Below, one piece after another: positions 1-64,000 of a DNA stretch of 64,000 nucleotides. The DNA lies in NCBI GenBank assembly GCA_002067705.1, contig MVRL01000173.1, forward strand, positions 1 through 64,000. The letters are read 5' to 3'. The stretch's first letter is position 1. Every line of letters begins with the position of its first letter. This stretch comes from Methanosaeta sp. PtaU1.Bin112 (GTDB taxonomy: Archaea; Halobacteriota; Methanosarcinia; Methanotrichales; Methanotrichaceae). The notes below the pieces were generated by a model, which worked only from the letters and a program-made list of their open reading frames with translations, was not told the DNA's origin and ran no database searches. A program made the position numbers and the translations under genes.

Positions 1-2
1 TC

Positions 3-1097
3 ATCAACGACATCTATGCTCCGGTGCTGATGGCACTCCAACCGCTTCTCATCACCACCCTCGGCTACAGCTACACCCAGGCAGCGCTCCTCCCGGTGGT
101 GCACAGCCTGATCTCCTCGCTCCTCCAGCCGGTCATCGGAAGCCTCGCCGACAGGCGAGGTTTTCGTGTCAGCGTGGCAGTCTCCGTGCTCCTCTCCGGC
201 TGCGGGATTGCATTTCTGGGACTGCTGTCAAACCACTACCTGATCATGCTCTGCAGCGTAGCCATCGCCGCGGTGGGCGTTGCGACCTTCCATCCAGGGG
301 CGCTCTGCAAGGTGGCTGCGATTGCAGTATCGAGCAACCGGGGTCGGCTCACCTCGTTCTTTATCGTAGGGGGCAACCTCGGTCAGGCCCTCGGGCCGAT
401 CCTGGGCGGCATCGTGATCACGAGCGGGGGCCTTCCCGCCGTAACCTGGCTTCTGATACCTGCTGTGCTTGGCGCGCTTCTCCTCACTGTCCGCCCGATC
501 CCCGAAACCTGTCCGGCGGTAGCGCAGCCGGCTGAGGCCAGCGGCGAAGAGAACTGGAAGCCGGTGATCCTCCTTTTTGCCGGCTCGACTCTCCGCTCCT
601 GGGTCACATTCGGGGCCATGACCTTCCTTCCCACCTACCTCGTCCTGAGCGGATACCCGCTGATTGAAGCGACCTTCTTTATCAGCGCCATGCTCCTGGC
701 AGGCGTTTGCGGGCAGCTCGCCGGAGGGTTCGTATCCGACCGGGTGGGCAGAAAGCCGGTTGCAGTCGCAACTACACTCTGCTCAATCCCGGCCTTTGCC
801 GCAATTCTCCTGACGCAGGGTGCTCTTCAGATTGCCTCGATGCTCTGCTTTGGATTTTTCCTCTGGGCCTCGTTCTCGGTGACGATTGCCATGGCCCACG
901 AGCTTATGCCGACCAGGATCGGCCTGATCTCCGGCCTATTCATGGGAATTGCAATGGGAGCCGGGGGTCTGGGCGTCTCGGTCTCGGGCGCTATCGCCGA
1001 CCATTTCGGGCTCACAGCCACCCTATCCATATTCCCGGGTCTGATTCTTGTCGCCGCACTGCTCTTTGCAGTCGTCGGATACCCGAGGAGAGGCTAG
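3..1097 (+). CDS. MFS transporter, fosmidomycin-resistance (Fsr)-like, 5' end outside window
   Basis: The reading frame is open to the left edge, so the true start lies upstream; the first in-window residues are INDIYAPVLMALQPLL. That segment and the later LADRRGFR loop resemble the first helices and helix 2-3 loop of Fsr-type major facilitator exporters. A second SDRVGRKP loop follows about residue 240, giving the two six-helix halves. The protein sits in the cytoplasmic membrane and probably exports a small molecule using the proton gradient; the substrate is not shown by the sequence. The gene ends 170 bp before the ZIP gene with no obvious partner in the window. Confidence 0.75.
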   Translation: MNDIYAPVLMALQPLLITTLGYSYTQAALLPVVHSLISSLLQPVIGSLADRRGFRVSVAVSVLLSGCGIAFLGLLSNHYLIMLCSVAIAAVGVATFHPGALCKVAAIAVSSNRGRLTSFFIVGGNLGQALGPILGGIVITSGGLPAVTWLLIPAVLGALLLTVRPIPETCPAVAQPAEASGEENWKPVILLFAGSTLRSWVTFGAMTFLPTYLVLSGYPLIEATFFISAMLLAGVCGQLAGGFVSDRVGRKPVAVATTLCSIPAFAAILLTQGALQIASMLCFGFFLWASFSVTIAMAHELMPTRIGLISGLFMGIAMGAGGLGVSVSGAIADHFGLTATLSIFPGLILVAALLFAVVGYPRRG

Positions 1098-1268
1098 AAC
1101 ACTTTTTTTCATAAAAACTTATGAAAATAGCTTTATCCCCACCCAAAATTGCCTAAATTTGCTCCGATTCCATTTACCTTTTCGGCCAGGTTCCGTCCGA
1201 ACGGATATGATCCACTTCTCTTTGATTGAAGCAGAAAATTAAAATAATTTACACTCCATTAACTCTCT

Positions 1269-2033
1269 GTGCAAGGCAATATCCTGGCAGCATTAGCTCT
1301 CACGGTACTGGCTGGACTGGCCACCGGCATCGGCAGCCTGGCCGCCTATTTCATCCCCAGGCCCGATATGCGCTACCTATCCCTCAGCCTGGGGTTTGCC
1401 GCCGGAGTGATGGTCTACGTGGGCTTTGTCGACCTCTTCTGCAGCTCTCGCCTGGTTATCGGGTTCGGCTACGCCAATCTCTTCTTCCTTCTCGGGATGC
1501 TTCTCATCTACGGCCTCGATTGTCTCATTCCCCATATTCACATGGACGGGCAGGTGGACTGCCAGAGCCACAGGCTCTACCGGAGCGGCATAATGACCAC
1601 TATCGGCATAGCCATCCACAATCTTCCCGAGGGAATGACCGTGGCCCTGGTCTCTCTGGCAGACCTGCGGCTGGGAATCCCGGTGGCTGTAGCTATAGCC
1701 ATCCACAACATACCTGAGGGCCTGGCCTGCAGCATTCCCCTCTACTGCGCCACATCCGACCGGAGTAAGTCCTGTCTCCTCTCCTTTGCCGCAGGAATGA
1801 CCGAACCCCTGGGTGCGGTCCTGGCGGTGCTGCTGCTCTATCCTTTTCTCACCGACGAGCTTTTAGCCGCGGCTTCCGCTATGGTGGCGGGGATAATGGT
1901 CTTCATAAGCTTTGACGAGCTATTGCCCATCGCCAACAGGTACGGAAGCGAGCATATCGCCAACATCGGACTCATTGCCGGTTTTTCTATAATGATGGCT
2001 GGGCTATACCTGATGCAGAGCAGATGGTTGTAG
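1269..2033 (+). CDS. zupT: ZIP-family divalent metal transporter, ZupT-like
   Basis: A 254-residue membrane protein with about eight hydrophobic segments. Two HN(L/I)PEG motifs, HNLPEGMTVAL near residue 118 and HNIPEGLA near 146, are the metal-binding signature of ZIP transporters in transmembrane helices 4 and 5. The length matches bacterial ZupT (about 257). It would import Zn, Fe, Mn or a related divalent cation into the cytoplasm. The start is GTG at 1269, giving MQGNILAALALTVLAG; no strong ribosome site is seen before it. It may belong functionally with the CDF exporter 800 bp downstream. Confidence 0.88.
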   Translation: MQGNILAALALTVLAGLATGIGSLAAYFIPRPDMRYLSLSLGFAAGVMVYVGFVDLFCSSRLVIGFGYANLFFLLGMLLIYGLDCLIPHIHMDGQVDCQSHRLYRSGIMTTIGIAIHNLPEGMTVALVSLADLRLGIPVAVAIAIHNIPEGLACSIPLYCATSDRSKSCLLSFAAGMTEPLGAVLAVLLLYPFLTDELLAAASAMVAGIMVFISFDELLPIANRYGSEHIANIGLIAGFSIMMAGLYLMQSRWL

Positions 2034-2099
2034 AGCAGATGGGCATAAGATCTAAATAATTTAAAATATAAATAAGGTCTGCTAAATGGTGATTTACTG

Positions 2100-2768
2100 A
2101 TGAAAGCAATATTCTTTTCGGGCCTTTGCCTGCTGCTGGCAGCCATTTCAAGCGGCGCTTATGCAGCCGGCGAGGATCAGCAAAATCAAAATCTGCTCCT
2201 GGTAGACGAGAACTATACGAGCACAGTGGACCAGAATGCTCTGGGACAGGCCCTGGCAGGAGAGCCGTCCGATGGCTTGAGCAAAGCGGAGAGCGAGGAC
2301 CTGCTCTATATGGTCGAAGAGGAGAAGCTGGCTGGAGATGTCTATTCGGCCCTCAATGATAAGTGGAATCTGCGCGTCTTCAGCAACATCATCCAGGCGG
2401 AGAGGACCCATGAGGCTGCTGTCAAGACCCTGCTCACCAGGTACACTCTCCCCGATCCCACCCTGGAAATGGGCAAGTTTTCCAATGAGACCCTGCAAAA
2501 GCTGCACGATGATCTGGTATCTCTGGGAAGCAGCGCCGAAGAGCAGGCCCTGAAGGTAGGTGCAGCAGTAGAGGAGATAGACATCAAAGATTTGGAAGAG
2601 CGTATGGCCAGAACCGATCGGGCGGACATACAGCTGGTCTACGCCAACCTCAAGCGGGGCTCGGAAAATCATCTCAAGGCATTCGTCAATAACCTGCAGA
2701 GGCTGGGGATAAAGTACTCCCCTCAGCATCTGTCATCCGGGGAGTATGAAGCGATAATTGGAAGATAG
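2100..2768 (+). CDS. Secreted ferritin-like DUF2202 protein
   Basis: The 222-residue product begins with a signal peptide (about residues 1-22, ending SSGAYA). A DUF2202 ferritin-like four-helix domain covers about residues 65-220, with the acidic/histidine helices EEEKLAGDVY, AERTHEAAV, EEIDIKDL and SENHLKAF that could form a di-iron type site. Function of the family is unknown; a role in metal or oxidant handling outside the membrane is an inference from the fold. A paralogous domain is found at 7575-8738, so DUF2202 genes flank the NifX/Mrp block on both sides. An AT-rich promoter-like stretch lies at 2055-2075. Confidence 0.82.
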   Translation: MKAIFFSGLCLLLAAISSGAYAAGEDQQNQNLLLVDENYTSTVDQNALGQALAGEPSDGLSKAESEDLLYMVEEEKLAGDVYSALNDKWNLRVFSNIIQAERTHEAAVKTLLTRYTLPDPTLEMGKFSNETLQKLHDDLVSLGSSAEEQALKVGAAVEEIDIKDLEERMARTDRADIQLVYANLKRGSENHLKAFVNNLQRLGIKYSPQHLSSGEYEAIIGR

Positions 2769-2822
2769 TGGGGCATGATTTGATCAGATCATGATGGCCA
2801 TCCGTGTCCCTGCGACGGGCAA

Positions 2823-4073
2823 ATGCATGAGGCAGCAGGAATGAGTCTTCCCGGGCCTTCCGTGTTGCGGGTAGCCCTTTTTTCCCTGGGCTTCAACCTC
2901 TTCCTGCTGGCAGCAAAGCTTCTCCTCTCCGCGCTCACAGGAAGCCTGGCTCTGCGGGCCGATGCCGTTCATACCCTGGTAGATGTCCTGGCCTCGCTGG
3001 CTCTAATACTGGGTCTGAAGATCTCGGAGAGGAAGAGCGAGAGCTTTCCTCTGGGTCTGTACAAGGTGGAGAATCTGGCCTCCATAGCCATCTCATTCCT
3101 GCTCTTTCTCACCGCCTATGAGATATTTCTGGAGGCGGTACTGGATTATGGGCAGCCGGCTTTCTATCAGGGGTATGCTATTCTTGCCGTGGCAGCGATC
3201 ATTCCTCTTCCTTATCTCTTCGGCAGCTATCAACTTCGGGTAGGAAGGCAGACGGGATCGCCAAGTCTCATGGCAGACGGGATGCAGCACAAGGCCGATG
3301 TCCTCAGCTCCTCCCTGGTCTTCCTGGCTCTGGCAGCCCAGAATATCGGCTTTCCTCTGGACAGAATCGCCGCTGCCGTCATCTCCTTTATGATAGTCAA
3401 AGAGGGCTGGAGCATTCTGGTCGATGGAATGCGAGTCCTCCTGGACGCCTCCGTGGATGCAAAAACCCTGGAGAAGATCCGCACCATGATCCTAAATGCC
3501 CCGGAGGTTGCGAGAATCCAGGAACTTGTGGCCAGAAACTCGGGGCGCTATCTCTTTGTCCAGGCCAATCTGCTCTTTCGGGTATCCGACCTCAAGAGGG
3601 CCCATCAGGCAGGCAAGCGCATCGAGGCGGATATTAAAAAGGAGCTGCCCCGGGTGGACCGGGTCCTCATCCATTATGAGCCCCTTTCCAGGAGCAGCCT
3701 GAGGTATGCGATAGCCCTTAGTGATTACTGGGGCAAACTGAGCGAGCATTTCGGCGAGTCTCCTTATTTTGCTCTGGTGGACATAGATCTGAAGATGAAG
3801 AGCCTGGTCAGGCAGGAGATCCTGGCCAATCCACATAAAGATCTGGCTAAAGGAAAGGGGCTGAAGATCGCGCGCCTCTTGCTCACGCATAAGCCGGATG
3901 TCGTCGTCTGCAAAGAGAGCCTGGTAGGCAAGGGGCCCGGATATGCCTTCGCAGAAGCGGGAGTGGAGAGCGTTCAGACCGGAGCGGAGACGCTTGAGGA
4001 GCTGGTCTCAAGCCTCATGCAGACCTCGGTGGATACTGCGGGAAGCGGAGGGACTATCACAGGAAATGCTTAA
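2823..4073 (+). CDS. Cation diffusion facilitator fused to a NifX-like (dinitrogenase FeMo-cofactor) domain
   Basis: A 416-residue fusion. Residues about 15-290 form a CDF exporter: six membrane helices, the metal-site motifs ADAVHTLVD near residue 47 and HKADV near 155, and a cytoplasmic CDF tail domain. Residues about 298-410 (ALSDYWGKLSEHFGESPYFALVD, split here only to show the motif region) form a NifX/NafY-like domain of the dinitrogenase iron-molybdenum cofactor family. CDF proteins export Zn, Fe, Mn or Co. The fused domain, like the separate NifX-like genes at 4138 and 4605, probably binds a metal cluster and could sense or deliver the transported metal; that link is inferred. Confidence 0.85.
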   Translation: MHEAAGMSLPGPSVLRVALFSLGFNLFLLAAKLLLSALTGSLALRADAVHTLVDVLASLALILGLKISERKSESFPLGLYKVENLASIAISFLLFLTAYEIFLEAVLDYGQPAFYQGYAILAVAAIIPLPYLFGSYQLRVGRQTGSPSLMADGMQHKADVLSSSLVFLALAAQNIGFPLDRIAAAVISFMIVKEGWSILVDGMRVLLDASVDAKTLEKIRTMILNAPEVARIQELVARNSGRYLFVQANLLFRVSDLKRAHQAGKRIEADIKKELPRVDRVLIHYEPLSRSSLRYAIALSDYWGKLSEHFGESPYFALVDIDLKMKSLVRQEILANPHKDLAKGKGLKIARLLLTHKPDVVVCKESLVGKGPGYAFAEAGVESVQTGAETLEELVSSLMQTSVDTAGSGGTITGNA

Positions 4074-4137
4074 GTACTATATCGCATATATACATAATTG
4101 TTCCAAGCGATGATTATCATACATTGTGAGGCTTAAG

Positions 4138-4608
4138 ATGAAGATATGCGTTACTGCAGCAGCGTCAGGCATTGACGCTCCCCTGGACCCCAGATTTGGG
4201 CGTTGTCCCTTCTTCGTGGTGGTCGACCTGGACAGCATGACGGGTCAATCAATTGCCAACTCAAATATCAATGCAACCAGCGGCGCTGGGATTCAGGCCG
4301 CCACAGAGATCGCAAAACAAGGGGTCTCCGCTCTTATAACCGGAAACCTGGGCCCCAATGCCATGCAGACCCTTAGAGCCGCCAAGATCGATGTCTACCA
4401 GCACCAGAGTGGAGGCAGCGTAAGAGATGCGGTAGAGAAGTTCAAGCGAGGAGAGCTCGCCAGGATCGAAGAGCCCTCCGTTTCCGCTCACTCCGGCATG
4501 GGTCAGGGCATGGGACGGGGCCAGGGTCGGGGTCAGGGTGCAGGCAGAGGCGGTGGCAGAGGCCAGGGCCGAGGCCAAGGTGCAGGCAAAGGAGGCTGGC
4601 AGCAATGA
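4138..4608 (+). CDS. NifX-like dinitrogenase cofactor family protein with Gly/Gln/Arg-rich tail
   Basis: A GTG start at 4126 is possible, but ATG 4138 is preferred because GAGG sits 6 nt upstream and MKICVTAAASG is the usual start of the family. Residues 1-105 are a NifX/NafY-like alpha/beta domain (RFGRCPFFVVVD, GNLGPNAMQTL). From about residue 118 the chain becomes a low-complexity tail built of repeated GQGMGRGQGRGQ-type units ending in GGWQQ. Such tails occur on relatives in methanogens and may contact nucleic acid, metal or partner proteins; the role is unknown. It overlaps the next gene by ATGA, so the two are probably co-translated. Confidence 0.85.
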   Translation: MKICVTAAASGIDAPLDPRFGRCPFFVVVDLDSMTGQSIANSNINATSGAGIQAATEIAKQGVSALITGNLGPNAMQTLRAAKIDVYQHQSGGSVRDAVEKFKRGELARIEEPSVSAHSGMGQGMGRGQGRGQGAGRGGGRGQGRGQGAGKGGWQQ

Positions 4609-4964
4609 AGATCTGCATTCCCACAATGGGTCAGGCAGGAATGGAGGAAGACATCTGCCAGCACTTCGGCAGGGCGCCCACCTTTACAGTTGTAGACCTG
4701 GACAGCGGTGATGTGGCCGTTCTTGCTAATGTCAGCGAGCATATGGGCGGGGTGGGTCTGCCCACAGAGACCATCTTTGCCGCCGGGGTGAATATCATGA
4801 TCGTGGGCGGCCTGGGACCTAAAGCAGTCCAGGCATTCAATCAGGCAGGAATCGAGGTGTTCGTGGGAGCAGCCGGAACGGTAAAGGATGCCATAGATGA
4901 CTGGAAGGCGGAGATGCTCAGCCGCGCCAATCTGGACAATGCCTGCAGAGAGCACCGGCATTAA
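4605..4964 (+). CDS. NifX-like dinitrogenase cofactor family protein
   Basis: A compact 119-residue protein consisting only of the NifX/NafY-like domain: MKICIPTMGQAG at the start, QHFGRAPTFTVVD near residue 20 and GGLGPKAVQAF near 65. Family members bind Fe-S or Fe-Mo cluster precursors. The ATG overlaps the stop of the preceding paralogue, and the ATPase gene follows after 17 bp, so the four genes from 4138 to 6726 form one operon. In anaerobic bacteria NifX-like proteins and ferredoxin-Mrp ATPases co-occur in the ORP (orange protein) clusters, an arrangement much like this one. No nitrogenase structural gene is seen nearby. Confidence 0.88.
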   Translation: MKICIPTMGQAGMEEDICQHFGRAPTFTVVDLDSGDVAVLANVSEHMGGVGLPTETIFAAGVNIMIVGGLGPKAVQAFNQAGIEVFVGAAGTVKDAIDDWKAEMLSRANLDNACREHRH

Positions 4965-4981
4965 GAGGATGAGGTAATCAA

Positions 4982-5875
4982 TTGAAGATATCCGTAGCCA
5001 GCGGCAAGGGTGGCACAGGCAAGACCCTGGTTGCCACCTCCCTGGCAGCTTCCCGGGCCCTCTGCACCAGCAAGAGTGTAACAATTGCCGATTGCGATGT
5101 TGAGGAGCCCAACTCCTACCTATTCTTCCCGGACAGGTCCCTTCTCGGAAGGCAGCAATGCCTGGTATCCGTTCCCGTATTCGATGAAGCCAGGTGCAGC
5201 CATTGCGGAAAATGTGCCGACTTCTGCGCCTATCACGCTATCGCCGTTCTCCCTCAGGCGGTTCTGCTCTTTCCCGAGCTTTGTCACGGCTGCGGAGGCT
5301 GCGGCATCATCTGCCCTGAGAAGGCAGTAAGCGAGAGCACAAGGTCGATTGGCGAGATCTTTCGGGCCGCCTCCAGCAATGCTACCGGCAGGGTGCAGAT
5401 TATCTGGGGAGAGCTTGCCGTAGGGGAGGCCCGGGCCACGCCGCTGATCAAAGCGGTCAAGGATCTGGCGGCGGGAAAGAACGAGATGAAAGGCGATAGC
5501 TACGAGGGCGGAGACATAATTGTGGACTGTCCCCCCGGCACCTCCTGCACCATGGTTGAGTCAGTTCGTGATACCGATTTCTGCTTGCTGGTCACCGAGC
5601 CCACTCCCTTTGGCCTTTATGATCTGGATATCGCCCTGAAGGTGCTGGCAAAGATGAAAATTCCCAGTGGAGTGCTGGTCAACAAGAGCGGATTGGGCGA
5701 CAGAAAGGTCTACGACTATCTGGAAAAGAGAAGCATACCCATGCTCATGGAGATTCCTCTCGACCGGAAGATCGCCGAGATCTATTCCCGTGGGGAGATA
5801 TTTGCTCTGAAGATGCCAGATTGGCAGGCAAGATTTGCCGGCCTGATGGAAAGGATCGAGGAGATGGCGGCATGA
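4982..5875 (+). CDS. MinD/Mrp-type ATPase with two [4Fe-4S] ferredoxin motifs (first copy)
   Basis: The 297-residue protein starts at TTG 4982, preceded by GATGAGGT. The N-terminal deviant Walker A loop (SGKGGTGKT, residues 7-15) identifies the MinD/ParA/Mrp family. A ferredoxin insert follows with cysteines at 72, 75, 78, 82 and 101, 104, 107, 111, enough for two [4Fe-4S] clusters. The switch motif VDCPPGTSC lies near residue 180. Members act as Fe-S carrier or cluster-assembly ATPases in the cytoplasm. With the second copy directly downstream it probably forms a heterodimer, as the paired ATPases of ORP-type clusters are thought to do. Confidence 0.88.
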   Translation: MKISVASGKGGTGKTLVATSLAASRALCTSKSVTIADCDVEEPNSYLFFPDRSLLGRQQCLVSVPVFDEARCSHCGKCADFCAYHAIAVLPQAVLLFPELCHGCGGCGIICPEKAVSESTRSIGEIFRAASSNATGRVQIIWGELAVGEARATPLIKAVKDLAAGKNEMKGDSYEGGDIIVDCPPGTSCTMVESVRDTDFCLLVTEPTPFGLYDLDIALKVLAKMKIPSGVLVNKSGLGDRKVYDYLEKRSIPMLMEIPLDRKIAEIYSRGEIFALKMPDWQARFAGLMERIEEMAA

Positions 5876-6726
5876 AGCAGATGGCTGTAGTGAGCGGCAA
5901 GGGCGGCACTGGAAAGACATCCATAGTGGCCTCTCTGGCGGCCTTGGCCAGTGGCCGGGCGGTCTTTGCCGACTGCGATGTAGATGCTCCGGATCTGCAC
6001 CTTCTCCTCAGTCCCAGAGTCGTGGCAAAGCGCCCGTTCTATGGGATCAAGAGAGCTTTTATCGATGCTGAGAGGTGCACTCAATGCGGATCTTGCCAGG
6101 AAGCCTGCCGATTTTCTGCGATCGCCGGCTTTCAGGTTGCTTCCGACCGCTGCGAGGGCTGCGGGGTCTGCAAACTGGTCTGCCCGTCGGATGCGGTGCA
6201 GATGAGAGAGGCTCTCGCCGGCCATGCCTTTATTTCCGACAGCAGATTCGGTCCCATGGTCCATGCTGAGCTCTTTGCTGGCGAGGAGGCGTCAGGAAAG
6301 CTGGTGGCTATGGTGAGAGAAATGGCTCGAGAGGTGGCCGTGGCCCGCAATCGGGATCTGGTTCTGATAGACGGCTCTCCTGGAATCGGCTGTCCGGTGA
6401 TCGCCTCACTTACCGGGGTGGACCTGGCCCTGGTCGTGACCGAGCCTACCATCACCGGTGAGCACGATCTGGAGAGAATCCTGGATGTTGCTGGTCATTT
6501 TGGAATCGATACGATAGTCTGCATAAACAAATACGATCTTCATTTAGCCGGGTCAAAGCGCATCGAGTCTCTCTGCCAGGAGCGTGAGGTTCTGGTGGCA
6601 GGAAAGCTGCCTTTCCATTCATCGGTAGTAGAGGCCATGGTGCTGGGAAAAACCGTAGTCGAGAATGGCGGGCAGGTGGCAATAGCCATATCGAATATGT
6701 GGGACGTCCTCAGTGAGAAGCTTTAA
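5872..6726 (+). CDS. MinD/Mrp-type ATPase with two [4Fe-4S] ferredoxin motifs (second copy)
   Basis: The start is ATG 5872, overlapping the previous stop (ATGA); the frame is open further upstream but that extension lies inside the upstream gene. The 284 residues repeat the architecture of the first copy: SGKGGTGKT at 8-16, cysteines 69, 72, 75, 79 and 94, 97, 100, 104, then IDGSPGIGCPV near 165. The two ATPases diverge enough to be an old duplication. The product is cytoplasmic and likely partners the first copy in moving or inserting a metal cluster on the NifX-like proteins. The operon appears to end here. Confidence 0.88.
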   Translation: MKQMAVVSGKGGTGKTSIVASLAALASGRAVFADCDVDAPDLHLLLSPRVVAKRPFYGIKRAFIDAERCTQCGSCQEACRFSAIAGFQVASDRCEGCGVCKLVCPSDAVQMREALAGHAFISDSRFGPMVHAELFAGEEASGKLVAMVREMAREVAVARNRDLVLIDGSPGIGCPVIASLTGVDLALVVTEPTITGEHDLERILDVAGHFGIDTIVCINKYDLHLAGSKRIESLCQEREVLVAGKLPFHSSVVEAMVLGKTVVENGGQVAIAISNMWDVLSEKL

Positions 6727-6803
6727 TTTTTTATCCTGATAAGCAGATTTTTATGTTTGTATAGTTGTCAAATATATTGGGAAGAAATTGGGGGTTTTAT
6801 CAA

Positions 6804-7394
6804 ATGTCAGAAAAGATGCTCGCCGTCTGGGCGGCGGTTTTCCTGGCTCTGATCTCGCCGGGCCAGGCCCAGTACGATCCATTGGCAAGCGACATATTCG
6901 CTCTGCCCGGAGAAAAGGGAACAACAAGCAGCCTTAATGCACAGAAGGTCTATATCGATCCCAATGCGGACCCGCTGGGAATCGATGCCTTGATGCAGCC
7001 AATCGATCCGGAGCACAGCACCGAGTATCTGAACAAAATCGGCGGCCGAACATACCTGGGCCCCTTTGTGCCGGCTGCACAGGACCTCAGGGGCAACTGG
7101 CATCTGCTTCTGCAAGGGGGCGTTCCTGGCGAGACCCAGCTCTTCCTTGTCCAGAACCGGGACGCAGTGTTTGGCCGGGGCAACCTTTATTTGGCCGGTT
7201 CGACCAGTTCTGTCTCCGCGAGCGGCCAGGCAGTGAAGGATGTTCTCTATCTGGATCTGATCAATGCAGAGACGCTGGTGCTTTACCGGTGCACTCTGAC
7301 CATGAGCAAGGATTTCCTCTCCGGCAGCTTCGCAGCATTTGATGCCTATGGACAGGCATGGTCCGGGACCATTCAGGGAAGCCGGTCGGCATAG
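6804..7394 (+). CDS. Secreted hypothetical protein
   Basis: The start at ATG 6804 is preferred over TTG 6765: a G-rich ribosome site lies at 6788-6793 and the resulting 196-residue product opens with a signal peptide (MSEKMLAVWAAVFLALISPG, cleavage near AQA). The mature part contains a beta-rich stretch, roughly residues 85-190, alternating Gly/Ser/Thr and aliphatic residues (GNWHLLLQGG, VLYLDLINAETLVLYRC). I do not recognise the family. It is transcribed toward the convergent DOMON-DUF2202 gene and separated from it by a hairpin terminator. Its promoter region at 6728-6770 is AT-rich. Confidence 0.65.
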   Translation: MSEKMLAVWAAVFLALISPGQAQYDPLASDIFALPGEKGTTSSLNAQKVYIDPNADPLGIDALMQPIDPEHSTEYLNKIGGRTYLGPFVPAAQDLRGNWHLLLQGGVPGETQLFLVQNRDAVFGRGNLYLAGSTSSVSASGQAVKDVLYLDLINAETLVLYRCTLTMSKDFLSGSFAAFDAYGQAWSGTIQGSRSA

Positions 7395-7488
7395 GAGAGA
7401 GTTGGCTCAGGCTTGGCTCAGGAATCGTCGTGGGAATTGTTACGGGAATTGTTGCGGAAAATCATTCCCTTGAAAAAATGTCTGGCAA

Positions 7489-7540
7489 TGGCGGGCTTGC
7501 CGCTTCGGCTCGCCATTTTGCCATTCTAATCCCTTTTTAA
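7489..7540. terminator. Bidirectional hairpin terminator between convergent genes
   Basis: An 8-bp stem pairs 7489-7496 (TGGCGGGC) with 7508-7515 (GCTCGCCA), one G-T pair, loop of 11. T-runs follow at 7532-7537 and 7544-7551. It lies between the ends of genes 6804-7394 (+) and 7575-8738 (-). Confidence 0.6.
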
Positions 7541-7574
7541 TCCATTTTTTTTAATCCCCGGCATATCGTCGAGA

Positions 7575-8738
7575 TTAATTTGTTCTGACGATTCCTTCGA
7601 ACTCGTCCCTATCAAGATACTGGGGATCATATTTAATATTCAGATCCTCAAGGTCGCTGACATAGGAGCGCAGGTGCTTTCTGGATCCGGCGAGCAGCCC
7701 CTGGTACATGGTTTTTGCGTCCTCCACTTGGGAGGAATCCAGTTCCTTTTTCAGGTCCATGATGCTGATCTCCTCAAAGGTTGCTGCTACCTGCAAAGCC
7801 TCTTCATGGGACTGCAATCCTCTTGCCAGAAGCTCATCGTGAATCTTCTGCAAGGTCTGATTCTCAAATACTCCCTGCTCATCCTTTCCCGGAATTGCAA
7901 GCCCGTATTCGTCGATGATCGCTCTCGCCTGGTCCATGTGGCTCTGCTCAGATCTGGCCAGGTCGCTGAAGATGGGGTCGTCGTACCTTTCAAAAAGGGA
8001 GGCGTACAGGTCGCGGGCGGTCTTCTCCTCCTCCCAGATGAAGAGCAATCCATCTTTCTCCCGCTGGCTTATCGTTGCTGCTGCAGCCCCGGCGGGAGCA
8101 GTCTGTTCACCGCTCAGGGTCATAATTGCCTCACCATAGGCCACGTTGTGCTTGAAGCCCGGGTCGGAGCGGTCGGAGAGAGCCCAGATCATGGATATCG
8201 TCTGGCCGGGAGAGAATTGCTTATCGAACTTGTCGCCCGTATCCAGCTTTCTCTGTAGCTCGATGACCGTCTGGCCGTCTTTTTGGCTGCCGGCAAATTC
8301 GGAAATGTCGTCTGTGCCACCTAGCATTTTATCTTCGAGATGAGGGCCGTAGTTGCCGGTGCAGTACTCGTCCAATGCCACTGCTTTTCCCTCTTGCACT
8401 GAGGCTATGATAATGTCGGCATTCTTCATCCACTCCAGTGGCTCAAAGCCAATGGCCAGCCAGCCGTCTGTGCTCCCGTTCATGGCCAGGTAGAGATTCT
8501 CGTTATCGTTCCTCCAGGAGACAATCATCTCTCCACCGCTGTAGCCCTGTCTGGCAGGACTTTGCAGGAGCATGCTGTGTGAGTACTCGCTTTCGCCCAC
8601 CGCGCCATCTGCTTTCCACTCTTCGGTGGCTGTTTTTGCCACTACTGCCGCAGATTCTGCCGGAGATTCCTGGTGCTGAGTGCACCCGGAGAAGAAGAGC
8701 ACCAAACCCAACAATAGAGCAACAAGAATCGGCTTCAT
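7575..8738 (-). CDS. Lipoprotein with DOMON and ferritin-like DUF2202 domains
   Basis: ATG 8738 is preferred to GTG 8747 because AGGTG lies about 6 nt before it. The 387-residue product has a lipobox (LFFSGC, about residues 16-21), so it is probably a surface lipoprotein. Residues about 45-205 are a DOMON domain (WLAIGFEP, MKNADIIIASV), a family that binds heme or sugars. Residues about 230-385 are DUF2202 with the ferritin-like helices EEEKTARDLY, SEQSHMDQAR, EEISIMDL and SRKHLRSYV. The combination suggests an extracellular redox or metal-binding protein. It is a paralogue of 2100-2768 in its C-terminal half. Confidence 0.82.
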   Translation of the reverse strand: MKPILVALLLGLVLFFSGCTQHQESPAESAAVVAKTATEEWKADGAVGESEYSHSMLLQSPARQGYSGGEMIVSWRNDNENLYLAMNGSTDGWLAIGFEPLEWMKNADIIIASVQEGKAVALDEYCTGNYGPHLEDKMLGGTDDISEFAGSQKDGQTVIELQRKLDTGDKFDKQFSPGQTISMIWALSDRSDPGFKHNVAYGEAIMTLSGEQTAPAGAAAATISQREKDGLLFIWEEEKTARDLYASLFERYDDPIFSDLARSEQSHMDQARAIIDEYGLAIPGKDEQGVFENQTLQKIHDELLARGLQSHEEALQVAATFEEISIMDLKKELDSSQVEDAKTMYQGLLAGSRKHLRSYVSDLEDLNIKYDPQYLDRDEFEGIVRTN

Positions 8739-8787
8739 AATTATCACCTGCTCTATTATGTTGGCCTCTAAAATATATCAGGCTTTC

Positions 8788-9747
8788 TCAGTTTCTGGTT
8801 GTTTGAGGACGCCTCAGATAAAAACTGTGGCCCTGATATTCGGTCTTGACGAGCTGTCCGCGATCGATAAGCTTTTGCACAATATCCCAGCCCTCATTGG
8901 ACTGCTGCAAGAGCTGTCTTATCGCTGCTTCTCTCATGGGGTGAACTGCGGCGATGGAGAGGATATCGCTCTCAGCATTTCCGGTGAAATCGAAGCTGTC
9001 TCCTTCGTATCCTACGAGAAGCTCCACATGCCTGGCTCGGCTGCGGAATATCTGGTAAGCGCGATTGATATTCTCCTCCGAGGGCATCCTCGCCCACCTT
9101 TCCGCCGGCGGCCTGATTGGGGCGGAGATATAAGCCATAGCCGGATCGACCTTTTCCAGGAATTTCGCGGTCTCCTGCAGAGATCTTTCGTCATCATTTA
9201 CGCCGGAGAGCAGCATGCTCTCTGTGACAAGCATGCCCTTGCATTCGCGGGCGAATTCGAGGATTCCCTTCAGAATTGCCCCATGATCCAGCGATCGATG
9301 AGGCCGGTCCATGCGCCGCCAGGCCCTCTCGTCTACAGTATCCACCTTGAGGCTGATCCAATCCGCTTCTGCCAGCTCCTCTCGCACGCCCTCATCCCAG
9401 ATCAAAGAGGCATTACTGATCACGGCGATCTTTATGCCCAGCCCTCTCAACATATCGATCTCCTGGCCCAGATTGCTGTCCAGGGTGGGCTCTCCGTCAG
9501 GAACGAAGGTGAGGTAATCGATGGTCAAGCCCTGGTTCCTGGCGCTGTCCACCTTCTCAGCCACTTCATCATAGATCTCCTGGGATGAGTAGTAGGGGCG
9601 GCGCACAGCCTCTATCTGCAGCGTCCTGCCAACCTGGCAGTATGCGCAGGAGTAGCTGCATATTTTGGCAGGTATGTTGTTTATGCCCAGGCTTCTTCCC
9701 AATCGCCGGGAGGGTACAGGTCCGAATGCTATCATTATCTTCTCCAT
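8788..9747 (-). CDS. Radical SAM protein
   Basis: The 319-residue protein has the radical SAM cluster motif CSYSCAYCQ (Cx3Cx2C) near residue 31, then the SAM-binding motifs DGEPTLD near 86 and the VISNASLI strand near 113. The C-terminal 80 residues (IAAVHPMREAAIRQLL onward) look like a winged-helix module. It belongs to the archaeal/bacterial radical SAM group annotated only as Fe-S oxidoreductase (COG0731-like); the reaction is unknown. It is followed after about 50 bp by the DOMON-DUF2202 gene on the same strand, and a shared transcript is possible. Confidence 0.8.
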   Translation of the reverse strand: MEKIMIAFGPVPSRRLGRSLGINNIPAKICSYSCAYCQVGRTLQIEAVRRPYYSSQEIYDEVAEKVDSARNQGLTIDYLTFVPDGEPTLDSNLGQEIDMLRGLGIKIAVISNASLIWDEGVREELAEADWISLKVDTVDERAWRRMDRPHRSLDHGAILKGILEFARECKGMLVTESMLLSGVNDDERSLQETAKFLEKVDPAMAYISAPIRPPAERWARMPSEENINRAYQIFRSRARHVELLVGYEGDSFDFTGNAESDILSIAAVHPMREAAIRQLLQQSNEGWDIVQKLIDRGQLVKTEYQGHSFYLRRPQTTRN

Positions 9748-9800
9748 CCTTGTCTTCTATCTGCTAGTCTTCAATTTGCTCATCTTCAGAGCTGAAAGCT

Positions 9801-10655
9801 TCACAGCTGTATGGTATCCCCGGCTGCCAGGGGCAGGCATCTCTCACCCAGAGCCTCTTGCAGTCGGCAGACTGCCCTCTGCCCGGTGCAGTGCCCCGGA
9901 CGGACCATGGCCGGATCGAGCTTTCTCAGCGCCTCAGCCGTGGCATCCAGGCGCTTCTCACCGGCTCCACTGAGATGAAAGCCTCCGATTACAGCATAAA
10001 GCTCCTGCACACCTGTAATCCTCTGAGCATGCTTGATGGTATTTATGATTCCGGCGTGAGCACATCCGGTGATGACGGCCAGTCCCTTGCCTTCGATCTT
10101 GATCGCCAGGGCCTGGTCGTCCGGAATGCTGTCCTCAGAGTACCGGCCCTCTTTAACCGTCCAGAATCCCTCGACCTTTTCGAAATCCTCCCGGCGCGCC
10201 ACCTCGCCCGTGGTCATGACATCCGGTGCTACGGCTGCCGGTCCCAGGCAATCGAGCATGACCGCACCCGCTGCCTCTGCCTCCCTCCGGGAGAAGGGCG
10301 GCCCTATGAACTTCAGAAACGGCTGCATTTTAAGCTTGGGAGCGAAGATCTCGGGGTGAGCCAGGATGCAGACTCTGCGGCCCACGCGCTCCAGGACGCC
10401 CATAAGTCCGCCGGTATGGTCGTAATGGCCGTGGCTCAAGCAGATGACATCTAGTTGGGACAGGTCGATATGCAGAGCATCGGCATTGTGCAGCATCACC
10501 TCCGGGCAGGCGCCGGTGTCCAGCAGCAGCTTCATTCTCTCTCTGCCATAGTCCAGATCCAGAAAGATGGACAGACCATGCTGGGCCCAGATCGATGAGT
10601 TGGCAAAGGGGGCGCTATTCTCGACGACAACGGTCAGGCGGAGCTCTTGCAGCAT
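9801..10655 (-). CDS. Metallo-beta-lactamase-fold hydrolase (COG1237, MJ0301-like)
   Basis: The 284-residue product (ATG 10655; a TTG two codons upstream is also possible) carries the metal-binding motif SHGHYDHTGG near residue 75, a GCAHAGI motif near 195 and GGFHLSGAG near 225. These define the COG1237 group, which includes M. jannaschii MJ0301, named 7,8-dihydropterin-6-methyl-4-(beta-D-ribofuranosyl)-aminobenzene-5'-phosphate synthase in the methanopterin pathway. Whether this copy makes methanopterin precursors or hydrolyses something else cannot be told. It lies between the radical SAM gene and the DUF169 gene, all on the minus strand. Confidence 0.78.
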   Translation of the reverse strand: MLQELRLTVVVENSAPFANSSIWAQHGLSIFLDLDYGRERMKLLLDTGACPEVMLHNADALHIDLSQLDVICLSHGHYDHTGGLMGVLERVGRRVCILAHPEIFAPKLKMQPFLKFIGPPFSRREAEAAGAVMLDCLGPAAVAPDVMTTGEVARREDFEKVEGFWTVKEGRYSEDSIPDDQALAIKIEGKGLAVITGCAHAGIINTIKHAQRITGVQELYAVIGGFHLSGAGEKRLDATAEALRKLDPAMVRPGHCTGQRAVCRLQEALGERCLPLAAGDTIQL

Positions 10656-10766
10656 GGACAAATGTTATAGTCTCTGACCGCATAAACTTTGCGTGGAGAC
10701 GGCCAAGCATAAGACCCGTTGCCTATCCAGTTCCACTGATCATCGTTACACTGATCCGCTTGCGGA

Positions 10767-11540
10767 TCATGCTGCGTTATCTCTTTTGGCCAAGAACGAC
10801 CTCTGCACGCCTTCGGCCATCTTGCGAGCGATCTCTGTCGGAATTCCCATGACCAGGCAGTCTTCGGGAAGCCAAATTCTGGCAGACGGATCGGTAGGGC
10901 CGAGAAATATCCGGGAAGAAGAAGCATTTTCTGCCATGCCCGCCGGATAGGTGACCAGGGTGGCGCACGCCGGGCCCCAGGGAAATGATATCAAATCAAA
11001 GACATCATGGCTGCTAAAATGGGCCAATGTGCACAGATCCCTGATCTGCTCACCACTGGCAAAACATATTATGCACTTTACAGACGAATCATCATTCAAA
11101 TCATCACAGCGGCTGATCAACACGTACTTTCCCAGGCGTTTGATCGCTCCTACCGCTCGGTAGGTCTCGCAGGCTATTTCCTCGTTTTCTTTCAGATGTT
11201 TGCCATCCTGTTTTGCAGCATTGGGTTCTGTGGGCATCAGGCCTGTCGACATCAATCCCGGCAGCCTCGGATCGAATTCCCGATATCCAAACCATGCCGG
11301 CCCACCCATACAGCGGCAGAAGACCTGGTCGGGATCATCTCCGGCATAAACCGGACCCCCGATCCGGCCTTCTGCAATCTGCAATATGCTGCAGGCCAGG
11401 CAGTCGCTGATGAGAGAGGACCGGATGGCATTTTCTGGTATTCGATCCGAGCCATACACGCAAACCGGACGGAACCTCATATTCACGGCCCCGGCCAAGA
11501 TGGACCCTATTTGCCTGATTGACAATCTGTGCTCTATCAT
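10767..11540 (-). CDS. DUF169-family protein
   Basis: The 257-residue protein matches the DUF169 pattern: a short N-terminal strand ending MRFRPVCVYG, a cysteine-containing CLACSILQIAEG helix, a CRCMGGPAWFGY segment near residue 77, and a C-terminal EDCLVMGIPTEIARKMAEG motif. DUF169 proteins are common in methanogens and acetogens and have no assigned reaction. The gene starts inside a direct repeat whose other copy lies at the end of the zinc permease gene at 27.5 kb, so it was once placed directly downstream of that permease. Confidence 0.75.
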   Translation of the reverse strand: MIEHRLSIRQIGSILAGAVNMRFRPVCVYGSDRIPENAIRSSLISDCLACSILQIAEGRIGGPVYAGDDPDQVFCRCMGGPAWFGYREFDPRLPGLMSTGLMPTEPNAAKQDGKHLKENEEIACETYRAVGAIKRLGKYVLISRCDDLNDDSSVKCIICFASGEQIRDLCTLAHFSSHDVFDLISFPWGPACATLVTYPAGMAENASSSRIFLGPTDPSARIWLPEDCLVMGIPTEIARKMAEGVQRSFLAKRDNAA

Positions 11541-11735
11541 AAACGCCTCAGAAAACCACCATCGATAGCTACAATCATTATTGAATCTTGGTATATATCA
11601 TTCTCTTGAAAGAGACAACTACAGATAATGCAAATACTCCGGTGAGAAGCAGGGCTACCAGAGGAGCGATGGGAAGGGATGAACTCAAAGTCCCCCCGGA
11701 CGCCAAAGGCGCTCACCAGGAGAGCCGCTGCCGCC
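11505..11735. repeat. Left copy of island-flanking direct repeat
   Basis: By eye about 90% identical to 27485-27737 over the core 11533-11728, same orientation. It spans the first codons of the DUF169 gene and the last ~50 codons of a zinc-type ABC permease. In this copy an extra base in GGGATGAAC (GGGTGAAC in the other copy) shifts the permease frame. Confidence 0.85.
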
Positions 11736-11745
11736 ACGCTGAAGG
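11573..11745 (-). pseudogene. Frameshifted 3' relic of a zinc/manganese ABC permease
   Basis: On the minus strand the relic reads ALLVSAFGVRGDFEF, matching ALLVSAFGVWAGFEF of the intact permease at 27564-28394. It then changes frame and resumes the nucleotide similarity down to the former stop. The 5' nine-tenths of the gene are absent: sequence upstream of about 11745 has no clear match. It abuts the intact DUF169 gene, showing what used to precede it. Confidence 0.8.
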
Positions 11746-11821
11746 CTGAGCAAGTGCAAAGACGAGTGACTCTGATGAAGAGACTGGAGAGGGGGAGGAG
11801 ATTATCACCTGAGATTATCAA

Positions 11822-12526
11822 TCATCCTTCCAAGACTACCCTTCCTTTTTCCATGAATGCAATCCGGTCGCTCATATGCCTTACAACCTCCATATCATGA
11901 GATATGAAGAGCATGGTCAGCCCGAACTCTCTCTTCAGATCCATCATGAGATGCAGAATCTGGGCCTGAACGGAAACATCCAGGGAGGCAGTGGGCTCAT
12001 CCGCGACGATGAACTCAGGATTTATAGCCAGTATTCTGGCCAGAGCAACTCTCTGGTTCTGCCCACCGCTGAGCTGGTAAGGATAACGGTTCAAATGCTC
12101 CGGATTCAAGCCTACAGTCTCAATCAGCCCCATGATATTCTCATCCATCTCACTGCGGCTCATCTTTCCCCGCAGCCCCAGCTTGAACGGCTCGGCGATG
12201 CTCTCTCTTATTCGCATCCTCGGGTCCAGAGAGGACTCAGGATCTTGAAAAATCATCTGCATCCTGGGCCTTAAGCTTCTCATCCCCTTTCGACTCAACC
12301 TGGTAATATCCGTCCCATCGAAGGATATTTTGCCGGATGTCGGCTCAATCAGCCGGAGAAGCAGGCGGCCCAAGGTGGTCTTTCCGCAGCCGCTCTCACC
12401 CAACAGCCCAAGAGTCTCGCCTCGCTCGATGCAAAACGACGCGCCATCTATGGCTTTTGTATATTGCCGGTTGATAAAGCCGGTGGAATAGTACTTCTTG
12501 AGATCCAAGACCTCGATCAGGTGCAT
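11822..12526 (-). CDS. Oligopeptide/nickel-type ABC transporter ATPase (OppF/DppF/NikE-like)
   Basis: ATG 12526 is chosen because GAGGTG lies 6 nt upstream; it overlaps the end of the preceding ATPase gene. The 234-residue product has Walker A GESGCGKTTLGR near residue 48, the ABC signature LSGGQNQRVALARILA near 145, Walker B FIVADEPTASLD and an H-loop histidine. It is shorter than typical OppF (about 310), lacking the C-terminal substrate-leader extension with its cysteine motif. It energises uptake by the permeases at 14741-16554. The last gene of the left-arm operon; the permease relic begins right after it. Confidence 0.85.
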   Translation of the reverse strand: MHLIEVLDLKKYYSTGFINRQYTKAIDGASFCIERGETLGLLGESGCGKTTLGRLLLRLIEPTSGKISFDGTDITRLSRKGMRSLRPRMQMIFQDPESSLDPRMRIRESIAEPFKLGLRGKMSRSEMDENIMGLIETVGLNPEHLNRYPYQLSGGQNQRVALARILAINPEFIVADEPTASLDVSVQAQILHLMMDLKREFGLTMLFISHDMEVVRHMSDRIAFMEKGRVVLEG

Positions 12527-13452
12527 AAGAAGCACCTCACAAAATCACCCTTATGCAACCTTATCATGGGAGGATGCTCCCTCTGGCAGATATCCATAGA
12601 CCTGGGACAGCGGGGATGGAATCTACAGCCGGAGGGAGGATCGATGAGAGAGGGGCTGGATCCTGGTATGGGCTGCAGGCCACGAGAGGGAAGGCTGTGG
12701 ACGAATCCTTGCGTGTAAGGATGACAGGGATCGCTCAGGATGAGCTCTGCTGATGCTATCTCCAGGAGCTCTCCTGCATACATAACCGCAATGCGATCGC
12801 AAGCTTCTCCCGCCGCTTTTAGGTCATGGGTTATCATGAGCATGGATCGGCCGGCAGTCATATCTCTAATGAGCTTGACGATCTCGGCCTTGGTCCGGGC
12901 ATCAAGTCCTCGGGTAGGCTCATCGGCAATGACAAAGGATGGCTGTCCGGCGAGCCCCATGGCGATCATGACTCTCTCCTTCATGCCCCCGGAAAGCTCG
13001 TGAGGATATTGATCCGCCCTCATTAAAGGATTGGGAATCATTGTCGCAGCCAGCATTTCCACCGCTTTGGCTTTCGCCGCCTTTTTATCCAGTCCCCCAT
13101 GCAGCCTTATCACTTCTGCGATCTGATCACCTACCTTTAGGACGGGATTGAGCGAAGTAGTTGGATTTTGAAGAATCATGGCAATCTCCCCACCTCGCAG
13201 AAGTCTCATCTCGTCCTCAGTCAGCCCGAGAAGATCACGTCCTTTGTAAATTATTTGACCCTGTATCCTGGTAGAAGAGGAAAGCAGACGGATGATGGAC
13301 ATGCCAAGAACCGTCTTCCCGCAACCGGTCTCGCCTATCAGACCCAATCGCTCGCCATTTTCTATGCGGAGATCCACCGCATCCACCGCTTTCACCAGGC
13401 CATCCGCGGATGGAAAATAGGTTTTGAGATTTATGATATCGAGCAAAGCCAT
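12517..13452 (-). CDS. Oligopeptide/nickel-type ABC transporter ATPase (OppD/DppD/NikD-like)
   Basis: A full-length 311-residue ATPase: Walker A GETGCGKTVLG near residue 38, signature LSGGMKERVMIAMGLAG near 150, Walker B FVIADEPTRGLD near 172. The C-terminal region has the oligopeptide-transporter extension with CRFHPRCPRSMDIC near 275-290, a cysteine cluster that in DppD/OppD-type ATPases can hold an Fe-S cluster. It pairs with the ATPase at 11822-12526 to drive import. The gene is separated by about 55 bp from the MFS gene upstream and belongs to the same minus-strand operon. Confidence 0.9.
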   Translation of the reverse strand: MALLDIINLKTYFPSADGLVKAVDAVDLRIENGERLGLIGETGCGKTVLGMSIIRLLSSSTRIQGQIIYKGRDLLGLTEDEMRLLRGGEIAMILQNPTTSLNPVLKVGDQIAEVIRLHGGLDKKAAKAKAVEMLAATMIPNPLMRADQYPHELSGGMKERVMIAMGLAGQPSFVIADEPTRGLDARTKAEIVKLIRDMTAGRSMLMITHDLKAAGEACDRIAVMYAGELLEIASAELILSDPCHPYTQGFVHSLPSRGLQPIPGSSPSLIDPPSGCRFHPRCPRSMDICQREHPPMIRLHKGDFVRCFLCT

Positions 13453-13506
13453 AGGTGGCTGAATAGCAGTTCGTAATATTAAACATTGCTACGAATTTTC
13501 ATGAAT

Positions 13507-14766
13507 TTACATTGAGGGAACTGGCTGCATCTTTTCAAACTTATTAAAGAATACAAAATACATGGAGGCGGTTAGGGCATAAAAAATGCCTGTGATTAAA
13601 AAAGGCACGCGGTTTCTCCCCATCGCCATCATCAGCCCTCCTGCATATGTTCCTATTCCAACGAAGCTATAGCAGGCCATCCACATAATGCTGTTAATCA
13701 TCGATCTCTGCTCAGCGCGGACTATTTCCAGTTTAAAACTGTTTAAGATGGGATTTGCCATGTTCATGAGCATATAGCGCACCAAATACCCAAATGCTGC
13801 AACCGGCAAACTTGAGGAGAAGATGAAGATCAGAAGAAATGGGATGGATAAGATCTGCACAGCAGATGCCATCCTGATCTTGCCGAGCTTTTCGGTGAGC
13901 ATGGGCACCAAGAAGTATCCAGCGATCATGACCAGTTGCGATAGGGAGAATATCAAGCCGATCTGGCTTGCACTCGCACCAAGCACAACATCAAAATATA
14001 CATTAAAATAGGGAAGAGACATCCCCCACCCAATTCCGAAAAGGCAGTAAAATAAGACCATCCTGCACACGTTCTTCAACCGGAATATGGATTTATAGAC
14101 TTGGATCCTTCTTGCCATGCTTGTATCTTTCCGAGAGGGACTCTCTGTGATGTACGCAAGAGGCAAGAGCGAGATGACGGTCGCCGCCAGTGATACATAA
14201 AGGGTCAATCGATATGCAATCGAGCCGCCAGCTCCAAGAATAGACGGCAAAAAACCTCCGATCATATTCCCGGACAGAGTTGAAAAAGTGTAGATGATAT
14301 AGTATGCGGAAAAAAGATGCATTCGTTCATATGCGGTTGAATTCTCTACGAGAAAAGTTGCTCCCGTAACGAGGCTTAAGGCAGATGCCATGCCATAGGC
14401 AATGCTGAATACGACCAATAGCTCCTCTGAGGTTGTATTGTAAAGAAAGAGAAGCGAAAGGCAGAGAAGCGAGGACGAGATTAATAATGTATCTTTCCGG
14501 CCAACGTGATCACATACAATGGCGGCAGGTATAGCGAACAGCCCGATGGAAACGGATGAGAGAGACAATATCAGCCCTAAAAAGTCCTCTGTAAATCCAA
14601 GACTTAAAATATATAAATTAAAAATGACACCATAGATTCCCACGTTTAAGGTCGTCAGAAAAATGAACATCAAATACCGTTGCGCATTGGGGCTGAAGCT
14701 CTTTATTCTGGCAATAAAACCGTTAGACGCTGAAAGCATATCAAAGCGGATTGACGGCGGTTTCAT
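13507..14766 (-). CDS. MFS transporter inside the ABC operon
   Basis: The 419-residue protein has twelve predicted helices and the MFS loop DHVGRKDT near residue 84. The start ATG 14766 lies within the end of the preceding permease gene (26-bp overlap), so translation is coupled and the transporter is an integral part of the operon. Base composition is more AT-rich than in the neighbouring ABC genes, hinting at a different origin. An MFS gene embedded in an Opp/Nik-type operon recalls metallophore systems, where an MFS protein exports the ligand and the ABC system retrieves it. The substrate here is unknown. Confidence 0.82.
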   Translation of the reverse strand: MKPPSIRFDMLSASNGFIARIKSFSPNAQRYLMFIFLTTLNVGIYGVIFNLYILSLGFTEDFLGLILSLSSVSIGLFAIPAAIVCDHVGRKDTLLISSSLLCLSLLFLYNTTSEELLVVFSIAYGMASALSLVTGATFLVENSTAYERMHLFSAYYIIYTFSTLSGNMIGGFLPSILGAGGSIAYRLTLYVSLAATVISLLPLAYITESPSRKDTSMARRIQVYKSIFRLKNVCRMVLFYCLFGIGWGMSLPYFNVYFDVVLGASASQIGLIFSLSQLVMIAGYFLVPMLTEKLGKIRMASAVQILSIPFLLIFIFSSSLPVAAFGYLVRYMLMNMANPILNSFKLEIVRAEQRSMINSIMWMACYSFVGIGTYAGGLMMAMGRNRVPFLITGIFYALTASMYFVFFNKFEKMQPVPSM

Positions 14767-15574
14767 CTTGATTCAGCTCTTCCAATCCAAATCCGATCAG
14801 AACGAATCCTAAAACAGCCAAGGAGATGCAGATTCCCGGCGGCAGGTACCACCACCAGTAGCCGTTGATGAATCCGCCGCGAGAGAATGCATAGCTCAGC
14901 ATCATGCCCCAGCTCTTCTGCATGGAATCGCCAAGACCCAGAAAACTCAGAGAAGCCTCAGTCAGCATCGCCCCGGCAACGGCCAGAATGAACTTGGCCA
15001 TGATTACCTGCAAGGTATTGGGCAAGATGTGTTTGAAGACTATGTAGCAGTCTCCTGCGCCCAAACCCCTGGCTGCCTCTACGAAAGGCATCTCACGCAG
15101 CTGCAGCACCCGAGAGCGGACGACTCGCGCCGTGGATGTCCACCAGAGAGCCCCGATTACGATGACGATATTCCAGATGCTGGGACTTGTGTGAGCAGCG
15201 AGGATGATCATAAGCGGCAGGGCCGGTATGATGAGAACAATGTCGGTTGCACCCATGAGGACCTCATCAGCTGCGCCGCGCAGGTATCCGGAAAAGAGGC
15301 CTATAAGGGTGCCGATAGCCACAGAGACGAAAGAGGCAAAGAATCCCACAAAAAGAGAGATACGCGCACCGAAGACCAGCTCGCTGAAGATATCCTGGCC
15401 GATGTCGTTGGTGCCGAAGGGATGCGTCCCGCTCGGAGGAAGGAAAGGCCTTCCCGGCTCCCAGGGGTCATAGGGAGCGATCAAAGGGGCAAGGGCTGCG
15501 AGTATCATGAAAAGAGAAAGCAAAAGAAGGCCAAAAAGAACAGGCCAGCTCAGATTTCGCGCAAATTCGTTCAT
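14741..15574 (-). CDS. Oligopeptide/nickel-type ABC permease (OppC/DppC-like), left arm
   Basis: The correct start is ATG 15574 (MNEFARNLSWPV), preceded by GGAGGTG and overlapping the upstream stop; the frame is open further but that region is inside the upstream gene. The 277-residue protein has six membrane segments, an extracytoplasmic N-terminal loop with GTNDIGQD, and the permease EAA motif VEAARGLGAGDCYIVFKHILPN near residue 178 that contacts the ATPase. Highly similar to the right-arm permease at 26547-27374, so the pair arose by duplication. Confidence 0.9.
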   Translation of the reverse strand: MNEFARNLSWPVLFGLLLLSLFMILAALAPLIAPYDPWEPGRPFLPPSGTHPFGTNDIGQDIFSELVFGARISLFVGFFASFVSVAIGTLIGLFSGYLRGAADEVLMGATDIVLIIPALPLMIILAAHTSPSIWNIVIVIGALWWTSTARVVRSRVLQLREMPFVEAARGLGAGDCYIVFKHILPNTLQVIMAKFILAVAGAMLTEASLSFLGLGDSMQKSWGMMLSYAFSRGGFINGYWWWYLPPGICISLAVLGFVLIGFGLEELNQDETAVNPL

Positions 15575-16554
15575 GCCTGCACACCTCCTCTTATCCTCGG
15601 ATCGAGCACCGCATAAAGCAGATCCGCCAGGAAGTTGGCCGCCAGCACACAAGCAGCGATTACAAGGAAGCTTCCGTGCAGCAGCGGATAGTCCCGGGCA
15701 AAAACCGCGTCGTAGATGAGCGTCCCCATGCCGCCCCAGGAGAAGACGATCTCCACCAGCAATGCTCCGGAGACCATGAAGCCGAAGTCGAGGGCGATCA
15801 CAGTAACCAGCGGAAGCATGGCATTTCTGAGAACGTGTTTGAACAAGACATCCCTCTCTCGCAATCCTTTTGCCCGCGCGGTGAGGACAAAGCCCTCTCC
15901 TGATATCTGCACCACAGAGCTTCTCATGATGAAAAAATTATAGGCAGCGCCAAATAGAGTCAGCACAGAAACTGGCAGGGCCATATGCCAGAGAACATCT
16001 CGCAGCTTTGCCAGGCCCGCCAGGCCGCCACCTGTTATGCCGCTCAAGGGAAAGAGCTCCAGGCAGAAGGCAAAGATGAGCACAGAGAGCATGGCCAGCC
16101 AGTAGTGGGGCAGGGAGTAGATGAAGAGAAACAGCGATGTAATGCCCGTGTCCCTCCCGGAGCCCCGCCACCAGCCCGCTGCAGCGCCCATAACGATGCC
16201 AAAGATCGCGCCAAGGATCACAGATGGAATCAGCAGGACAAACGTCCACTTCATCTTGTAGGCGATCACCTCCCAGACGGGCTGGGAGTAGTGAAAGGAA
16301 TAGCCAAGGTTGCCCTTTGCCAGGTTATTCAGATAGGATAAGTACTGCTCTGCAATAGGTCGATCAAGGCCGTATTGGGCTTTTAGCCCTTCTACCAGCT
16401 CGGGCGATCGGTAGTAAACCTCCTCGCCAAGCAGGCTGATGAACGGATCTCCGGGCATCATCCTGGGGATGAGAAAGACGAGAGTCACGATTATAAAGAG
16501 GGAGATGGCATATCGAAGCGATTGGCATGCCAGGTAGCCTGTGCGGTCGGTCAT
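15571..16554 (-). CDS. Oligopeptide/nickel-type ABC permease (OppB/DppB-like), left arm
   Basis: A 327-residue membrane protein with the N-terminal MMPGDPF segment typical of OppB-like permeases, followed by QYGLDRPIAEQYL. The EAA loop (TARAKGLRERDVLFKHVLRNAM, about residues 222-243, quoted in part) is near the C-terminal third, and the last helices read VSGALLVEIVFSWGGMG and ARDYPLLHGSF. It forms the membrane channel with the OppC-like permease. The right-arm protein at 25565-26545 is a close paralogue, with the same GMGTLIYDAV segment. Confidence 0.9.
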   Translation of the reverse strand: MTDRTGYLACQSLRYAISLFIIVTLVFLIPRMMPGDPFISLLGEEVYYRSPELVEGLKAQYGLDRPIAEQYLSYLNNLAKGNLGYSFHYSQPVWEVIAYKMKWTFVLLIPSVILGAIFGIVMGAAAGWWRGSGRDTGITSLFLFIYSLPHYWLAMLSVLIFAFCLELFPLSGITGGGLAGLAKLRDVLWHMALPVSVLTLFGAAYNFFIMRSSVVQISGEGFVLTARAKGLRERDVLFKHVLRNAMLPLVTVIALDFGFMVSGALLVEIVFSWGGMGTLIYDAVFARDYPLLHGSFLVIAACVLAANFLADLLYAVLDPRIRGGVQA

Positions 16555-16570
16555 ATTAACGTTAGTCTCT

Positions 16571-17380
16571 TTAATCCTTGTGATACAAGATCATTGCATC
16601 CTTGTGCTTCCTCTTGACGAAATCCTTTCCATCTTCGTCCTCCAGCCGTCCGGTAGATGAAAGATGATCCAGCAGCACCTCCATTGCCTTAAAAGTGAGG
16701 TCATATGTCTCTTTTAGGATATCCAGCTGCATCTGCAGGGGGAGAAGATACCGGCGTGTGAAGATCTCGATATTGGCAGGGTAGCCCATCTGATAGAGGC
16801 AATTGTAGAGATAGATATAATCGGGATCGGATCTCTGCTCACCAAATACTTTCTGATAGACATCGTAAAAGCCGTGGTCCGCCAGGGAAACCAGGAATAG
16901 TGCCTTTCCGGTCACATCCAGCATCTTCTGTAGGTCTTCTTTTATGTCAGTCATCTGGAAGCAATAGGCGGCGTTCACAATAGTGTAAGTCTCCAGCTCA
17001 GATCTATCGATGTCCTGCCAGCGTTTGTTTATGACATCGATATTCTTCAGGCCCTCCTGATCTGCCCTTCGCATGAGCCTGGCAATCTGGCCGCCGGAAG
17101 GCTCAACTGCAGTTACTTTGCTAGCCACCTTGGCCAGGGGGATTGTGTAGGCCCCTGGCCCGGCTCCAATATCCAGAACTGTAGAGCTGGGGTCCAGATG
17201 GAGAAGCATCCTCCCCAGGATTGTTCCAGGATATCCTGCTATCCTGTTGTACTCTTCGTATCTATCGCCGAATTCATAGCAGTCCCAGTACTGCTCATTG
17301 GAGATGGCCTTCTCTTTCAGCCACCTGTTCCAGGAAGACTCCTCTCTGTGCTTCTTCCATTCCTCCGACCAGTCGATCAT
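16571..17380 (-). CDS. Class I SAM-dependent methyltransferase
   Basis: The 269-residue protein has the Rossmann-type SAM-binding motif I (VLDIGAGPGAYTIPLA, near residue 70) and the following acidic strand VTAVEPS. N- and C-terminal parts are not recognisable. It shares the opening MIDWxxxWK and the overall plan with the methyltransferase at 19176-19997, so the two are paralogues. Lying between a binding-protein gene and the permeases (gap to the permease 16 bp), it must be part of the uptake operon. It could act on the transported compound, or make it; aminocarboxypropyl transfer instead of methyl transfer cannot be excluded. Confidence 0.82.
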   Translation of the reverse strand: MIDWSEEWKKHREESSWNRWLKEKAISNEQYWDCYEFGDRYEEYNRIAGYPGTILGRMLLHLDPSSTVLDIGAGPGAYTIPLAKVASKVTAVEPSGGQIARLMRRADQEGLKNIDVINKRWQDIDRSELETYTIVNAAYCFQMTDIKEDLQKMLDVTGKALFLVSLADHGFYDVYQKVFGEQRSDPDYIYLYNCLYQMGYPANIEIFTRRYLLPLQMQLDILKETYDLTFKAMEVLLDHLSSTGRLEDEDGKDFVKRKHKDAMILYHKD

Positions 17381-17411
17381 ATGAGATCACCAAAAAAATT
17401 TGACAATCCCC

Positions 17412-19043
17412 TCAGTTCTGCACCGGCTTGATGCTAAACCAAGACCAGTAGTTCACGGGACCGTAGCCGTTCATGGGCGTCCAGCCCTCCCAGCGATCAG
17501 TGCACACTGGGTAGATGGCATCTCCCCAGATGAGAGCGATGATGGGCTGCTCGCTGGCCACATATTCCTGAATAGCCCGTCGATTCCGGTCGAGTTCTTC
17601 AGCATCTTTGGATCGTATCGCTTCATTTACAGCCTCGACAATCGTTGGGTCTCTGCAAGTGCCAAACATCCCTGGCAGATCCACATAATATTCTGCAGCC
17701 GTGTCTCCTGCCAGATTGGCGTACGGCGTAGAGTATCTGATAGCCATGAAATAGTCTCTATCCGTCCAGAGCTTTTTCTTCAAAGCATCGCTGCTCATGG
17801 ATTCGACATAGGCATCCAGACCGACTTTGCGGAGATTCTGAGATATGACCTCTGCAGCCCTCACATATTGAGGCTTGGTATCCGGTGTGATCGGTATTTT
17901 TAGCTTGTTTCCGTCCGGACTCTCACGCAAGCCGTCGCCGTCCTTATCAAGGAATCCCGATTGGTTCAGAAGATCTCCAGCCTTCGTGGCGTTGTACTCC
18001 AGCTTTGGCAAATCGGAATCAAAGCCAGGCAACGCCGGAGAGTTGTAGCCTCTGCCCGGAATTTCCCCATAGCCCGCGGCGATCATTTCCTTCAGGGCCT
18101 GATAGTCGATGCAATAGGATACCGATTGCCTGAATGCAGTCGTATTTGTCGGATACTGCTTGAATCCAAATACAAGATGAAGAGGAATACCAATATCTGG
18201 CACAATGATGAGATCTATGTTATCAGCTTTCATAAGATCGGCGGCATAGATCCCTGACACGGGCTGATAATAGTCCGCCTTAGCATCGATCTCGCCGGTC
18301 TCCAGTGCCAGCAGAAGAGTATCCAATGATCTGTAATATTGCCATTGGATTTCATCTACAGAAGGCCTGCCAGCGAAGTAATTGGGATTGGCTTTCAGGT
18401 AGGCGATCTGAGCATCATTGTCGAATTTCTCGAAGATGAACGGACCGCATCCGATCAGTGCATCATCCCCATTGTACTCCTTGGGCTTTTCTACATCCAT
18501 CCAAATGTGCTTGGGGATCACAAAGGTAATGGGAATCTGAGATGCCAGGGTCACAGCCGCCACAGATTCATTGAAAACCAGCTCTACGGTATTATTATCA
18601 ATCACCTTGGCGTGGTCTAGGTAGCTTCCATACCAATTTCCCCTGGCATCCGATTTATCGATCTTCTTCCAGTACTCAAATGAGAATGCAACATCTTCCG
18701 CGGTCACCGGCTTTCCATCATGCCAGGTTGCATTTTTTATAAGATGGAATTCGATCGACTTTCCATCGGGAGATATCAGCCATTTTTCCGCAAGACATGG
18801 AGCTATGCCCAGGTCCGGCCCGAATGTGGCCAGAGGAATATGGGTCATGCCGAATACGGCACCATTTCCCCAGGGAAGAACGAAGGCATTCATCTGTGTA
18901 AATTTGTCACTCTGCAATCCAAGATGCAGGACATTTCCTTTTTCTGCTACACATGAGGCTGTCGCAGCCAGCAATACGATCAAGACTGCCAAGCCGCAAA
19001 CAAAAAGCCCCTCTGATGTAGATCTACTCCACAATCGCATCAT
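17412..19043 (-). CDS. Family-5 extracellular solute-binding protein (left arm, second copy)
   Basis: The 543-residue precursor starts with a signal peptide (MMRLWSRSTSEGLFVCGLAV region, cleavage near SCVAEKG). The mature protein has the SBP_bac_5 landmarks CLAEKWLISPDGKSIEFHL, NATWHDGKPVTAEDVAFS and GCGPFIFEKF, and a C-terminal YWSWFSIKP. Family-5 proteins bind peptides, nickel, nickel-chelates or metallophores outside the membrane and hand them to an Opp-type permease. It follows a methyltransferase gene and precedes another, forming a repeated SBP-methyltransferase unit. Closest relative in the window is 20047-21759. Confidence 0.9.
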   Translation of the reverse strand: MMRLWSRSTSEGLFVCGLAVLIVLLAATASCVAEKGNVLHLGLQSDKFTQMNAFVLPWGNGAVFGMTHIPLATFGPDLGIAPCLAEKWLISPDGKSIEFHLIKNATWHDGKPVTAEDVAFSFEYWKKIDKSDARGNWYGSYLDHAKVIDNNTVELVFNESVAAVTLASQIPITFVIPKHIWMDVEKPKEYNGDDALIGCGPFIFEKFDNDAQIAYLKANPNYFAGRPSVDEIQWQYYRSLDTLLLALETGEIDAKADYYQPVSGIYAADLMKADNIDLIIVPDIGIPLHLVFGFKQYPTNTTAFRQSVSYCIDYQALKEMIAAGYGEIPGRGYNSPALPGFDSDLPKLEYNATKAGDLLNQSGFLDKDGDGLRESPDGNKLKIPITPDTKPQYVRAAEVISQNLRKVGLDAYVESMSSDALKKKLWTDRDYFMAIRYSTPYANLAGDTAAEYYVDLPGMFGTCRDPTIVEAVNEAIRSKDAEELDRNRRAIQEYVASEQPIIALIWGDAIYPVCTDRWEGWTPMNGYGPVNYWSWFSIKPVQN

Positions 19044-19144
19044 CCTCCTTCTCTAAATCCTCGTTCTAATGAAGCATACAATGATTTTGATGCGAATAAA
19101 GCTCAAGGTAATAATAGTTTATGGCATTATCGCAATAAGTAATA

Positions 19145-19153
19145 TGATACTAA
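19145..19153 (-). promoter_or_regulatory. TTAGTATCA motif upstream of binding-protein gene
   Basis: Minus-strand TTAGTATCA, about 100 bp before the start at 19043. The longer GTATCATATTA (19140-19150) recurs exactly at 29641-29651 just ahead of the FmdE gene, and TTAGTATCA recurs at 21858-21866. Candidate shared operator; no protein partner known. Confidence 0.3.
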
Positions 19154-19175
19154 AAAAATAGCTATATATTTACCG

Positions 19176-19997
19176 TCATTGTTCCGGTAAACGGTCATCA
19201 GGCTTCCATGAGAGCTTTACGTATGTTGTTGTATCATCCATGAACAGCCTGCCGTCGCCCTTTCTCCAACGATCTTCTATGTATTTGTGCAGCATTTCGT
19301 CATTGTCCTCATCGAAGAGGTTGATGGTGCTTTTAAGATAGAATAGGGCATCGTCATAGCTGGTATACTCTTTGGAAAAGGAGGTGCCATGCAGCACTTC
19401 AATGTCAGGGTAAAGTCCTAAATCGTATAGAATGTTATAGAGCACATTGCATTTGGGAAAATGCACTATCTGTTTTCCGTGGATCTTGGGATAAAGCTCA
19501 TCACGAATTCGTTCCCAGTTTGTTATCCCTGCAAACCAGTAGAGTACGACCATCTTTCTTGCCAGAAGATTCATCTTTAGCAGAGACTCCCGGATCTCCT
19601 CGAAGTTCAAAGAATAAGATGCAATGACAAGATCGTGCCGCTCAAGATCCTTGGCAGAGACGTCCTCCCATCGAGAGTTGACTATGGTTACGTTGGAGAG
19701 CTTCTCTTCAGTCAGGTGCCTCTCCAGGCAGCGTATCATGGGCCGGGAGGGCTCAACAGCCGTGACCCTTCTCACCCTTCGGGCCAGTGGAACAGTGAGA
19801 ATTCCAGGGCCCGATCCAATGTCCAAGACGGACCAGGATGGATCAGGATTCAGAATCGCAGCTCTCTCTCTCCCATCGATCCAGATATTCACGGACGCAT
19901 CATAGCTCTTCGCTCTCTCCTCATGATCATAGTAATTGTCGCTTGTCAGCCGAGATGCGAGGAATGCATCTTTCCAAAATTGATTCCAATCAATCAT
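19176..19997 (-). CDS. Class I SAM-dependent methyltransferase (paralogue of 16571-17380)
   Basis: A 273-residue protein with motif I VLDIGSGPGILTVPLA near residue 58, then VTAVEPSRPMIRCLERHL. The start MIDWNQFWKD matches MIDWSEEWKK of the second methyltransferase. The 130-bp gap downstream to the next binding-protein gene contains a possible promoter, so it may be transcribed both from the upstream SBP gene and separately regulated. The substrate is unknown; its position right after a binding-protein gene suggests that it acts on the imported or exported ligand. Confidence 0.82.
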   Translation of the reverse strand: MIDWNQFWKDAFLASRLTSDNYYDHEERAKSYDASVNIWIDGRERAAILNPDPSWSVLDIGSGPGILTVPLARRVRRVTAVEPSRPMIRCLERHLTEEKLSNVTIVNSRWEDVSAKDLERHDLVIASYSLNFEEIRESLLKMNLLARKMVVLYWFAGITNWERIRDELYPKIHGKQIVHFPKCNVLYNILYDLGLYPDIEVLHGTSFSKEYTSYDDALFYLKSTINLFDEDNDEMLHKYIEDRWRKGDGRLFMDDTTTYVKLSWKPDDRLPEQ

Positions 19998-20046
19998 AAT
20001 GAGGGTCTCCTTGATTAATTATAAAAATTATGGGCGAAAAGTTATG

Positions 20047-21759
20047 CTACGCGCCCACCGGCTTAATGCTAAACCATGATTTATGGCTGGTCAGCCCATA
20101 CCCTTCCAGCGGGATCCAGCCCTCAAACCTGTCGCTCCTGTATGGATAAATGGATTTGCTCCAGTAGAGAGCAATGCCGGGCAGCTCTTTTGCGTAATAG
20201 TCCTGAAGCTGATACACAGCCGCCTTCATCTCCTCTGGTGTCCTGGCGGACATGGTGACATTGTACAGCTCTGAGAACTCTGGATCGGTGCAGGTCCCAT
20301 ACTGCAGCGGCACTAAATCGATAGTGGCAAAGCCGAGCGCAGTCATATACGGATCATGGAAGTCGATATGCATATCGTAGCTGCGATCATCCCAAACCAT
20401 CTTCTGCAGCACTGACAGCTCATTGGTATAAGGCTGAAACTCAATACCTGCCTTCTTCAGCATGTGGCTGAGCATCTCTGCCACTCTCATGTCCTTCTGG
20501 TCATTCCAGGCGATGACCTGGAACCGGAGCTCTGTGCCGTTAGGCAGATTCCTTATGCCGTCTCCATTCGTATCTTTGAAGTTCAGGGAATCCAGGAGGT
20601 CATTGGCTTTGGTCAGGTTGTACTCCAGTTTGGGCAGATCGGGATTGGACTCAACTATGCTTGAGGGAAGGATTCCCGCACCCGGCACCTCGCCATAGCC
20701 TGCCTCAATGGCATCGACCAGAGACTGATAGTCAATGGCATAGGATACGGCCTTCCTGAAATCGGTAACATTGAGCGGATATTTCTTGTAGTTGAAGATA
20801 AGCAGCGGCAATCCCGGATTTGGTCCGATCTCAATTGTCAGTCCCTTTTCTCCAAGCAACGACGGGGCTAAAACACCTTCGGGTGACTCATCAATCAGAA
20901 CATCTATATCTCCCTTTTTAAGGGCCAGGAGAGCAGAGTCCACGGTTCGGAAGTGCTTCCACTCGATTCGATCGATGGCAGGTTTGCCTTTGAAGTAATC
21001 GGGATTGGCTTTGAAGTATGCAGTATCTGCATCTCTATCGATCTTCTCAAAGATGAAAGGCCCGCAGCCGATCATGCCATCGGGCTCGCCGTACTCTCTG
21101 GGCTTTTCCACCTTCTCCCAGACGTGCTTGGGCACGATATAGACCGATGGAAATAGCGACTTTATGAAATAATAGGCATAAGGCTCCTTGAGGTGGATCA
21201 CACCTGTGTAGTCATCCAGCACCTCCACGCTATCCAGATAGGCATCCAGCCAGCCGCCCTGGCGATAGAGATGGTTGTCGCGCCAGTACTCGTAGGTGAA
21301 CTTCACATCCTGCGCAGTAACAGGCTTTCCATCGTTCCAGGTGGCATTCTTCACCAGATAGAACTTGATTGAGCTTCCATCAGAGGAGACTTCCCATTTT
21401 TCGGCGAGACATGGCCTTGGAGAAAAGTCGGAATCGAAGAACGCCAGACCGACATGGGTTGCGCCATATAGCTCATTGAGCTGGTTATATGAAGGGCGCC
21501 TGAGCGCATTAAATACCGGCGGGAATTCCAGGTTGTACAACCCAGCCCGAAGAGTGATCTGGTCATTGGCAGATCCGCTGTCTATAGAGGCGCTTTTTGC
21601 AGCCTGATCTGCAGCAAGGGCCTGCAAGGGAATTGCCAGGGAGACGATCAGAGTCGCCGCGATGCAAAGAAATGCGCATCTGAGGAGTTTCTTCTTATTA
21701 GTTCTACTGCAATTGCTGCTGAGCAGCCTTTTCTTTCTTGGCATTAACATATTCATCAT
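20047..21759 (-). CDS. Family-5 extracellular solute-binding protein (left arm, first copy)
   Basis: A 570-residue precursor, with a basic N-terminus (MLMPRKKRLL) and a hydrophobic signal segment around residues 28-48 ending near LQALAAD. The mature protein shows PCLAEKWEVSSDGSSIKFYL, NATWNDGKPVTAQDVKF and GCGPFIFEKIDRDADTAYFK, all standard family-5 motifs, and the C-terminus HKSWFSIKP. First gene of the left-arm operon, divergent from the SBP gene at 21987. The 227-bp shared promoter region holds several TAGTAAT-like motifs. Confidence 0.9.
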   Translation of the reverse strand: MMNMLMPRKKRLLSSNCSRTNKKKLLRCAFLCIAATLIVSLAIPLQALAADQAAKSASIDSGSANDQITLRAGLYNLEFPPVFNALRRPSYNQLNELYGATHVGLAFFDSDFSPRPCLAEKWEVSSDGSSIKFYLVKNATWNDGKPVTAQDVKFTYEYWRDNHLYRQGGWLDAYLDSVEVLDDYTGVIHLKEPYAYYFIKSLFPSVYIVPKHVWEKVEKPREYGEPDGMIGCGPFIFEKIDRDADTAYFKANPDYFKGKPAIDRIEWKHFRTVDSALLALKKGDIDVLIDESPEGVLAPSLLGEKGLTIEIGPNPGLPLLIFNYKKYPLNVTDFRKAVSYAIDYQSLVDAIEAGYGEVPGAGILPSSIVESNPDLPKLEYNLTKANDLLDSLNFKDTNGDGIRNLPNGTELRFQVIAWNDQKDMRVAEMLSHMLKKAGIEFQPYTNELSVLQKMVWDDRSYDMHIDFHDPYMTALGFATIDLVPLQYGTCTDPEFSELYNVTMSARTPEEMKAAVYQLQDYYAKELPGIALYWSKSIYPYRSDRFEGWIPLEGYGLTSHKSWFSIKPVGA

Positions 21760-21842
21760 CCTGCGAGGCTATTTAATCTCTTTACATGGTGAGCATATTA
21801 TCAAAAGAGCCTGATACGGAAGACTCAATTGCCTCATCATAC

Positions 21843-21939
21843 TAGTAATTAATTCAGTGATACTAAGTCATAAATATTTTGGCAAAATTCCAGAGAAAAC
21901 GCACTAAAATTTAGATATAAACTATGTAATTAGTAATAC
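21843..21939. promoter_or_regulatory. Divergent promoter region with TAGTAAT/TTAGTATCA motifs
   Basis: Between the divergent SBP genes lie TAGTAATT (21843-21850), TTAGTATCA on the minus strand (21858-21866) and TAGTAATAC (21931-21939). A TATA-like TTAGATATAAAC lies at about 21911-21922. The motif resembles the palindrome TAGTATTACTA ahead of the ZnuA-like gene at 45074. Confidence 0.4.
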
Positions 21940-21986
21940 ATTTATATTCTAACGGTAGTGTAATATAAGATTGCTTGGAGGATATT

Positions 21987-23576
21987 ATGAGAACTAAAAT
22001 GCAGCTATTTCTAGCAGCATCAATCGTGTTTTGCATTCTGCTTTCCGGATTGGCCTTTGCCCAAGACCGGACCACTGCAAAATCCGGAGAAGTGAGCAAG
22101 CTTGTCATCGGCACCACGGACCATGTGGAGGATATCAACGTCAACGATGGAATCTTCAACACCTATCGTGAGGCCTTCCTGACCAAATCTCTGATAAGGG
22201 TTGACCAATCCGGCAACTTTGTCCCGGCCCTGGCGGAGAGCTGGGAGACAGAGGACGCTAAGAAATGGACCTTCCACCTGGTAAAGAACGCCACCTGGCA
22301 TGATGGTACGCCTGTGACTGCTGGGGATCTCAAGTTCTCCCTGGAGTATCTGCCCGAGAAGCTGGGCGGATCCAACTGGAAGATCATCGACTCCGTGCAG
22401 GCTCCGGATGAAAGCACTCTGATTATCAATCTCAAGTCTCAGGATGGAAATTTCCTGACCAATCTGCTCATGCTGCGCTCAGTTCCAAAGCATGTGTTCG
22501 AGAAGGTAAACGATCCCAAGAAGTTCAATGAGCCCGCCAGCGCCGTCGGCTGCGGCCCCTATAAATTCATGGACTTTGAGAAAGCTGCCGGTCTTCTTCG
22601 CTTCCAGGCCTATGATGGCTATTATGAAGGCAAGCCAGCCGTGCAGGAGATAGACATTCGCATGTTCAAAAATCAGGAAGCCATGATGATGGCCCTTCTC
22701 AATGGGGAGCTGGATACTATCTACATCTACTCAGGAGGCATCAGCTACTACTATGTCCCTCAATTGATTGAAAACGACAACCTGGGCTACATGCTCATCA
22801 AGAACAGCGGAGTGCCTGCCGCCCTGTGGCTGAATGAGAACAAGACGCCATTTGACGATGTGCGATTCCGGGAAGCGATAAGCTATGCCATCGATTACCA
22901 GGAGCTGCAAAACCTGTTCACCGCCGGCTATGGCCGAACTCCTTCCGCAGGCTTTATCCCGGACGGCACTCTCAACTACATTGAGACGAGGGACCTCTCC
23001 TTCAATTCCAGCCGAGCCACTGCCCTGCTCAATGAAACGGGATTGGTAGACAAAGATGGAGACGGGCTGCGAGAGAATGCCGATGGAATGAAGTTGCAGC
23101 CACAGATCCTGGTCAAGTCGGATAGCGACAGCGTCCGGCTGGGTGAGATGCTCAAGAAATACATGAGCGCAGTGGGGCTGGATGCACAGCTCAAGGTCAG
23201 CGACAGCAGCGGTTTTTGGGATGTGGTGGACGCAAAAGAGCATGATATGTTCATCAGCCGCACAACCCCCTGGGGAATGATGATGGAGGCCGGTTATGCG
23301 ACGGGCTACATGGACACCAGGAGCAACGGCTGGCCCATGGTAAATGATCCTGCTTTCACAGAGCTGGTGGATGATCTTCTCGCCGCCTCAAATGCTGAGA
23401 AGACAGCTCAGCTTGCCGGATCTGTGCAGGAATATTACGCCAGGGAGCTGCCGGCCATTGCTCTTTACTGGAATGATTATGTGCAGCCCTATAACAAGAA
23501 GTATGAAGGATATGTTGCAAATCCTATTCACGGCATACTCTCATATGAGACATTCTACGGGCTGCACCAGGCATAA
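21987..23576 (+). CDS. Family-5 extracellular solute-binding protein (right arm, first copy)
   Basis: The start ATG 21987 has GGAGG 8 nt upstream; the TTG at 21975 is less likely. The 529-residue precursor has a signal peptide (MRTKMQLFLAASIVFCILLS region, cleavage after LAFAQ). Motifs include PALAESWETEDAKKWTFHL, NATWHDGTPVTAGDLKFS and GCGPYKFMDF. The segment IYSGGISYYYVPQLIENDN is nearly repeated in the next gene, so these two are the closest pair of the four. It likely delivers ligand to the right-arm permeases. Confidence 0.9.
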   Translation: MRTKMQLFLAASIVFCILLSGLAFAQDRTTAKSGEVSKLVIGTTDHVEDINVNDGIFNTYREAFLTKSLIRVDQSGNFVPALAESWETEDAKKWTFHLVKNATWHDGTPVTAGDLKFSLEYLPEKLGGSNWKIIDSVQAPDESTLIINLKSQDGNFLTNLLMLRSVPKHVFEKVNDPKKFNEPASAVGCGPYKFMDFEKAAGLLRFQAYDGYYEGKPAVQEIDIRMFKNQEAMMMALLNGELDTIYIYSGGISYYYVPQLIENDNLGYMLIKNSGVPAALWLNENKTPFDDVRFREAISYAIDYQELQNLFTAGYGRTPSAGFIPDGTLNYIETRDLSFNSSRATALLNETGLVDKDGDGLRENADGMKLQPQILVKSDSDSVRLGEMLKKYMSAVGLDAQLKVSDSSGFWDVVDAKEHDMFISRTTPWGMMMEAGYATGYMDTRSNGWPMVNDPAFTELVDDLLAASNAEKTAQLAGSVQEYYARELPAIALYWNDYVQPYNKKYEGYVANPIHGILSYETFYGLHQA

Positions 23577-23924
23577 GAAAAGGTAATTCCGGCGGGGGCT
23601 GGATATTAAGCGCCCAGCACCGCCAACCCGTTATTTTTTCAACTGGCCTTGGCTTCTAAAGCAGCGGGCGGGAAAAATGTCGGTGGCGCTGTTTATGGGA
23701 CAGTGCCTGTCATCGGCGTGCTGGGGGCGCAAAATTCGGATAAAACCTCAGAACCATTATTCAGCGCCCTCTCGCCAATTGATGCAATGATGTGCCATAA
23801 AAAGTCGATTACAAAAGAATGTCATAAGCAATATTTAATTACTATTTAACATTCGTTAAGATTAAATAGCAATGATTTGCTTATTCGTAAAACGAATTTG
23901 GAGTATCAAGGAGGATCAACGACA
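23577..23924. other. Spacer between right-arm binding-protein genes
   Basis: No gene seen. A hairpin pairs GGCGG..GCTGG (23591-23602) with CCAGC..CCGCC (23614-23624), followed by a T6 tract at 23632-23637: a likely partial terminator after the first SBP gene. On the minus strand TAGTAAT (23838-23844) lies 81 bp before the next gene, and a promoter-like TATTTAATTACTATTT stretch surrounds it. Confidence 0.55.
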
Positions 23925-25520
23925 ATGAACCGGGAATTTCTGCTGTTATCTACAGCGCTAGTGCTGCTCAACCTGATTGGCACCGGATGGGCGGCAGAGA
24001 ACGGAGGGAGCGACGGAGACCGCATCCCTATGCTAAAAGTTGGTACCATCAATCAGATCAATGAGGCAAATCCCTGGGACTACTATTTTGGCGTATACAG
24101 CATGATATTCAGCCATCAGGGTCTGGTCAGATTCAATAACGAAGGAGATATCGTGCCTGAGCTGGCCACATCCTGGGAGACGGACGACCTTCAGAAGTGG
24201 ACCTTCCACCTGCGAGAAGATGCCAATTGGCACGACGGCCAGCCGGTGACCGCTAATGACATCAAGTTTTCCATCGATTACAACCTGGAGAAGGACCCTC
24301 TCTCCAAGTCCTACATCGGGTCTATCGATTCCGTAGAGGCTCCGGACAAGAAAACGGCGATCATCAACCTGAAGAAGCCGGACTACAATTTCCTCAACAC
24401 CATTGCGGTGGTGAAGATGATTCCAGAGCACATCTTCCAATCGGTGGATGAGCCCAAGAAATATAATGATAAGAATGCCGCTATAGGCTGCGGACCGTAC
24501 AAGTTCGTCAGCTTCGACCGAGATGCTGGAATTGTCACCTACCAGGCGAATGAGAATTATTGGGGCGCTATCCCGGCCATCGATGCCATCGAGCTGAGGA
24601 TGTTCAAGAATCCGGATGCTCTGATGCTTGCCTTCCAGAAGGGAGAGATAGACCTGCCCTATTACTACTCCAAAGGCATCAGCTACTACTATGTGCCGAA
24701 ACTGCTGGAGAATGATGATATAGGAATCGAGGTCTACCCGGAGAGGGGAATCACCAATGTGCTCTGGTTCAACACTGCAATAGCTCCCTTCGACAACAAA
24801 GAGCTGCGACAGGCATTCAGCTATGCAGTGAATTACGAAGAGCTGAAGAACATGTTCACCGCAGGCTATGGCACCGTTCCCAGCGCCGGATGGGTTCCTA
24901 ACGGCACGCTCTATTACATCGAAACCAGATCCCTGACTCAGGATATCAACAAATCCCGGGCCCTGCTTGACAGCCTGGACTTCAAGGACATCGACGGCGA
25001 CGGCCTGCGAGAGATGCCGGATAAAGCCAAGTTCCAGCCAAAGCTCCTGACCAGAAGCGACTTGCCGGACAGCGTTCGGGCGGCAGAGATGCTGAAAAAG
25101 TACTTTGCCGAGGTCGGCATAGACATGCAGATCGATCTGGCTGACAAGAGCACCCACGGGCAGATCATGGACGAGAAGAAGACTCATGAGGTATCGTTGG
25201 CAGGAACAACTTTCTGGGGCATGACTATGGGCGAAGGCTACGGCTCCGGATACACCGATACCAGGAATTACGGCTGGTCCATGGTCAGCGACCCGAAATA
25301 TCAATCTATGGTCGATGATCTCGGCATGACTCAGGACAAGGATAAGCGAAAGGATCTGGCGGCTGAGATCCAGAACTACTATGCAGAGGAGATGCCCCAA
25401 TTTACAATATACTCCATGAACATCATCCAGCCCTATAACGCTCTCTATGCCGGCTGGGAGTATAACCCACTGCATGGAATCCTGTCCTATGGCACTCTTT
25501 CTAACCTGCACAAGGCCTGA
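23925..25520 (+). CDS. Family-5 extracellular solute-binding protein (right arm, second copy)
   Basis: ATG 23925 is chosen: GGAGG lies 11 nt upstream and a signal peptide begins at once (MNREFLLLSTALVLLNLIG, cleavage near GWAAE). The 531-residue precursor has PELATSWETDDLQKWTFHL, DANWHDGQPVTANDIKFS and GCGPYKFVSFDRDAG. It shares YYYSKGISYYYVPKLLEND with its neighbour. The permease genes follow after 44 bp. Like its paralogues it should capture an extracellular peptide, metal complex or metallophore; the ligand cannot be read from sequence. Confidence 0.9.
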   Translation: MNREFLLLSTALVLLNLIGTGWAAENGGSDGDRIPMLKVGTINQINEANPWDYYFGVYSMIFSHQGLVRFNNEGDIVPELATSWETDDLQKWTFHLREDANWHDGQPVTANDIKFSIDYNLEKDPLSKSYIGSIDSVEAPDKKTAIINLKKPDYNFLNTIAVVKMIPEHIFQSVDEPKKYNDKNAAIGCGPYKFVSFDRDAGIVTYQANENYWGAIPAIDAIELRMFKNPDALMLAFQKGEIDLPYYYSKGISYYYVPKLLENDDIGIEVYPERGITNVLWFNTAIAPFDNKELRQAFSYAVNYEELKNMFTAGYGTVPSAGWVPNGTLYYIETRSLTQDINKSRALLDSLDFKDIDGDGLREMPDKAKFQPKLLTRSDLPDSVRAAEMLKKYFAEVGIDMQIDLADKSTHGQIMDEKKTHEVSLAGTTFWGMTMGEGYGSGYTDTRNYGWSMVSDPKYQSMVDDLGMTQDKDKRKDLAAEIQNYYAEEMPQFTIYSMNIIQPYNALYAGWEYNPLHGILSYGTLSNLHKA

Positions 25521-25564
25521 GGAGATTGCCTTTGCAAACTTTTTTTTAAAACGGGGATTTGATT

Positions 25565-26545
25565 ATGTTAAGCAGCAGAAGGGCCTATTTCCTGAGCAAG
25601 CTGGTTCGATACTCATTTACATTCCTTTTGATCTTATCCCTGAATTTTGCCCTGCCCAGGATGATGCCCGGAGACCCAATAGTCAACCTGCTGGGCGAGG
25701 AGGCTCTCCATAACGATCCCAGGATGATTGAGCGTCTTCGCGCCGAACACGGCCTGGACAGGCCCCTGCATATCCAATACATCGGCTATCTGCGCTCCCT
25801 GGCCAGGATGGACCTCGGCTACTCCATTCATAAAAACCTGAGCGTGGCTGAGCTGATGGAAAACAGTCTCCTCTGGACACTGCTGCTGGTCTTTCCTTCG
25901 GTCGTCATCGGCTCAATTCTAGCTTTGCTCTTCGGTTCCCTGGCGGGATTCAAGAACAATAGCCGGACGGATTTCCTTCTCACTGCTCTGGCTCTGCTAT
26001 TCTACACGTGTCCCCCTTTTCTCCTGGCAATGCTCATTTTGAGCATCTTCGCATTTCACCTGGGGCTCTTTCCACTGGGGAACCTGACGTCAGGGGGAAG
26101 ACTGGGCCTTGATTATGTTCTGGACGTGGCATGGCACCTTTTCTTGCCTGTTGCCGCTTTATCGTTGCTGGGAGCGAGCTACAAATTCCTGGTAGTAAGA
26201 AATTCTGTGACGCAAATCTTTGATGAGCAGTTTATAGTTGCAGCCAGAGCAAAGGGCCTGACCGAGCGATGCATCCTCCTGCGCCACGTTATCCGGAACG
26301 TTCTGCCGCCGTTCATCAGCATGGTGGCATTGAGTTTCGGCTTCATGGTCTCCGGCGCACTTGTTGTGGAGATCGTCTTCTCTCTAAACGGCATGGGTAC
26401 TCTCATCTACGATGCCGTTGTAGCCAGGGATTATCCGATCATGCAGGGCTCTTTCCTGGTGCTGACGATATTCGTGCTGGCCGCCAACTTCGCGGCGGAT
26501 ATGCTTTACGGGGTAGCCGACCCCAGAATTGGAGGACCGCACTGA
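25565..26545 (+). CDS. Oligopeptide/nickel-type ABC permease (OppB/DppB-like), right arm
   Basis: The start ATG 25565 is preferred to TTG 25559, with GGGGA upstream. The 326-residue protein contains RMMPGDPIVNLLGEEAL, EHGLDRPLHIQYIGYL and the EAA loop AARAKGLTERCILLRHVIRN, then VSGALVVEIVFSLNGMGTLI. It is a close paralogue of 15571-16554. No ATPase genes accompany the right arm, so it presumably shares the ATPases at 11822-13452 on the other side of the divergent promoter. Confidence 0.9.
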   Translation: MLSSRRAYFLSKLVRYSFTFLLILSLNFALPRMMPGDPIVNLLGEEALHNDPRMIERLRAEHGLDRPLHIQYIGYLRSLARMDLGYSIHKNLSVAELMENSLLWTLLLVFPSVVIGSILALLFGSLAGFKNNSRTDFLLTALALLFYTCPPFLLAMLILSIFAFHLGLFPLGNLTSGGRLGLDYVLDVAWHLFLPVAALSLLGASYKFLVVRNSVTQIFDEQFIVAARAKGLTERCILLRHVIRNVLPPFISMVALSFGFMVSGALVVEIVFSLNGMGTLIYDAVVARDYPIMQGSFLVLTIFVLAANFAADMLYGVADPRIGGPH

Positions 26546-26546
26546 A

Positions 26547-27374
26547 ATGGAGATGGCAAGAGATTTTCTCGCCCACTCGCGTCTTCAATTGATTGGGCTA
26601 TTCATTCTCATCCTCTTCCTTGCTGTGGCCATCTTTGCGCCATTGATCGCACCACATGATCCCGAGGAGTCGAAAACGCCTTACCAGCCCCCCAACCAGG
26701 AGCACCGCCTGGGAACAAATGATATCGGCCAGGATATTCTCTCCGAGCTGATCTATGCCTCTCGCGTTTCCCTGACCATCGGATTTCTGGCCGGACTGAT
26801 ATCGGTACTCATAGGAGCGACCCTGGGGATGCTGGCCGGATATTACCGGGGAATAGTAGAGGAGATGGTCATGGCCACAGGAGATGTGGTTTTGCTCATT
26901 CCCGGACTGCCCCTGATGATCATCCTGGCGGCTTATCTTTCTCCCAGCATGTGGAACATCGTTCTTGTGGTCGGTCTGCTCTGGTGGTGCTCCACAGCGC
27001 GGGTGGTTCACTCTCGCGTGCTGCAACTGCGGGAGATGCCCTTCGTGGAAGCGGCCCGGGCGCTGGGCGGCGGGGATCTCTACATAATATTCCATCATAT
27101 CCTGATCAATAGCAAGGAGGTCATCTACGCCAAGTTCGCCCTGGCGGTGGCTTCTGCCATGCTCACCGAGGCATCCTTGAGCTTTCTGGGACTGGGAGAT
27201 CCTTTGAACATAAGCTGGGGGGAGATGATTCACTTTGCCTTTTCCCGGGGCGGATTTGCCAATGACATGTGGTGGTGGTATCTTCCTCCGGGGCTGATGA
27301 TCTGCGCCTGCGTTCTGGGATTTGTGCTGATCGCAATGGATCCGGAGAGATCCCAAAAGGCGCAGGAGCTGTAG
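26547..27374 (+). CDS. Oligopeptide/nickel-type ABC permease (OppC/DppC-like), right arm
   Basis: ATG 26547 has GGAGGA 10 nt upstream and follows the previous stop by one base; an in-frame TTG at 26529 is less likely. The 275-residue protein has APHDPEES, the NDIGQDILSELIYASRVS segment, the EAA loop VEAARALGGGDLYIIFHHIL and the C-terminal GGFANDMWWWYLPPGLMI, all shared with the left-arm paralogue at 14741-15574. It is the last gene of the right arm; the flanking repeat begins about 110 bp downstream. Confidence 0.9.
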   Translation: MEMARDFLAHSRLQLIGLFILILFLAVAIFAPLIAPHDPEESKTPYQPPNQEHRLGTNDIGQDILSELIYASRVSLTIGFLAGLISVLIGATLGMLAGYYRGIVEEMVMATGDVVLLIPGLPLMIILAAYLSPSMWNIVLVVGLLWWCSTARVVHSRVLQLREMPFVEAARALGGGDLYIIFHHILINSKEVIYAKFALAVASAMLTEASLSFLGLGDPLNISWGEMIHFAFSRGGFANDMWWWYLPPGLMICACVLGFVLIAMDPERSQKAQEL

Positions 27375-27420
27375 ATGAACAATTAAAGGAATAAATGGCT
27401 TGGAGCCGATGGCAGGGTTC

Positions 27421-27528
27421 AAGCCCTAAAGAGATTTTTTGTCTCAGAAGACCGAGCCTGTTGGATCCTCACCAGATACGATCTCAAAGCCTGCTAGACA
27501 GTCTGTGCTTCTATCAGCTCTATCATAA
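27421..27528 (-). pseudogene. 5' relic of a DUF169-type gene
   Basis: Minus-strand ATG at 27528 begins MIELIEAQTV then stops. The surrounding DNA aligns with the first codons of the intact DUF169 gene: the words GACA(A/G)TCTGTGC and CTCTATCAT are shared, with about 10 extra bases here. Only the very 5' end is detectable; further downstream the similarity fades. Confidence 0.5.
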
Positions 27529-27737
27529 TCGCCTCAGAAAGCCACCATCATTAGCTACAATCATCAGTGAATCTTGGTATTTATCCTTCTCTTGAAAGAG
27601 ATAACTACAGATAATGCAAATACTCCGGTGAGAAGCAGGGCCACCAGAGGAGCGACGGGAAGGGTGAACTCAAAACCTGCCCAGACGCCAAAGGCGCTCA
27701 CCAGGAGAGCTGCGAGCGGCGCCGCCACGAACATGCT
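27485..27737. repeat. Right copy of island-flanking direct repeat
   Basis: Matches 11505-11735 in the same orientation. Here the permease reading frame is intact and the DUF169 part is broken, the reverse of the left copy. Both copies together define an interval of about 15.8 kb. Confidence 0.85.
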
Positions 27738-28394
27738 CTTTACATTGAAGCAGAACTGTCCGGCAATGGACGCGGGCGTCACCAGCAATACAAATATCAA
27801 GAGGCCGCCCACGATGTTGAGGCTGAGTGCTACGGACAGAGCGATGATGAATAGCAGGACGTAGTAAACCAGCTTGACCCGAATCCCTGCGGCCTCGGCG
27901 ATCTTCATATTGAACATGAGGGCGGTTATCTCCTTGTAAAATACCATTATGAAGATAATAGTAAGGATGCAGACCGCTGCCAGGGCATAAATCTCCTCCC
28001 TGTAGAGCGATATGACATCTCCAAATAGCAGACTGCTCGCCGAGAGGCCGTGGCCCATGTACTCCATGTAGGAGATCAAGAAGATGGCAATTGCCATGGA
28101 CATTGCAAAGAGAACCGCGAGCGTTGCATCTGCAGCCATCTTGGCCTTGTCGCTCACCGGGCCGATCAGAGCCGCAACCGCCATGCTGAAGGCAATGGCA
28201 GCCATTTGGGGATTTCCCCCCAGGAACATTCCCACCGCTGCCCCGGCAAAAGCGGCATGCGACATGGTAAATCCAATGGAGGAGAGGTTCATGCGAGAGA
28301 TGATGACGCCGAGAATGCTGCAGGCGATGGAGGCGAAGATCATGGCCTCCAGGGCATGGCAGACCACATTATTCTGGATGATAGGCTCTAGCAT
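27564..28394 (-). CDS. znuB: Zinc/manganese-type ABC transporter permease
   Basis: A 276-residue membrane protein of the ABC-3 family: about eight hydrophobic segments, MSHAAFAGAAVGMFLGG near residue 44, the metal-permease stretch KEITALMFNMKIAEAAGI near 155 (ATPase-contact loop) and NIVGGLLIFVLLVTPASIA near 197. It imports Zn or Mn with the ATPase whose gene overlaps it by 7 bp upstream. No binding protein is encoded in this operon; the ZnuA-like protein at 45074 is a candidate partner. Its last codons are copied in the left repeat at 11.6 kb. Symbol assigned by family only. Confidence 0.88.
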   Translation of the reverse strand: MLEPIIQNNVVCHALEAMIFASIACSILGVIISRMNLSSIGFTMSHAAFAGAAVGMFLGGNPQMAAIAFSMAVAALIGPVSDKAKMAADATLAVLFAMSMAIAIFLISYMEYMGHGLSASSLLFGDVISLYREEIYALAAVCILTIIFIMVFYKEITALMFNMKIAEAAGIRVKLVYYVLLFIIALSVALSLNIVGGLLIFVLLVTPASIAGQFCFNVKSMFVAAPLAALLVSAFGVWAGFEFTLPVAPLVALLLTGVFALSVVISFKRRINTKIH

Positions 28395-29125
28395 TTATCC
28401 AACGCTCCGCATTCTTTTCGGATGATGCATTCTACCTCTCCTGCCGTGCAATTTAGATCATGGGCAATCTTGCCCCGGTTCATGACCACCAGGTGAATGG
28501 GAATGTCAGGAAGCCCGTCGAAGGCATGGGCTACCATGAGGATGGGCACTCCGGTTCTGACAAGCTCTTTGAATACTCCCTGCAGATACTCCCTGGCACT
28601 GAAATCAAGGTTGCTGAATGGCTCGTCGAGCATCATAACCTCCGGCTCCTTTGCGATATTATGGGCGATCATCGCTTTTTGCTGCTGGCCGCCGCTGCAT
28701 GTGCCTATGGTCTTGCGGGCCAGGTCCTCGATGCCCACCAGATGGATTGCCTTTTTCACGGCATGGTAATCATCTTTCGTGGGACGTTTCATCAGCCCCA
28801 AACGGCCATAGCGGCCCATCATCACCACCTGCTCGACAGTAAAGGGCGTGAAGGGGTCGAAATAGAAATTCTGGATGACATAGCCCACCCTCTTTCGCAC
28901 CTCATCCGCCTGGAAAGAGACATCCAGGCCGCAGACCGTCGCCCTGCCGTGGGTGATCTTGATCAGGCCGTTTATCGACTCGAGCAGAGTGGTCTTTCCG
29001 GCGCTGTTGGGGCCGCCGATGACCACATATTCCCCTCGGTCGACATGCAAGGAGAGGTCCCTGATGACCGCCTTCTCGCCACCCTCGTAGGCAGTATAGA
29101 TGCCCTCCAGGTTAATGACGCTCAA
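28388..29125 (-). CDS. znuC: Zinc/manganese-type ABC transporter ATPase
   Basis: The 245-residue protein has Walker A GGPNSAGKTTLL near residue 38 (Ser replacing the usual Gly), the ABC signature CSGGQQQKAMIAHNIA near 145, Walker B VMMLDEPFSNLD near 165 and an H-loop histidine in VAHAFDG. It couples ATP hydrolysis to metal import through the permease encoded immediately downstream. The FmdE-family gene ends 10 bp upstream, so the three genes form one operon. The assignment to zinc rather than manganese is not certain. Confidence 0.88.
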   Translation of the reverse strand: MSVINLEGIYTAYEGGEKAVIRDLSLHVDRGEYVVIGGPNSAGKTTLLESINGLIKITHGRATVCGLDVSFQADEVRKRVGYVIQNFYFDPFTPFTVEQVVMMGRYGRLGLMKRPTKDDYHAVKKAIHLVGIEDLARKTIGTCSGGQQQKAMIAHNIAKEPEVMMLDEPFSNLDFSAREYLQGVFKELVRTGVPILMVAHAFDGLPDIPIHLVVMNRGKIAHDLNCTAGEVECIIRKECGALDKC

Positions 29126-29135
29126 GACAACCCGC

Positions 29136-29600
29136 CTACTCCTGGCTCATGCCGGCTGCGGATAGGCTGGCATCGAATAGCACGGCATCGGGCATGTGGT
29201 ACATATCCTCGGCCAGCTTCTCGATAAGCAGGCTGTAGTCGTCTCCTCCGGAGGGCGGAAAGCTGATTGGCCTGGGGGTGAGGAGCATCATCCTCTCCCC
29301 GCAGGAAAACTGGCATCGCATATCATCAGAGGGAACAATATCGATGTTTCTCTTGCCAAGGGTGCAGCCGCTTCCGATCTGTATGCCGTCCGCCAGGCAC
29401 GATTGGGGGGGCACGCCCTTGCAGAAGACGACTGCATTCATCTGGAATGGATCGCTGCAGAAATGCTCCCTCACGTACCTGCCCATCCTGTAGCCCAGAA
29501 CGATGAACGGGCCGAGGTGCCCGTGAAAGGCCGCCAGATCCTCAATTGAGTAATCCCTGTCTATGCCTGTGTATTTGCATCCGGATGCTGCGTGGCTCAT
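29136..29600 (-). CDS. FmdE-family protein (formylmethanofuran dehydrogenase subunit E-like)
   Basis: ATG 29600 is preferred over 29639: GGAG lies 11 nt upstream of it, and none lies before the other. The 154-residue product has the FmdE signature AAFHGHLGPFIVLGYRMG near residue 22 and cysteines at CKGVPPQSC, GSGCTLG and CQFSCGE that could bind metal. Stand-alone FmdE proteins are not part of formylmethanofuran dehydrogenase itself and have no firm function; many are linked to molybdenum, tungsten or zinc genes. Here it leads a metal ABC operon, so a metal-chaperone role is plausible. Confidence 0.8.
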   Translation of the reverse strand: MSHAASGCKYTGIDRDYSIEDLAAFHGHLGPFIVLGYRMGRYVREHFCSDPFQMNAVVFCKGVPPQSCLADGIQIGSGCTLGKRNIDIVPSDDMRCQFSCGERMMLLTPRPISFPPSGGDDYSLLIEKLAEDMYHMPDAVLFDASLSAAGMSQE

Positions 29601-29860
29601 GATCTGATTGTCTCCTTTAGCTGGAAGATTGTTTTGCATATAATATGATACCTATTAAATCATTGCGCGTGATAGTTAATACTCTTTATGGAAATTATTA
29701 AATATCTATGCAGAACAGGCAGTTAACAATCAGAAATTTGGCATGCAATATCTATTTGATAATATTTTTCGCATTTAGTATGAAGATATCCCAACGCTAT
29801 AAGCCAGATCTCATTTGCAGGAGGATTGTGAAGCCACCATGCGGGCATATTTCCCTGCAA

Positions 29861-30025
29861 CGCTATTAGTTCCTCATGACGACCATGCTCTGCAACCATT
29901 CCATCATCCAGGAGAAGGATAGGCGCGCCTTCGAGCAGAGCGCGGGCAACGGCGATCCTCTGCCGCTCGCCGCCGCCGAAGCGGATGCAGCGCTCGCCTA
30001 CGACTGTACGGTAGCCCTGGGGAAG
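29861..30025 (-). pseudogene. Relic of an ABC exporter ATPase domain with internal deletion
   Basis: Read on the minus strand the frame gives LPQGYRTVVGERCIRFGGGE, then RQRIAVARALLEGAPILLLD, joined directly to DGMVAEHGRHEELIA. These are the D-loop-preceding and C-terminal parts of an MsbA-type nucleotide-binding domain. The signature is GGGER instead of SGGER, and the ATSALD segment with the H-loop is missing, so about 40 residues were deleted. Everything upstream of the LPQGY strand is absent. Confidence 0.8.
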
Positions 30026-30053
30026 CGCCGAAATGAAAATAGCGCTGTGACTC

Positions 30054-30060
30054 TAGTAAT
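30054..30060 (+). promoter_or_regulatory. TAGTAAT motif
   Basis: TAGTAAT 124 bp before the binding-protein start at 30184, of the same type as the motifs at 21843, 21931 and 45054. Confidence 0.25.
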
Positions 30061-30183
30061 AATTTTTTTAACATAATTAGGATTAAATCGTAAAATTTAT
30101 TAAATAATAACACTACCTTTTGGACCACCTGATCTTGACCACCCTTACGGCGGACCGGCCAAGCTAAAGGAGGAGACTTCAAA

Positions 30184-31536
30184 ATGAGATACTTAATGGC
30201 GATAATGCTCGCATTCTGCTGTTTGATGCTGCAGGCCTCGGCTGGTGGCTACGTCCTGCACATATTTGGCAATGCCAACATGGACGGCACCATCGATGAG
30301 AAGGATATAGACTATCTTAAGGAGATAATAAAAGGAACAACCAACACCACAATGCTCTCTGATGCCAATTTCGATGGCAAAATCGATGAAAAGGACATAG
30401 ATCAGGTGGAAAGGATCATAGATGACTCTCAGGAGAATCTGACCATCCTGGACGGCAACGGCAAACCAGTTACCATCAGGCAGCCGGTGGAAAGGGCCAT
30501 AGTGGAGCATCTGGATAATTCCGAGATGATGATGATCCTCAAGCGGATCGACAATGTGGTGGGGGTGGATCTGGCCATGTCCAAATCAGAAAAAGAGTTT
30601 CCGGAGCTGGTCAAGAAGACAAGCGTTCCCGGCTTTTCACCAGTCAAGGACCCTGATTATGAACTGGCTTTGAGCCTGAGGCCCGATCTCCTGCTTACCT
30701 TCTCCAACAACACCGCAGAGAAGGAAGAGAAAATGCCAAATGTGCCGGTGGTCTTTGCCGGTCTTTACTATCCAGATCTGATCAATCCAGAGACTTCATC
30801 GTTCACCGATGCAGTGCATAAGCTGGGATACATCCTGAAGTCCAGAGCGGATGCAGAGGAGTACATCAACTGGCATATAGGCAAGATTAATGAGATCAAG
30901 TCTTATACCGAGAACATGTCTGAGGCCGAAAATCCCAGGGTGCTAATCGCCTCTCTGCCCAAGGAAGGAGATAAATCGCTCTTCACCTATGCCAAGATCG
31001 ACACTCTGAGCCAGATGGTTACATTAGCCGGAGGCAAGAGCATCGCCGAGGACCTTCCTGCTTACTTGAAATCAACCTACAGAATTGAGGTGGATCCGGA
31101 ATGGGCTATCGAGAATGATCCGGATTATATGATATTCATCACTATAGTTCTCACACCACCCATAGGATATGACTCGGATAATATCACAGGTATTTCCCAG
31201 GCCCTTGATGCCTTTAAGAGCAGACCGGAGTATGCAAATCTCACCGCGGTTCGAAACAATCACGTCTACATCATCAACGGAAATCTGAGAAACGATGCCA
31301 GCAAGGGCCTCATCGGCGCTGCCTACCTGACCAAGATCTTCCATCCGGAAGAGGTGAAGATGAACCCCGAGGATCTGCACCAGGAGTACCTGCATAGGTT
31401 CCTTGGTCTCGACTACGATTTGGATCAGCACGGCGTATTTATCTATCCGCCGATCATTAATGGACAGGGCAAGCTGGAAGGGATACCTGACAGGTACTAC
31501 GAGATGGCGGCAAAGAACAGCACTGCTGGTGCTTGA
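30184..31536 (+). CDS. Siderophore/cobalamin-type binding protein with dockerin-like EF-hands (first copy)
   Basis: A 450-residue precursor: signal peptide (residues 1-20, LQASA), two dockerin-like calcium loops (NANMDGTIDEKD at 30-41 and DANFDGKIDEKD at 60-71), then a type-3 periplasmic-binding domain from about residue 92 (TIRQPVERAIVEH, LSLRPDLLLTFS). Such domains bind Fe-siderophores, heme, cobalamin or related cofactors. The calcium loops could attach the protein to a surface partner. GGAGGAG lies 8 nt before the start, within a possible RNA fold. No permease or ATPase of this class is in the window. A tandem paralogue follows. Confidence 0.85.
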   Translation: MRYLMAIMLAFCCLMLQASAGGYVLHIFGNANMDGTIDEKDIDYLKEIIKGTTNTTMLSDANFDGKIDEKDIDQVERIIDDSQENLTILDGNGKPVTIRQPVERAIVEHLDNSEMMMILKRIDNVVGVDLAMSKSEKEFPELVKKTSVPGFSPVKDPDYELALSLRPDLLLTFSNNTAEKEEKMPNVPVVFAGLYYPDLINPETSSFTDAVHKLGYILKSRADAEEYINWHIGKINEIKSYTENMSEAENPRVLIASLPKEGDKSLFTYAKIDTLSQMVTLAGGKSIAEDLPAYLKSTYRIEVDPEWAIENDPDYMIFITIVLTPPIGYDSDNITGISQALDAFKSRPEYANLTAVRNNHVYIINGNLRNDASKGLIGAAYLTKIFHPEEVKMNPEDLHQEYLHRFLGLDYDLDQHGVFIYPPIINGQGKLEGIPDRYYEMAAKNSTAGA

Positions 31537-31675
31537 GCGGGGGAACCTGCTCGGCCTTATTGATCTTTTTTAAGTTATCAACATTATTAATAATATTTTA
31601 TTAATGTCAGTAAGAATTCGCATTAGTTAGTTATGATTAAATAGTAAATTGCTTCAGAGAAGGACGCTGCAGTCT

Positions 31676-31731
31676 TTGACCGCTTGCACTTCTGCAGCAG
31701 TTCAAGCGGGTCGGTCAACCTGCAGAAGGAG
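31676..31731 (+). promoter_or_regulatory. Possible RNA pseudoknot covering the ribosome binding site
   Basis: Stem 1 pairs CCGCTTG (31680-31686) with CAAGCGG (31703-31709), extended by TTGA/TCAA (31676-31679 / 31715-31718). Its loop contains CTTCTGCAG (31689-31697), which pairs perfectly with CTGCAGAAG (31720-31728) downstream. That arm overlaps the AAGGAG ribosome site (31726-31731) of the gene starting at 31740. Confidence 0.4.
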
Positions 31732-31739
31732 ACTCGAAT

Positions 31740-33011
31740 ATGAGATACAAGATAGCGATTCTGCTGGCGCTTTTCAGTTTGATGATTTCAGCATCGGCGG
31801 GCGATTATATCCTGCGCATCTTCGGCAATGCCAATCTTGATAGCGATATCGACGAGCAAGACCTGGCATATCTGCAAGGAATTATTGACGGCAAAGAGAA
31901 GCAAACCGATCTTGCAGATGCGGATAACAATGGAAGGATCGACAAATCGGATGTCGATCAGGTGGAGCGACTCATAAATGGCGCTCAGACGGAAATCACA
32001 ATTATCGATTCGGACAATAAGACCGTGACCGTTAAGCAGCCACTGGAGAGGCTGGTGATCTACACCCATCAGTGCGCAGAGATTCTGCAGCTTTTAGGGG
32101 TGTCTGACAAGGTGGTGGGCGTTCGGGATACATTTGCCCAGCAGCCCAATAGATTCCCCAAGATGAGCCAGGTACAGAACATAGGCAGTGGAGGCGAGCC
32201 TGATGTGGAGGCCGTATTAAAGACCAAGCCAGATGCCATCCTGGCCTATACCTTCTACCCCACGGAGGAGTCCCTGGATGCGAAGCTTCCACCTGAGGTG
32301 AAGGTTCTTCGCTTTGATTGCGAATGCAGCGGCATTGGGCCCAATGCCATGCGAGAGAAGGTCAAGCTGCTGGGAATCCTGTTGGGGGCAAGGGAGAAGG
32401 CGAATGAATATCTGAAGTGGCACGATCGCTGCCTATCCCAGGTGGAGGAAAGGATCAACGATATTGCTCCCGAAAATCGAGTAAAAGTATATCTGGAGAG
32501 CACTCCGGAAGGAGATAAGCCACTGGTCTCCCGCACCGCCATAGGCACAGGACATGCTGCTCATAAGCTGGTGGAGATGGCAGGGGGTGTGAATATCGCC
32601 GCAGGACATCTTCCTGGATATGAGGACACTCCTATTGAATACGGAGAGATCGAGACGGAATGGGTCCTCTCCCAGAATCCTGAAGTTATCGTGGGCCGGG
32701 CAATGGGCAAAGGGATCAGGCCATATGAGAACGAGAACAGCAGCCTTATGCAGGATTATGTCGAAGATATAAAGGCCCTTCCAGGATTTGATAATGTCTC
32801 GGCGGTTCTTAACAACAGGATTTACATAATCACCAACGACTACGCTGTTACGCCCAACTATCCTTCCGCTCTCATGCTCCTGGCAAAATGGTTCTACCCG
32901 GCCCAATTTGCGGATCAGGATCCGCAGGCCGCTCATCAGGAGTACGCAAATATGATGGGCTTGGATTATGATGTTGCGAAGAAAGGAGCCTTCTTCTTCC
33001 CGGAGCAGTAG
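31740..33011 (+). CDS. Siderophore/cobalamin-type binding protein with dockerin-like EF-hands (second copy)
   Basis: The 423-residue paralogue of the preceding gene. Signal peptide ends near SASAG; calcium loops are NANLDSDIDEQD (30-41) and DADNNGRIDKSD (about 61-72), the first having lost the glycine of the consensus. The binding domain starts about residue 92 (TVKQPLERLVIYT, AEILQLLGVSDKVVGVRD) and ends near 415. It shares the same layout but differs strongly in sequence from the first copy, so the two may recognise different ligands. It has its own promoter region and a structured leader. Confidence 0.85.
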   Translation: MRYKIAILLALFSLMISASAGDYILRIFGNANLDSDIDEQDLAYLQGIIDGKEKQTDLADADNNGRIDKSDVDQVERLINGAQTEITIIDSDNKTVTVKQPLERLVIYTHQCAEILQLLGVSDKVVGVRDTFAQQPNRFPKMSQVQNIGSGGEPDVEAVLKTKPDAILAYTFYPTEESLDAKLPPEVKVLRFDCECSGIGPNAMREKVKLLGILLGAREKANEYLKWHDRCLSQVEERINDIAPENRVKVYLESTPEGDKPLVSRTAIGTGHAAHKLVEMAGGVNIAAGHLPGYEDTPIEYGEIETEWVLSQNPEVIVGRAMGKGIRPYENENSSLMQDYVEDIKALPGFDNVSAVLNNRIYIITNDYAVTPNYPSALMLLAKWFYPAQFADQDPQAAHQEYANMMGLDYDVAKKGAFFFPEQ

Positions 33012-33186
33012 AAGAAAGATCTCTGCTAACCTGTGGTTGCGGATAAGAAGGGCAATAAGAGTAGCATAAGTGATGCATGAGGGCGGCATGAGCTGCTCTA
33101 AATGCCAATTTTTTCTGCAAACAGATATATTCCGAATATCGTTGTCCGAATAGCCTTTTGGAAATGAATGCACCAGGCTCGCCCAG

Positions 33187-33206
33187 CAAGTGATAATACT
33201 TATAGT
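33187..33206 (+). promoter_or_regulatory. Archaeal promoter of the MC1 gene
   Basis: AATACTTATAGTA, a good TATA-box-like element, lies about 90 bp before the start, followed by a second AT-rich block at 33213-33236. Confidence 0.45.
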
Positions 33207-33283
33207 AGAAAACTTAATATTATATCATATTACATTTAGCAGATCATATCCAGCAAAATCATATTCGTGAAGGTGAAATAATC

Positions 33284-33556
33284 ATGGCGGATAAGAGAAA
33301 TTTTGCTCTCAGGGATGCGGAGGGCAATGAGACCAGCGTTTTTGCAGGAACAGCCCCCAGGCAAGCCGCTTTAAAGGCTGCCACAAGAGGATTCACAGAT
33401 ATAAGGCTAAGGGAGAAGGGCACCAAAAAGGTCCATGTATTCCAGGGAGAGAGAAAACTGATACAGAGGCCGAAAAAGGCCCCAGCCTGGATGCCTAAAA
33501 AGATCTGGAAGCCCAGCGTAAAGAAGATCGGCATCCAAAAGCTGGAAGAGATATAA
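33284..33556 (+). CDS. mc1: Non-histone chromosomal protein MC1
   Basis: A 90-residue basic protein matching MC1 over its full length: KRNFALRDAEGNETSVFAG at the N-terminus, PRQAALKAATRGFTDIRLRE, and the C-terminal block KGTKKVHVFQGERK and AWMPKKIWKPSVKK. MC1 is the abundant DNA-bending chromatin protein of Methanosarcinales and some haloarchaea and compacts the chromosome. The loop after ATRG is shorter than in Methanosarcina MC1, which usually has several more residues there. The stop codon lies at the edge of a repeat shared with the far side of pyrF. Confidence 0.93.
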   Translation: MADKRNFALRDAEGNETSVFAGTAPRQAALKAATRGFTDIRLREKGTKKVHVFQGERKLIQRPKKAPAWMPKKIWKPSVKKIGIQKLEEI

Positions 33557-33655
33557 GAAGGAGGGAGGAGAAAGTCAACTGGATGATAGAGGGAAGTAGG
33601 GCCATCGACTTTCGCCAATACGCTATACGTCAATTACCGAGATAAAAGGATTTCG
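33553..33655. repeat. Direct repeat, copy 1 (MC1 side of pyrF)
   Basis: About 85% identical by eye to 35495-35597, same orientation, including AGAAGGAGGGAGGAGAAAGT and CCATCGACTTTCGCCAAT. It starts at the MC1 stop codon. Confidence 0.75.
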
Positions 33656-34301
33656 CTCCAGTCTGAGAGAATTCGCTCCTACGACGCTGCACTGATCAAG
33701 AGGTGATTGAAAAAAAGCGATATCAAGTCCCAGGCAGGGCAGCGCTGCAATCCACGGCGCCCTCTCAGGAGGAGCCGATCTCCGCGATGGAAGATGGCCT
33801 GACCCCGCCCGAATCTCGACATGAAGCCGGGCTAGAGGGCGGCAGAGCGCTGGAGACGATCTAGCGCAGCGCTCGAGTTATCGGAAACCCTTTCACAAGG
33901 CCTCTGCTCGCCCTACTGCCCGCGACTTTTGCCGACTCATGCTCCCGACCGTGTATTAGCGTGAGATCCGGCTGATTGCTGCGCCATTTACGGCGCGCAA
34001 CTTTTCATCCAGCCGGGATTCTTCAGCTTCACAGGCTCGCAGCCGAATGCATTGCCACGACAGCATGCACCTCCTATCGTCAGGAAACCCAATCCACCAG
34101 ACCTAGGAGCCGGCAGCATTCTGCTCACTTGGGAGCAGCTGTCCCTGTCATCAGAAGCATGATCGGATGCGTTAAGCCCACGGTACGCCCGCCACCCTGT
34201 TCTTTAGCATGAGGCGGCAAACTATCTATATAATCGTTATAGATATATGTAGTTGTCGGTTGAATATATTTGAAAGACGCGATGACCTCAAATACAGCTG
34301 C
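33557..34301. other. Gene-free, GC-rich decayed region
   Basis: After the repeat there is about 550 bp of GC-rich DNA with only short open frames on both strands. A minus-strand frame near 33990-34075 reads GACCRGNAFGCEPVKLKNPG and looks protein-like but is closed by a stop at both ends. No intact gene is supported; I read it as decayed coding sequence of unknown origin. TATA-like DNA lies at 34225-34252. Confidence 0.4.
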
Positions 34302-35246
34302 CTACAAATGAATTCCTGCTTTCTTCAGCCTAGCATTCAGGTCGTACTTCATTTGTTCTGCAGCCTCTTTTGCGAACAATGCAAACTTCTCATCATTGCC
34401 TTTGTTCTGATAGGCAAATATAATCCCTCTTGATGAATTCACAATAGCCCCTCGTCCGTCTTCATTGAAGCAAGGGACAACATCATCTGCTCTGCCTCCC
34501 TGGGCACCATATCCTGGTACAAGGAAGATTGACTTTGGCATGAGTTTTCTTAGGGCCTTTGCTTGCTCCGGGAATGTCGCTCCGACAACTGCTCCGACAC
34601 TGCTGTAGCCGCGCTCGCCTATTACCTCTTGTCCCCATTTGTTGACATTCTCTGCCATTATCTCATACACTTTCTTTCCGTTGACTTCCAGGTCCTGTAA
34701 TTCAGATGAGCTTGGATTTGAAGTCTTGACAAGGACAAATATCCCTGAACCGTTCTCTTTGCAGACTTTGGTGAATGATGCGACTGAATCAGAGCCAAGG
34801 TAGGCATTCACAGTCAATGCGTCCGCGTCAATTGATCTTTTCTTTTCACCAAAAACATCAACCTTGCCCAAGAAACCGTCTGCATATGCCTGGGAAGTGT
34901 TTCCAATGTCGTTCCTTTTGCCATCGATTATTACAACAAGCTTTGCAGCTGCGGCAGCCTTTGCAGTCTCTTCCATAGCCCATACTCCCCACCGGCCGTA
35001 TTGCTCGAAAAAAGCTGCCTGAAGCTTAACGGCAGGGACTATCCTCTTTACTGCCTCTATAATCTGGCTGTTGAAGTCGAATATTGTCAGTGCGACTGAC
35101 TCGAAGGTCTTGCCATGGTTGTTGCTGTGCTTCTTTTTCAGAAAGTCAGGTATTTTTGAAAAATCGGGATCTAATCCAACAATAGCAGGATTATTCTTGT
35201 CTTCGATCGCTTCAATGAGCCGATCAGCGAAATTATTTGGAGCCAT
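34302..35246 (-). CDS. pyrF: Orotidine-5'-phosphate decarboxylase, bacterial subfamily 2
   Basis: The 314-residue enzyme makes UMP in pyrimidine synthesis. The active-site signature is VVIIDGKRNDIGNTSQAYAD near residue 105 (Lys and Asp of the DxKRxDI motif). N-terminal VGLDPDFSKIPDF and the C-terminal VPGYGAQGGRADDV and NSSRGIIFAY motifs fit the long subfamily-2 type found in clostridia and mycobacteria, not the roughly 210-residue archaeal form. It lies alone between two copies of a direct repeat, with lower GC than its flanks. Acquisition by lateral transfer is likely. Confidence 0.88.
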   Translation of the reverse strand: MAPNNFADRLIEAIEDKNNPAIVGLDPDFSKIPDFLKKKHSNNHGKTFESVALTIFDFNSQIIEAVKRIVPAVKLQAAFFEQYGRWGVWAMEETAKAAAAAKLVVIIDGKRNDIGNTSQAYADGFLGKVDVFGEKKRSIDADALTVNAYLGSDSVASFTKVCKENGSGIFVLVKTSNPSSSELQDLEVNGKKVYEIMAENVNKWGQEVIGERGYSSVGAVVGATFPEQAKALRKLMPKSIFLVPGYGAQGGRADDVVPCFNEDGRGAIVNSSRGIIFAYQNKGNDEKFALFAKEAAEQMKYDLNARLKKAGIHL

Positions 35247-35261
35247 TGTATCACCATTTTC

Positions 35262-35300
35262 TGTGAACTATCGCGTCCTGATGGGCGCGGCGTCCCACTT
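35262..35300. repeat. Palindromic repeat unit, copy 1
   Basis: CGCGTCC-TGAT-GGGCGCG (35272-35289) forms a 7-bp hairpin with a TGAT loop. The same GTGAACTAxCGCGxCCTGATGGGC core recurs at 46636-46660. It resembles the subterminal hairpins of IS200/IS605-type or palindrome-associated elements. Confidence 0.55.
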
Positions 35301-35317
35301 CAAGCCGATATAGAGTC

Positions 35318-35478
35318 ATCTACAAGCATAAGGGCCTTGCTTTTATCCGTTGCGGCTATCGCAGCAACTCCCGCAAAATATGCGGAAGTTAGCGAGATCG
35401 CTCTGAAGGAGGAGGACTTACCGATGTTTCGACTATCAGTCGAAATCCTTGCGGATTCGAGGAATAATCGAGAATCAC
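35318..35478 (+). pseudogene. Relic related to 46985-47163 (signal-peptide-like frame)
   Basis: The frame reads ALLLSVAAIAATPAKYAEVS, then EIALKEEDLP and ends at a TGA near 35495. The second relic reads LLLSAVAAIAATPTNSAKVS and EITLIDGGLP. Nucleotide identity between 35329-35412 and 46997-47080 is high. Neither has a convincing start, so both look like fragments of a former secreted-protein family. Confidence 0.5.
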
Positions 35479-35494
35479 GAATTCACAGAGAATG

Positions 35495-35597
35495 ATAAGA
35501 AGGAGGGAGGAGAAAGTCAATCGGATGTAGGAGGGTTGGTCCATCGACTTTCGCCAATCAACTATACGACAATTGCCGAGATTTAAGGCTTTCGCCT
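35495..35597. repeat. Direct repeat, copy 2 (upstream side of pyrF)
   Basis: Second copy of 33553-33655. With copy 1 it brackets a 1.8-kb segment that contains only pyrF. Confidence 0.75.
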
Positions 35598-36047
35598 CAA
35601 AGGAGATCCCGACCGATTCCTGCCCTAAGAGACAGCCCGGAAAATAAGGATCAATCCCCGCAATCGGGCCTGAACCGAGACTCCAGCATCATTTTCAGGA
35701 GCGTCCATCACCGCGACAGCAGACGGCCTGCGCCTGCCACCGATACCAATCCTCATGCATGGGATCGACATGCCAAGATCGAGGGCGGTGATCGCGACAG
35801 GATCTGGCAGCGCGCCCATTTAGATGAGCGGCGCGGGGACGATGGTGAGGGCGGGCGGGTGAAAGCTGCTAGTTCGAGGGCATGATCAAGAGACGGTTAT
35901 TTCTGCCATGTTGTGCCGCAAGATATTGCAGCACCCTTGAGAGGCGTTTAGAAATAATGACAAATTGCGGATCATTCATTCCTTCCTCTGTTTCTTTAAA
36001 TCCTTCTATTTTTGCTGATTAAAACCTATGTAGAAATTTATGATTAC
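35598..36047. other. Gene-poor spacer upstream of moaA 3' end
   Basis: Only a 64-codon minus-strand frame (35625-35819: MGALPDPVAITALDLGMSIP and so on) stands out. It has no ribosome site and no recognised family, so I do not call it. The last 120 bp are AT-rich. Confidence 0.4.
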
Positions 36048-36986
36048 CTAATGCCTGGGACAGTCTGCCATCATCGCCGACCGCAGGGCTGGCAATCGCT
36101 CTTTTCCGAAGTACGGCTCACGGCGGGAGTTGGCCTCTTGCAGCAGCTCTATGATCTTCTCGCAGTCGCAGGTGCCGATCTCCACCAGGTTGTCGCTTCT
36201 TAGCAGGCAGGGCTTGATCTTGCCGTCCGAGGTCACCCGCAGGCGGGTGCAGTTGGCGCAAAACTCGGTGTTGTCCATGGGCCGGACCACCTCCACCTCA
36301 GCCCCATCCAGGAAGTACTTCTTGCGGCGGTGCATCTCCCTCGTTCTCACCCGGTCCGCCCGGCTGGCGAGATCGCGCTCAATGGCATCGATATCTCCAG
36401 AGATGCCGCTGCGATGCAGATCCATCAGTTGTATAAGCTGCAGTATCAGGCCCCGGTCACGAGAAAAGTCAATCAGATTGCCGATCTCCGCCTCATTCTC
36501 CTTGAGAACCACCACATTCAGCTTGATCGGCTCTAGCCCTGCTGCCTGGGCGGCATCTATTCCCGCCAGGACCTTCTCCATATCGCCCTCCCAGCAGCCG
36601 GTTATCTCCCGGTAGATCTCAGGGCGCAGCGAGTCCAGGCTCACATTAACCCGGTCAAGGCCCGCCTGCGCCAGCGGCTCGGCGAGCTTTGCCAGAAAGA
36701 TGCCGTTAGTGGTCAGAGAGAGATCCAGCTCCTGCGGCATGCGGGAGATCAGCTTTGCCAGACCTGGGCGCAGCAGGGGCTCTCCTCCGGTGAACTTCAG
36801 GGAGCGAACGCCCAAATGAGCAGCCGCCCGGGCGACGCTCACCACCATCTCGTCCGAGATCTCGCCTCTTGGGTTCGCCTCGCCCTCGTGGTGACAGTAA
36901 ATGCAATTGAGATTGCACCGAGGAGTAAGAGCTATCCGCAGGCCAGTGACCTTGCGGCCAAAGGAGTCTTTCATCATGCTGGGCAT
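36048..36986 (-). CDS. moaA: GTP 3',8-cyclase, molybdenum cofactor synthesis
   Basis: The 312-residue radical SAM enzyme converts GTP to the cyclic precursor of molybdopterin. The N-terminal cluster motif is CNLNCIYCHHEG (Cx3Cx2C) at about residue 24; the C-terminal cluster cysteines are in FCANCTRLRVTSDGKIKPCL near 245-265, both MoaA-specific. Molybdopterin serves formylmethanofuran and formate dehydrogenases in methanogens. An ATG at 36986 fits the family; ATG 36974 would also do. No other moa gene is adjacent. Confidence 0.9.
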   Translation of the reverse strand: MPSMMKDSFGRKVTGLRIALTPRCNLNCIYCHHEGEANPRGEISDEMVVSVARAAAHLGVRSLKFTGGEPLLRPGLAKLISRMPQELDLSLTTNGIFLAKLAEPLAQAGLDRVNVSLDSLRPEIYREITGCWEGDMEKVLAGIDAAQAAGLEPIKLNVVVLKENEAEIGNLIDFSRDRGLILQLIQLMDLHRSGISGDIDAIERDLASRADRVRTREMHRRKKYFLDGAEVEVVRPMDNTEFCANCTRLRVTSDGKIKPCLLRSDNLVEIGTCDCEKIIELLQEANSRREPYFGKERLPALRSAMMADCPRH

Positions 36987-37019
36987 TACAAGACTGCTTG
37001 GTATCGCTACTAGTATTAA

Positions 37020-37412
37020 TCAGTACTCAATCTCACCCAGGCTGCGCTTGAGATAGGAAAGCAGGATCATGCCCACAATCATGCAGATGGCAAGGCCTGA
37101 GAGCAGCTCCTCCCAGGATTGGCTGCGCTCCGTGAGGCCGTAGATTATCCCGCCGGAGAGCAAGGTGAGAATCAGGGTCACTATGAGAGAGACCAGCATG
37201 GACCACATGATCGAGCCCACCTCATAGCGCTCGAAAAAAGAAGCGGACAGGACGAAGGAGACCGCTGCCATGGTGAGAATTATCGATAACGGCAGAGACG
37301 ACCCATAGCGAAAGAGCTGAATGAGCCCGAGAGCCAGAGCAATCATCACCAGCGATAGCAGGCCGGAAGCGAGGAACGCCTTTAAAATGTAGTTGTCAAA
37401 CCTTAGCTCCAC
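37020..37412 (-). CDS. Small integral membrane protein
   Basis: The 130-residue product has four clear hydrophobic helices (about residues 10-32, 41-59, 68-92 and 103-120) and a short charged end KRSLGEIEY. I do not recognise a family beyond hypothetical membrane proteins of methanogens. It sits between moaA (33 bp) and a radical SAM gene on the same strand, but a promoter-like AT tract at 37413-37450 suggests its own transcript. Confidence 0.65.
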   Translation of the reverse strand: MELRFDNYILKAFLASGLLSLVMIALALGLIQLFRYGSSLPLSIILTMAAVSFVLSASFFERYEVGSIMWSMLVSLIVTLILTLLSGGIIYGLTERSQSWEELLSGLAICMIVGMILLSYLKRSLGEIEY

Positions 37413-37466
37413 ACCAGTCCACCACTAACTTTATAGTACTATTTTGAATATAAAGATTGTGTATAG

Positions 37467-38588
37467 TTACCAGCTTCCAGTCAGGCGTCCCTCCAAAGCC
37501 ATCTTGCCCAAACAGGCTTCCACATCCGGAGCCAGCGGAGCGGGCTGGGTAGCAGCCAGAGGAGTTCCCGGAAGGGGAGTAAAGCGATGCGCCCGCACCT
37601 TGCCGCCACGGGCTGCAATCCACCTGACCAGGTCAAGGCTCATCCTCTGATCAGCTTCCTGCTCAGAAGGCAGGCCGAAGATCAGGTCCACCTGAGGCAC
37701 AAGCCCATAGTCCAGAGCCAGCTCGCAGGCTTCCTGGATCTCAGTGAGTCCGTGCCCCCTGCCAATGCTGCGCAGGACCACCGGACTGCCGGATTGGCCC
37801 CCCAGGCTCAGGCTCCTGTTGGCGCAGTACTTGACGATAATCTCCAGTGCAGCAGGGGAGACGAAATCCGGCCGGACCTCAGAGGGAAATGTCCCGAAGT
37901 AGATGGGCTTTTTTTGCTCTGCCAGTGTCTTGAGAAGGACCTGCACCTTCTCCAGACGGGGAGCGCGTCCGTCCGAACCATAAGCCAGGGAGTTGGGCGA
38001 GGTAAAGCGAATATCCCTGTGGCGGCGAGCATACCGGGCAATGATCGGAATTGACCGGTGGCGCATGCAGGTGCCGAAGAGGCGCGGCGTCTGGCAGTAA
38101 GTACAGCCCCAGGGGCAACCGCGCGAGATCTCCAGGGGAGCCAGGATCTTGCTGAAGGGCGGATAGCGGTCCAAATCCACAGGAGCCCTCTTTTCAGTGA
38201 TCATAACCCGGCCCTGGCGTTTGTGTCTGTAGGCGATGCCCTTCACAGTTCCCGGATCGCGCCCTTCTCTCAATACCTGCAACAATTCGGGCAGCGTCTC
38301 CTCCCCCTCGCCGATGACCACAAAATCGAAGTGCTCCAGAACTTCCTCAGGGAGGGCCGATGGATGGGGCCCGCCGGCGATGTAGACGGCATCCACTGCA
38401 GCGCCTGCGACCTCGCGGTAGACCTCCTCAGCCTGGGCGCTGGCAAAGCTGTAGAGCATGATCCCATCCTTGGGCTCGCGAGCGATTCCCGCCTCCACCA
38501 GCGGCATCAGAGCGGCAATGCTGTAGGAGTTCTTGCTATTGTAGCGAAACCAGATCTTGTGCTCAGTCAAACGGACATCAACCTGCAA
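37467..38588 (-). CDS. B12-binding/radical SAM protein, MJ_1487 family
   Basis: The 373-residue protein begins with a short B12-binding-like Rossmann segment (IAGGPHPSALPEEVLEHFDF, near residue 70), followed by the GEGEETLPELL motif. The radical SAM cysteines are in CPWGCTYCQTPRLFG near 135. This order matches the archaeal MJ_1487 family (TIGR04013-type). The reaction is unknown; relatives of this class act on tRNA, lipids or cofactors. The start M is at 38588 and no close neighbour shares its direction within 50 bp except the small membrane protein downstream. Confidence 0.8.
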   Translation of the reverse strand: MQVDVRLTEHKIWFRYNSKNSYSIAALMPLVEAGIAREPKDGIMLYSFASAQAEEVYREVAGAAVDAVYIAGGPHPSALPEEVLEHFDFVVIGEGEETLPELLQVLREGRDPGTVKGIAYRHKRQGRVMITEKRAPVDLDRYPPFSKILAPLEISRGCPWGCTYCQTPRLFGTCMRHRSIPIIARYARRHRDIRFTSPNSLAYGSDGRAPRLEKVQVLLKTLAEQKKPIYFGTFPSEVRPDFVSPAALEIIVKYCANRSLSLGGQSGSPVVLRSIGRGHGLTEIQEACELALDYGLVPQVDLIFGLPSEQEADQRMSLDLVRWIAARGGKVRAHRFTPLPGTPLAATQPAPLAPDVEACLGKMALEGRLTGSW

Positions 38589-38646
38589 ACTTAAAGCAGT
38601 CTAACGGAATAGAAAACAAGAAGAAAAGGATTTGGATCTGCCATCC

Positions 38647-39078
38647 TCATCCCACAACGCTAAATGCTCCAACCTCATCAACCTGATCCAGCTGATCTGA
38701 GAATTCGCCGGTGCGATCATCATAATAGCTGTACAGGTACAGATCCGCCTGGTAGCTGCCCAGCTCTGCATCATCAGGAATATGCCAGACCGGATTGACG
38801 AAATAGGTGCTGTCACCCGGCTCAGCATATACCGCCTCTGGAGGCGCACTATACCACCGGCCTCTTCTATCCATCACCTCATAAGAGATCCAGAACAGAT
38901 GGCCAACATCGCCAGTATTCTTTATCCAGACATTGGTCCCCCCCTGATCGGAATCGCGATACCAGTCCCCGGAAGGAAAGTCATATGAGTCTATCTGGGC
39001 CGAGATAGTGCTTGCGCTTGCACAATCCTGGCTTGCCCAAAGCATTGCCAACAGAATGACTACCAAGACGCTCTTCAT
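38647..39078 (-). CDS. Secreted hypothetical protein
   Basis: ATG 39078 (MKSVLVVILLAMLWASQD) is preferred, as GGTGAT lies just upstream. The 143-residue precursor has a signal peptide ending near SASA. The mature domain is beta-rich (WIKNTGDVGHLFWISYEVMD, DLYLYSYYDD) and may be an Ig-like or CARDB-type fold of the kind found in archaeal surface proteins; that is a guess from pattern alone. It is followed on the same strand, after 58 bp, by the MJ_1487-family gene. Confidence 0.6.
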   Translation of the reverse strand: MKSVLVVILLAMLWASQDCASASTISAQIDSYDFPSGDWYRDSDQGGTNVWIKNTGDVGHLFWISYEVMDRRGRWYSAPPEAVYAEPGDSTYFVNPVWHIPDDAELGSYQADLYLYSYYDDRTGEFSDQLDQVDEVGAFSVVG

Positions 39079-39306
39079 ATCGATCACCAAATGTGTGTGT
39101 TTTTTGCGGTTTCTGCCACTATTTGAATAAAATCATAGATTATTACTATTTAAGGATTTTTAGCAGATCGGCATGCTACCTAAGATCCCTCTTGGCGTGT
39201 TCTGCAGTATTTATTTAATAATATTTAGTCAAACCATCTATTAAAAAATGACTATACGGCGAATGATCAGGAAAAAAAGAAGATGGCTTAAAAAGAAAAC
39301 TGATCT

Positions 39307-40215
39307 TTATCCCTGTTCTCTGGTTCTGCTGGCAAACTCCTGCTGCACATCGCATCCCAGCCTGCCAATGGCATCGGAGCGGCATTGCCGGCAATGCTTC
39401 ATCTGCTTGATGATCTTGCCCAGCTCCTCCTGGATCTTTCTCTTCTCCTCAGGAGATGGCGGCTTGATGTGGGCGAACTTGTACTGGGGAATAAGGGGCA
39501 TCACATTGTGAATATAGACGCCCATCGCCTTTATCTTGCGGGCAATATCGAAGACGTGTTTGTCATTGATGCCAGGTATGAGGACGGTATTGACCTTCAC
39601 AATCTTCTTCAGCTTCAGGGCCTCTTCGATGCCTTTGAGCTGGTGGTCGCGCAGGAGGGTTGCCGCCTCCAGGCCTTCGTATCTCTTGCCCTGGTAAGTA
39701 ACATAATCGTAGATCTGCTGGCCGATCTCAGGGTCAATGGCATTCATCGTCACGGTGATGTTGCAGACGCCCAGCCGGTCAAGCTCCTCGATCTTGTCAG
39801 GCAGGAGCAGGCCGTTGGTGCTGATGCAGAGAATGACGCCCGGATATTTCTCGCCCACCAGACGCAGAGTCTCAAATGTCTCCTCGTTGGCCAGAGGCTC
39901 TCCCGGACCGGCAACCGCCACCACCTTGATGTAATGATATTTCGCCAGGACCTCATCCACCCGATCCAGCGCTTCCTTAGGCTTGAGAACCTGAGAGGTC
40001 ACCCCTGGCCGGGACTCATTGACACAGTCGAAGTCCCGCACACAATATTTGCACTGGATGTTGCACTTGGGAGCTACCGCCAGGTGCATTCTGCCAAAGG
40101 CGTGACAGGCTTTCTCGCTAAAGCATGGGTGCTCCTGGATCCGTCTGAGTTGATCCGGGTCGTATGGAATCTCCTTTCCACCGACATTGGCAACGGGATA
40201 AGTCTCTAAGCTCAT
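39307..40215 (-). CDS. nifB: Nitrogenase cofactor synthesis radical SAM protein NifB
   Basis: The 302-residue protein carries the NifB hallmark HPCFSEKACHAFGRMHLAVA followed by CNIQCKYC (Cx3Cx2C) and FDCVNESRPGV near residues 30-75, plus the late cysteine pair CRQCRSDAIGRLGC near 275-288. NifB builds NifB-co, the 8Fe-9S-C precursor of the nitrogenase cofactor. This archaeal form lacks the fused NifX domain of many bacterial NifBs. No nifHDK gene lies in the window; the separate NifX-like proteins at 4-5 kb could act as carriers for such clusters. The gene is divergent from srp19. Confidence 0.9.
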   Translation of the reverse strand: MSLETYPVANVGGKEIPYDPDQLRRIQEHPCFSEKACHAFGRMHLAVAPKCNIQCKYCVRDFDCVNESRPGVTSQVLKPKEALDRVDEVLAKYHYIKVVAVAGPGEPLANEETFETLRLVGEKYPGVILCISTNGLLLPDKIEELDRLGVCNITVTMNAIDPEIGQQIYDYVTYQGKRYEGLEAATLLRDHQLKGIEEALKLKKIVKVNTVLIPGINDKHVFDIARKIKAMGVYIHNVMPLIPQYKFAHIKPPSPEEKRKIQEELGKIIKQMKHCRQCRSDAIGRLGCDVQQEFASRTREQG

Positions 40216-40305
40216 TATCGAAACTCCAATTTATTGTTGCTGATCATGGCTAAAAGACTTTTCCTGCCGGAGAATACATTAATGATGTGGCTACTAGTTT
40301 GGTCT

Positions 40306-40608
40306 ATGCCAGAGAAGGACAAACTTGTCATATGGCCAATCTACTTCGACATAGCCCGCAGCAGGTCTGAAGGCAGAATGGTCTCCCGCCAGGATGCAGT
40401 CAGTGAGCCGACTCTCGATATGCTGATCACCGCCTCTCTGAAATCCGGCTTCAAACCGGAGATCGAACGCGAGAAGAAGCACCCCAGTGCCTGGCACCTG
40501 GAAGAAGCCTCCGGCAGAATATTGCTGCCTAAGAAGGGCTCCAAATCAGCTGCTTTGAAGCGAATCGCCACCTCCATGAAAGCAAAATACAAGAAGAAGA
40601 GCCACTGA
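40306..40608 (+). CDS. srp19: Signal recognition particle protein SRP19
   Basis: ATG 40306 gives MPEKDKLVIWPIYFD and a 100-residue product, the usual SRP19 length; upstream ATGs add an unsupported hydrophobic stretch. Motifs include SRSEGRMVSRQDAV and the C-terminal basic region KSAALKRIATSMK. SRP19 binds the SRP RNA and helps SRP54 assemble, targeting membrane and secreted proteins. The next gene starts 1 bp after its stop, so the five genes up to 43645 form one operon. Confidence 0.9.
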   Translation: MPEKDKLVIWPIYFDIARSRSEGRMVSRQDAVSEPTLDMLITASLKSGFKPEIEREKKHPSAWHLEEASGRILLPKKGSKSAALKRIATSMKAKYKKKSH

Positions 40609-40609
40609 T

Positions 40610-41248
40610 ATGATCGATCTGCATACTCATACCACATTCAGCGATGGCGAACTCATCCCTTCCGAGCTGATCCGCCGGGCGGAAGCATTGGGATACACCA
40701 CCATCGGCATAACCGACCATGCGGACTACACAAATATCGAGCACATCTTATCCTGTGTATCCAAAATAAAATATTTCGAGGAGGTATCGGACATTCGGGT
40801 ACTGGTTGGTGCAGAATTGACTCACGTTCCGCCAGCCAGGATCGGGCCTCTGGCCGCCCTGGCCCGCAAGCTTGGGGCAGAGATAGTGATTGCGCATGGC
40901 GAAACGCCAGTGGAGCCGGTCAGGCCTGGCACAAACCGGGCGGCAATTGAAGCAGGCGTGGACATACTGGCTCACCCCGGCTTCATCACCGAGCAGGAGG
41001 CAGAGCTTGCTCGCGAAAATAACGTCTGTCTGGAGATCACATCCCGCTCCGGCCATAACATCACCAACGGCCATGTGGTGCGCATGGCAAAGCTTGCGGG
41101 AGCCAAAATGGTGGTGGACACGGACAGCCACTCTCCCGACGATCTCATAAGCAGCCAGAGAGCCATTGAGATCGCTATGGGTGCAGGCCTCACTCTCCAG
41201 GAGGCTACGGCCATTGTAAAAGAGCACGCCATCATCAGAAGGGGTTGA
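40610..41248 (+). CDS. PHP-domain phosphoesterase
   Basis: The 212-residue protein shows the PHP metal-binding histidines: DLHTHTTFSDGE near residue 3, GITDHADY near 37, VIAHGETP near 90 and TDSHSPDDL near 180. PHP proteins hydrolyse phosphoesters or phosphates with a trinuclear metal centre; this short type resembles histidinol-phosphatase-like proteins of archaea, but the substrate is not known. It lies in the srp19-hflX operon. Confidence 0.85.
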   Translation: MIDLHTHTTFSDGELIPSELIRRAEALGYTTIGITDHADYTNIEHILSCVSKIKYFEEVSDIRVLVGAELTHVPPARIGPLAALARKLGAEIVIAHGETPVEPVRPGTNRAAIEAGVDILAHPGFITEQEAELARENNVCLEITSRSGHNITNGHVVRMAKLAGAKMVVDTDSHSPDDLISSQRAIEIAMGAGLTLQEATAIVKEHAIIRRG

Positions 41249-41261
41249 ATAGATAGACATT

Positions 41262-41654
41262 GTGGCAATTGATATCTCCGGACGCCATTTGGAGGACAGC
41301 AGATACAGGATGGTATGTGCTGTAGTCTCCGCCCGCATATCTCCCAATTATGTGGAAAAAATCCACTCGGTGAGGCTGATTCCCCGTGAGACCCTGTCAC
41401 TGGACATAAACATCATACTCGATTTTTTGAATGAGTCGTGCTTGTGCCTGCCCGGAACTATTGTCGCTGAATCCGGTGACCTCTACAACATGGAGATCTG
41501 GAGGGTAAAGAGCATCCTGGGCAGGGACCTGAAGTATCCTGAGACCATAGCGGAAAGAATGGCGGTGGAGATGGCTCACCACATCTCTGTAGCAGGCCGA
41601 AGGCTTATGATTGATGCGCAAATTGATGCACTAGAAGATAAGCGCGATGAATAG
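41262..41654 (+). CDS. DUF2209-like archaeal protein
   Basis: The start is GTG 41262, 13 bp after the previous stop (MAIDISGRHLEDSRYRM). The 130-residue product looks like the DUF2209 family of Methanosarcinales, a small RNase H-like alpha/beta protein without known function (AIDISGRH opening, AERMAVEMAHHISVAGRR near residue 93). The next gene, hflX, starts 2 bp after its stop. Family recognition is from memory and not certain. Confidence 0.6.
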   Translation: MAIDISGRHLEDSRYRMVCAVVSARISPNYVEKIHSVRLIPRETLSLDINIILDFLNESCLCLPGTIVAESGDLYNMEIWRVKSILGRDLKYPETIAERMAVEMAHHISVAGRRLMIDAQIDALEDKRDE

Positions 41655-41656
41655 AG

Positions 41657-42907
41657 ATGAACCGAGATAAAAAAGAAAAGACTGCAGTCCTGCTGATGCG
41701 AGAGAGCCCAATCAAATCGCCAGACACGTATAGGATGAAGGAGCTCTGCGGCCTGGCACATGCTGCCGGATACCATGTCCTGGCTGAGGTTTCCCAGCGC
41801 AGGAGCCTGGACTCCCGCTACCAGATAGGAAGAGGTAAGATCGAAGAGGCGTTGAGCTACAATCCGGAAAAGCTGATCTTCTACAATGCCCTCAGCCCGA
41901 ACCAGGTATTCAATATCACAAGCGAGTTTTCCGCCAGGGTGCTGGATCGGTTCAACCTCATCTTGGAGATCTTTGCCACCCGCGCCTCAACCCGCGAGGC
42001 AAAACTGCAGGTGGAGCTGGCAAGGCTCACCTATGACGCTCCCCAGGTAAAAAACGCTCTCGCCCTGAAGAAACGAGGCGAGCAGCCGGGATTTCGGGGC
42101 GCGGGTGCCTATGAGCAGTCCATGTACCACGACATCCGGGGAAGAATAGCCAAGATCAGGGCGCAGCTGACAAATGTGGAAAACATGGGAGAGGACAGAC
42201 GGCATAGGCGCAGAGAGCAAGGCTTCGATCTGGTGGCTCTGGCTGGCTATACCAACGTCGGCAAGTCCACGCTCCTCAACGCCCTGACAGGTTCTGAGGT
42301 GGAAGCCAGGGACCAGCCGTTTACCACCCTCTCGCCCACTACCAGGGCGCGAGAGGTTTTGGGCAGAAAGGTTCTCTTCACAGATACGGTCGGCTTCATC
42401 GACGATCTGCCTCACTTTCTTATCAAGGCCTTCCGGTCCACACTTTCTGAGATCTCTGAAGCGGATTTGGTTCTTCTCGTGGCGGATGCCAGCGATCCGC
42501 CGGAGCTGCTACGGCGCAAGCTGGCAGCCTCACACAAGGCACTCTGGGATTGCGAGGTCCGCGCGCCCATCGTGACGGTCCTCAATAAGTCTGACCGACT
42601 GGAAGAGAGCAGAGCTGCGGAAATTGCAGAGCTGGTCAAGGATTTAGCATCCAATCCCGTTTTTGCTTCAGCCGCCACCGGTCAGGGACTGGGAGTGCTC
42701 GAAGAGTGCATCTCTATGAGCTTGCAGCCCTTACAGGAGTTCCGAATCAGTTTGCCTTACACCGCGCAGGGCCTCGCAGAGCTATCCCGGCTCTACGAGA
42801 CCGCTGATCTTCTCTCGGTAAGCTACGAAGAGGAGCTGATCGTCCGGCTGCGGGCAAGGAAGGAGACGATAGCCAGGGCGAGCCTCTCTGGGGCGCGCCG
42901 GATGTGA
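41657..42907 (+). CDS. hflX: Ribosome-associated GTPase HflX
   Basis: The 416-residue protein has the HflX N-terminal domain (SRYQIGRGKIEEAL, FNLILEIFATRASTREAKLQ), the coiled linker with GAGAYEQSMYHDIRGRI, and a G-domain from about residue 190: G1 GYTNVGKSTLLNAL, G3 DTVGFIDDLP, G4 NKSD. HflX binds the large subunit and can split or rescue stalled ribosomes. It is translated in the srp19 operon. Confidence 0.92.
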   Translation: MNRDKKEKTAVLLMRESPIKSPDTYRMKELCGLAHAAGYHVLAEVSQRRSLDSRYQIGRGKIEEALSYNPEKLIFYNALSPNQVFNITSEFSARVLDRFNLILEIFATRASTREAKLQVELARLTYDAPQVKNALALKKRGEQPGFRGAGAYEQSMYHDIRGRIAKIRAQLTNVENMGEDRRHRRREQGFDLVALAGYTNVGKSTLLNALTGSEVEARDQPFTTLSPTTRAREVLGRKVLFTDTVGFIDDLPHFLIKAFRSTLSEISEADLVLLVADASDPPELLRRKLAASHKALWDCEVRAPIVTVLNKSDRLEESRAAEIAELVKDLASNPVFASAATGQGLGVLEECISMSLQPLQEFRISLPYTAQGLAELSRLYETADLLSVSYEEELIVRLRARKETIARASLSGARRM

Positions 42908-42913
42908 CTTGGC

Positions 42914-43645
42914 ATGTCCGAAATCCTGCGGGAGCATTTCCAGCTCAAAGAGACCATTGTCACCATCTTCGCCAGAGAGAGTGGGCACATCGATGCTGCT
43001 AAAGGATCCATCCGGGAGCAACGCGCCCATCTGGAGGAATTCATAAGAGAGGATCCTTTCTTTCAGATAACCCTTGAGCCTTACGATCTTGCTGCGAATG
43101 ACGCCCCGGATGCTCCGGAAATTGTGAGACGGATGATTGAGAAAAGCGCTCTCTTCGGCATTGGCCCCATGTCTGCGGTTGCCGGTGCCATAGCGGGATT
43201 TTCCGTGCAGGCCATGATGGATGAGGGAGCAACCTATGCAGTGGTGGATAACGGCGGAGATATCTGCATCTTAAATGATCTGCCCATAGTAGTAGGAATA
43301 TACGCGGGCAGTTCGCCCATTCAGAACCTGGCCTTCGAGATCGCCGCCAGGAGAACGCCTTTAGGCATCTGCACCAGCTCGGGAAGCGTTGGACCGTCCA
43401 TATCCTTTGGCTTTTCCGATGCCGCAGTGGCGATCTCAGAGGATGCAGCTCTGGCTGACGCTGCGGCCACGGCCCTTGGAAATGCCGTAACGGCTAAGGG
43501 GCCCTTGCAGGAGTGCTTTTCGGCGATCGACCGGCCGGGAATCGATGGCGCTCTGGCGATAAGGGGCGAAGAGATGGCGCTATGGAAGCAGCTGCCGCCA
43601 CTGCGCCGGGCCCGGGTTACTGCTGAGAGGATTACCAGGGGATAG
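42914..43645 (+). CDS. UPF0280-family protein (ApbE-like fold)
   Basis: The 243-residue protein carries UPF0280 motifs: GIGPMSAVAGAIAGFSVQAM near residue 78, VDNGGDICI near 110, GICTSSGSVGPSISFG near 150 and ALADAAATALGNAV near 180. The family resembles ApbE flavin transferases but lacks known activity. It starts 6 bp after hflX and closes the operon. Confidence 0.85.
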   Translation: MSEILREHFQLKETIVTIFARESGHIDAAKGSIREQRAHLEEFIREDPFFQITLEPYDLAANDAPDAPEIVRRMIEKSALFGIGPMSAVAGAIAGFSVQAMMDEGATYAVVDNGGDICILNDLPIVVGIYAGSSPIQNLAFEIAARRTPLGICTSSGSVGPSISFGFSDAAVAISEDAALADAAATALGNAVTAKGPLQECFSAIDRPGIDGALAIRGEEMALWKQLPPLRRARVTAERITRG

Positions 43646-43699
43646 GGAAAAATGCGAACTGGATAGAGAATGGTTAAATATTGCCCTGGGCATTTGAGA

Positions 43700-43738
43700 A
43701 TGGGAAGAAAAAAAAGTGGTAGAAGGGCAAAGAAATGA
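43700..43738 (+). CDS. Possible 12-residue basic leader peptide
   Basis: A mini-ORF MGRKKSGRRAKK overlaps the start of the radical SAM gene: its TGA (43736-43738) shares bases with the ATG at 43735. It has only a weak GAG ribosome site. It could be a translational coupling device or a chance ORF; it has no cysteine, so it is not an obvious substrate for the enzyme that follows. Confidence 0.25.
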   Translation: MGRKKSGRRAKK

Positions 43739-44922
43739 TAAGACAAAAGCGGAAACAAAAGAGGCCTTTTCACGTCATGATCATCCCCACCCTGGGCTGT
43801 CCATCCAAATGCGCTTATTGCTGGAGTTCTGAGGTAGGCTCGCCCATAATGAGCATAGAGACTGTCAGGGAGATCGTAGCCTGGCTCCAGGACTTTCGCA
43901 TCGACCCCGTGACATTCACGTTTCATGGAGGAGAGCCCCTTTTAGCCGGTGCGGATTTCTACCGGCAGGCTCTGCCACTTTTAACCAAAGAGTTGCCCCA
44001 ACTCGAACCTAACTTTGCTCTGCAAACCAACCTCTGGATGCTCACTCCCGAACTGGCCGATGTCCTGGCGGAATACAATATCCCAATAGGCTCCAGTCTG
44101 GATGGGCCGCAGGAGCTGAACGATCTGCAGAGATCAGAGGGCTACTATGAGAGGACCATGCGAGGGTACAGGCTGGCCAAGGAGCACGGCCTGCAGGTTC
44201 AGTTCATATGCACCTTTACCTGCTATTCCGAGCAGTTTAAAGAGGATATCTTCAATTTCTTCATGAGTAATGACCTGACGCTCAAGCTGCATCCGGCACT
44301 TCCCTCCCTGAGAAGCGACGAGCCGGACCGATGGGCTCTCTCTCCAGAGAAGTACGGTGAGCTGCTGGTCTATTTGCTGGACAAGTACCTGGAGAATATG
44401 GACCGGATAGAGGTAAGAAACATCAACGACTACGCAAGGTGCGTCTTCACCGGCCGGGGTACGGTCTGCACATTTGTAGACTGCATGGAGAACACCTTTG
44501 CGGTGGGCCCGGACGGCAGCATCTATCCTTGTTATCGTTTCGTCGGAATGCCTGAGTATGTCATGGGCAATGTCCGGGACCGGCCAAGCCAGCAAGATCT
44601 GGCGCAGTCGCCTGCGGGACTGCGCATGCGTGCCTTCAAGGATTATGTGGACAGAGAATGCAAGGGCTGCAAGCACATACGCTACTGCCGGGGAGGCTGT
44701 CCTTATAATGCCATAGCACCTACTAACGGAGAGATCAAGGGCGTTGATCCCCATTGTCTGGCCTATAAGCGGATCTTCGATGAAATTGCGGAGCGCTTCA
44801 ACCAGGAGATGATGGGGTCCATGGGCCTGGAGATGGGGCTATCAGCTAAGACGGCTTCGCCCTCAAAAGAAAACCGTCCGGCTATCATGCCGCTGGTCCG
44901 CAAGCTGGCATCGAATCAATAG
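43735..44922 (+). CDS. SPASM-type radical SAM protein, Mhun_1560 family, putative peptide modifier
   Basis: The 395-residue enzyme has the radical SAM motif CPSKCAYCWSSEVG (Cx3Cx2C) near residue 22 and THFGGEPL-like FTFHGGEPLLAG near 60. The C-terminal SPASM cysteines are in YPCYRFVG, CKGCKHIRYCRGGCPYNA and HCLAYK between about 265 and 345. This layout matches anSME-like enzymes and the methanogen Mhun_1560 family, suspected of modifying a peptide or protein. No Cys-rich target peptide is seen within 150 bp on either side. Confidence 0.82.
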   Translation: MIRQKRKQKRPFHVMIIPTLGCPSKCAYCWSSEVGSPIMSIETVREIVAWLQDFRIDPVTFTFHGGEPLLAGADFYRQALPLLTKELPQLEPNFALQTNLWMLTPELADVLAEYNIPIGSSLDGPQELNDLQRSEGYYERTMRGYRLAKEHGLQVQFICTFTCYSEQFKEDIFNFFMSNDLTLKLHPALPSLRSDEPDRWALSPEKYGELLVYLLDKYLENMDRIEVRNINDYARCVFTGRGTVCTFVDCMENTFAVGPDGSIYPCYRFVGMPEYVMGNVRDRPSQQDLAQSPAGLRMRAFKDYVDRECKGCKHIRYCRGGCPYNAIAPTNGEIKGVDPHCLAYKRIFDEIAERFNQEMMGSMGLEMGLSAKTASPSKENRPAIMPLVRKLASNQ

Positions 44923-45053
44923 GGACGCATGATTGTGCATCTCACTTTATGAAATGACACTATATGCGTCACGAATGACTATTTTTGGTGATTGGTGTAT
45001 TAATTAAGAATCAATTTAGATAATTCGGTTGATAGTAGTAACACTTAAATATT

Positions 45054-45064
45054 TAGTATTACTA
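45054..45064. promoter_or_regulatory. Palindrome TAGTATTACTA
   Basis: Perfect inverted repeat TAGTA-T-TACTA ending 9 bp before the ATG of the ZnuA-like gene. It is the most symmetric member of the TAGTAAT motif group and could be an operator that blocks the transcription start or early elongation. Confidence 0.4.
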
Positions 45065-45073
45065 GCGGTAATT

Positions 45074-45952
45074 ATGAATAATCAATTATCCAATATAGCC
45101 AAACTGTTGCTAGCGATCTTTCTGATTGTTCCTGCTTGTGCGCAGGCGGAAGGGCCAGTGCTCAAGATAGTGTGCACTACCAGTGTATTGATGGACCCGG
45201 CGACTTACATCGGCGGCGATAAGGTACAGGCGATCTCCATCGCCGACCCGACTCTCTGTCCTCACCTGCAGACAGACATAATTCCCAATCGGATTCAACT
45301 CAACATGGATTTCATAAAAGACGCCGACATGTTCATGGCGTACAACGACAGCAATGATCAGAAATATAACATTCCAGCGGTTAATGATTTCATGAAGGCC
45401 AACAAATACAAAGACTTTGAATGGAATACTATCTCCAACCCATCCCGAGGATGGAACACACCGACCAACTCCAAGCTGCTGGCTGCTGAAGTAGAAGGGT
45501 GGCTCGAAGAGAAAGACCCGGCCAACAAGACATATTATGAGCAGCGCTACAATGATTATGCAAAGAGCTTTGACGCTATCGAGCCCACAGAGTCTGAGAA
45601 GAAGCAGCTAAACAAGACCTCTGTCATCGTCATGCTCTGGCAAAGAGATCCTGTGCAAAACTGGCTGGGCATGAAGGTGGTCAATTTCTTCGCTCCCGAG
45701 TTTGCTATGAATGGAACGAAAACGGCTGCCAAGATAGTAGATGATATTAACGCCAACCCGGATAAATATCGAAACGTTACCTATATCATCGAGAATATGC
45801 AGTCCGGAGAGCTGGCCAAGGGCATAGAAGAGTCGCTGAAGGACAAGGGTATCAATGCCACGCGGGTCATATTCACCAATTTCCCAGGATCTGTAACTCA
45901 GGCCAATACCATGGCAGAGGTGCTGAATTACAACAAAGGGCTTGTTCTCTGA
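45074..45952 (+). CDS. ZnuA-like metal-binding protein (family 9)
   Basis: ATG 45074 opens the signal peptide (MNNQLSNIAKLLLAIFLIVP, cleavage near ACAQAEG); the open frame extends 15 codons upstream without support. The 292-residue precursor has the family-9 layout: VCTTSVLMDPATYIGGD, PTLCPHLQTDIIPNRI with a likely metal histidine, DADMFMAYN, and a C-terminal TNFPGSVTQANTMAEVL. Many ligands expected in ZnuA (several histidines) are not evident, so the metal may differ. No permease or ATPase accompanies it; the ABC operon at 27.5-29.1 kb lacks a binding protein and could use this one. Confidence 0.8.
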   Translation: MNNQLSNIAKLLLAIFLIVPACAQAEGPVLKIVCTTSVLMDPATYIGGDKVQAISIADPTLCPHLQTDIIPNRIQLNMDFIKDADMFMAYNDSNDQKYNIPAVNDFMKANKYKDFEWNTISNPSRGWNTPTNSKLLAAEVEGWLEEKDPANKTYYEQRYNDYAKSFDAIEPTESEKKQLNKTSVIVMLWQRDPVQNWLGMKVVNFFAPEFAMNGTKTAAKIVDDINANPDKYRNVTYIIENMQSGELAKGIEESLKDKGINATRVIFTNFPGSVTQANTMAEVLNYNKGLVL

Positions 45953-46384
45953 GCGTCTTGTCTCTATTTGCGGATGAATATGCATTGGCCTCAGCCCTAT
46001 CCGAGAGAGGTTCGTTAAGGGCGGCTCGTTTGATGGCTTGGTGCCGACCATCGGCTCTAAGCCCAATTCAAATGCATGCGATTCATGCGTGCAATTCATC
46101 CATGTTTTCAGAGGCGATTTGCTTGATAATGTGTTGCAAGAAAGCACTCCTGGTAAACTTATCAGCATTGCTGGGTTGGGTTGGAGGCGGCAATCGCGCA
46201 TAATTCACACCAATTTTTGGCTAATGAGCTCTTAAGATGATGATTATTGTGCAGCTTGGTGGTGCGTGCCGTTTACACATAGCGGTTTGACGGTTTTGCG
46301 TGTGATCAAACATAAAAAAGTTAACACGCATTAAACTTAACTCTAGTAAAATGTTTTATAGTATAAGTGTGACAATACTATAAT
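45953..46384. other. Gene-free stretch
   Basis: Short frames only, on both strands. A promoter-like ATGTTTTATAGTATAAG lies at 46351-46368, about 25 bp ahead of the small ORF. Nothing else recognised. Confidence 0.5.
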
Positions 46385-46555
46385 ATGTTAATAGGAAGGA
46401 TTGATGGGAACTCTAAGAAGTCCATTCGATCTGAGATACGCTACTTCGATAACGACCAGAATCCAGTCTCCCGTGACCGGGCCACCTGGGCAGTCTTTCG
46501 AGAAGTGGACGAAAACGGAGTCCTCATCTTTGAGGCACAGGGATTCATAGATTAG
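46385..46555 (+). CDS. Small hypothetical protein, 56 residues
   Basis: The frame starts MLIGRIDGNSKKSIRSEIRY and continues NDQNPVSRDRATWAVFREVD, then ends QGFID. The composition is protein-like and a TATA-like element lies just upstream, so it may be a true leaderless small gene. No ribosome site is seen, as expected for a leaderless start. Family not recognised. Confidence 0.45.
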   Translation: MLIGRIDGNSKKSIRSEIRYFDNDQNPVSRDRATWAVFREVDENGVLIFEAQGFID

Positions 46556-46984
46556 CGAATGTCCTGAACAGAACATAATACCTTTTTTGATAACTACAAT
46601 TTTTTTTGTCTACCACTCATCTAGGCTAATAAGCATGTGAACTACCGCGCCCTGATGGGCCGGGCTTGCATGCCGCGTCTTCTTTTTTCGCAGTCATGCC
46701 TCTCTGGCATCGGCGCTGCGTTTTGCGGGAATTTTCAGAATCCGCTACATTGGCCAAACTTGCGCCAGGTTCGCTATTCAGAGGTTCGAATCTCATCGAA
46801 CAGGTTCGGGGTGTTCCTCCCACAACATGGAATATTCTAGCGAATCCGAATTCTCCCCCCGGGAAAAGTGGCGGATCATCCAAGTAGCACTTGAATTCCT
46901 CATGGAATCGTATCTTGACTATGGAAGGATACGTAATTAGATATCCAATTGAAAATATAATTGATCTTTGCAGAGCGAAAGTAA
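46556..46984. other. Gene-free stretch with repeat element
   Basis: Contains the second palindromic repeat unit (46636-46663) and an isolated tRNA T-arm-like word GAGGTTCGAATCTC (46781-46794) without any acceptor or anticodon arm. No gene seen. Confidence 0.5.
46636..46663. repeat. Palindromic repeat unit, copy 2
   Basis: GTGAACTACCGCGCCCTGATGGGC shares its core with 35265-35288 (GTGAACTATCGCGTCCTGATGGGC, given here only as comparison by position). Hairpin GCCC-TGAT-GGGC with an imperfect extension. Confidence 0.55.
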
Positions 46985-47163
46985 TCAGGGCAGAGGGCTT
47001 TTGCTTTCAGCCGTTGCGGCTATTGCAGCAACTCCCACAAATTCTGCGAAAGTTAGCGAGATCACCTTGATAGATGGGGGCTTGCCGCGGTCTCTACATC
47101 TCGACGAGACTCTCGATGCCCTGCAGCCAATGAAATTCGTCCTTCGCAATCCTGCAAGTTAAA
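46985..47163 (+). pseudogene. Relic related to 35318-35478
   Basis: The frame from 46968 reads MQSESNQGRGLLLSAVAAIA, then ATPTNSAKVSEITLIDGGLP and ends VLRNPAS. The first part resembles a signal peptide and matches the relic at 35.3 kb; after about 35 codons the two copies diverge. In both places a palindromic repeat unit lies upstream, so the pair were probably part of one element. Confidence 0.5.
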
Positions 47164-47556
47164 TCCTCGCGACATTTGTCACCCCGATTTCTGGGCCCCA
47201 TGAAGAGGAAGGGAGACAAAATTTGTGTCACCACGAAAATAACATAATTAGCGCAATAGCCGAAAGATTTATAGCATGTAAAGCAAAGCTAACTGTTGGG
47301 CTCAGATCCCTACTGCTATCCCTCCCAGGTGGCACGGGCATTTGAGCCTTATTTCATGCATCTTGGATTTTTATGCATTTAGGTACCAATTAAGTACCAT
47401 TAAGCAAATCTCAGACAATTGCTTACAACTTGATCCTATATATTTTCCACGGTTAAATTGCCAGTCTTTTCTATGAAATATAATGTTAAGAAACATTTGT
47501 CCATATTTATGATACTGATTATACATAATATTTATCATAGTGGATTTCATATCGAA
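47163..47556. other. Gene-free stretch with possible small RNA
   Basis: Holds a TATA-like element at 47268-47275 and a foldable segment at 47298-47380 (described separately). The rest is AT-rich with no frame of note. Confidence 0.45.
47298..47380 (+). ncRNA. Candidate small RNA
   Basis: TTTATAG at 47269-47275 would place a transcription start near 47297. The following sequence closes with GGCTCA (47299-47304) pairing TGAGCC (47343-47348), and a second hairpin TGCAT/ATGCA (47358-47377) is followed by a short T-run. No family recognised and no coding frame present. Confidence 0.25.
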
Positions 47557-47943
47557 ATGAAAACCGAAGCCAATCCCCACGTTGGCCAAAACACTCCCCC
47601 TCAATCCCACAGAGAGAACTGCCTTATGATGCGCGTCGAAAAGTGCAGCATTCGCGATTCAATCTTCCAGCTGAGTGATATAGACCCCGGCCCATCAAGT
47701 CGAGGAGAGAAGTTTGCAGATTGGATTTACGAGAACCTGGGTTCATGGAGATTCATACTTGTGCAATCGATTCTTGTGGCATTCTGGGTGATACTCAATG
47801 CAACAGCCTATGTGCAAACCTGGGACCCTTATCCGTTTATCTTCATGAACGTGATCATCTCATTGCAGTCTGCCTATACCGTATCCCTAAAGTCGATATG
47901 CTTGGTTCGGGGAATGGATCAGAAAACCCGAACACCTTCGTGA
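47557..47943 (+). pseudogene. Damaged DUF1003-type membrane protein
   Basis: The frame contains the DUF1003 core: SRGEKFADWIYENLGSWRFI, a transmembrane segment, then QTWDPYPFIFMNVIISLQSA. In family members a second helix and a SQNRQ-type end follow; here the frame continues as VSLKSICLVRG, while another frame gives DMLGSGNGSENP, which better fits the expected end. This points to a frameshift near 47880 and decay. A longer upstream extension to 47458 is open but has no family support. Confidence 0.55.
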
Positions 47944-48035
47944 CTGGACATTGAATCCAGCCTTTGACGGGCTTTGCAAACCCCGCAAAAGAGGCAGACA
48001 ATATCCTGCACTCACACGCCTGCCCGGCCCACCGC

Positions 48036-48506
48036 TTATAAATCACGGCCCTTGCCTTCGCTCCTTCCCACCTCCTCCGCAGCAAAGGCCACGCCCCGCC
48101 GCGTGAGCTCCGCCAGCAGCTCCTCCATGAAAACCCCCCGCCCGCCCACATGCGCGTGCTCGGCGGCGCACGGGCGCCCTCCGGTGTAGCCACTACTAGT
48201 AATAGTAACGCCGCAGCTGGGGCTGCCTGCCAGGCCCACAATGCGCAGGCTCGCGCCCTGCCGAGCCAGCATCTCCAGGAGATCTGCATGCGACTTTATG
48301 AGAGCACGGCAGAAGCGGCGGAACTGGGGTACATCGAGCTGATTTCGGGTTACAGCCCAGCGGGAGAGGCCCAGGTAGAGGGCCTCCGGGCAGGGCAGCT
48401 GAACCGTGTAGCCCTCGGGCTGAAAGGCAACGGGCGCAAGCCCCCTCACCCGAGTCAGCGGGTTGAGCAGGCAATGGGCGACGACCGTTACCGAGGATGA
48501 CATCAT
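48036..48506 (-). CDS. DUF523-like cysteine-containing protein
   Basis: ATG 48506 overlaps the stop of the preceding gene. The 156-residue product has VVAHCLLNPLTRVRG at the N-terminus and GLAGSPSCGVTITSSGYTGG near residue 90, similar to the conserved cysteine motifs of DUF523-type proteins. Those may bind metal; a desulfidase-like role has been reported for relatives but cannot be claimed here. Unusually GC-rich, and the last 30 residues are Arg/Glu/Gly-rich. It is translationally coupled to the PH-like gene. Confidence 0.6.
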   Translation of the reverse strand: MMSSSVTVVAHCLLNPLTRVRGLAPVAFQPEGYTVQLPCPEALYLGLSRWAVTRNQLDVPQFRRFCRALIKSHADLLEMLARQGASLRIVGLAGSPSCGVTITSSGYTGGRPCAAEHAHVGGRGVFMEELLAELTRRGVAFAAEEVGRSEGKGRDL

Positions 48507-48919
48507 TTCTTCCACTGCTTGTTCTTGAGATAATGGTAGAACCTGATGCCTTCCATGTCATCGTAAAAGATGATGCTCTCCGCTCGCTCCCCCACCTTGA
48601 TCTTCAGAGTGTTGTTGTGAAACTCGTCCACGTACTGCACATCATCGATTACGTCCAGGGGCACAGTCTGGACGCTATCCCATGCCAATCCGGGCCTGAC
48701 AAAATGCACATTTTTATCGGTTGTCACCAGATAGCCCAGGATCTTGTCCATCATGCCCATCCTGGCAATGGCCAGCATCTCCTTGGACGCTCTGCTCTCC
48801 AGGATGGCGGGAGCAATCTGCACCAGCGTCTCCCCTGCCGCAGCCAGCTTCTTGGCGGTGCGGGCGAGCTTTTTGGGAACCTCAATACCCAGCGTGCCTG
48901 CATCAATCGTCTGGGTCAT
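48503..48919 (-). CDS. PH-domain-like protein (YokE type)
   Basis: A 138-residue cytoplasmic protein. An N-terminal helix region (KKLARTAKKLAAAGETLVQI) precedes a PH-like beta domain with LGYLVTTDKNVHFVRPGL and IPLDVIDDVQYV-like TVPLDVIDDVQYVDEFH, typical of bacterial PH/YokE-like domains. Function unknown. It starts at the stop of purP and overlaps the following DUF523-like gene, so the three are one operon. Confidence 0.6.
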   Translation of the reverse strand: MTQTIDAGTLGIEVPKKLARTAKKLAAAGETLVQIAPAILESRASKEMLAIARMGMMDKILGYLVTTDKNVHFVRPGLAWDSVQTVPLDVIDDVQYVDEFHNNTLKIKVGERAESIIFYDDMEGIRFYHYLKNKQWKK

Positions 48920-50061
48920 CAGGTCACTATCTTCTCCAGGCAGTCATTCTCGATGGCTATTCGTACCTCGCGCGCCAGCCTGCGGCCAGTGGACATGTTG
49001 GTGCGCCAGAGGGCATTTCCGTAGGGATGGCCTACGGCCATATGCACATTGGTCCCGCCGCCGATGCGCGGAGCGACATCGTAGATGTAGAAGTTCAGGT
49101 CTTTGTCCACACAGGTCTGCAGACAGAATGGGCCGATGATGCCAGGAGAATAGTACTCCTGCGTCGCTGCTACATACTTCTCAGCGAGTATGAAGGCCTT
49201 CTCCAGGAGCGACTCACGCAGGGTTGCAGAGTTGTGGCCGCAGACGGTGTACTCGGGGTTGATCTGCCTATCGTTGAGGGTGAGCTGCTGGGGCGCAGGT
49301 AGCCGGCAGTGCCCATCAAGAGAGGTCTCGAAGCGCCAGTCTATGCCGATCAGCTCGATCTGCTCGCTGATGGGCGAATAGAAGAAGTCCAGATTGAAGA
49401 CCGGCCCGATCACATACCGCTCAATTCTGGCCAGCTCAATTCCGTCCTGATCGATCACATTCTGGCGGAGGAGCTGATCTGCCTTCTGGCAGTACTCTTC
49501 ATAGGAGGCGGCAGTGAAAAAACCTCTCTCCAGGGTCTTTACCGCATGAGGCAGCTTGACCATAACCAGCTCTTTGATATCCTCCGCCTCGACCGGCTCT
49601 GGGAACGGCAGCCCCGCCTTCTCCAGTATCCAGTAATAATCCCTCTTATCCCCGCGCTCCTCAGAGCGAAGCAAGTTCCGAGAACCGAGAAGAGGAATCT
49701 GAAATTGGTCTTCAACGGCATCGATGCCGCAGTAAGAGGTAAACGATCGGTTGGGCACAAAAAGGGTATTTTTGTCCTTGAGAAGATCCTGATTCTCCTG
49801 CTCCAGAATCTGAGAGAACTTCTTGAGCATCAGAACCTCGTCTATCATGCCGCTTATGATTCTGCCAGATTTGTCCCTACCGGCGCGGAAGTACTTGACA
49901 TAAGGCTTCTCCCGCCCCTCCTGGCACACCGCCAGCGTCCGGAAATTCTCCTCTACTGCGCCGTCTGCCGTATCCAGGGCAGAATGGGATGCAATCATCC
50001 CGATTCGCAGATCATCGAGGTCGTATCCCCTCAAGACCTCTAATACCTTGCTGCGATCCAT
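48919..50061 (-). CDS. purP: IMP-pathway formate ligase PurP
   Basis: ATG 50061 is supported by TTGAGGTG 10 nt upstream. The 380-residue ATP-grasp enzyme converts AICAR plus formate and ATP to FAICAR in archaeal purine synthesis, replacing the folate-dependent PurH step. Landmarks are IGMIASHSALDTADGA near residue 22, FVPNRSFTSYCG near 100, a central LDGHCRLP segment and the C-terminal DVAPRIGGGTNVHMAVGHPY near 340. Length and motifs fit the archaeal DUF1246/DUF1297 family. Archaea often hold several purP paralogues; which this is cannot be told. Confidence 0.88.
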   Translation of the reverse strand: MDRSKVLEVLRGYDLDDLRIGMIASHSALDTADGAVEENFRTLAVCQEGREKPYVKYFRAGRDKSGRIISGMIDEVLMLKKFSQILEQENQDLLKDKNTLFVPNRSFTSYCGIDAVEDQFQIPLLGSRNLLRSEERGDKRDYYWILEKAGLPFPEPVEAEDIKELVMVKLPHAVKTLERGFFTAASYEEYCQKADQLLRQNVIDQDGIELARIERYVIGPVFNLDFFYSPISEQIELIGIDWRFETSLDGHCRLPAPQQLTLNDRQINPEYTVCGHNSATLRESLLEKAFILAEKYVAATQEYYSPGIIGPFCLQTCVDKDLNFYIYDVAPRIGGGTNVHMAVGHPYGNALWRTNMSTGRRLAREVRIAIENDCLEKIVT

Positions 50062-50126
50062 CAAGTCAGAGCACCTCAAAATAATTGTGTTGTCCTCTCA
50101 TATTTCCATCCCGATTTATCAAGATG

Positions 50127-50588
50127 ACCCCCACCTTAGCCAGCAGTCCGCTTTAGCCGCATCTACCGTTAAAGCGGCGCGCTCATGGAAGGCACAGCCA
50201 TCAACCTGCACGAATTCCATCCACTGGAAGCCTGGCAGAACCTTGGCCACTCCTTTTGCAGTTATAGTTCCTTTGCTCATACCCGCGCCAGGCAGATAAG
50301 CGATTGCCGCGATGAAGGCTGCGCCGCCCGGCCTGGCGGCGGTTAAAGGAGCGCCCGCATTTCCAGAAAAGCCGACGCGCCTTCTGCTGCTAAGCTGATC
50401 CCCCAGATGTGCCCCCGCGATTCTACCGATACCGTTCATTGCAGCGCGCAAGCTGCGCCACGGACCGCGATGCACGCTGTTCAGTTGGCATCCCATCCTC
50501 CCGGAGTCCCGGCGGCCGCGATGATGAGCTTTCCTCCCCGCGACCCCCCTCCGGCCAAAGGTCGCAGAAGCGCCTCTTTCACCATCAT
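50127..50588 (-). pseudogene. Frameshifted GC-rich relic
   Basis: From ATG 50588 the frame reads MMVKEALLRPLAGGGSRGGK and LIIAAAGTPGGWDAN, then stops at 50481. The continuation is in another frame: LNSVHRGPWRSLRAAMNGIG, then GAAFIAAIAYLPGAGMSKGT and FQWMEFVQVDGCAFHERAAL, ending near 50127. The two halves look like one protein broken by a frameshift around 50485. The family is not recognised. Confidence 0.45.
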
Positions 50589-50776
50589 GACCTGCAGAGA
50601 CCTTCGCTGACAATTTGCATCATCCGACTGATCAGGCACCCATTTCCTTCGCCGATAATAAAATGTGCTGTTGTTGATTTATTATTTTTAAACGGTAATT
50701 TTGAAAGTGTCTTCTCAGCATTTTTTCGTGCATTACTTTAATATATCTAATTCTCAGGAGAATATAGCCAACCGAT

Positions 50777-51286
50777 ATGGAGTTGAGTCTTTTGGCGGGC
50801 AGAGCTTGGAAGTTTGGAAACGATATCGATACGGATGCCATCATTCCCGGACGCTATCTGGTCATCAATGATCCGGGAGAGCTGGCAGCTCATCTATTCG
50901 AGGGCGTTCGCCCGGAGATGGCAAAGACGGTTTCTCAAGGCGATTATATAGTAGCAGGGGAGAACTTTGGATGCGGCTCCTCCCGAGAGCATGCTCCCAT
51001 CGCCATAAAAGGCGCAGGAGTAAAAGCAGTTGTTGCCAAATCATTTGCCAGAATATTCTTTAGAAACTCCATCAACATCGGCCTGCCTCTGTTTATCTGC
51101 CCCCAGGTCGATAGAATCGCCGACGGCGCAGAGATAGAGATAGACATGATCGGCGGTGTGGTTCACAATAAATCCAGCGCTGAAGACTACAAGACGACGC
51201 CGCTCCCAGATTTTCTCCAGGAGATTGTCGATGCGGGAGGACTCGTAGAATATACCAGACGACAGGTGGCCAAGGTGACAGCATGA
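50777..51286 (+). CDS. leuD: 3-isopropylmalate/homoaconitate dehydratase small subunit
   Basis: The 169-residue subunit has [20 protein letters not shown] at residues 12-31 and [21 protein letters not shown] near 62, the swivel-domain motifs of the aconitase superfamily. It pairs with a large LeuC-type Fe-S subunit (not in the window) to isomerise isopropylmalate in leucine synthesis, or homoaconitate in coenzyme B synthesis. Its stop overlaps the next gene (ATGA). The YLVI loop that sets substrate choice does not decide between the two roles on its own. Confidence 0.88.
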
Positions 51287-52407
51287 ATTACAAGGTACCA
51301 GTTATCGCAGGTGACGGCATCGGCCCGGAGATCATAGCTGAGGGCCAGAAGGTTTTGCAGGCAGCAGGAGACAAATACAACTTCTCCCTGGATTGGATTG
51401 AGTATTCTCTGGGAGCGGAGCACTACCTGAAGACAGGCGAGCTGGTGAATGAAGAGACCCTGAAAGACCTAGGACGCTATCCTGCCATCTATCTGGGTGC
51501 CATCGGAGACCCGCGCGTCAAGCCAGGCGTCCTGGAGAAGGGCGTCCTTTTGGCAATGCGGTTCTATTTCGATCAGTATGTAAATCTGCGGCCCGTTAAG
51601 CTCCTGGAAGGCGTCTGGACCCCCCTCAAGGATAAGACGCCCAAAGACATCGATTTCGTGGTAGTTCGCGAGAACACCGAGGATTTTTACGTCGGCATAG
51701 GCAGTCGCGCACGCCGGGGCAAGAGCCATGCGGACTTTGAGATCAAGAGGACGATTTACAACATAAAATTCGGCCTGGATATTGATACCGACAGCGATGA
51801 GATCGGCTACCAGATTGGGGAAGTCAGCCGCGAGGGCTGCAAACGGGTTATAAAATATGCATTTGATCTAGCGACAAAGAGGGGCAACCAGGTATCCTCC
51901 GTGGATAAAGCCAACGTTCTCAGCGATATCTACGGCTTCTGGCGGGAGGTCTTCCTGGATGTTGCCAAGAGCTACCCGCAAGTCAAGCACGACTTCAACT
52001 TCGTAGATGCCATAACCATGTGGTTTGTCAAGAACCCGGAGTGGTTTGATGTCGTTGTCGCTCCCAACATGTTCGGCGATATTATCACCGATCTCGGAGC
52101 CATGATTCAGGGCGGATTAGGCCTGGCACCAGGTGCGAATCTAAATCCGGATGGCACCAGCATGTTCGAGCCCATTCACGGATCAGCACCTAAATACAAG
52201 GGACAGAATAAGGTCAACCCCATTGCCACCATATGGTCGGGTGCACTTCTCCTGGATCACCTGGGCCAGAGCCAAGCTGCGGCAGATATAGTCTCCGCCA
52301 TTGAGCGGAATCTATTTGAAGGCAGGATAAAAACGTATGACCTGGGAGGAAGCTCGACCACCTCTGAGGTTGGCTCGGAGATAGCTCGCCTAGTGGGACT
52401 TGTCTAA
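51283..52407 (+). CDS. leuB: 3-isopropylmalate dehydrogenase-type enzyme
   Basis: The 374-residue protein belongs to the isocitrate/isopropylmalate dehydrogenase family: [20 protein letters not shown] at the start, [17 protein letters not shown] near residue 125, [20 protein letters not shown] near 258 and a [16 protein letters not shown] motif near 290. It oxidises 3-isopropylmalate (leucine) or possibly homoisocitrate (coenzyme B). Translationally coupled to leuD, which supports a common pathway. A hairpin terminator follows at 52409-52446. Confidence 0.88.
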
Positions 52408-52408
52408 G

Positions 52409-52446
52409 TCCCATAAAGGAAAAGGCTTTTATGTGGGATGCTTTTA
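52409..52446 (+). terminator. Hairpin after leuB
   Basis: TCCCATAAA (52409-52417) pairs with TTTATG-T-GGGA (52428-52438), followed by CTTTTAA. It separates leuDB from the tRNA gene. Confidence 0.5.
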
Positions 52447-52495
52447 ATCCTCATCAGTGTGCAGCATAAGAGGCTTGAGGCATGTCAGGCAGCGG

Positions 52496-52586
52496 GGGCT
52501 CGTAGCTCAGTTAGGCAGAGCGTCTGGCTTTTAAATTTTTGTGTGAAGATACCAGGTGGTCGAGGGTTCAAATCCCCCCGAGCCCG
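52496..52586 (+). tRNA. tRNA-Lys (UUU) with 17-nt intron
   Basis: Acceptor GGGCTCG (52496-52502) pairs with CGAGCCC (52579-52585), discriminator G. The D-stem is GCTC/GAGC, the anticodon stem TCTGG (52523-52527) pairs CCAGG (52552-52556). The loop reads C-T-TTT-A, then a 17-nt insertion (52534-52550), then A38; the anticodon TTT is at 52530-52532. The intron lies at the canonical archaeal site after position 37. The T-stem GAGGG/CCCCC has one A-C mismatch (52563/52577). The gene precedes the RNA polymerase operon by about 50 bp. Confidence 0.88.
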
Positions 52587-52637
52587 TTTGGAGTTTCCTG
52601 GCCTGTTTGCTGCTCCTTCTTCAATAAGGTGGTTTCA

Positions 52638-52874
52638 GTGACCAAGTTTGCCGTAAAAGATCATGAAATGGTTCCGGAACATGTGCTGCTCACGCCGGAA
52701 GAATGTGAGCAGGTGCTGAAAGCATATAACATCGACGCGCCTCAGCTACCTAAAATTCACGCAAATGACCCTGCGGCCAAAGAGATTGAGGCCAAAGTTG
52801 GCGATATAATCAAGATAATCCGAAAGAGTACAACAGCTAAGCAATCGATCTTTTACCGACTGGTAATCGATTAA
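52638..52874 (+). CDS. rpoH: DNA-directed RNA polymerase subunit H (Rpb5-like)
   Basis: GTG 52638 with GGTGG upstream gives a 78-residue subunit beginning MTKFAVKDHEMVPEHVLLTP. The motif NIDAPQLPKIHANDPAAKEI and the final KQSIFYRLVID are those of archaeal RpoH, the C-terminal domain of eukaryotic Rpb5. It joins the polymerase jaw. First gene of the operon rpoH-B''-B'-A'-A''-rpl30e-nusA-rps12-rps7. Confidence 0.93.
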   Translation: MTKFAVKDHEMVPEHVLLTPEECEQVLKAYNIDAPQLPKIHANDPAAKEIEAKVGDIIKIIRKSTTAKQSIFYRLVID

Positions 52875-52884
52875 GGGTGGTCCT

Positions 52885-54375
52885 TTGCTCGATAGAAATG
52901 TACTTTATGGCTCCTATTTTACCAGGGACAAGCTGGTGCACCATCATATAAACTCATTTAATGATTTTATAGATAAGGGCCTGCAGAAGGTCATAGATGA
53001 AGTGAATATCATCGAGACCAACATCGAAAATACCTATGTAAAGCTGGGCAAGATCAGGGTCGCCAAGCCCGTAGTTCGCGAAGCGGACGGCTCCATTGAA
53101 AAGCTCTATCCCAATGATGCCAGGCTTCGCAACTTAACCTACGCTTCGCCCATCAAGCTGGAAATGACCATAGTCGAGGGTGAGACCGAAAAAGACCTGG
53201 TGGAGGCCGACATCGGCACATTGCCCATTATGCTCAACTCCAAGATCTGCAATCTTTCCGGCCTCTCTGCAGACGAGATGATAACCTATGGCGAGGATCC
53301 CTCAGATCCAGGAGGCTATTTCGTTGTCAACGGCTCAGAGCGCGTGATAATGACGCTGGAGGATCTGGCGCCAAACAAGATTCTCGTAGAATACAACCAG
53401 CGCTACGATGAAAACATCGAGGTAGCCAAAGTCTTCAGCCAGAGGCAGGGCTATCGATCCCTGGTCATTGTGGAGCGCGGCCGTCGTTCCATTCTGGAGG
53501 TATCCTTCCCCTCGGTCTCAGGAAGGCTCAACTTTGTGACTCTCTTGCGGTCTCTGGGAATGGAAACGGATATGGATATCGTGAAATCCGTGTCAGATAA
53601 CCCCGAAATTATAAAGTTCATGCTGGAGAATCTGGAGGAAGCCGAGGTCTCGACCAACGATGAGGCTCTGGAGAAGATTGGCGCCCGTGTCGCCGCCGGC
53701 CAGGCCAAGGAATACCAGAAGAAGAGGGCAACCTATGTCCTGGACAGATATCTGCTTCCCCACATAGGCGTGGAAGAGAAGGATCGCTTTCCAAAGGCAC
53801 TCTTCCTCTCGCGCATGGCTGAAGCCTGCTTCGAGCTGGCCCTGGCACGAAGGGGCGAAGATGATAAAGATCATTACTCCAATAAGAGGCTGAAACTCTC
53901 CGGCGACCTGATGGAAGACCTGTTCCGGGTGGCTTTCAACCGCCTGACCCGAGATATAAAGTACCAGCTGGAGAGAGCCAGCATGAGAAACAGAGATCTC
54001 AATGTGGTGACCACGGTTAGAGCGGATGTCCTGACCGAGAGGATGATCCATCCCCTGGCTACAGGAAACTGGGTAGGCGGGCGCACAGGCGTATCCCAGC
54101 TACTGGATCGCACCGACTATATGGCTACGCTATCTCATCTGCGTCGCGTGATCTCACCCCTATCCCGATCTCAACCACACTTCGAGGCCAGAGATCTGCA
54201 TGCTACCCAGTGGGGTCGCATCTGTCCAAGCGAGACCCCTGAGGGGCCAAATTGCGGCCTGGTGAAGAACTTCGCCCAGGGAGTGGAGCTTTCCAAGGGT
54301 GCGGAAGATTCCGTTAATATCAAGAAAATATTGTTTGATTTAGGCGTAATTGCAGTGGGTGGTAACGTTGTCTGA
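52885..54375 (+). CDS. rpoB2: DNA-directed RNA polymerase subunit B'' (B2)
   Basis: The 496-residue N-terminal half of the beta subunit, as in methanogens and other Euryarchaeota where the gene is split. The start is TTG 52885 ([12 protein letters not shown]), preceded by GGTGG. Motifs include [18 protein letters not shown] near residue 148 and [20 protein letters not shown] with [19 protein letters not shown] near 430-460, the conserved fork/rifampicin-region blocks. It overlaps the B' start. Confidence 0.95.
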
Positions 54376-56197
54376 AGCCATGACTAGCGGCGCTAGGATT
54401 TATTTGAATGGTGAGATCATAGGGCATCATGAAGACCCAAAGACACTGGTTGCAAATCTGCGTCGCCTGCGGCGTTCCGGCAGCATCAGCAGCCAGATGA
54501 ATGTGGTCTACTTCGAGGACACTAATGAGATCTTCATGAACAACGACGCCGGTCGGGCCAGAAGGCCGCTCATCATAGTAGAGAATGGAAAAGCACTTGT
54601 CACTGAGGAGCATGTAGACAAGATAGAGAACGGCGAAATGTCCTTTGCCGACCTTGTATCATCCGGCCTGGTGGAGTACCTGGATGCAGAGGAAGAAGAG
54701 AATACCCTCATCGCCATCTGGGAAGAAGATATCACTGCAGATCACACCCATCTCGAGCTGGACCCATCGCTGATTTTAGGCATCGCTGCAGGCCTTGTGC
54801 CCTATCCGGAGCACAATGCCAGCCCCAGGAACACCATGGGTGCAGGAATGGTCAAGCAATGCCTGGGAATGTCCACCGCCAATATGAGATTGCGTCCCGA
54901 TACGCGTGGCCATTACCTGAACAGCCCGCAAAAAGGCATAGTCAGGACCAAGACCTCGGGCGCCATAGGTTTTGAGGAGAGGCCCGCGGGACAGAATTTC
55001 GTTGTGGCAGTCCTGGCCTATGAAGGATATAACATTGAAGATGCTCTGGTTATGAACCGCGGCTCTATCCAGCGTGGCCTTGCGAGAAGCCACTTCTTCC
55101 GCGTCTCTGAGGCGGAGGAGCGAAAATATCCGGGCGGTCAGGAGGATAAGTTTGAGATTCCTGATGTGGAGGTTCGAGGCGCGCGAGGCAGTGAGGCCTA
55201 CGATCAGCTGGATTCCGACGGGCTGGTCAACCCCAATGCCTATGTGGGGCCCAATGACGTGCTCATCGGCAAGACCAGTCCGCCTCGATTCCTGGAGGAG
55301 CCGTCCGAATTCGGCCTGACGACCCAGCAGAGAAGAGAGACATCTGTCACCATGCGATCCAACGAGAAGGGGGTGGTGGACATGGTCATCCTCACCGAAT
55401 CCTCGAACGGCAACCGCCTGGCAAAGGTCAAGACCCGAGACCAAAGAATTCCGGAATTGGGTGACAAGTTCGCCTCCAGGCACGGCCAGAAAGGAGTCAT
55501 CGGGCTGATTGTGCCCCAGGAGGATATGCCATTCACAGAATCAGGCGTGGTGCCGGACCTGCTGCTGAATCCCCATGCGATCCCCTCACGTATGACTGTG
55601 GGCCACGTTCTGGAGATGATCGGCGGAAAGGTAGGATCATTGGAGGGCAGATTCGTGGATGCCACCGCCTTCCTGGGCGAGAATGAACCGGATCTGCGGG
55701 GCGCTCTTAAGAAGTTCGGGTTCTCCCATACCGGCCGCGAGATCCTCTACAATGGTGCTACGGGCCTGCAGGTCATGGCGGATGTCTTCGTAGGAGTGAT
55801 CCTCTATCAGAAGCTCTATCATATGGTCACCGGCAAGATGCATGCCCGCTCCCGCGGGCCGGTGCAGGTGCTCACCCGCCAGCCAACCGAAGGTCGGGCT
55901 CGCGAGGGTGGCCTGCGGTTCGGAGAGATGGAGAGAGATGTGCTCATTGCTCATGGCGCGGCCCTTGCCCTCAAGGAACGTCTGGTTGATGAGTCGGATA
56001 AGGTGACAGAGCTTGTTTGCAGCCACTGCGGCATGATCGCTATCCATGATAGACGGAGAAATGCGGACTTCTGCCCGACCTGCGGAGCGGATACAGAGAT
56101 CTACCCCGTGGAGATGAGCTATGCCTTCAAGCTGCTGCTCGACGAGATCAAATCATTAGGTGTAGCACCGCGACTAATCCTGGAAGATGCGGTTTAG
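54368..56197 (+). CDS. rpoB1: DNA-directed RNA polymerase subunit B' (B1)
   Basis: The C-terminal half of the beta subunit, about 609 residues. TTG 54368 is preferred because GGTGGT lies just upstream, the same pattern as B''; ATG 54380 is the alternative. Conserved blocks are [40 protein letters not shown] (active-centre lysine region), [20 protein letters not shown], and a C-terminal zinc finger with CSHCG and CPTCG. Confidence 0.94.
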
Positions 56198-56205
56198 GTG
56201 GAAAT

Positions 56206-58833
56206 ATGACGGTCCCCAAGAGAATTGGCAAGATCCGCTTCGGCCTCATCTCGCCACAAGAGTTTCGGAAGATGAGCGTGGTAAAGATAATCACCGCAGA
56301 TACATACGACGACGATGGTTTTCCTATTGAAATGGGTCTCATGGACCCGCGGCTCGGCGTCATCGATCCTGGACTGCGCTGCCGATCCTGCGGCGGTCGG
56401 CCCGGCGAGTGCCCCGGACACTTCGGACATATCGACCTGATCGCCCCCGTGATTCATGTGGGCTTCGCCAAATTGATTAGAAAGATACTGAGAGCTGTAT
56501 GCAGAGACTGCTCTCGCCTGATGCTCAAAGAAAACGAGAAGAAGATGTACCTGGGGCAAATTCAGGAACTGGAGAGGCTGGGCCAGATGACCGATGACAC
56601 CGTAAATAAGGTCTTCTCAGAGGCGCGAAAGAATAAGACCTGTCCCTACTGCGGAGCCCCCCAGAAGGAAATCAAGTTCGAGCGTCCACTCTCGTATATT
56701 GAAGACGGCCACAAGCTCACGCCATCGGACATCCGTGACAGATTCGAAAAGATCCCGGATGATGATATTGCCGTAATGGGCATGAATCCTGCCACAGCTC
56801 GACCGGAATGGATAATCCTGACTGTATTGCCGGTGCCGCCCGTTACCATGCGACCCTCAATCACTCTGGAGTCCGGCCAGAGGAGCGAAGATGACCTCAC
56901 TCACAAGCTGGTGGATATCATCAGGATCAACCAACGCTTCCAGGAGAATCGAGAGGCAGGCGCTCCCCAGCTGATCATTGAGGATCTGTGGGAGCTACTG
57001 CAGTATCATGTTACCACGTTCCTGGATAATACCGTCTCCGGAGTGCCCCCCGCCCGCCATCGCAGCGGCAGGCCGCTGAAAACGCTCTCTCAGAGGCTGA
57101 AGGGCAAGGAAGGGCGGTTCAGAGGATCACTATCCGGCAAGCGCGTCAACTTCAGCGCCAGAACAGTCATCTCTCCAGACCCCAATCTCAGCATCGGTGA
57201 GGTCGGCGTACCAATGGAGATCGCCATGGAGCTGTCCGTTCCCATGATTGCCAACGCCCGAAACCTCGAGCTGGTGAAGACCTATGTCCGGCGCGGACCG
57301 GAACGGCATCCTGGCGTCAATTATGCCACCCGACCGGACCAGAGGCGCGTTAAAGTCACGGAAAAGAACTGCGAAGAGGTAGCCGAGCAGATCGACATAG
57401 GCTGGAAGATAGACAGACAGCTTGCCGACGGCGATATAGTCCTCTTCAACCGCCAGCCTTCCCTGCATAGAATGTCCATCATGTCCCATCGCGTCAAGGT
57501 CATGCCCTACAAGACATTCAGGCTCAATCCGGCAGTCTGCCCTCCCTACAACGCAGACTTCGACGGGGATGAGATGAACATGCATGTGCCTCAAACCGAG
57601 GAAGCGCGTGCCGAGGCCGAGATCCTCATGAGGGTGCAGGAGAACATCCTTTCTCCCAGATTCGGAGGCCCGATCATCGGCGGCATACACGACTATGTGA
57701 CCGGCTCGTTCCTGCTCACCCACGGAAGAAAGCCCATCGACCGAAGGGGCGTCATGGAGCTTCTCAAGAAGTTCAATATTCCCGAGCTGCCCGAACCAGA
57801 AGGTATAGCCGACGGAAAACCTTACTGGACAGGAAAGCAGATATTCAGTCTCATACTGCCGCGAGGCCTGAACCTATCATTTAAAGCCGATTTCTGCTAC
57901 AACTGCGACGTCTGCAAGGGTACAGACTGCGAAAACGATGCATTTGTGGTAATTGAGGACGGCCGGCTCTTGAAGGGCACCATCGATGCCGAGGCAGTGG
58001 GCGCTTTCAAGGGCAAGATAACAGACAGAATAATAAAGGAGTACAGTCCCTCCGTGGCAAGCGAGTTCCTGGACAGGATGACCCTGCTGGCACTGCGAGG
58101 GATCATGCATGCGGGATTCTCCTTCGGCATAGATGACGAGGATATCCCAGAAGCAGCTGTGGATCAGATAGAGGAGACGACCAGAACAGCTCGCGAGAAG
58201 AGCCGGCAACTCATCGAAGCCTACAAAGCAGGCGAACTGGAGCCCCTGCCGGGCAGAACGCTCGATGAGACCCTGGAGATGAGGATCATGCAAACCCTGG
58301 GCAAAGCCAGGGATACAGCAGGCAAGATCGCCGGACGTCACCTGGGCCTGGATAACTCAGGAGTGGTAATGGCAGTGAGCGGAGCGCGCGGCAGTATGCT
58401 CAACCTCACCCAGATGGCGGCGTGTGTCGGCCAGCAGTCTGTGCGTGGTGAACGCATCATGCGCGGCTATGCCGGCAGGACTCTCCCCCACTTCAGACCG
58501 GGAGATCTAGGCGCGGAAGCGCATGGATTTGTGGAGTCAAGCTACAAAGGCGGTCTCAATCCCACAGAATTCTTCTTCCACGCCATCGGTGGTCGCGAGG
58601 GGCTGGTGGACACTGCCATCAGAACATCTCAGAGCGGTTACCTGCAGCGTCGACTGGTAAATGCTCTGCAGGACCTGGAGGTAAGGTACGACGGCACAGT
58701 CAAGGAGACGAGGGGCATGATTGTCCAGTTCCGGTATGGAGAGGACGGCGTGGACGCATCCCGGCGAGACTATGCCAGTACGGATAACGTGAGGCGCATT
58801 ATCAAGAATGTGCTGAAGAAGGAGTCGGCATGA
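56206..58833 (+). CDS. rpoA1: DNA-directed RNA polymerase subunit A'
   Basis: The 875-residue main part of the beta'-like subunit. The N-terminal zinc region [20 protein letters not shown] is near residue 62, a second zinc site near CPYCGAPQ, the catalytic loop [20 protein letters not shown] near 447 with the three magnesium aspartates, and the bridge-helix region [20 protein letters not shown] near 780. It overlaps the A'' gene by 4 bp (ATGA). Confidence 0.96.
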
Positions 58834-59969
58834 TCCTCACAGAAAAAGAAGTAACAGATAAGCTAGGACAGCTCGACCTTCCCCAGAGCATCAAGGAAGC
58901 AATAGAAAGCGGGCTAAAAGGAGCTACAGTAAGCGGCGAGCAGCTGGAGGAGATCGTATCCCAGGTCTCTTCCGACTACGAGCATTCGAAGGTGGAGTCA
59001 TGCGAAGCGGTGGGCGTTGTCGCTGCCCAGTCCATTGGCGAGCCCGGCACTCAGATGACCATGCGTACCTTCCACTACGCAGGCGTGGCTGAGATCAACG
59101 TAACCCTGGGTCTGCCGAGGCTCATTGAGATTGTGGATGCAAGAAAGATCCCATCTACGCCTACCATGACAATAAGGCTTAATCAGGATTATTCCCACGA
59201 TCGAGACCTGGCAAGAGAGGTAGCTTGGGCAATAGAGTCCACCTCCATTCTCCACCTGGGGTCCATAGCCACCGATCTGGCTGAGATGAATGTGATCATT
59301 GAGCTGAATCCCAGTGCGATGGAGCAGCGCAAAATCACTTCCGAAGAGGTCGCTTCACGACTGAAAGAGGAGACCGGCCTAAACGTAGATCAAAAAGAGA
59401 ATCTGCTGGTGATGGTCCCCAAGGAGCCCTCTTATCGGGAGCTATTGCAGCTGGTAGAAAAGATCAAGCGAATATCGCTTAAAGGAGTAGAGGGCATCAA
59501 GCGCGTCGTTATCCGCAAGGAGGGCGATGAGTATGTCCTTTACACAGAAGGCTCCTCGATCAAGAAGGTCATGCAATTTGAAGGAGTCGACCCAACCCGC
59601 ATCAAGACTAATAATATAAGCGAGATCGCAGAGGTACTTGGCATTGAGGCGGCCCGAAATGCCATCATAAATGAGGCCACTGACACGCTGCGTGAGCAGG
59701 GTCTCTCTGTGGATGTTCGGCACATCATGTTGGTGGCGGACATCATGACCGTAGATGGTGAGCTAAAACAGATAGGCAGACATGGCGTCTCAGGCGAAAA
59801 GGCCAGCGTGCTGGCCAGAGCTGCCTTCGAGGTCACAGTCAACCATATTCTGGATGCTGCCATTCGCGGAGACATAGACGACCTGAGAGGTGTGACGGAG
59901 AACGTAATCGTTGGCCAGCCCATACAGCTGGGCACGGGTGACGTTACACTGGTCGCAATGAAGAGATGA
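58830..59969 (+). CDS. rpoA2: DNA-directed RNA polymerase subunit A''
   Basis: The 379-residue C-terminal part of the beta'-like subunit, carrying the jaw and trigger-loop region: [20 protein letters not shown] near residue 62, [20 protein letters not shown], and the C-terminal [20 protein letters not shown] with [18 protein letters not shown]. Split from A' as in all archaea except a few fusions. No intein is present, although A'' is an occasional intein site. Confidence 0.96.
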
Positions 59970-59979
59970 GGTAATAACG

Positions 59980-60288
59980 ATGATAAACGTAGATAGAGCC
60001 CTAAGAAGTTCCATAAGGACCGGAAAAGTGGCGCTGGGATCGAATAGGACCGTTGAAACAGGACTTGACGGACAGGCTAAACTCATAATCTTCGCGGTGG
60101 ATTGTCCTGCAGATGTAAGGATGAAACTGGAGAACATAGACGTCCCAGTCTACGGTTACCAGGGTATGGGCAAGGACCTCGGATCTGCCTGCGGGAAACC
60201 CTTCTCCGTGGCCGCCTTGGCCATCATCGAGCCAGGTGACTCGGAGATTATGGCACTGCAGCGCGAGATCCGAGGTGTTGAGGCATGA
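59980..60288 (+). CDS. rpl30e: Ribosomal protein L30e
   Basis: A 102-residue protein of the L7Ae/L30e fold: NVDRALRSSIRTGKVALGSN at the N-terminus, KLIIFAVDCPADV near residue 44, and GSACGKPFSVAALAI near 68. It binds kink-turn RNA in the large subunit. It overlaps nusA by 4 bp, a conserved archaeal order after A''. Confidence 0.93.
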   Translation: MINVDRALRSSIRTGKVALGSNRTVETGLDGQAKLIIFAVDCPADVRMKLENIDVPVYGYQGMGKDLGSACGKPFSVAALAIIEPGDSEIMALQREIRGVEA

Positions 60289-60716
60289 GTGAGTTTAAGC
60301 TCACCACCGAAGGTATCAGATATATTGCTTTGTTCGAGAGCCTGACGGGCGGCATGGCCAGAGATTGCGTCGTTGATGCGGATAATGAACGCATCATTTT
60401 TGTCATAAAAAAAGGGGATATGGGCGCTGCCATAGGCCGAAAGGGTTCAAACATAAACCGGGTCAAGAAATCGGTAGGAAAGCAGATAGAGATCGTCGAG
60501 TACAGCGACAACGTAAAGGAATTTTTGGAGAACCTCTTCCAGCCGGCGGCCATAAAGAATGTTATGGTCGTAGACAAGAACAATAAGCGATTGGCTTATG
60601 TAGAGGTAGCGAATAAGGACAAAGGTATTGCCATCGGCAGGGATGGCCGAAACATATTAAAAGCCAAGATGCTTGCGCAGAGGCATCACGGCGTTGACGA
60701 TATCATAATTCAATAG
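60285..60716 (+). CDS. nusA: Transcription factor NusA, archaeal short form
   Basis: The 143-residue protein consists of two KH domains only (GDMGAAIGRKGSNINRVKKS near residue 45 and DKGIAIGRDGRNILKAKMLA near 112), as usual in archaea where the S1 and acidic parts of bacterial NusA are lacking. It binds RNA in transcription termination or rRNA processing. Start ATG 60285 overlaps rpl30e. Confidence 0.93.
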   Translation: MSEFKLTTEGIRYIALFESLTGGMARDCVVDADNERIIFVIKKGDMGAAIGRKGSNINRVKKSVGKQIEIVEYSDNVKEFLENLFQPAAIKNVMVVDKNNKRLAYVEVANKDKGIAIGRDGRNILKAKMLAQRHHGVDDIIIQ

Positions 60717-60748
60717 CGAATTGTTGCGATTTACTCAAGGTGAAATGA

Positions 60749-61177
60749 ATGGGAAATGGAATCTATGCCGCCAGGAAACTGGAGAGTGATAGGAAGACGC
60801 TCCGGTGGAGCGATCCTAAGTATATCCGAAGGATGTCGGGGAGCAAGTTGAAGGCTGACCCACTGAGTGGAGCACCCATGGGAAGGGGAATAGTTCTCGA
60901 AAAGGTCGGAATTGAGGCCAAGCAGCCAAACTCAGCCATAAGAAAAGCAGTGCGCATTCAGCTCATCAAGAATGGCCGTCAGGTTACGGCTTTTGCTCCC
61001 GGGGACGGAGCCATCGGATTCATAGATGAGCATGACGAGGTTACTGTCGATCGCATCGGCGGCCGTCAGGGACGGTCCATGGGAGATATCCCTGGAGTCA
61101 GATTCAAGGTCATCGCTGTCAATAACGTCTCCTTGCTGGAGCTGGTCCGAGGGAGAAAGGAGAAGCCGGTGAGGTGA
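60749..61177 (+). CDS. rps12: Ribosomal protein S12
   Basis: The 142-residue protein contains [20 protein letters not shown], the [20 protein letters not shown] loop near residue 58 (decoding-centre contact, streptomycin region) and [17 protein letters not shown] near 105. AAGGTGA lies upstream of ATG 60749. It helps read the codon-anticodon pair in the small subunit. Confidence 0.95.
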
Positions 61178-61182
61178 TTATT

Positions 61183-61740
61183 GTGAAGCTATTCGGCAAA
61201 TGGGACCCGGCTGAGGTCGAGGTTGCAGACCCAAGCGTAAAGGGCTATATGAACCTGGCATCCAAATCGGTCATGATTTCGGGCGGCAAGCATGCCAAGC
61301 AGCAATTCAAGAAGTCCGAGCAGCATATCGTCGAGCGCCTGGTAAACAAGCTCATGAGAAAAGAAGATAATACCGGAAAGAAGCTCAAGACCTACGGCAT
61401 AGTGGAGCGCGCTTTCGATATCGTTGCCAAGAAGACCAAGGAGAACCCGCTCTCCGTTCTTGGCAAGGCCATAGCCAATGCCGGGCCGCGCGAAGAGGTC
61501 GTCCGTTTAAAGTACGGCGGCATAACTGTGCCAAAGGCTGTTGATACCTCTCCCCAAAGGCGTGTTGACACTGCACTCATGTTCATAGCCAAGGGCGCAC
61601 ATGCAGCGTCCTTCAAGAAGACCAAATCAATTGAGGCAGCGCTGGCAGAAGAGATCATAGCAGCAGCCAATCGTGATGTCAAGAGCTACGCCATCAACCA
61701 CAGGGACAGCGTTGAGCGCGTGGCAAAAGCGGCGAGATAA
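61183..61740 (+). CDS. rps7: Ribosomal protein S7
   Basis: GTG 61183 is preferred because GAGGTGA lies about 5 nt upstream; GTG 61174, overlapping the rps12 stop, would add three residues. The 185-residue protein shows [20 protein letters not shown], a [20 protein letters not shown] stretch, [20 protein letters not shown] near 125 and a C-terminal [17 protein letters not shown], all S7. It assembles the head of the small subunit. The usual EF-2 and EF-1A genes do not follow; a terminator does. Confidence 0.95.
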
Positions 61741-61763
61741 GCCGCACATTTTTGTGGGAAATG

Positions 61764-61801
61764 ATAGGCGCAGGAGAAAGGCGCCTATTTCTGTTTTTTT
61801 G
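61764..61801 (+). terminator. Intrinsic-type terminator after rps7
   Basis: ATAGGCGC (61764-61771) pairs perfectly with GCGCCTAT (61781-61788), loop of 9, then TTCTG and a T7 tract (61794-61800). It closes the polymerase-ribosomal operon. Confidence 0.75.
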
Positions 61802-61852
61802 ATTTTATGCAAATTGCCATCATGTCATGCTATTAACCGAGGATTGCATAAA

Positions 61853-62671
61853 TCACAGGCGGGCCATATTTATCCGGGCGAATTCTACAAAGTCCTCCTG
61901 ACGGCGTCCGATCAGACCTATACTTGGATCGTCATAAAAGTTCCCGCTGCCTATTAGCCAAAATATTTTATCCAAGGCATAGGGAGTGACTTTGGCATTT
62001 CTCGCCACGCGGATTATCGCTTTAAACAATTTATAGTCATCAATCCCGTCATCACATAGTGCAAGAGCAGTGAAGATATCACGCAAATGAACGTCTGGTT
62101 TGGGAAAATTGACGTATCCGAGTTCCTTCAGAAAATTGCAGGAAAGGGCAAATCCAAATCCTTCAATCTCGTGATCCAGAAGCATTGGCAAACATGCCCT
62201 TGATCGATCGTCTCGATCGAAACAGTCGACCCATTCGAAGAATTCATCTGCGGAATCAAACCGATCGATAAATTCAGCTGCAGAAAGGATCGTTTGGCAG
62301 TAGCGGGGCCAAATGCTTCGCTGCGTTCTCCTAATCTTGCCACGAGGATTCAGCTTCTGCACTATCTGATCGAGCACATCCCATTTGCTTGCATATGATT
62401 TCAATATATACTCCGGATCGAAATCATTTGAGATTAAGGCCAGTTTATCCACACCACCGATCGCCTCCCCGACCACCTTTGTTTTCATGTTTGCATTCTG
62501 AGCGGACTCAAGCAAGTCTCTGTAAAGCTCATTCTTCGTAGATGGTTTAGGACGGAAAGACGGCAAATTCTGGTATTTTTCGATAATAATTTCCGTCACT
62601 CCCGGTATATTTAGCAAGAACTCTCTGGCCAATTCGTATGCTTTTCTATCAATCTCAGGAGTTGCCTTCAT
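61853..62671 (-). CDS. HhH-GPD-like DNA glycosylase-type protein
   Basis: A 272-residue protein. The C-terminal half has a helix-hairpin-helix-like segment (IEGFGFALSCNFLKELGY, near residue 168) followed by NFPKPDVHLRDIFTALALC, where the Asp of PDVH matches the catalytic aspartate position of the HhH-GPD superfamily. The N-terminal half is not recognised. The gene overlaps a PD-(D/E)XK-type nuclease gene by 17 bp, so the two act together, in base-excision repair or in defence; neither is proven. Confidence 0.55.
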   Translation of the reverse strand: MKATPEIDRKAYELAREFLLNIPGVTEIIIEKYQNLPSFRPKPSTKNELYRDLLESAQNANMKTKVVGEAIGGVDKLALISNDFDPEYILKSYASKWDVLDQIVQKLNPRGKIRRTQRSIWPRYCQTILSAAEFIDRFDSADEFFEWVDCFDRDDRSRACLPMLLDHEIEGFGFALSCNFLKELGYVNFPKPDVHLRDIFTALALCDDGIDDYKLFKAIIRVARNAKVTPYALDKIFWLIGSGNFYDDPSIGLIGRRQEDFVEFARINMARL

Positions 62672-63091
62672 TTATTTTATCCCCGATACCGTCACCACGA
62701 CCAATGCGATCCCATCTTTCCCGAAAATCGTCTCTATCATAATCCACTGGTTGAAGCCAGTAAGAAATCCTGCCTTCCTTCACCCCTTTGTGAGCCATCT
62801 GCTTTACCTCAGAGGGTAGCATAACGAATGCATGTGGATCTTGGGACACATTTACTATGATGATCCAAAAATCACCCATAATCTTGTCCAGACTATTGCC
62901 AATTGGAGCTGGATTGCGCTTGCTTAATGCTTTAACTTGCATCGTCACGAAGCGTAGACCATCAGTACTATATGCGATAATATCAATTCCGCGCGCATTG
63001 CTTGAGGTAGGCATTACATTCCAGCCCATGCGTGACATTTGATAACACGCAAAAACAGTCCGGAGTTTCCAGTTATATGCGTTTCAGACAT
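62655..63091 (-). pseudogene. PD-(D/E)XK nuclease-like gene with frameshift
   Basis: The intact 3' part reads CYQMSRMGWNVMPTSSNARG, then IDIIAYSTDGLRFVTMQVKA, with the D...QVK arrangement of PD-(D/E)XK nucleases of the Holliday-resolvase/restriction type. The natural start is ATG 63091 (AAGGAGAAG site upstream, MSETHITGNSG), but that frame is shifted against the rest at a T5 run (63051-63055). ATG 63038 would give a truncated product lacking the first helix. Either the gene is broken or the run holds a sequencing error. Confidence 0.6.
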
Positions 63092-63262
63092 ACTCTTCTC
63101 CTTAAGCCATCTCTCGACGCTCTGGATCCATGTTGATGACTTTGCTATTTGAACTTCCTTATGAATCTTGCCAATATCCGAGGCGTGAATTGGAGGCAGC
63201 ACTCATGATCGCAGACTTCAGCATCCGAATACAAAGATATACATAATGATCAACACAACATT

Positions 63263-63520
63263 ATGCACATGAGTGAGATAGTCCTCCAGGTGCCGGATGA
63301 TGCATTACTGGCCCTGAAGATGTCCCCGGATGAATTGGGAAAAGAGCTGCGATTAGCAGCGGCGGTAAAACTCTTTGAACTGGGAAGACTATCATCGGGG
63401 GCAGCTGCCAGGCTGGCAGGAATACCCCGAACGCTATTCCTGGCCAGGCTGGCAAACTATGGCGTGGATACATTTCGCCTGACAGAAGAAGAGATCAATG
63501 CGGAGGCTACTCTTGCCTGA
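63263..63520 (+). CDS. UPF0175-family antitoxin
   Basis: The 85-residue protein (MSEIVLQVPDDALLALKMSP, start 63263 or 63269) has the UPF0175 layout: a beta strand, ELRLAAAVKLFELGRLSSGA and a helix-turn-helix AARLAGIPRTLFLARLANYG. It is the usual partner of DUF3368 toxins, binding DNA and the toxin. It overlaps the toxin gene by 23 bp. Confidence 0.85.
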   Translation: MHMSEIVLQVPDDALLALKMSPDELGKELRLAAAVKLFELGRLSSGAAARLAGIPRTLFLARLANYGVDTFRLTEEEINAEATLA

Positions 63521-63998
63521 AGTCATCTGCAACACATCACCCTTGCAGTATTTGCATCAGATAGGTCAATTGAGCATTCTACCTGCACTTGTTGGATCAA
63601 TTATTGTTCCACCTGCGGTAATAGTTGAACTGGACGCCGGTATCGCAAAAGGATTGGACCTGCCCCAGCCGGAGAATCTCAAATGGGTCAAGATACAAGC
63701 GCCAATAAGCGCTATGGCTGCATCTCTGATAACAGATCTTGGACCAGGCGAGTCTCAGGTATTGATGCTGGCCCTTGAAAAGCCTGGAAGCATTGCTCTT
63801 CTTGATGATGCTCTGGCGCGCCGCGTGGCCACGGCTAATGGAATACCCATCAAGGGCACACTGGGGTTGCTTCTTGAAGCAAAACGTGCAGGGCACCTAT
63901 CAGAGGTGAGACCATCTCTCGACGGCCTCCAGGAGCAGGGCTTCCGCCTGGCAGCGCAGACGAGGGATGCCGTATTGAAGTTGGCTGGCGAATCGTGA
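63498..63998 (+). CDS. DUF3368 PIN-type toxin
   Basis: The 166-residue protein has PIN-domain features: VICNTSPLQYLHQIGQLSIL at the N-terminus (Asn at the first acidic position, common in the family), VIVELDAGIAKG, LGPGESQVLMLALE and the acidic LLDDALARRVA near 97, then GTLGLLLEAKRAGH. DUF3368 proteins are probably RNases held in check by UPF0175 antitoxins. The gene runs almost to the window edge and is complete. Confidence 0.87.
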   Translation: MRRLLLPEVICNTSPLQYLHQIGQLSILPALVGSIIVPPAVIVELDAGIAKGLDLPQPENLKWVKIQAPISAMAASLITDLGPGESQVLMLALEKPGSIALLDDALARRVATANGIPIKGTLGLLLEAKRAGHLSEVRPSLDGLQEQGFRLAAQTRDAVLKLAGES

Positions 63999-64000
63999 AG

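Follow-up and report, generated by a model that had tools for sequence, protein, structure and literature searches.

Tandem duplication with reciprocal loss and a later inversion as the probable history of a metal-uptake and Opp transporter locus in Methanosaeta

Background

Changes of gene order by tandem duplication and random loss (TDRL) have been modelled for animal mitochondria (PMC3283314, PMC5745709). For bacteria, the model of Selection during Niche Adaptation (SNAP) regards the dosage of nutrient transporters as a possible object of selection, and an inversion that follows the duplication would lock it (PMC7055797). The first two SNAP steps were seen in natural isolates, with further analyses needed as a test (PMC7055797). 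SNAP has also been applied to operon clusters, and the uptake of DNA from the same species is another process able to generate duplications (PMC8046335).

The locus described here, in a 64,000-nucleotide stretch of Methanosaeta sp. PtaU1.Bin112 (hereafter the window, meaning the whole stretch analysed), probably arose by tandem duplication with reciprocal loss and a subsequent inversion. It resembles TDRL in its tandem duplicate, the single kept copy of each gene, the remnants of lost copies and a gene order altered without change of strand, but it lies on an archaeal chromosome, covers ~20 kb and carries an extra inversion, whereas TDRL has been described mostly for mitochondrial genomes. With SNAP it shares asymmetric loss after a duplication in which nutrient-transporter genes were included, together with an inversion of the duplication-locking kind; it differs in that the host is an archaeon, and although the outcome fits, selection on dosage would be an interpretation here and the duplicated genes are not known as essential.

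Two other kinds of system invite comparison. A ZnuABC-type metal uptake operon with FmdE and DUF169 is represented by genes of the ZnuA, ZnuB and ZnuC families with Pfam support, but is split over three places in the genome. Integrative islands with direct repeats are similar in that a repeat-bracketed segment interrupts a gene pair; in this locus, however, there is no recombinase, the gene content is ancestral, and the repeats are gene fragments of ~200 bp that are 9% diverged.

Results

Two diverged copies of a permease-DUF169 junction

Three features define the repeat and the gene that it enters (copy a and copy b denote the two proposed duplicates):

11531-11729, minus strand: left repeat, comprising the tail of the ZnuB' pseudogene, the intergenic gap and the start of DUF169 (self-alignment; all nine polarised changes lie here)
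27517-27714, minus strand: right repeat, comprising the 3' end of intact ZnuB, the intergenic gap and the remnant of the DUF169 start, copy a (self-alignment)
10767-11540, minus strand: surviving DUF169 gene, copy b (PF02596, 1.2e-26; sister to the DUF169 of G036)

Local alignment of the window with itself paired 11531-11729 with 27517-27714 across one 1-nt gap, and the same pair was recovered by a repeat finder and as a blastn self-match (11531-11725 with 27517-27710; 91.3% over 195 bp, E 6e-71), the longest identical run being 39 nt. By eye the match extends ~20 nt more into DUF169 once a tandem insertion of 10 nt in the right copy is passed, and ~15 nt more into ZnuB across a 6-nt gap, so that the two diverged copies that the first-pass annotation had placed near 11505-11735 and 27485-27737 were confirmed close to those limits. 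In both copies, which lie on the minus strand, a tail of ~50 codons of an ABC-3 (ZnuB-type) permease is followed, after a gap of 46 nt, by the start of DUF169. As that annotation had also read, DUF169 is intact on the left (257 aa, PF02596) beside a permease (ZnuB') of which only this tail is present, with a 1-base insertion and without its 5' part; on the right the permease is intact (ZnuB; 276 aa, PF00950) and DUF169 is reduced to about 30 nt, with the 10-nt insertion. Since the non-coding gap of ~46 nt is itself 91% identical between the copies, the repeat exists at the level of DNA and is more than a conserved protein motif.

In a tree with seven relatives the repeat copies are sisters (support 95; 0.97 in FastTree), and they have a common spacer that was not found in G036, G035, G016, G022 or G003. 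The permease tail common to both contains twelve differences, nine of them polarisable; all nine arose in the left copy, the dead ZnuB', and none in the right, and seven of the nine are nonsynonymous. When ZnuB' originated, the two copies were essentially identical, which favours a duplication within the genome.

The ancestral operon in related genomes

At least nine further genomes of the family have DUF169 or a remnant of it after the permease, so the ancestral pair suspected at first pass is found in many relatives, and a ZnuA-family protein comes next after DUF169. The ancestral operon was therefore reconstructed as FmdE-ZnuC-ZnuB-DUF169-ZnuA, an order present in G036, G035, G016, G025, G022, G003, G021, G018 and G037. 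Its front is preserved in the window:

27564-29639, minus strand: ZnuB (ABC-3), ZnuC-type ATPase and FmdE-family gene (PF00950, PF00005, PF02663)

The ZnuA, ZnuB and ZnuC families are all present and intact (PF01297, PF00950, PF00005), zinc transport being a prediction. DUF169 looks dispensable in the family, because it is frameshifted or fragmented in G016 and G025 and absent from the operon in G024 (loci L092 7912-8666, L093 3193-3786, L101 11630-13288). A search of the literature on DUF169 gave nothing useful, and a DUF169 scan of named genome contigs turned up relatives (Methanotrichaceae, Methanoregula, Asgard archaea), with no second genome of this architecture at the level of that scan.

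Two FepB-type binding proteins, whose N-terminal stretch is dockerin-like by eye, adjoin the operon at 30184-33011. Homologues occur near the operon in G025 and not directly beside it in G036, which suggests that this side of the operon has had an insertion or deletion of its own. Further along, a direct repeat of ~110 bp (33547-33656 and 35487-35595, 83%) lies on either side of an OMP-decarboxylase-family gene.

Ancestry of the segment between the repeats

Pfam assigned all genes of the segment between the repeats, which comprise two DppB/DppC pairs and two Opp-type ATPases, four family-5 binding proteins, two methyltransferases and an MFS transporter:

11730-11822, unstranded: junction of ZnuB' with the end of Opp ATPase 2, taken as the joint of the tandem duplication (ZnuB similarity fades at ~11742; ATPase similarity ends at the ATPase stop)
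11822-16554, minus strand: left arm of the Opp cluster, with two ATPases, the MFS transporter, DppC and DppB (Pfam; order as in relatives)
16571-21759, minus strand: two methyltransferases alternating with two family-5 solute-binding proteins (Pfam)
21975-27374, plus strand: right arm of the Opp cluster, with two solute-binding proteins, DppB and DppC (Pfam; 81-89% aa identity to G034, in the same order)

Opp genes lie downstream of ZnuA in G034, G035, G036 and G003, the last belonging to another genus, and a DppC remnant does so in G016 and G025. In G035 the DppC of this cluster, 94% identical over its C-terminal half, converges on ZnuA, as it does in G034; in G036 and G003 the Opp genes follow ZnuA on the same strand. 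The Opp ATPase genes are sister to those of G036 (support 97), which is the topology of the species tree, and in trees of the ATPases, ZnuBC, ZnuA, DUF169 and core genes alike the window groups with G036 (support 97-100). Values of dS to G034 and G035 for the right arm, the ATPases and the MFS transporter (0.55-0.98) equal those of core genes (0.59-1.04); the left-arm DppB/DppC, SBP1, SBP2 and the methyltransferases, having no close counterpart in the loci compared, stood outside this comparison and have close homologues elsewhere in the same genome and in the genus. Pairs similar to the SAM methyltransferases and family-5 binding proteins at 16571-21759 occur at G000:C35 and C31, and one might guess at a role in handling a methylated ligand.

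The first-pass annotation had left two origins side by side, integration of a circle and tandem duplication followed by loss; the second accounts for the repeats, whereas integration of a foreign circle is not supported, in view of the ancestral position of the cluster, its species-tree ATPases and its core-like dS. In the comparison of base composition that had been suggested at first pass, the GC of the segment (0.504) fell inside the spread of equal-sized stretches of the window (0.500-0.542). Pfam scans of all genes detected no integrase, transposase or plasmid gene in the island, in line with what had been noticed by eye for the first two, and transposition by an insertion element was ruled out for want of a transposase. 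An alternative is that a mobile or integrative island of distant origin entered between ZnuB and DUF169 and duplicated its target. This would explain why direct repeats flank the segment and split a conserved gene pair, but it would leave the DUF169/ZnuA fusion at the right end (described below) unexplained and is at odds with the lack of a recombinase as well as with the ancestral position, tree topology, dS and GC, on account of which a foreign island was rejected; we consider it extremely improbable. On these sequence comparisons, the Opp cluster is a long-standing neighbour of the operon, not a newcomer or a foreign island.

ZnuA at 45 kb and a probable 34-kb inversion

The last gene of the ancestral operon, and two breakpoints that would explain its distance from the other genes, were located outside the segment and had been missed in the first-pass annotation:

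7575-10661, minus strand: left flank outside the inversion, with a DOMON/DUF2202 protein, a radical SAM protein and a metallo-beta-lactamase-fold protein, MBL (Pfam; adjoins gene 43735 in relatives)
10665-10784, unstranded: left inversion breakpoint, between MBL and the 3' end of DUF169 (similarity to the MBL/43735 junction of G035 stops at 10665)
44916-44977, unstranded: right inversion breakpoint, between gene 43735 and ZnuA (similarity to the MBL/43735 junction of G035 ends at 44916; similarity to the sequence upstream of ZnuA in G036 starts at 44977)
45029-45952, plus strand: ZnuA-type binding protein, last gene of the ancestral operon (PF01297, 6.5e-17; follows DUF169 directly in relatives)

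This ZnuA is the sole one of its kind in the genome, with one match in its own genome, and directly follows gene 43735-44922. Six relatives keep gene 43735 next to or near the left flank, in the same relative strand orientation. In G035 some 9 bp separate its end from the MBL gene; the homologue of the 7575 gene is its direct neighbour in G034, G030 and G027; and in G022 and G024 it lies near the left flank with extra or missing genes in between. In the window the gene and the left flank are on opposite strands, 34 kb apart, and the window therefore appears to carry an inversion of ~34 kb (about 10.7-44.95 kb). At the left breakpoint other relatives match as far as 10695, and DUF169 similarity begins at 10776-10784. 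Undoing one inversion restores both ancestral junctions, MBL/43735 and DUF169/ZnuA, and gives the order FmdE-ZnuC-ZnuB-[Opp cluster]-ZnuB'-DUF169-ZnuA. The inversion breakpoints share no repeat, and for inverted repeats the highest local score, 19, stayed below the 95% level of 20 obtained with shuffled sequence. An early idea that the island had merely moved relative to DUF169 was dropped after ZnuA had turned up at 45 kb.

The genome is a draft of 200 contigs, and its closest relative, G036, is rearranged and fragmented at the left breakpoint, where it is uninformative with its MBL gene on another contig. These circumstances would suit a misjoining of contigs from co-occurring strains. The junctions, however, do not fall at near-identical repeats (91% at most), the inversion breakpoints are without mutual similarity, and misjoining would not yield a left copy that is a decayed pseudogene fused to the end of an ATPase, all of which makes an assembly artefact very unlikely.

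Probable traces of duplication and loss

Remnants that point to a second copy were found at the right repeat and downstream of ZnuA, the latter being likewise new relative to the first-pass annotation:

27375-27490, unstranded: ancestral ZnuA/DppC spacer, copy a, with a hairpin arm at 27397-27412, fused to ~30 nt of DUF169 (aligns with the ZnuA/DppC spacers of G035 and G034)
46025-46066, plus strand: second ZnuA/DppC spacer hairpin, copy b, after the surviving ZnuA (spacer alignment and 16-mer count)
46311-46588, plus strand: conserved 278-bp element with a small ORF of 56 codons at 46385-46555 (81% DNA identity; single copy in its own genome)

From ZnuB, the right repeat continues past the start of DUF169 into a stretch for which G035 and G034 give an alignment with the end of ZnuA and the ZnuA/DppC spacer; this would mean that copy a once had DUF169 and ZnuA before DppC and that one deletion removed them. 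The 16-mer of the hairpin arm occurs at exactly two places in the window (27397-27412 and 46048) against 0.09 expected; the spacer repeat within the window is short (34 nt at 76%). The 278-bp element lies inside the Opp cluster in G034 and G035 and just after ZnuA in G036. As the hairpin and then this element follow the surviving ZnuA, copy b, too, would once have continued towards Opp-cluster sequence; when more Opp remnants were sought downstream of ZnuA with a permissive tblastn search, the only matches were at chance level.

About ten Methanothrix genomes conserve the DNA of the small ORF (MLIGRIDGNSKKSIRSEIRYFDNDQ...), and in several of these it lies near Opp-type transporter genes. A dispersed repeat of ~100-450 bp is present at 46640-47160 and at 35337-35423, with many copies in the genome (contigs C81, C102, C106, C146, C150, C101) and also in the genus. 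The only Rfam match was a tRNA outside the locus.

One functional copy of each gene remains, DUF169 and ZnuA in copy b and the Opp genes in copy a; ZnuB is present in the genome as one intact copy and the remnant, and ZnuA and the small-ORF element are single. The second ZnuB fragment occurs in no other genome among 50 of the family, and no genome in the intermediate state of full duplication was found.

In G036, the closest relative, the Opp transport genes are likewise missing from the interval between ZnuA and the small ORF, and the lack of them in copy b could therefore predate the duplication: either the genes were lost twice, or the locus before the event was already without them. In the latter case another strain of the same species would have supplied the Opp cluster of copy a. 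A circle or concatemer with ZnuB'-DUF169-ZnuA-Opp may be imagined to have entered an Opp-poor, G036-like locus by a single crossover, followed by deletion of the redundant DUF169-ZnuA and by the inversion; the product would be identical to that of tandem duplication. With G036 already Opp-free at this place fewer later deletions are needed, and natural transformation with own-species DNA has been reported as a frequent source of duplications (discussed in PMC8046335). A diverged donor, however, would give mostly synonymous differences in both copies, whereas those observed lie in the dead copy and are largely nonsynonymous, which would require near-identity of donor and recipient. The kinship of the ATPase genes with those of G036 and the lack of integrase or plasmid genes in the island also argue against same-species integration, which appears rather unlikely.

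Discussion

The proposed history, that of tandem duplication with reciprocal loss and later inversion, would comprise four steps. (i) In the ancestor, well supported by the relatives, the operon FmdE-ZnuC-ZnuB-DUF169-ZnuA would have been followed downstream by the Opp cluster, part of which converged on ZnuA. (ii) We infer a tandem duplication from ~150-170 bp inside the ZnuB 3' end to the end of the Opp ATPase genes, which would have created the joint between ATPase 2 and ZnuB'. (iii) In copy a one deletion would have taken most of DUF169 and nearly all of ZnuA, the Opp cluster being kept, and copy b would have kept DUF169 and ZnuA and lost its Opp genes, leaving the spacer hairpin and the small ORF; the remnants are observed directly, as is the decay of ZnuB' that would have followed its origin as a pseudogene, and the order and number of losses are as we infer them. 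(iv) The ~34-kb inversion would have parted DUF169 from ZnuA through one break next to MBL and another immediately upstream of ZnuA, both ancestral junctions being present in relatives.

The features of tandem duplication with reciprocal loss, the outcome common to TDRL and SNAP, were found together: directly oriented remnants of a second copy, sister copies, one functional copy per gene and a contiguous ancestral order in relatives. The mechanism is of a known kind, unusually legible, in an archaeon. That the locus records a complete natural SNAP event, with a transporter duplication selected for dosage, reciprocal loss and an inversion lock, is a tentative reading and unlikely as it stands. 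How gene order changes in prokaryotes is debated, and here remnants of duplicates, reciprocal losses and a later inversion are legible in one nutrient-transporter locus for which related genomes provide the ancestral states. The locus is also a warning that an apparent island bracketed by direct repeats can be vertically inherited DNA.

The products of what are now three transcription units probably still assemble into one metal-uptake system. If the SNAP reading were true, this single metal-uptake system would be the outcome of the event, with its DUF169 gene now downstream of a peptide-transporter operon.
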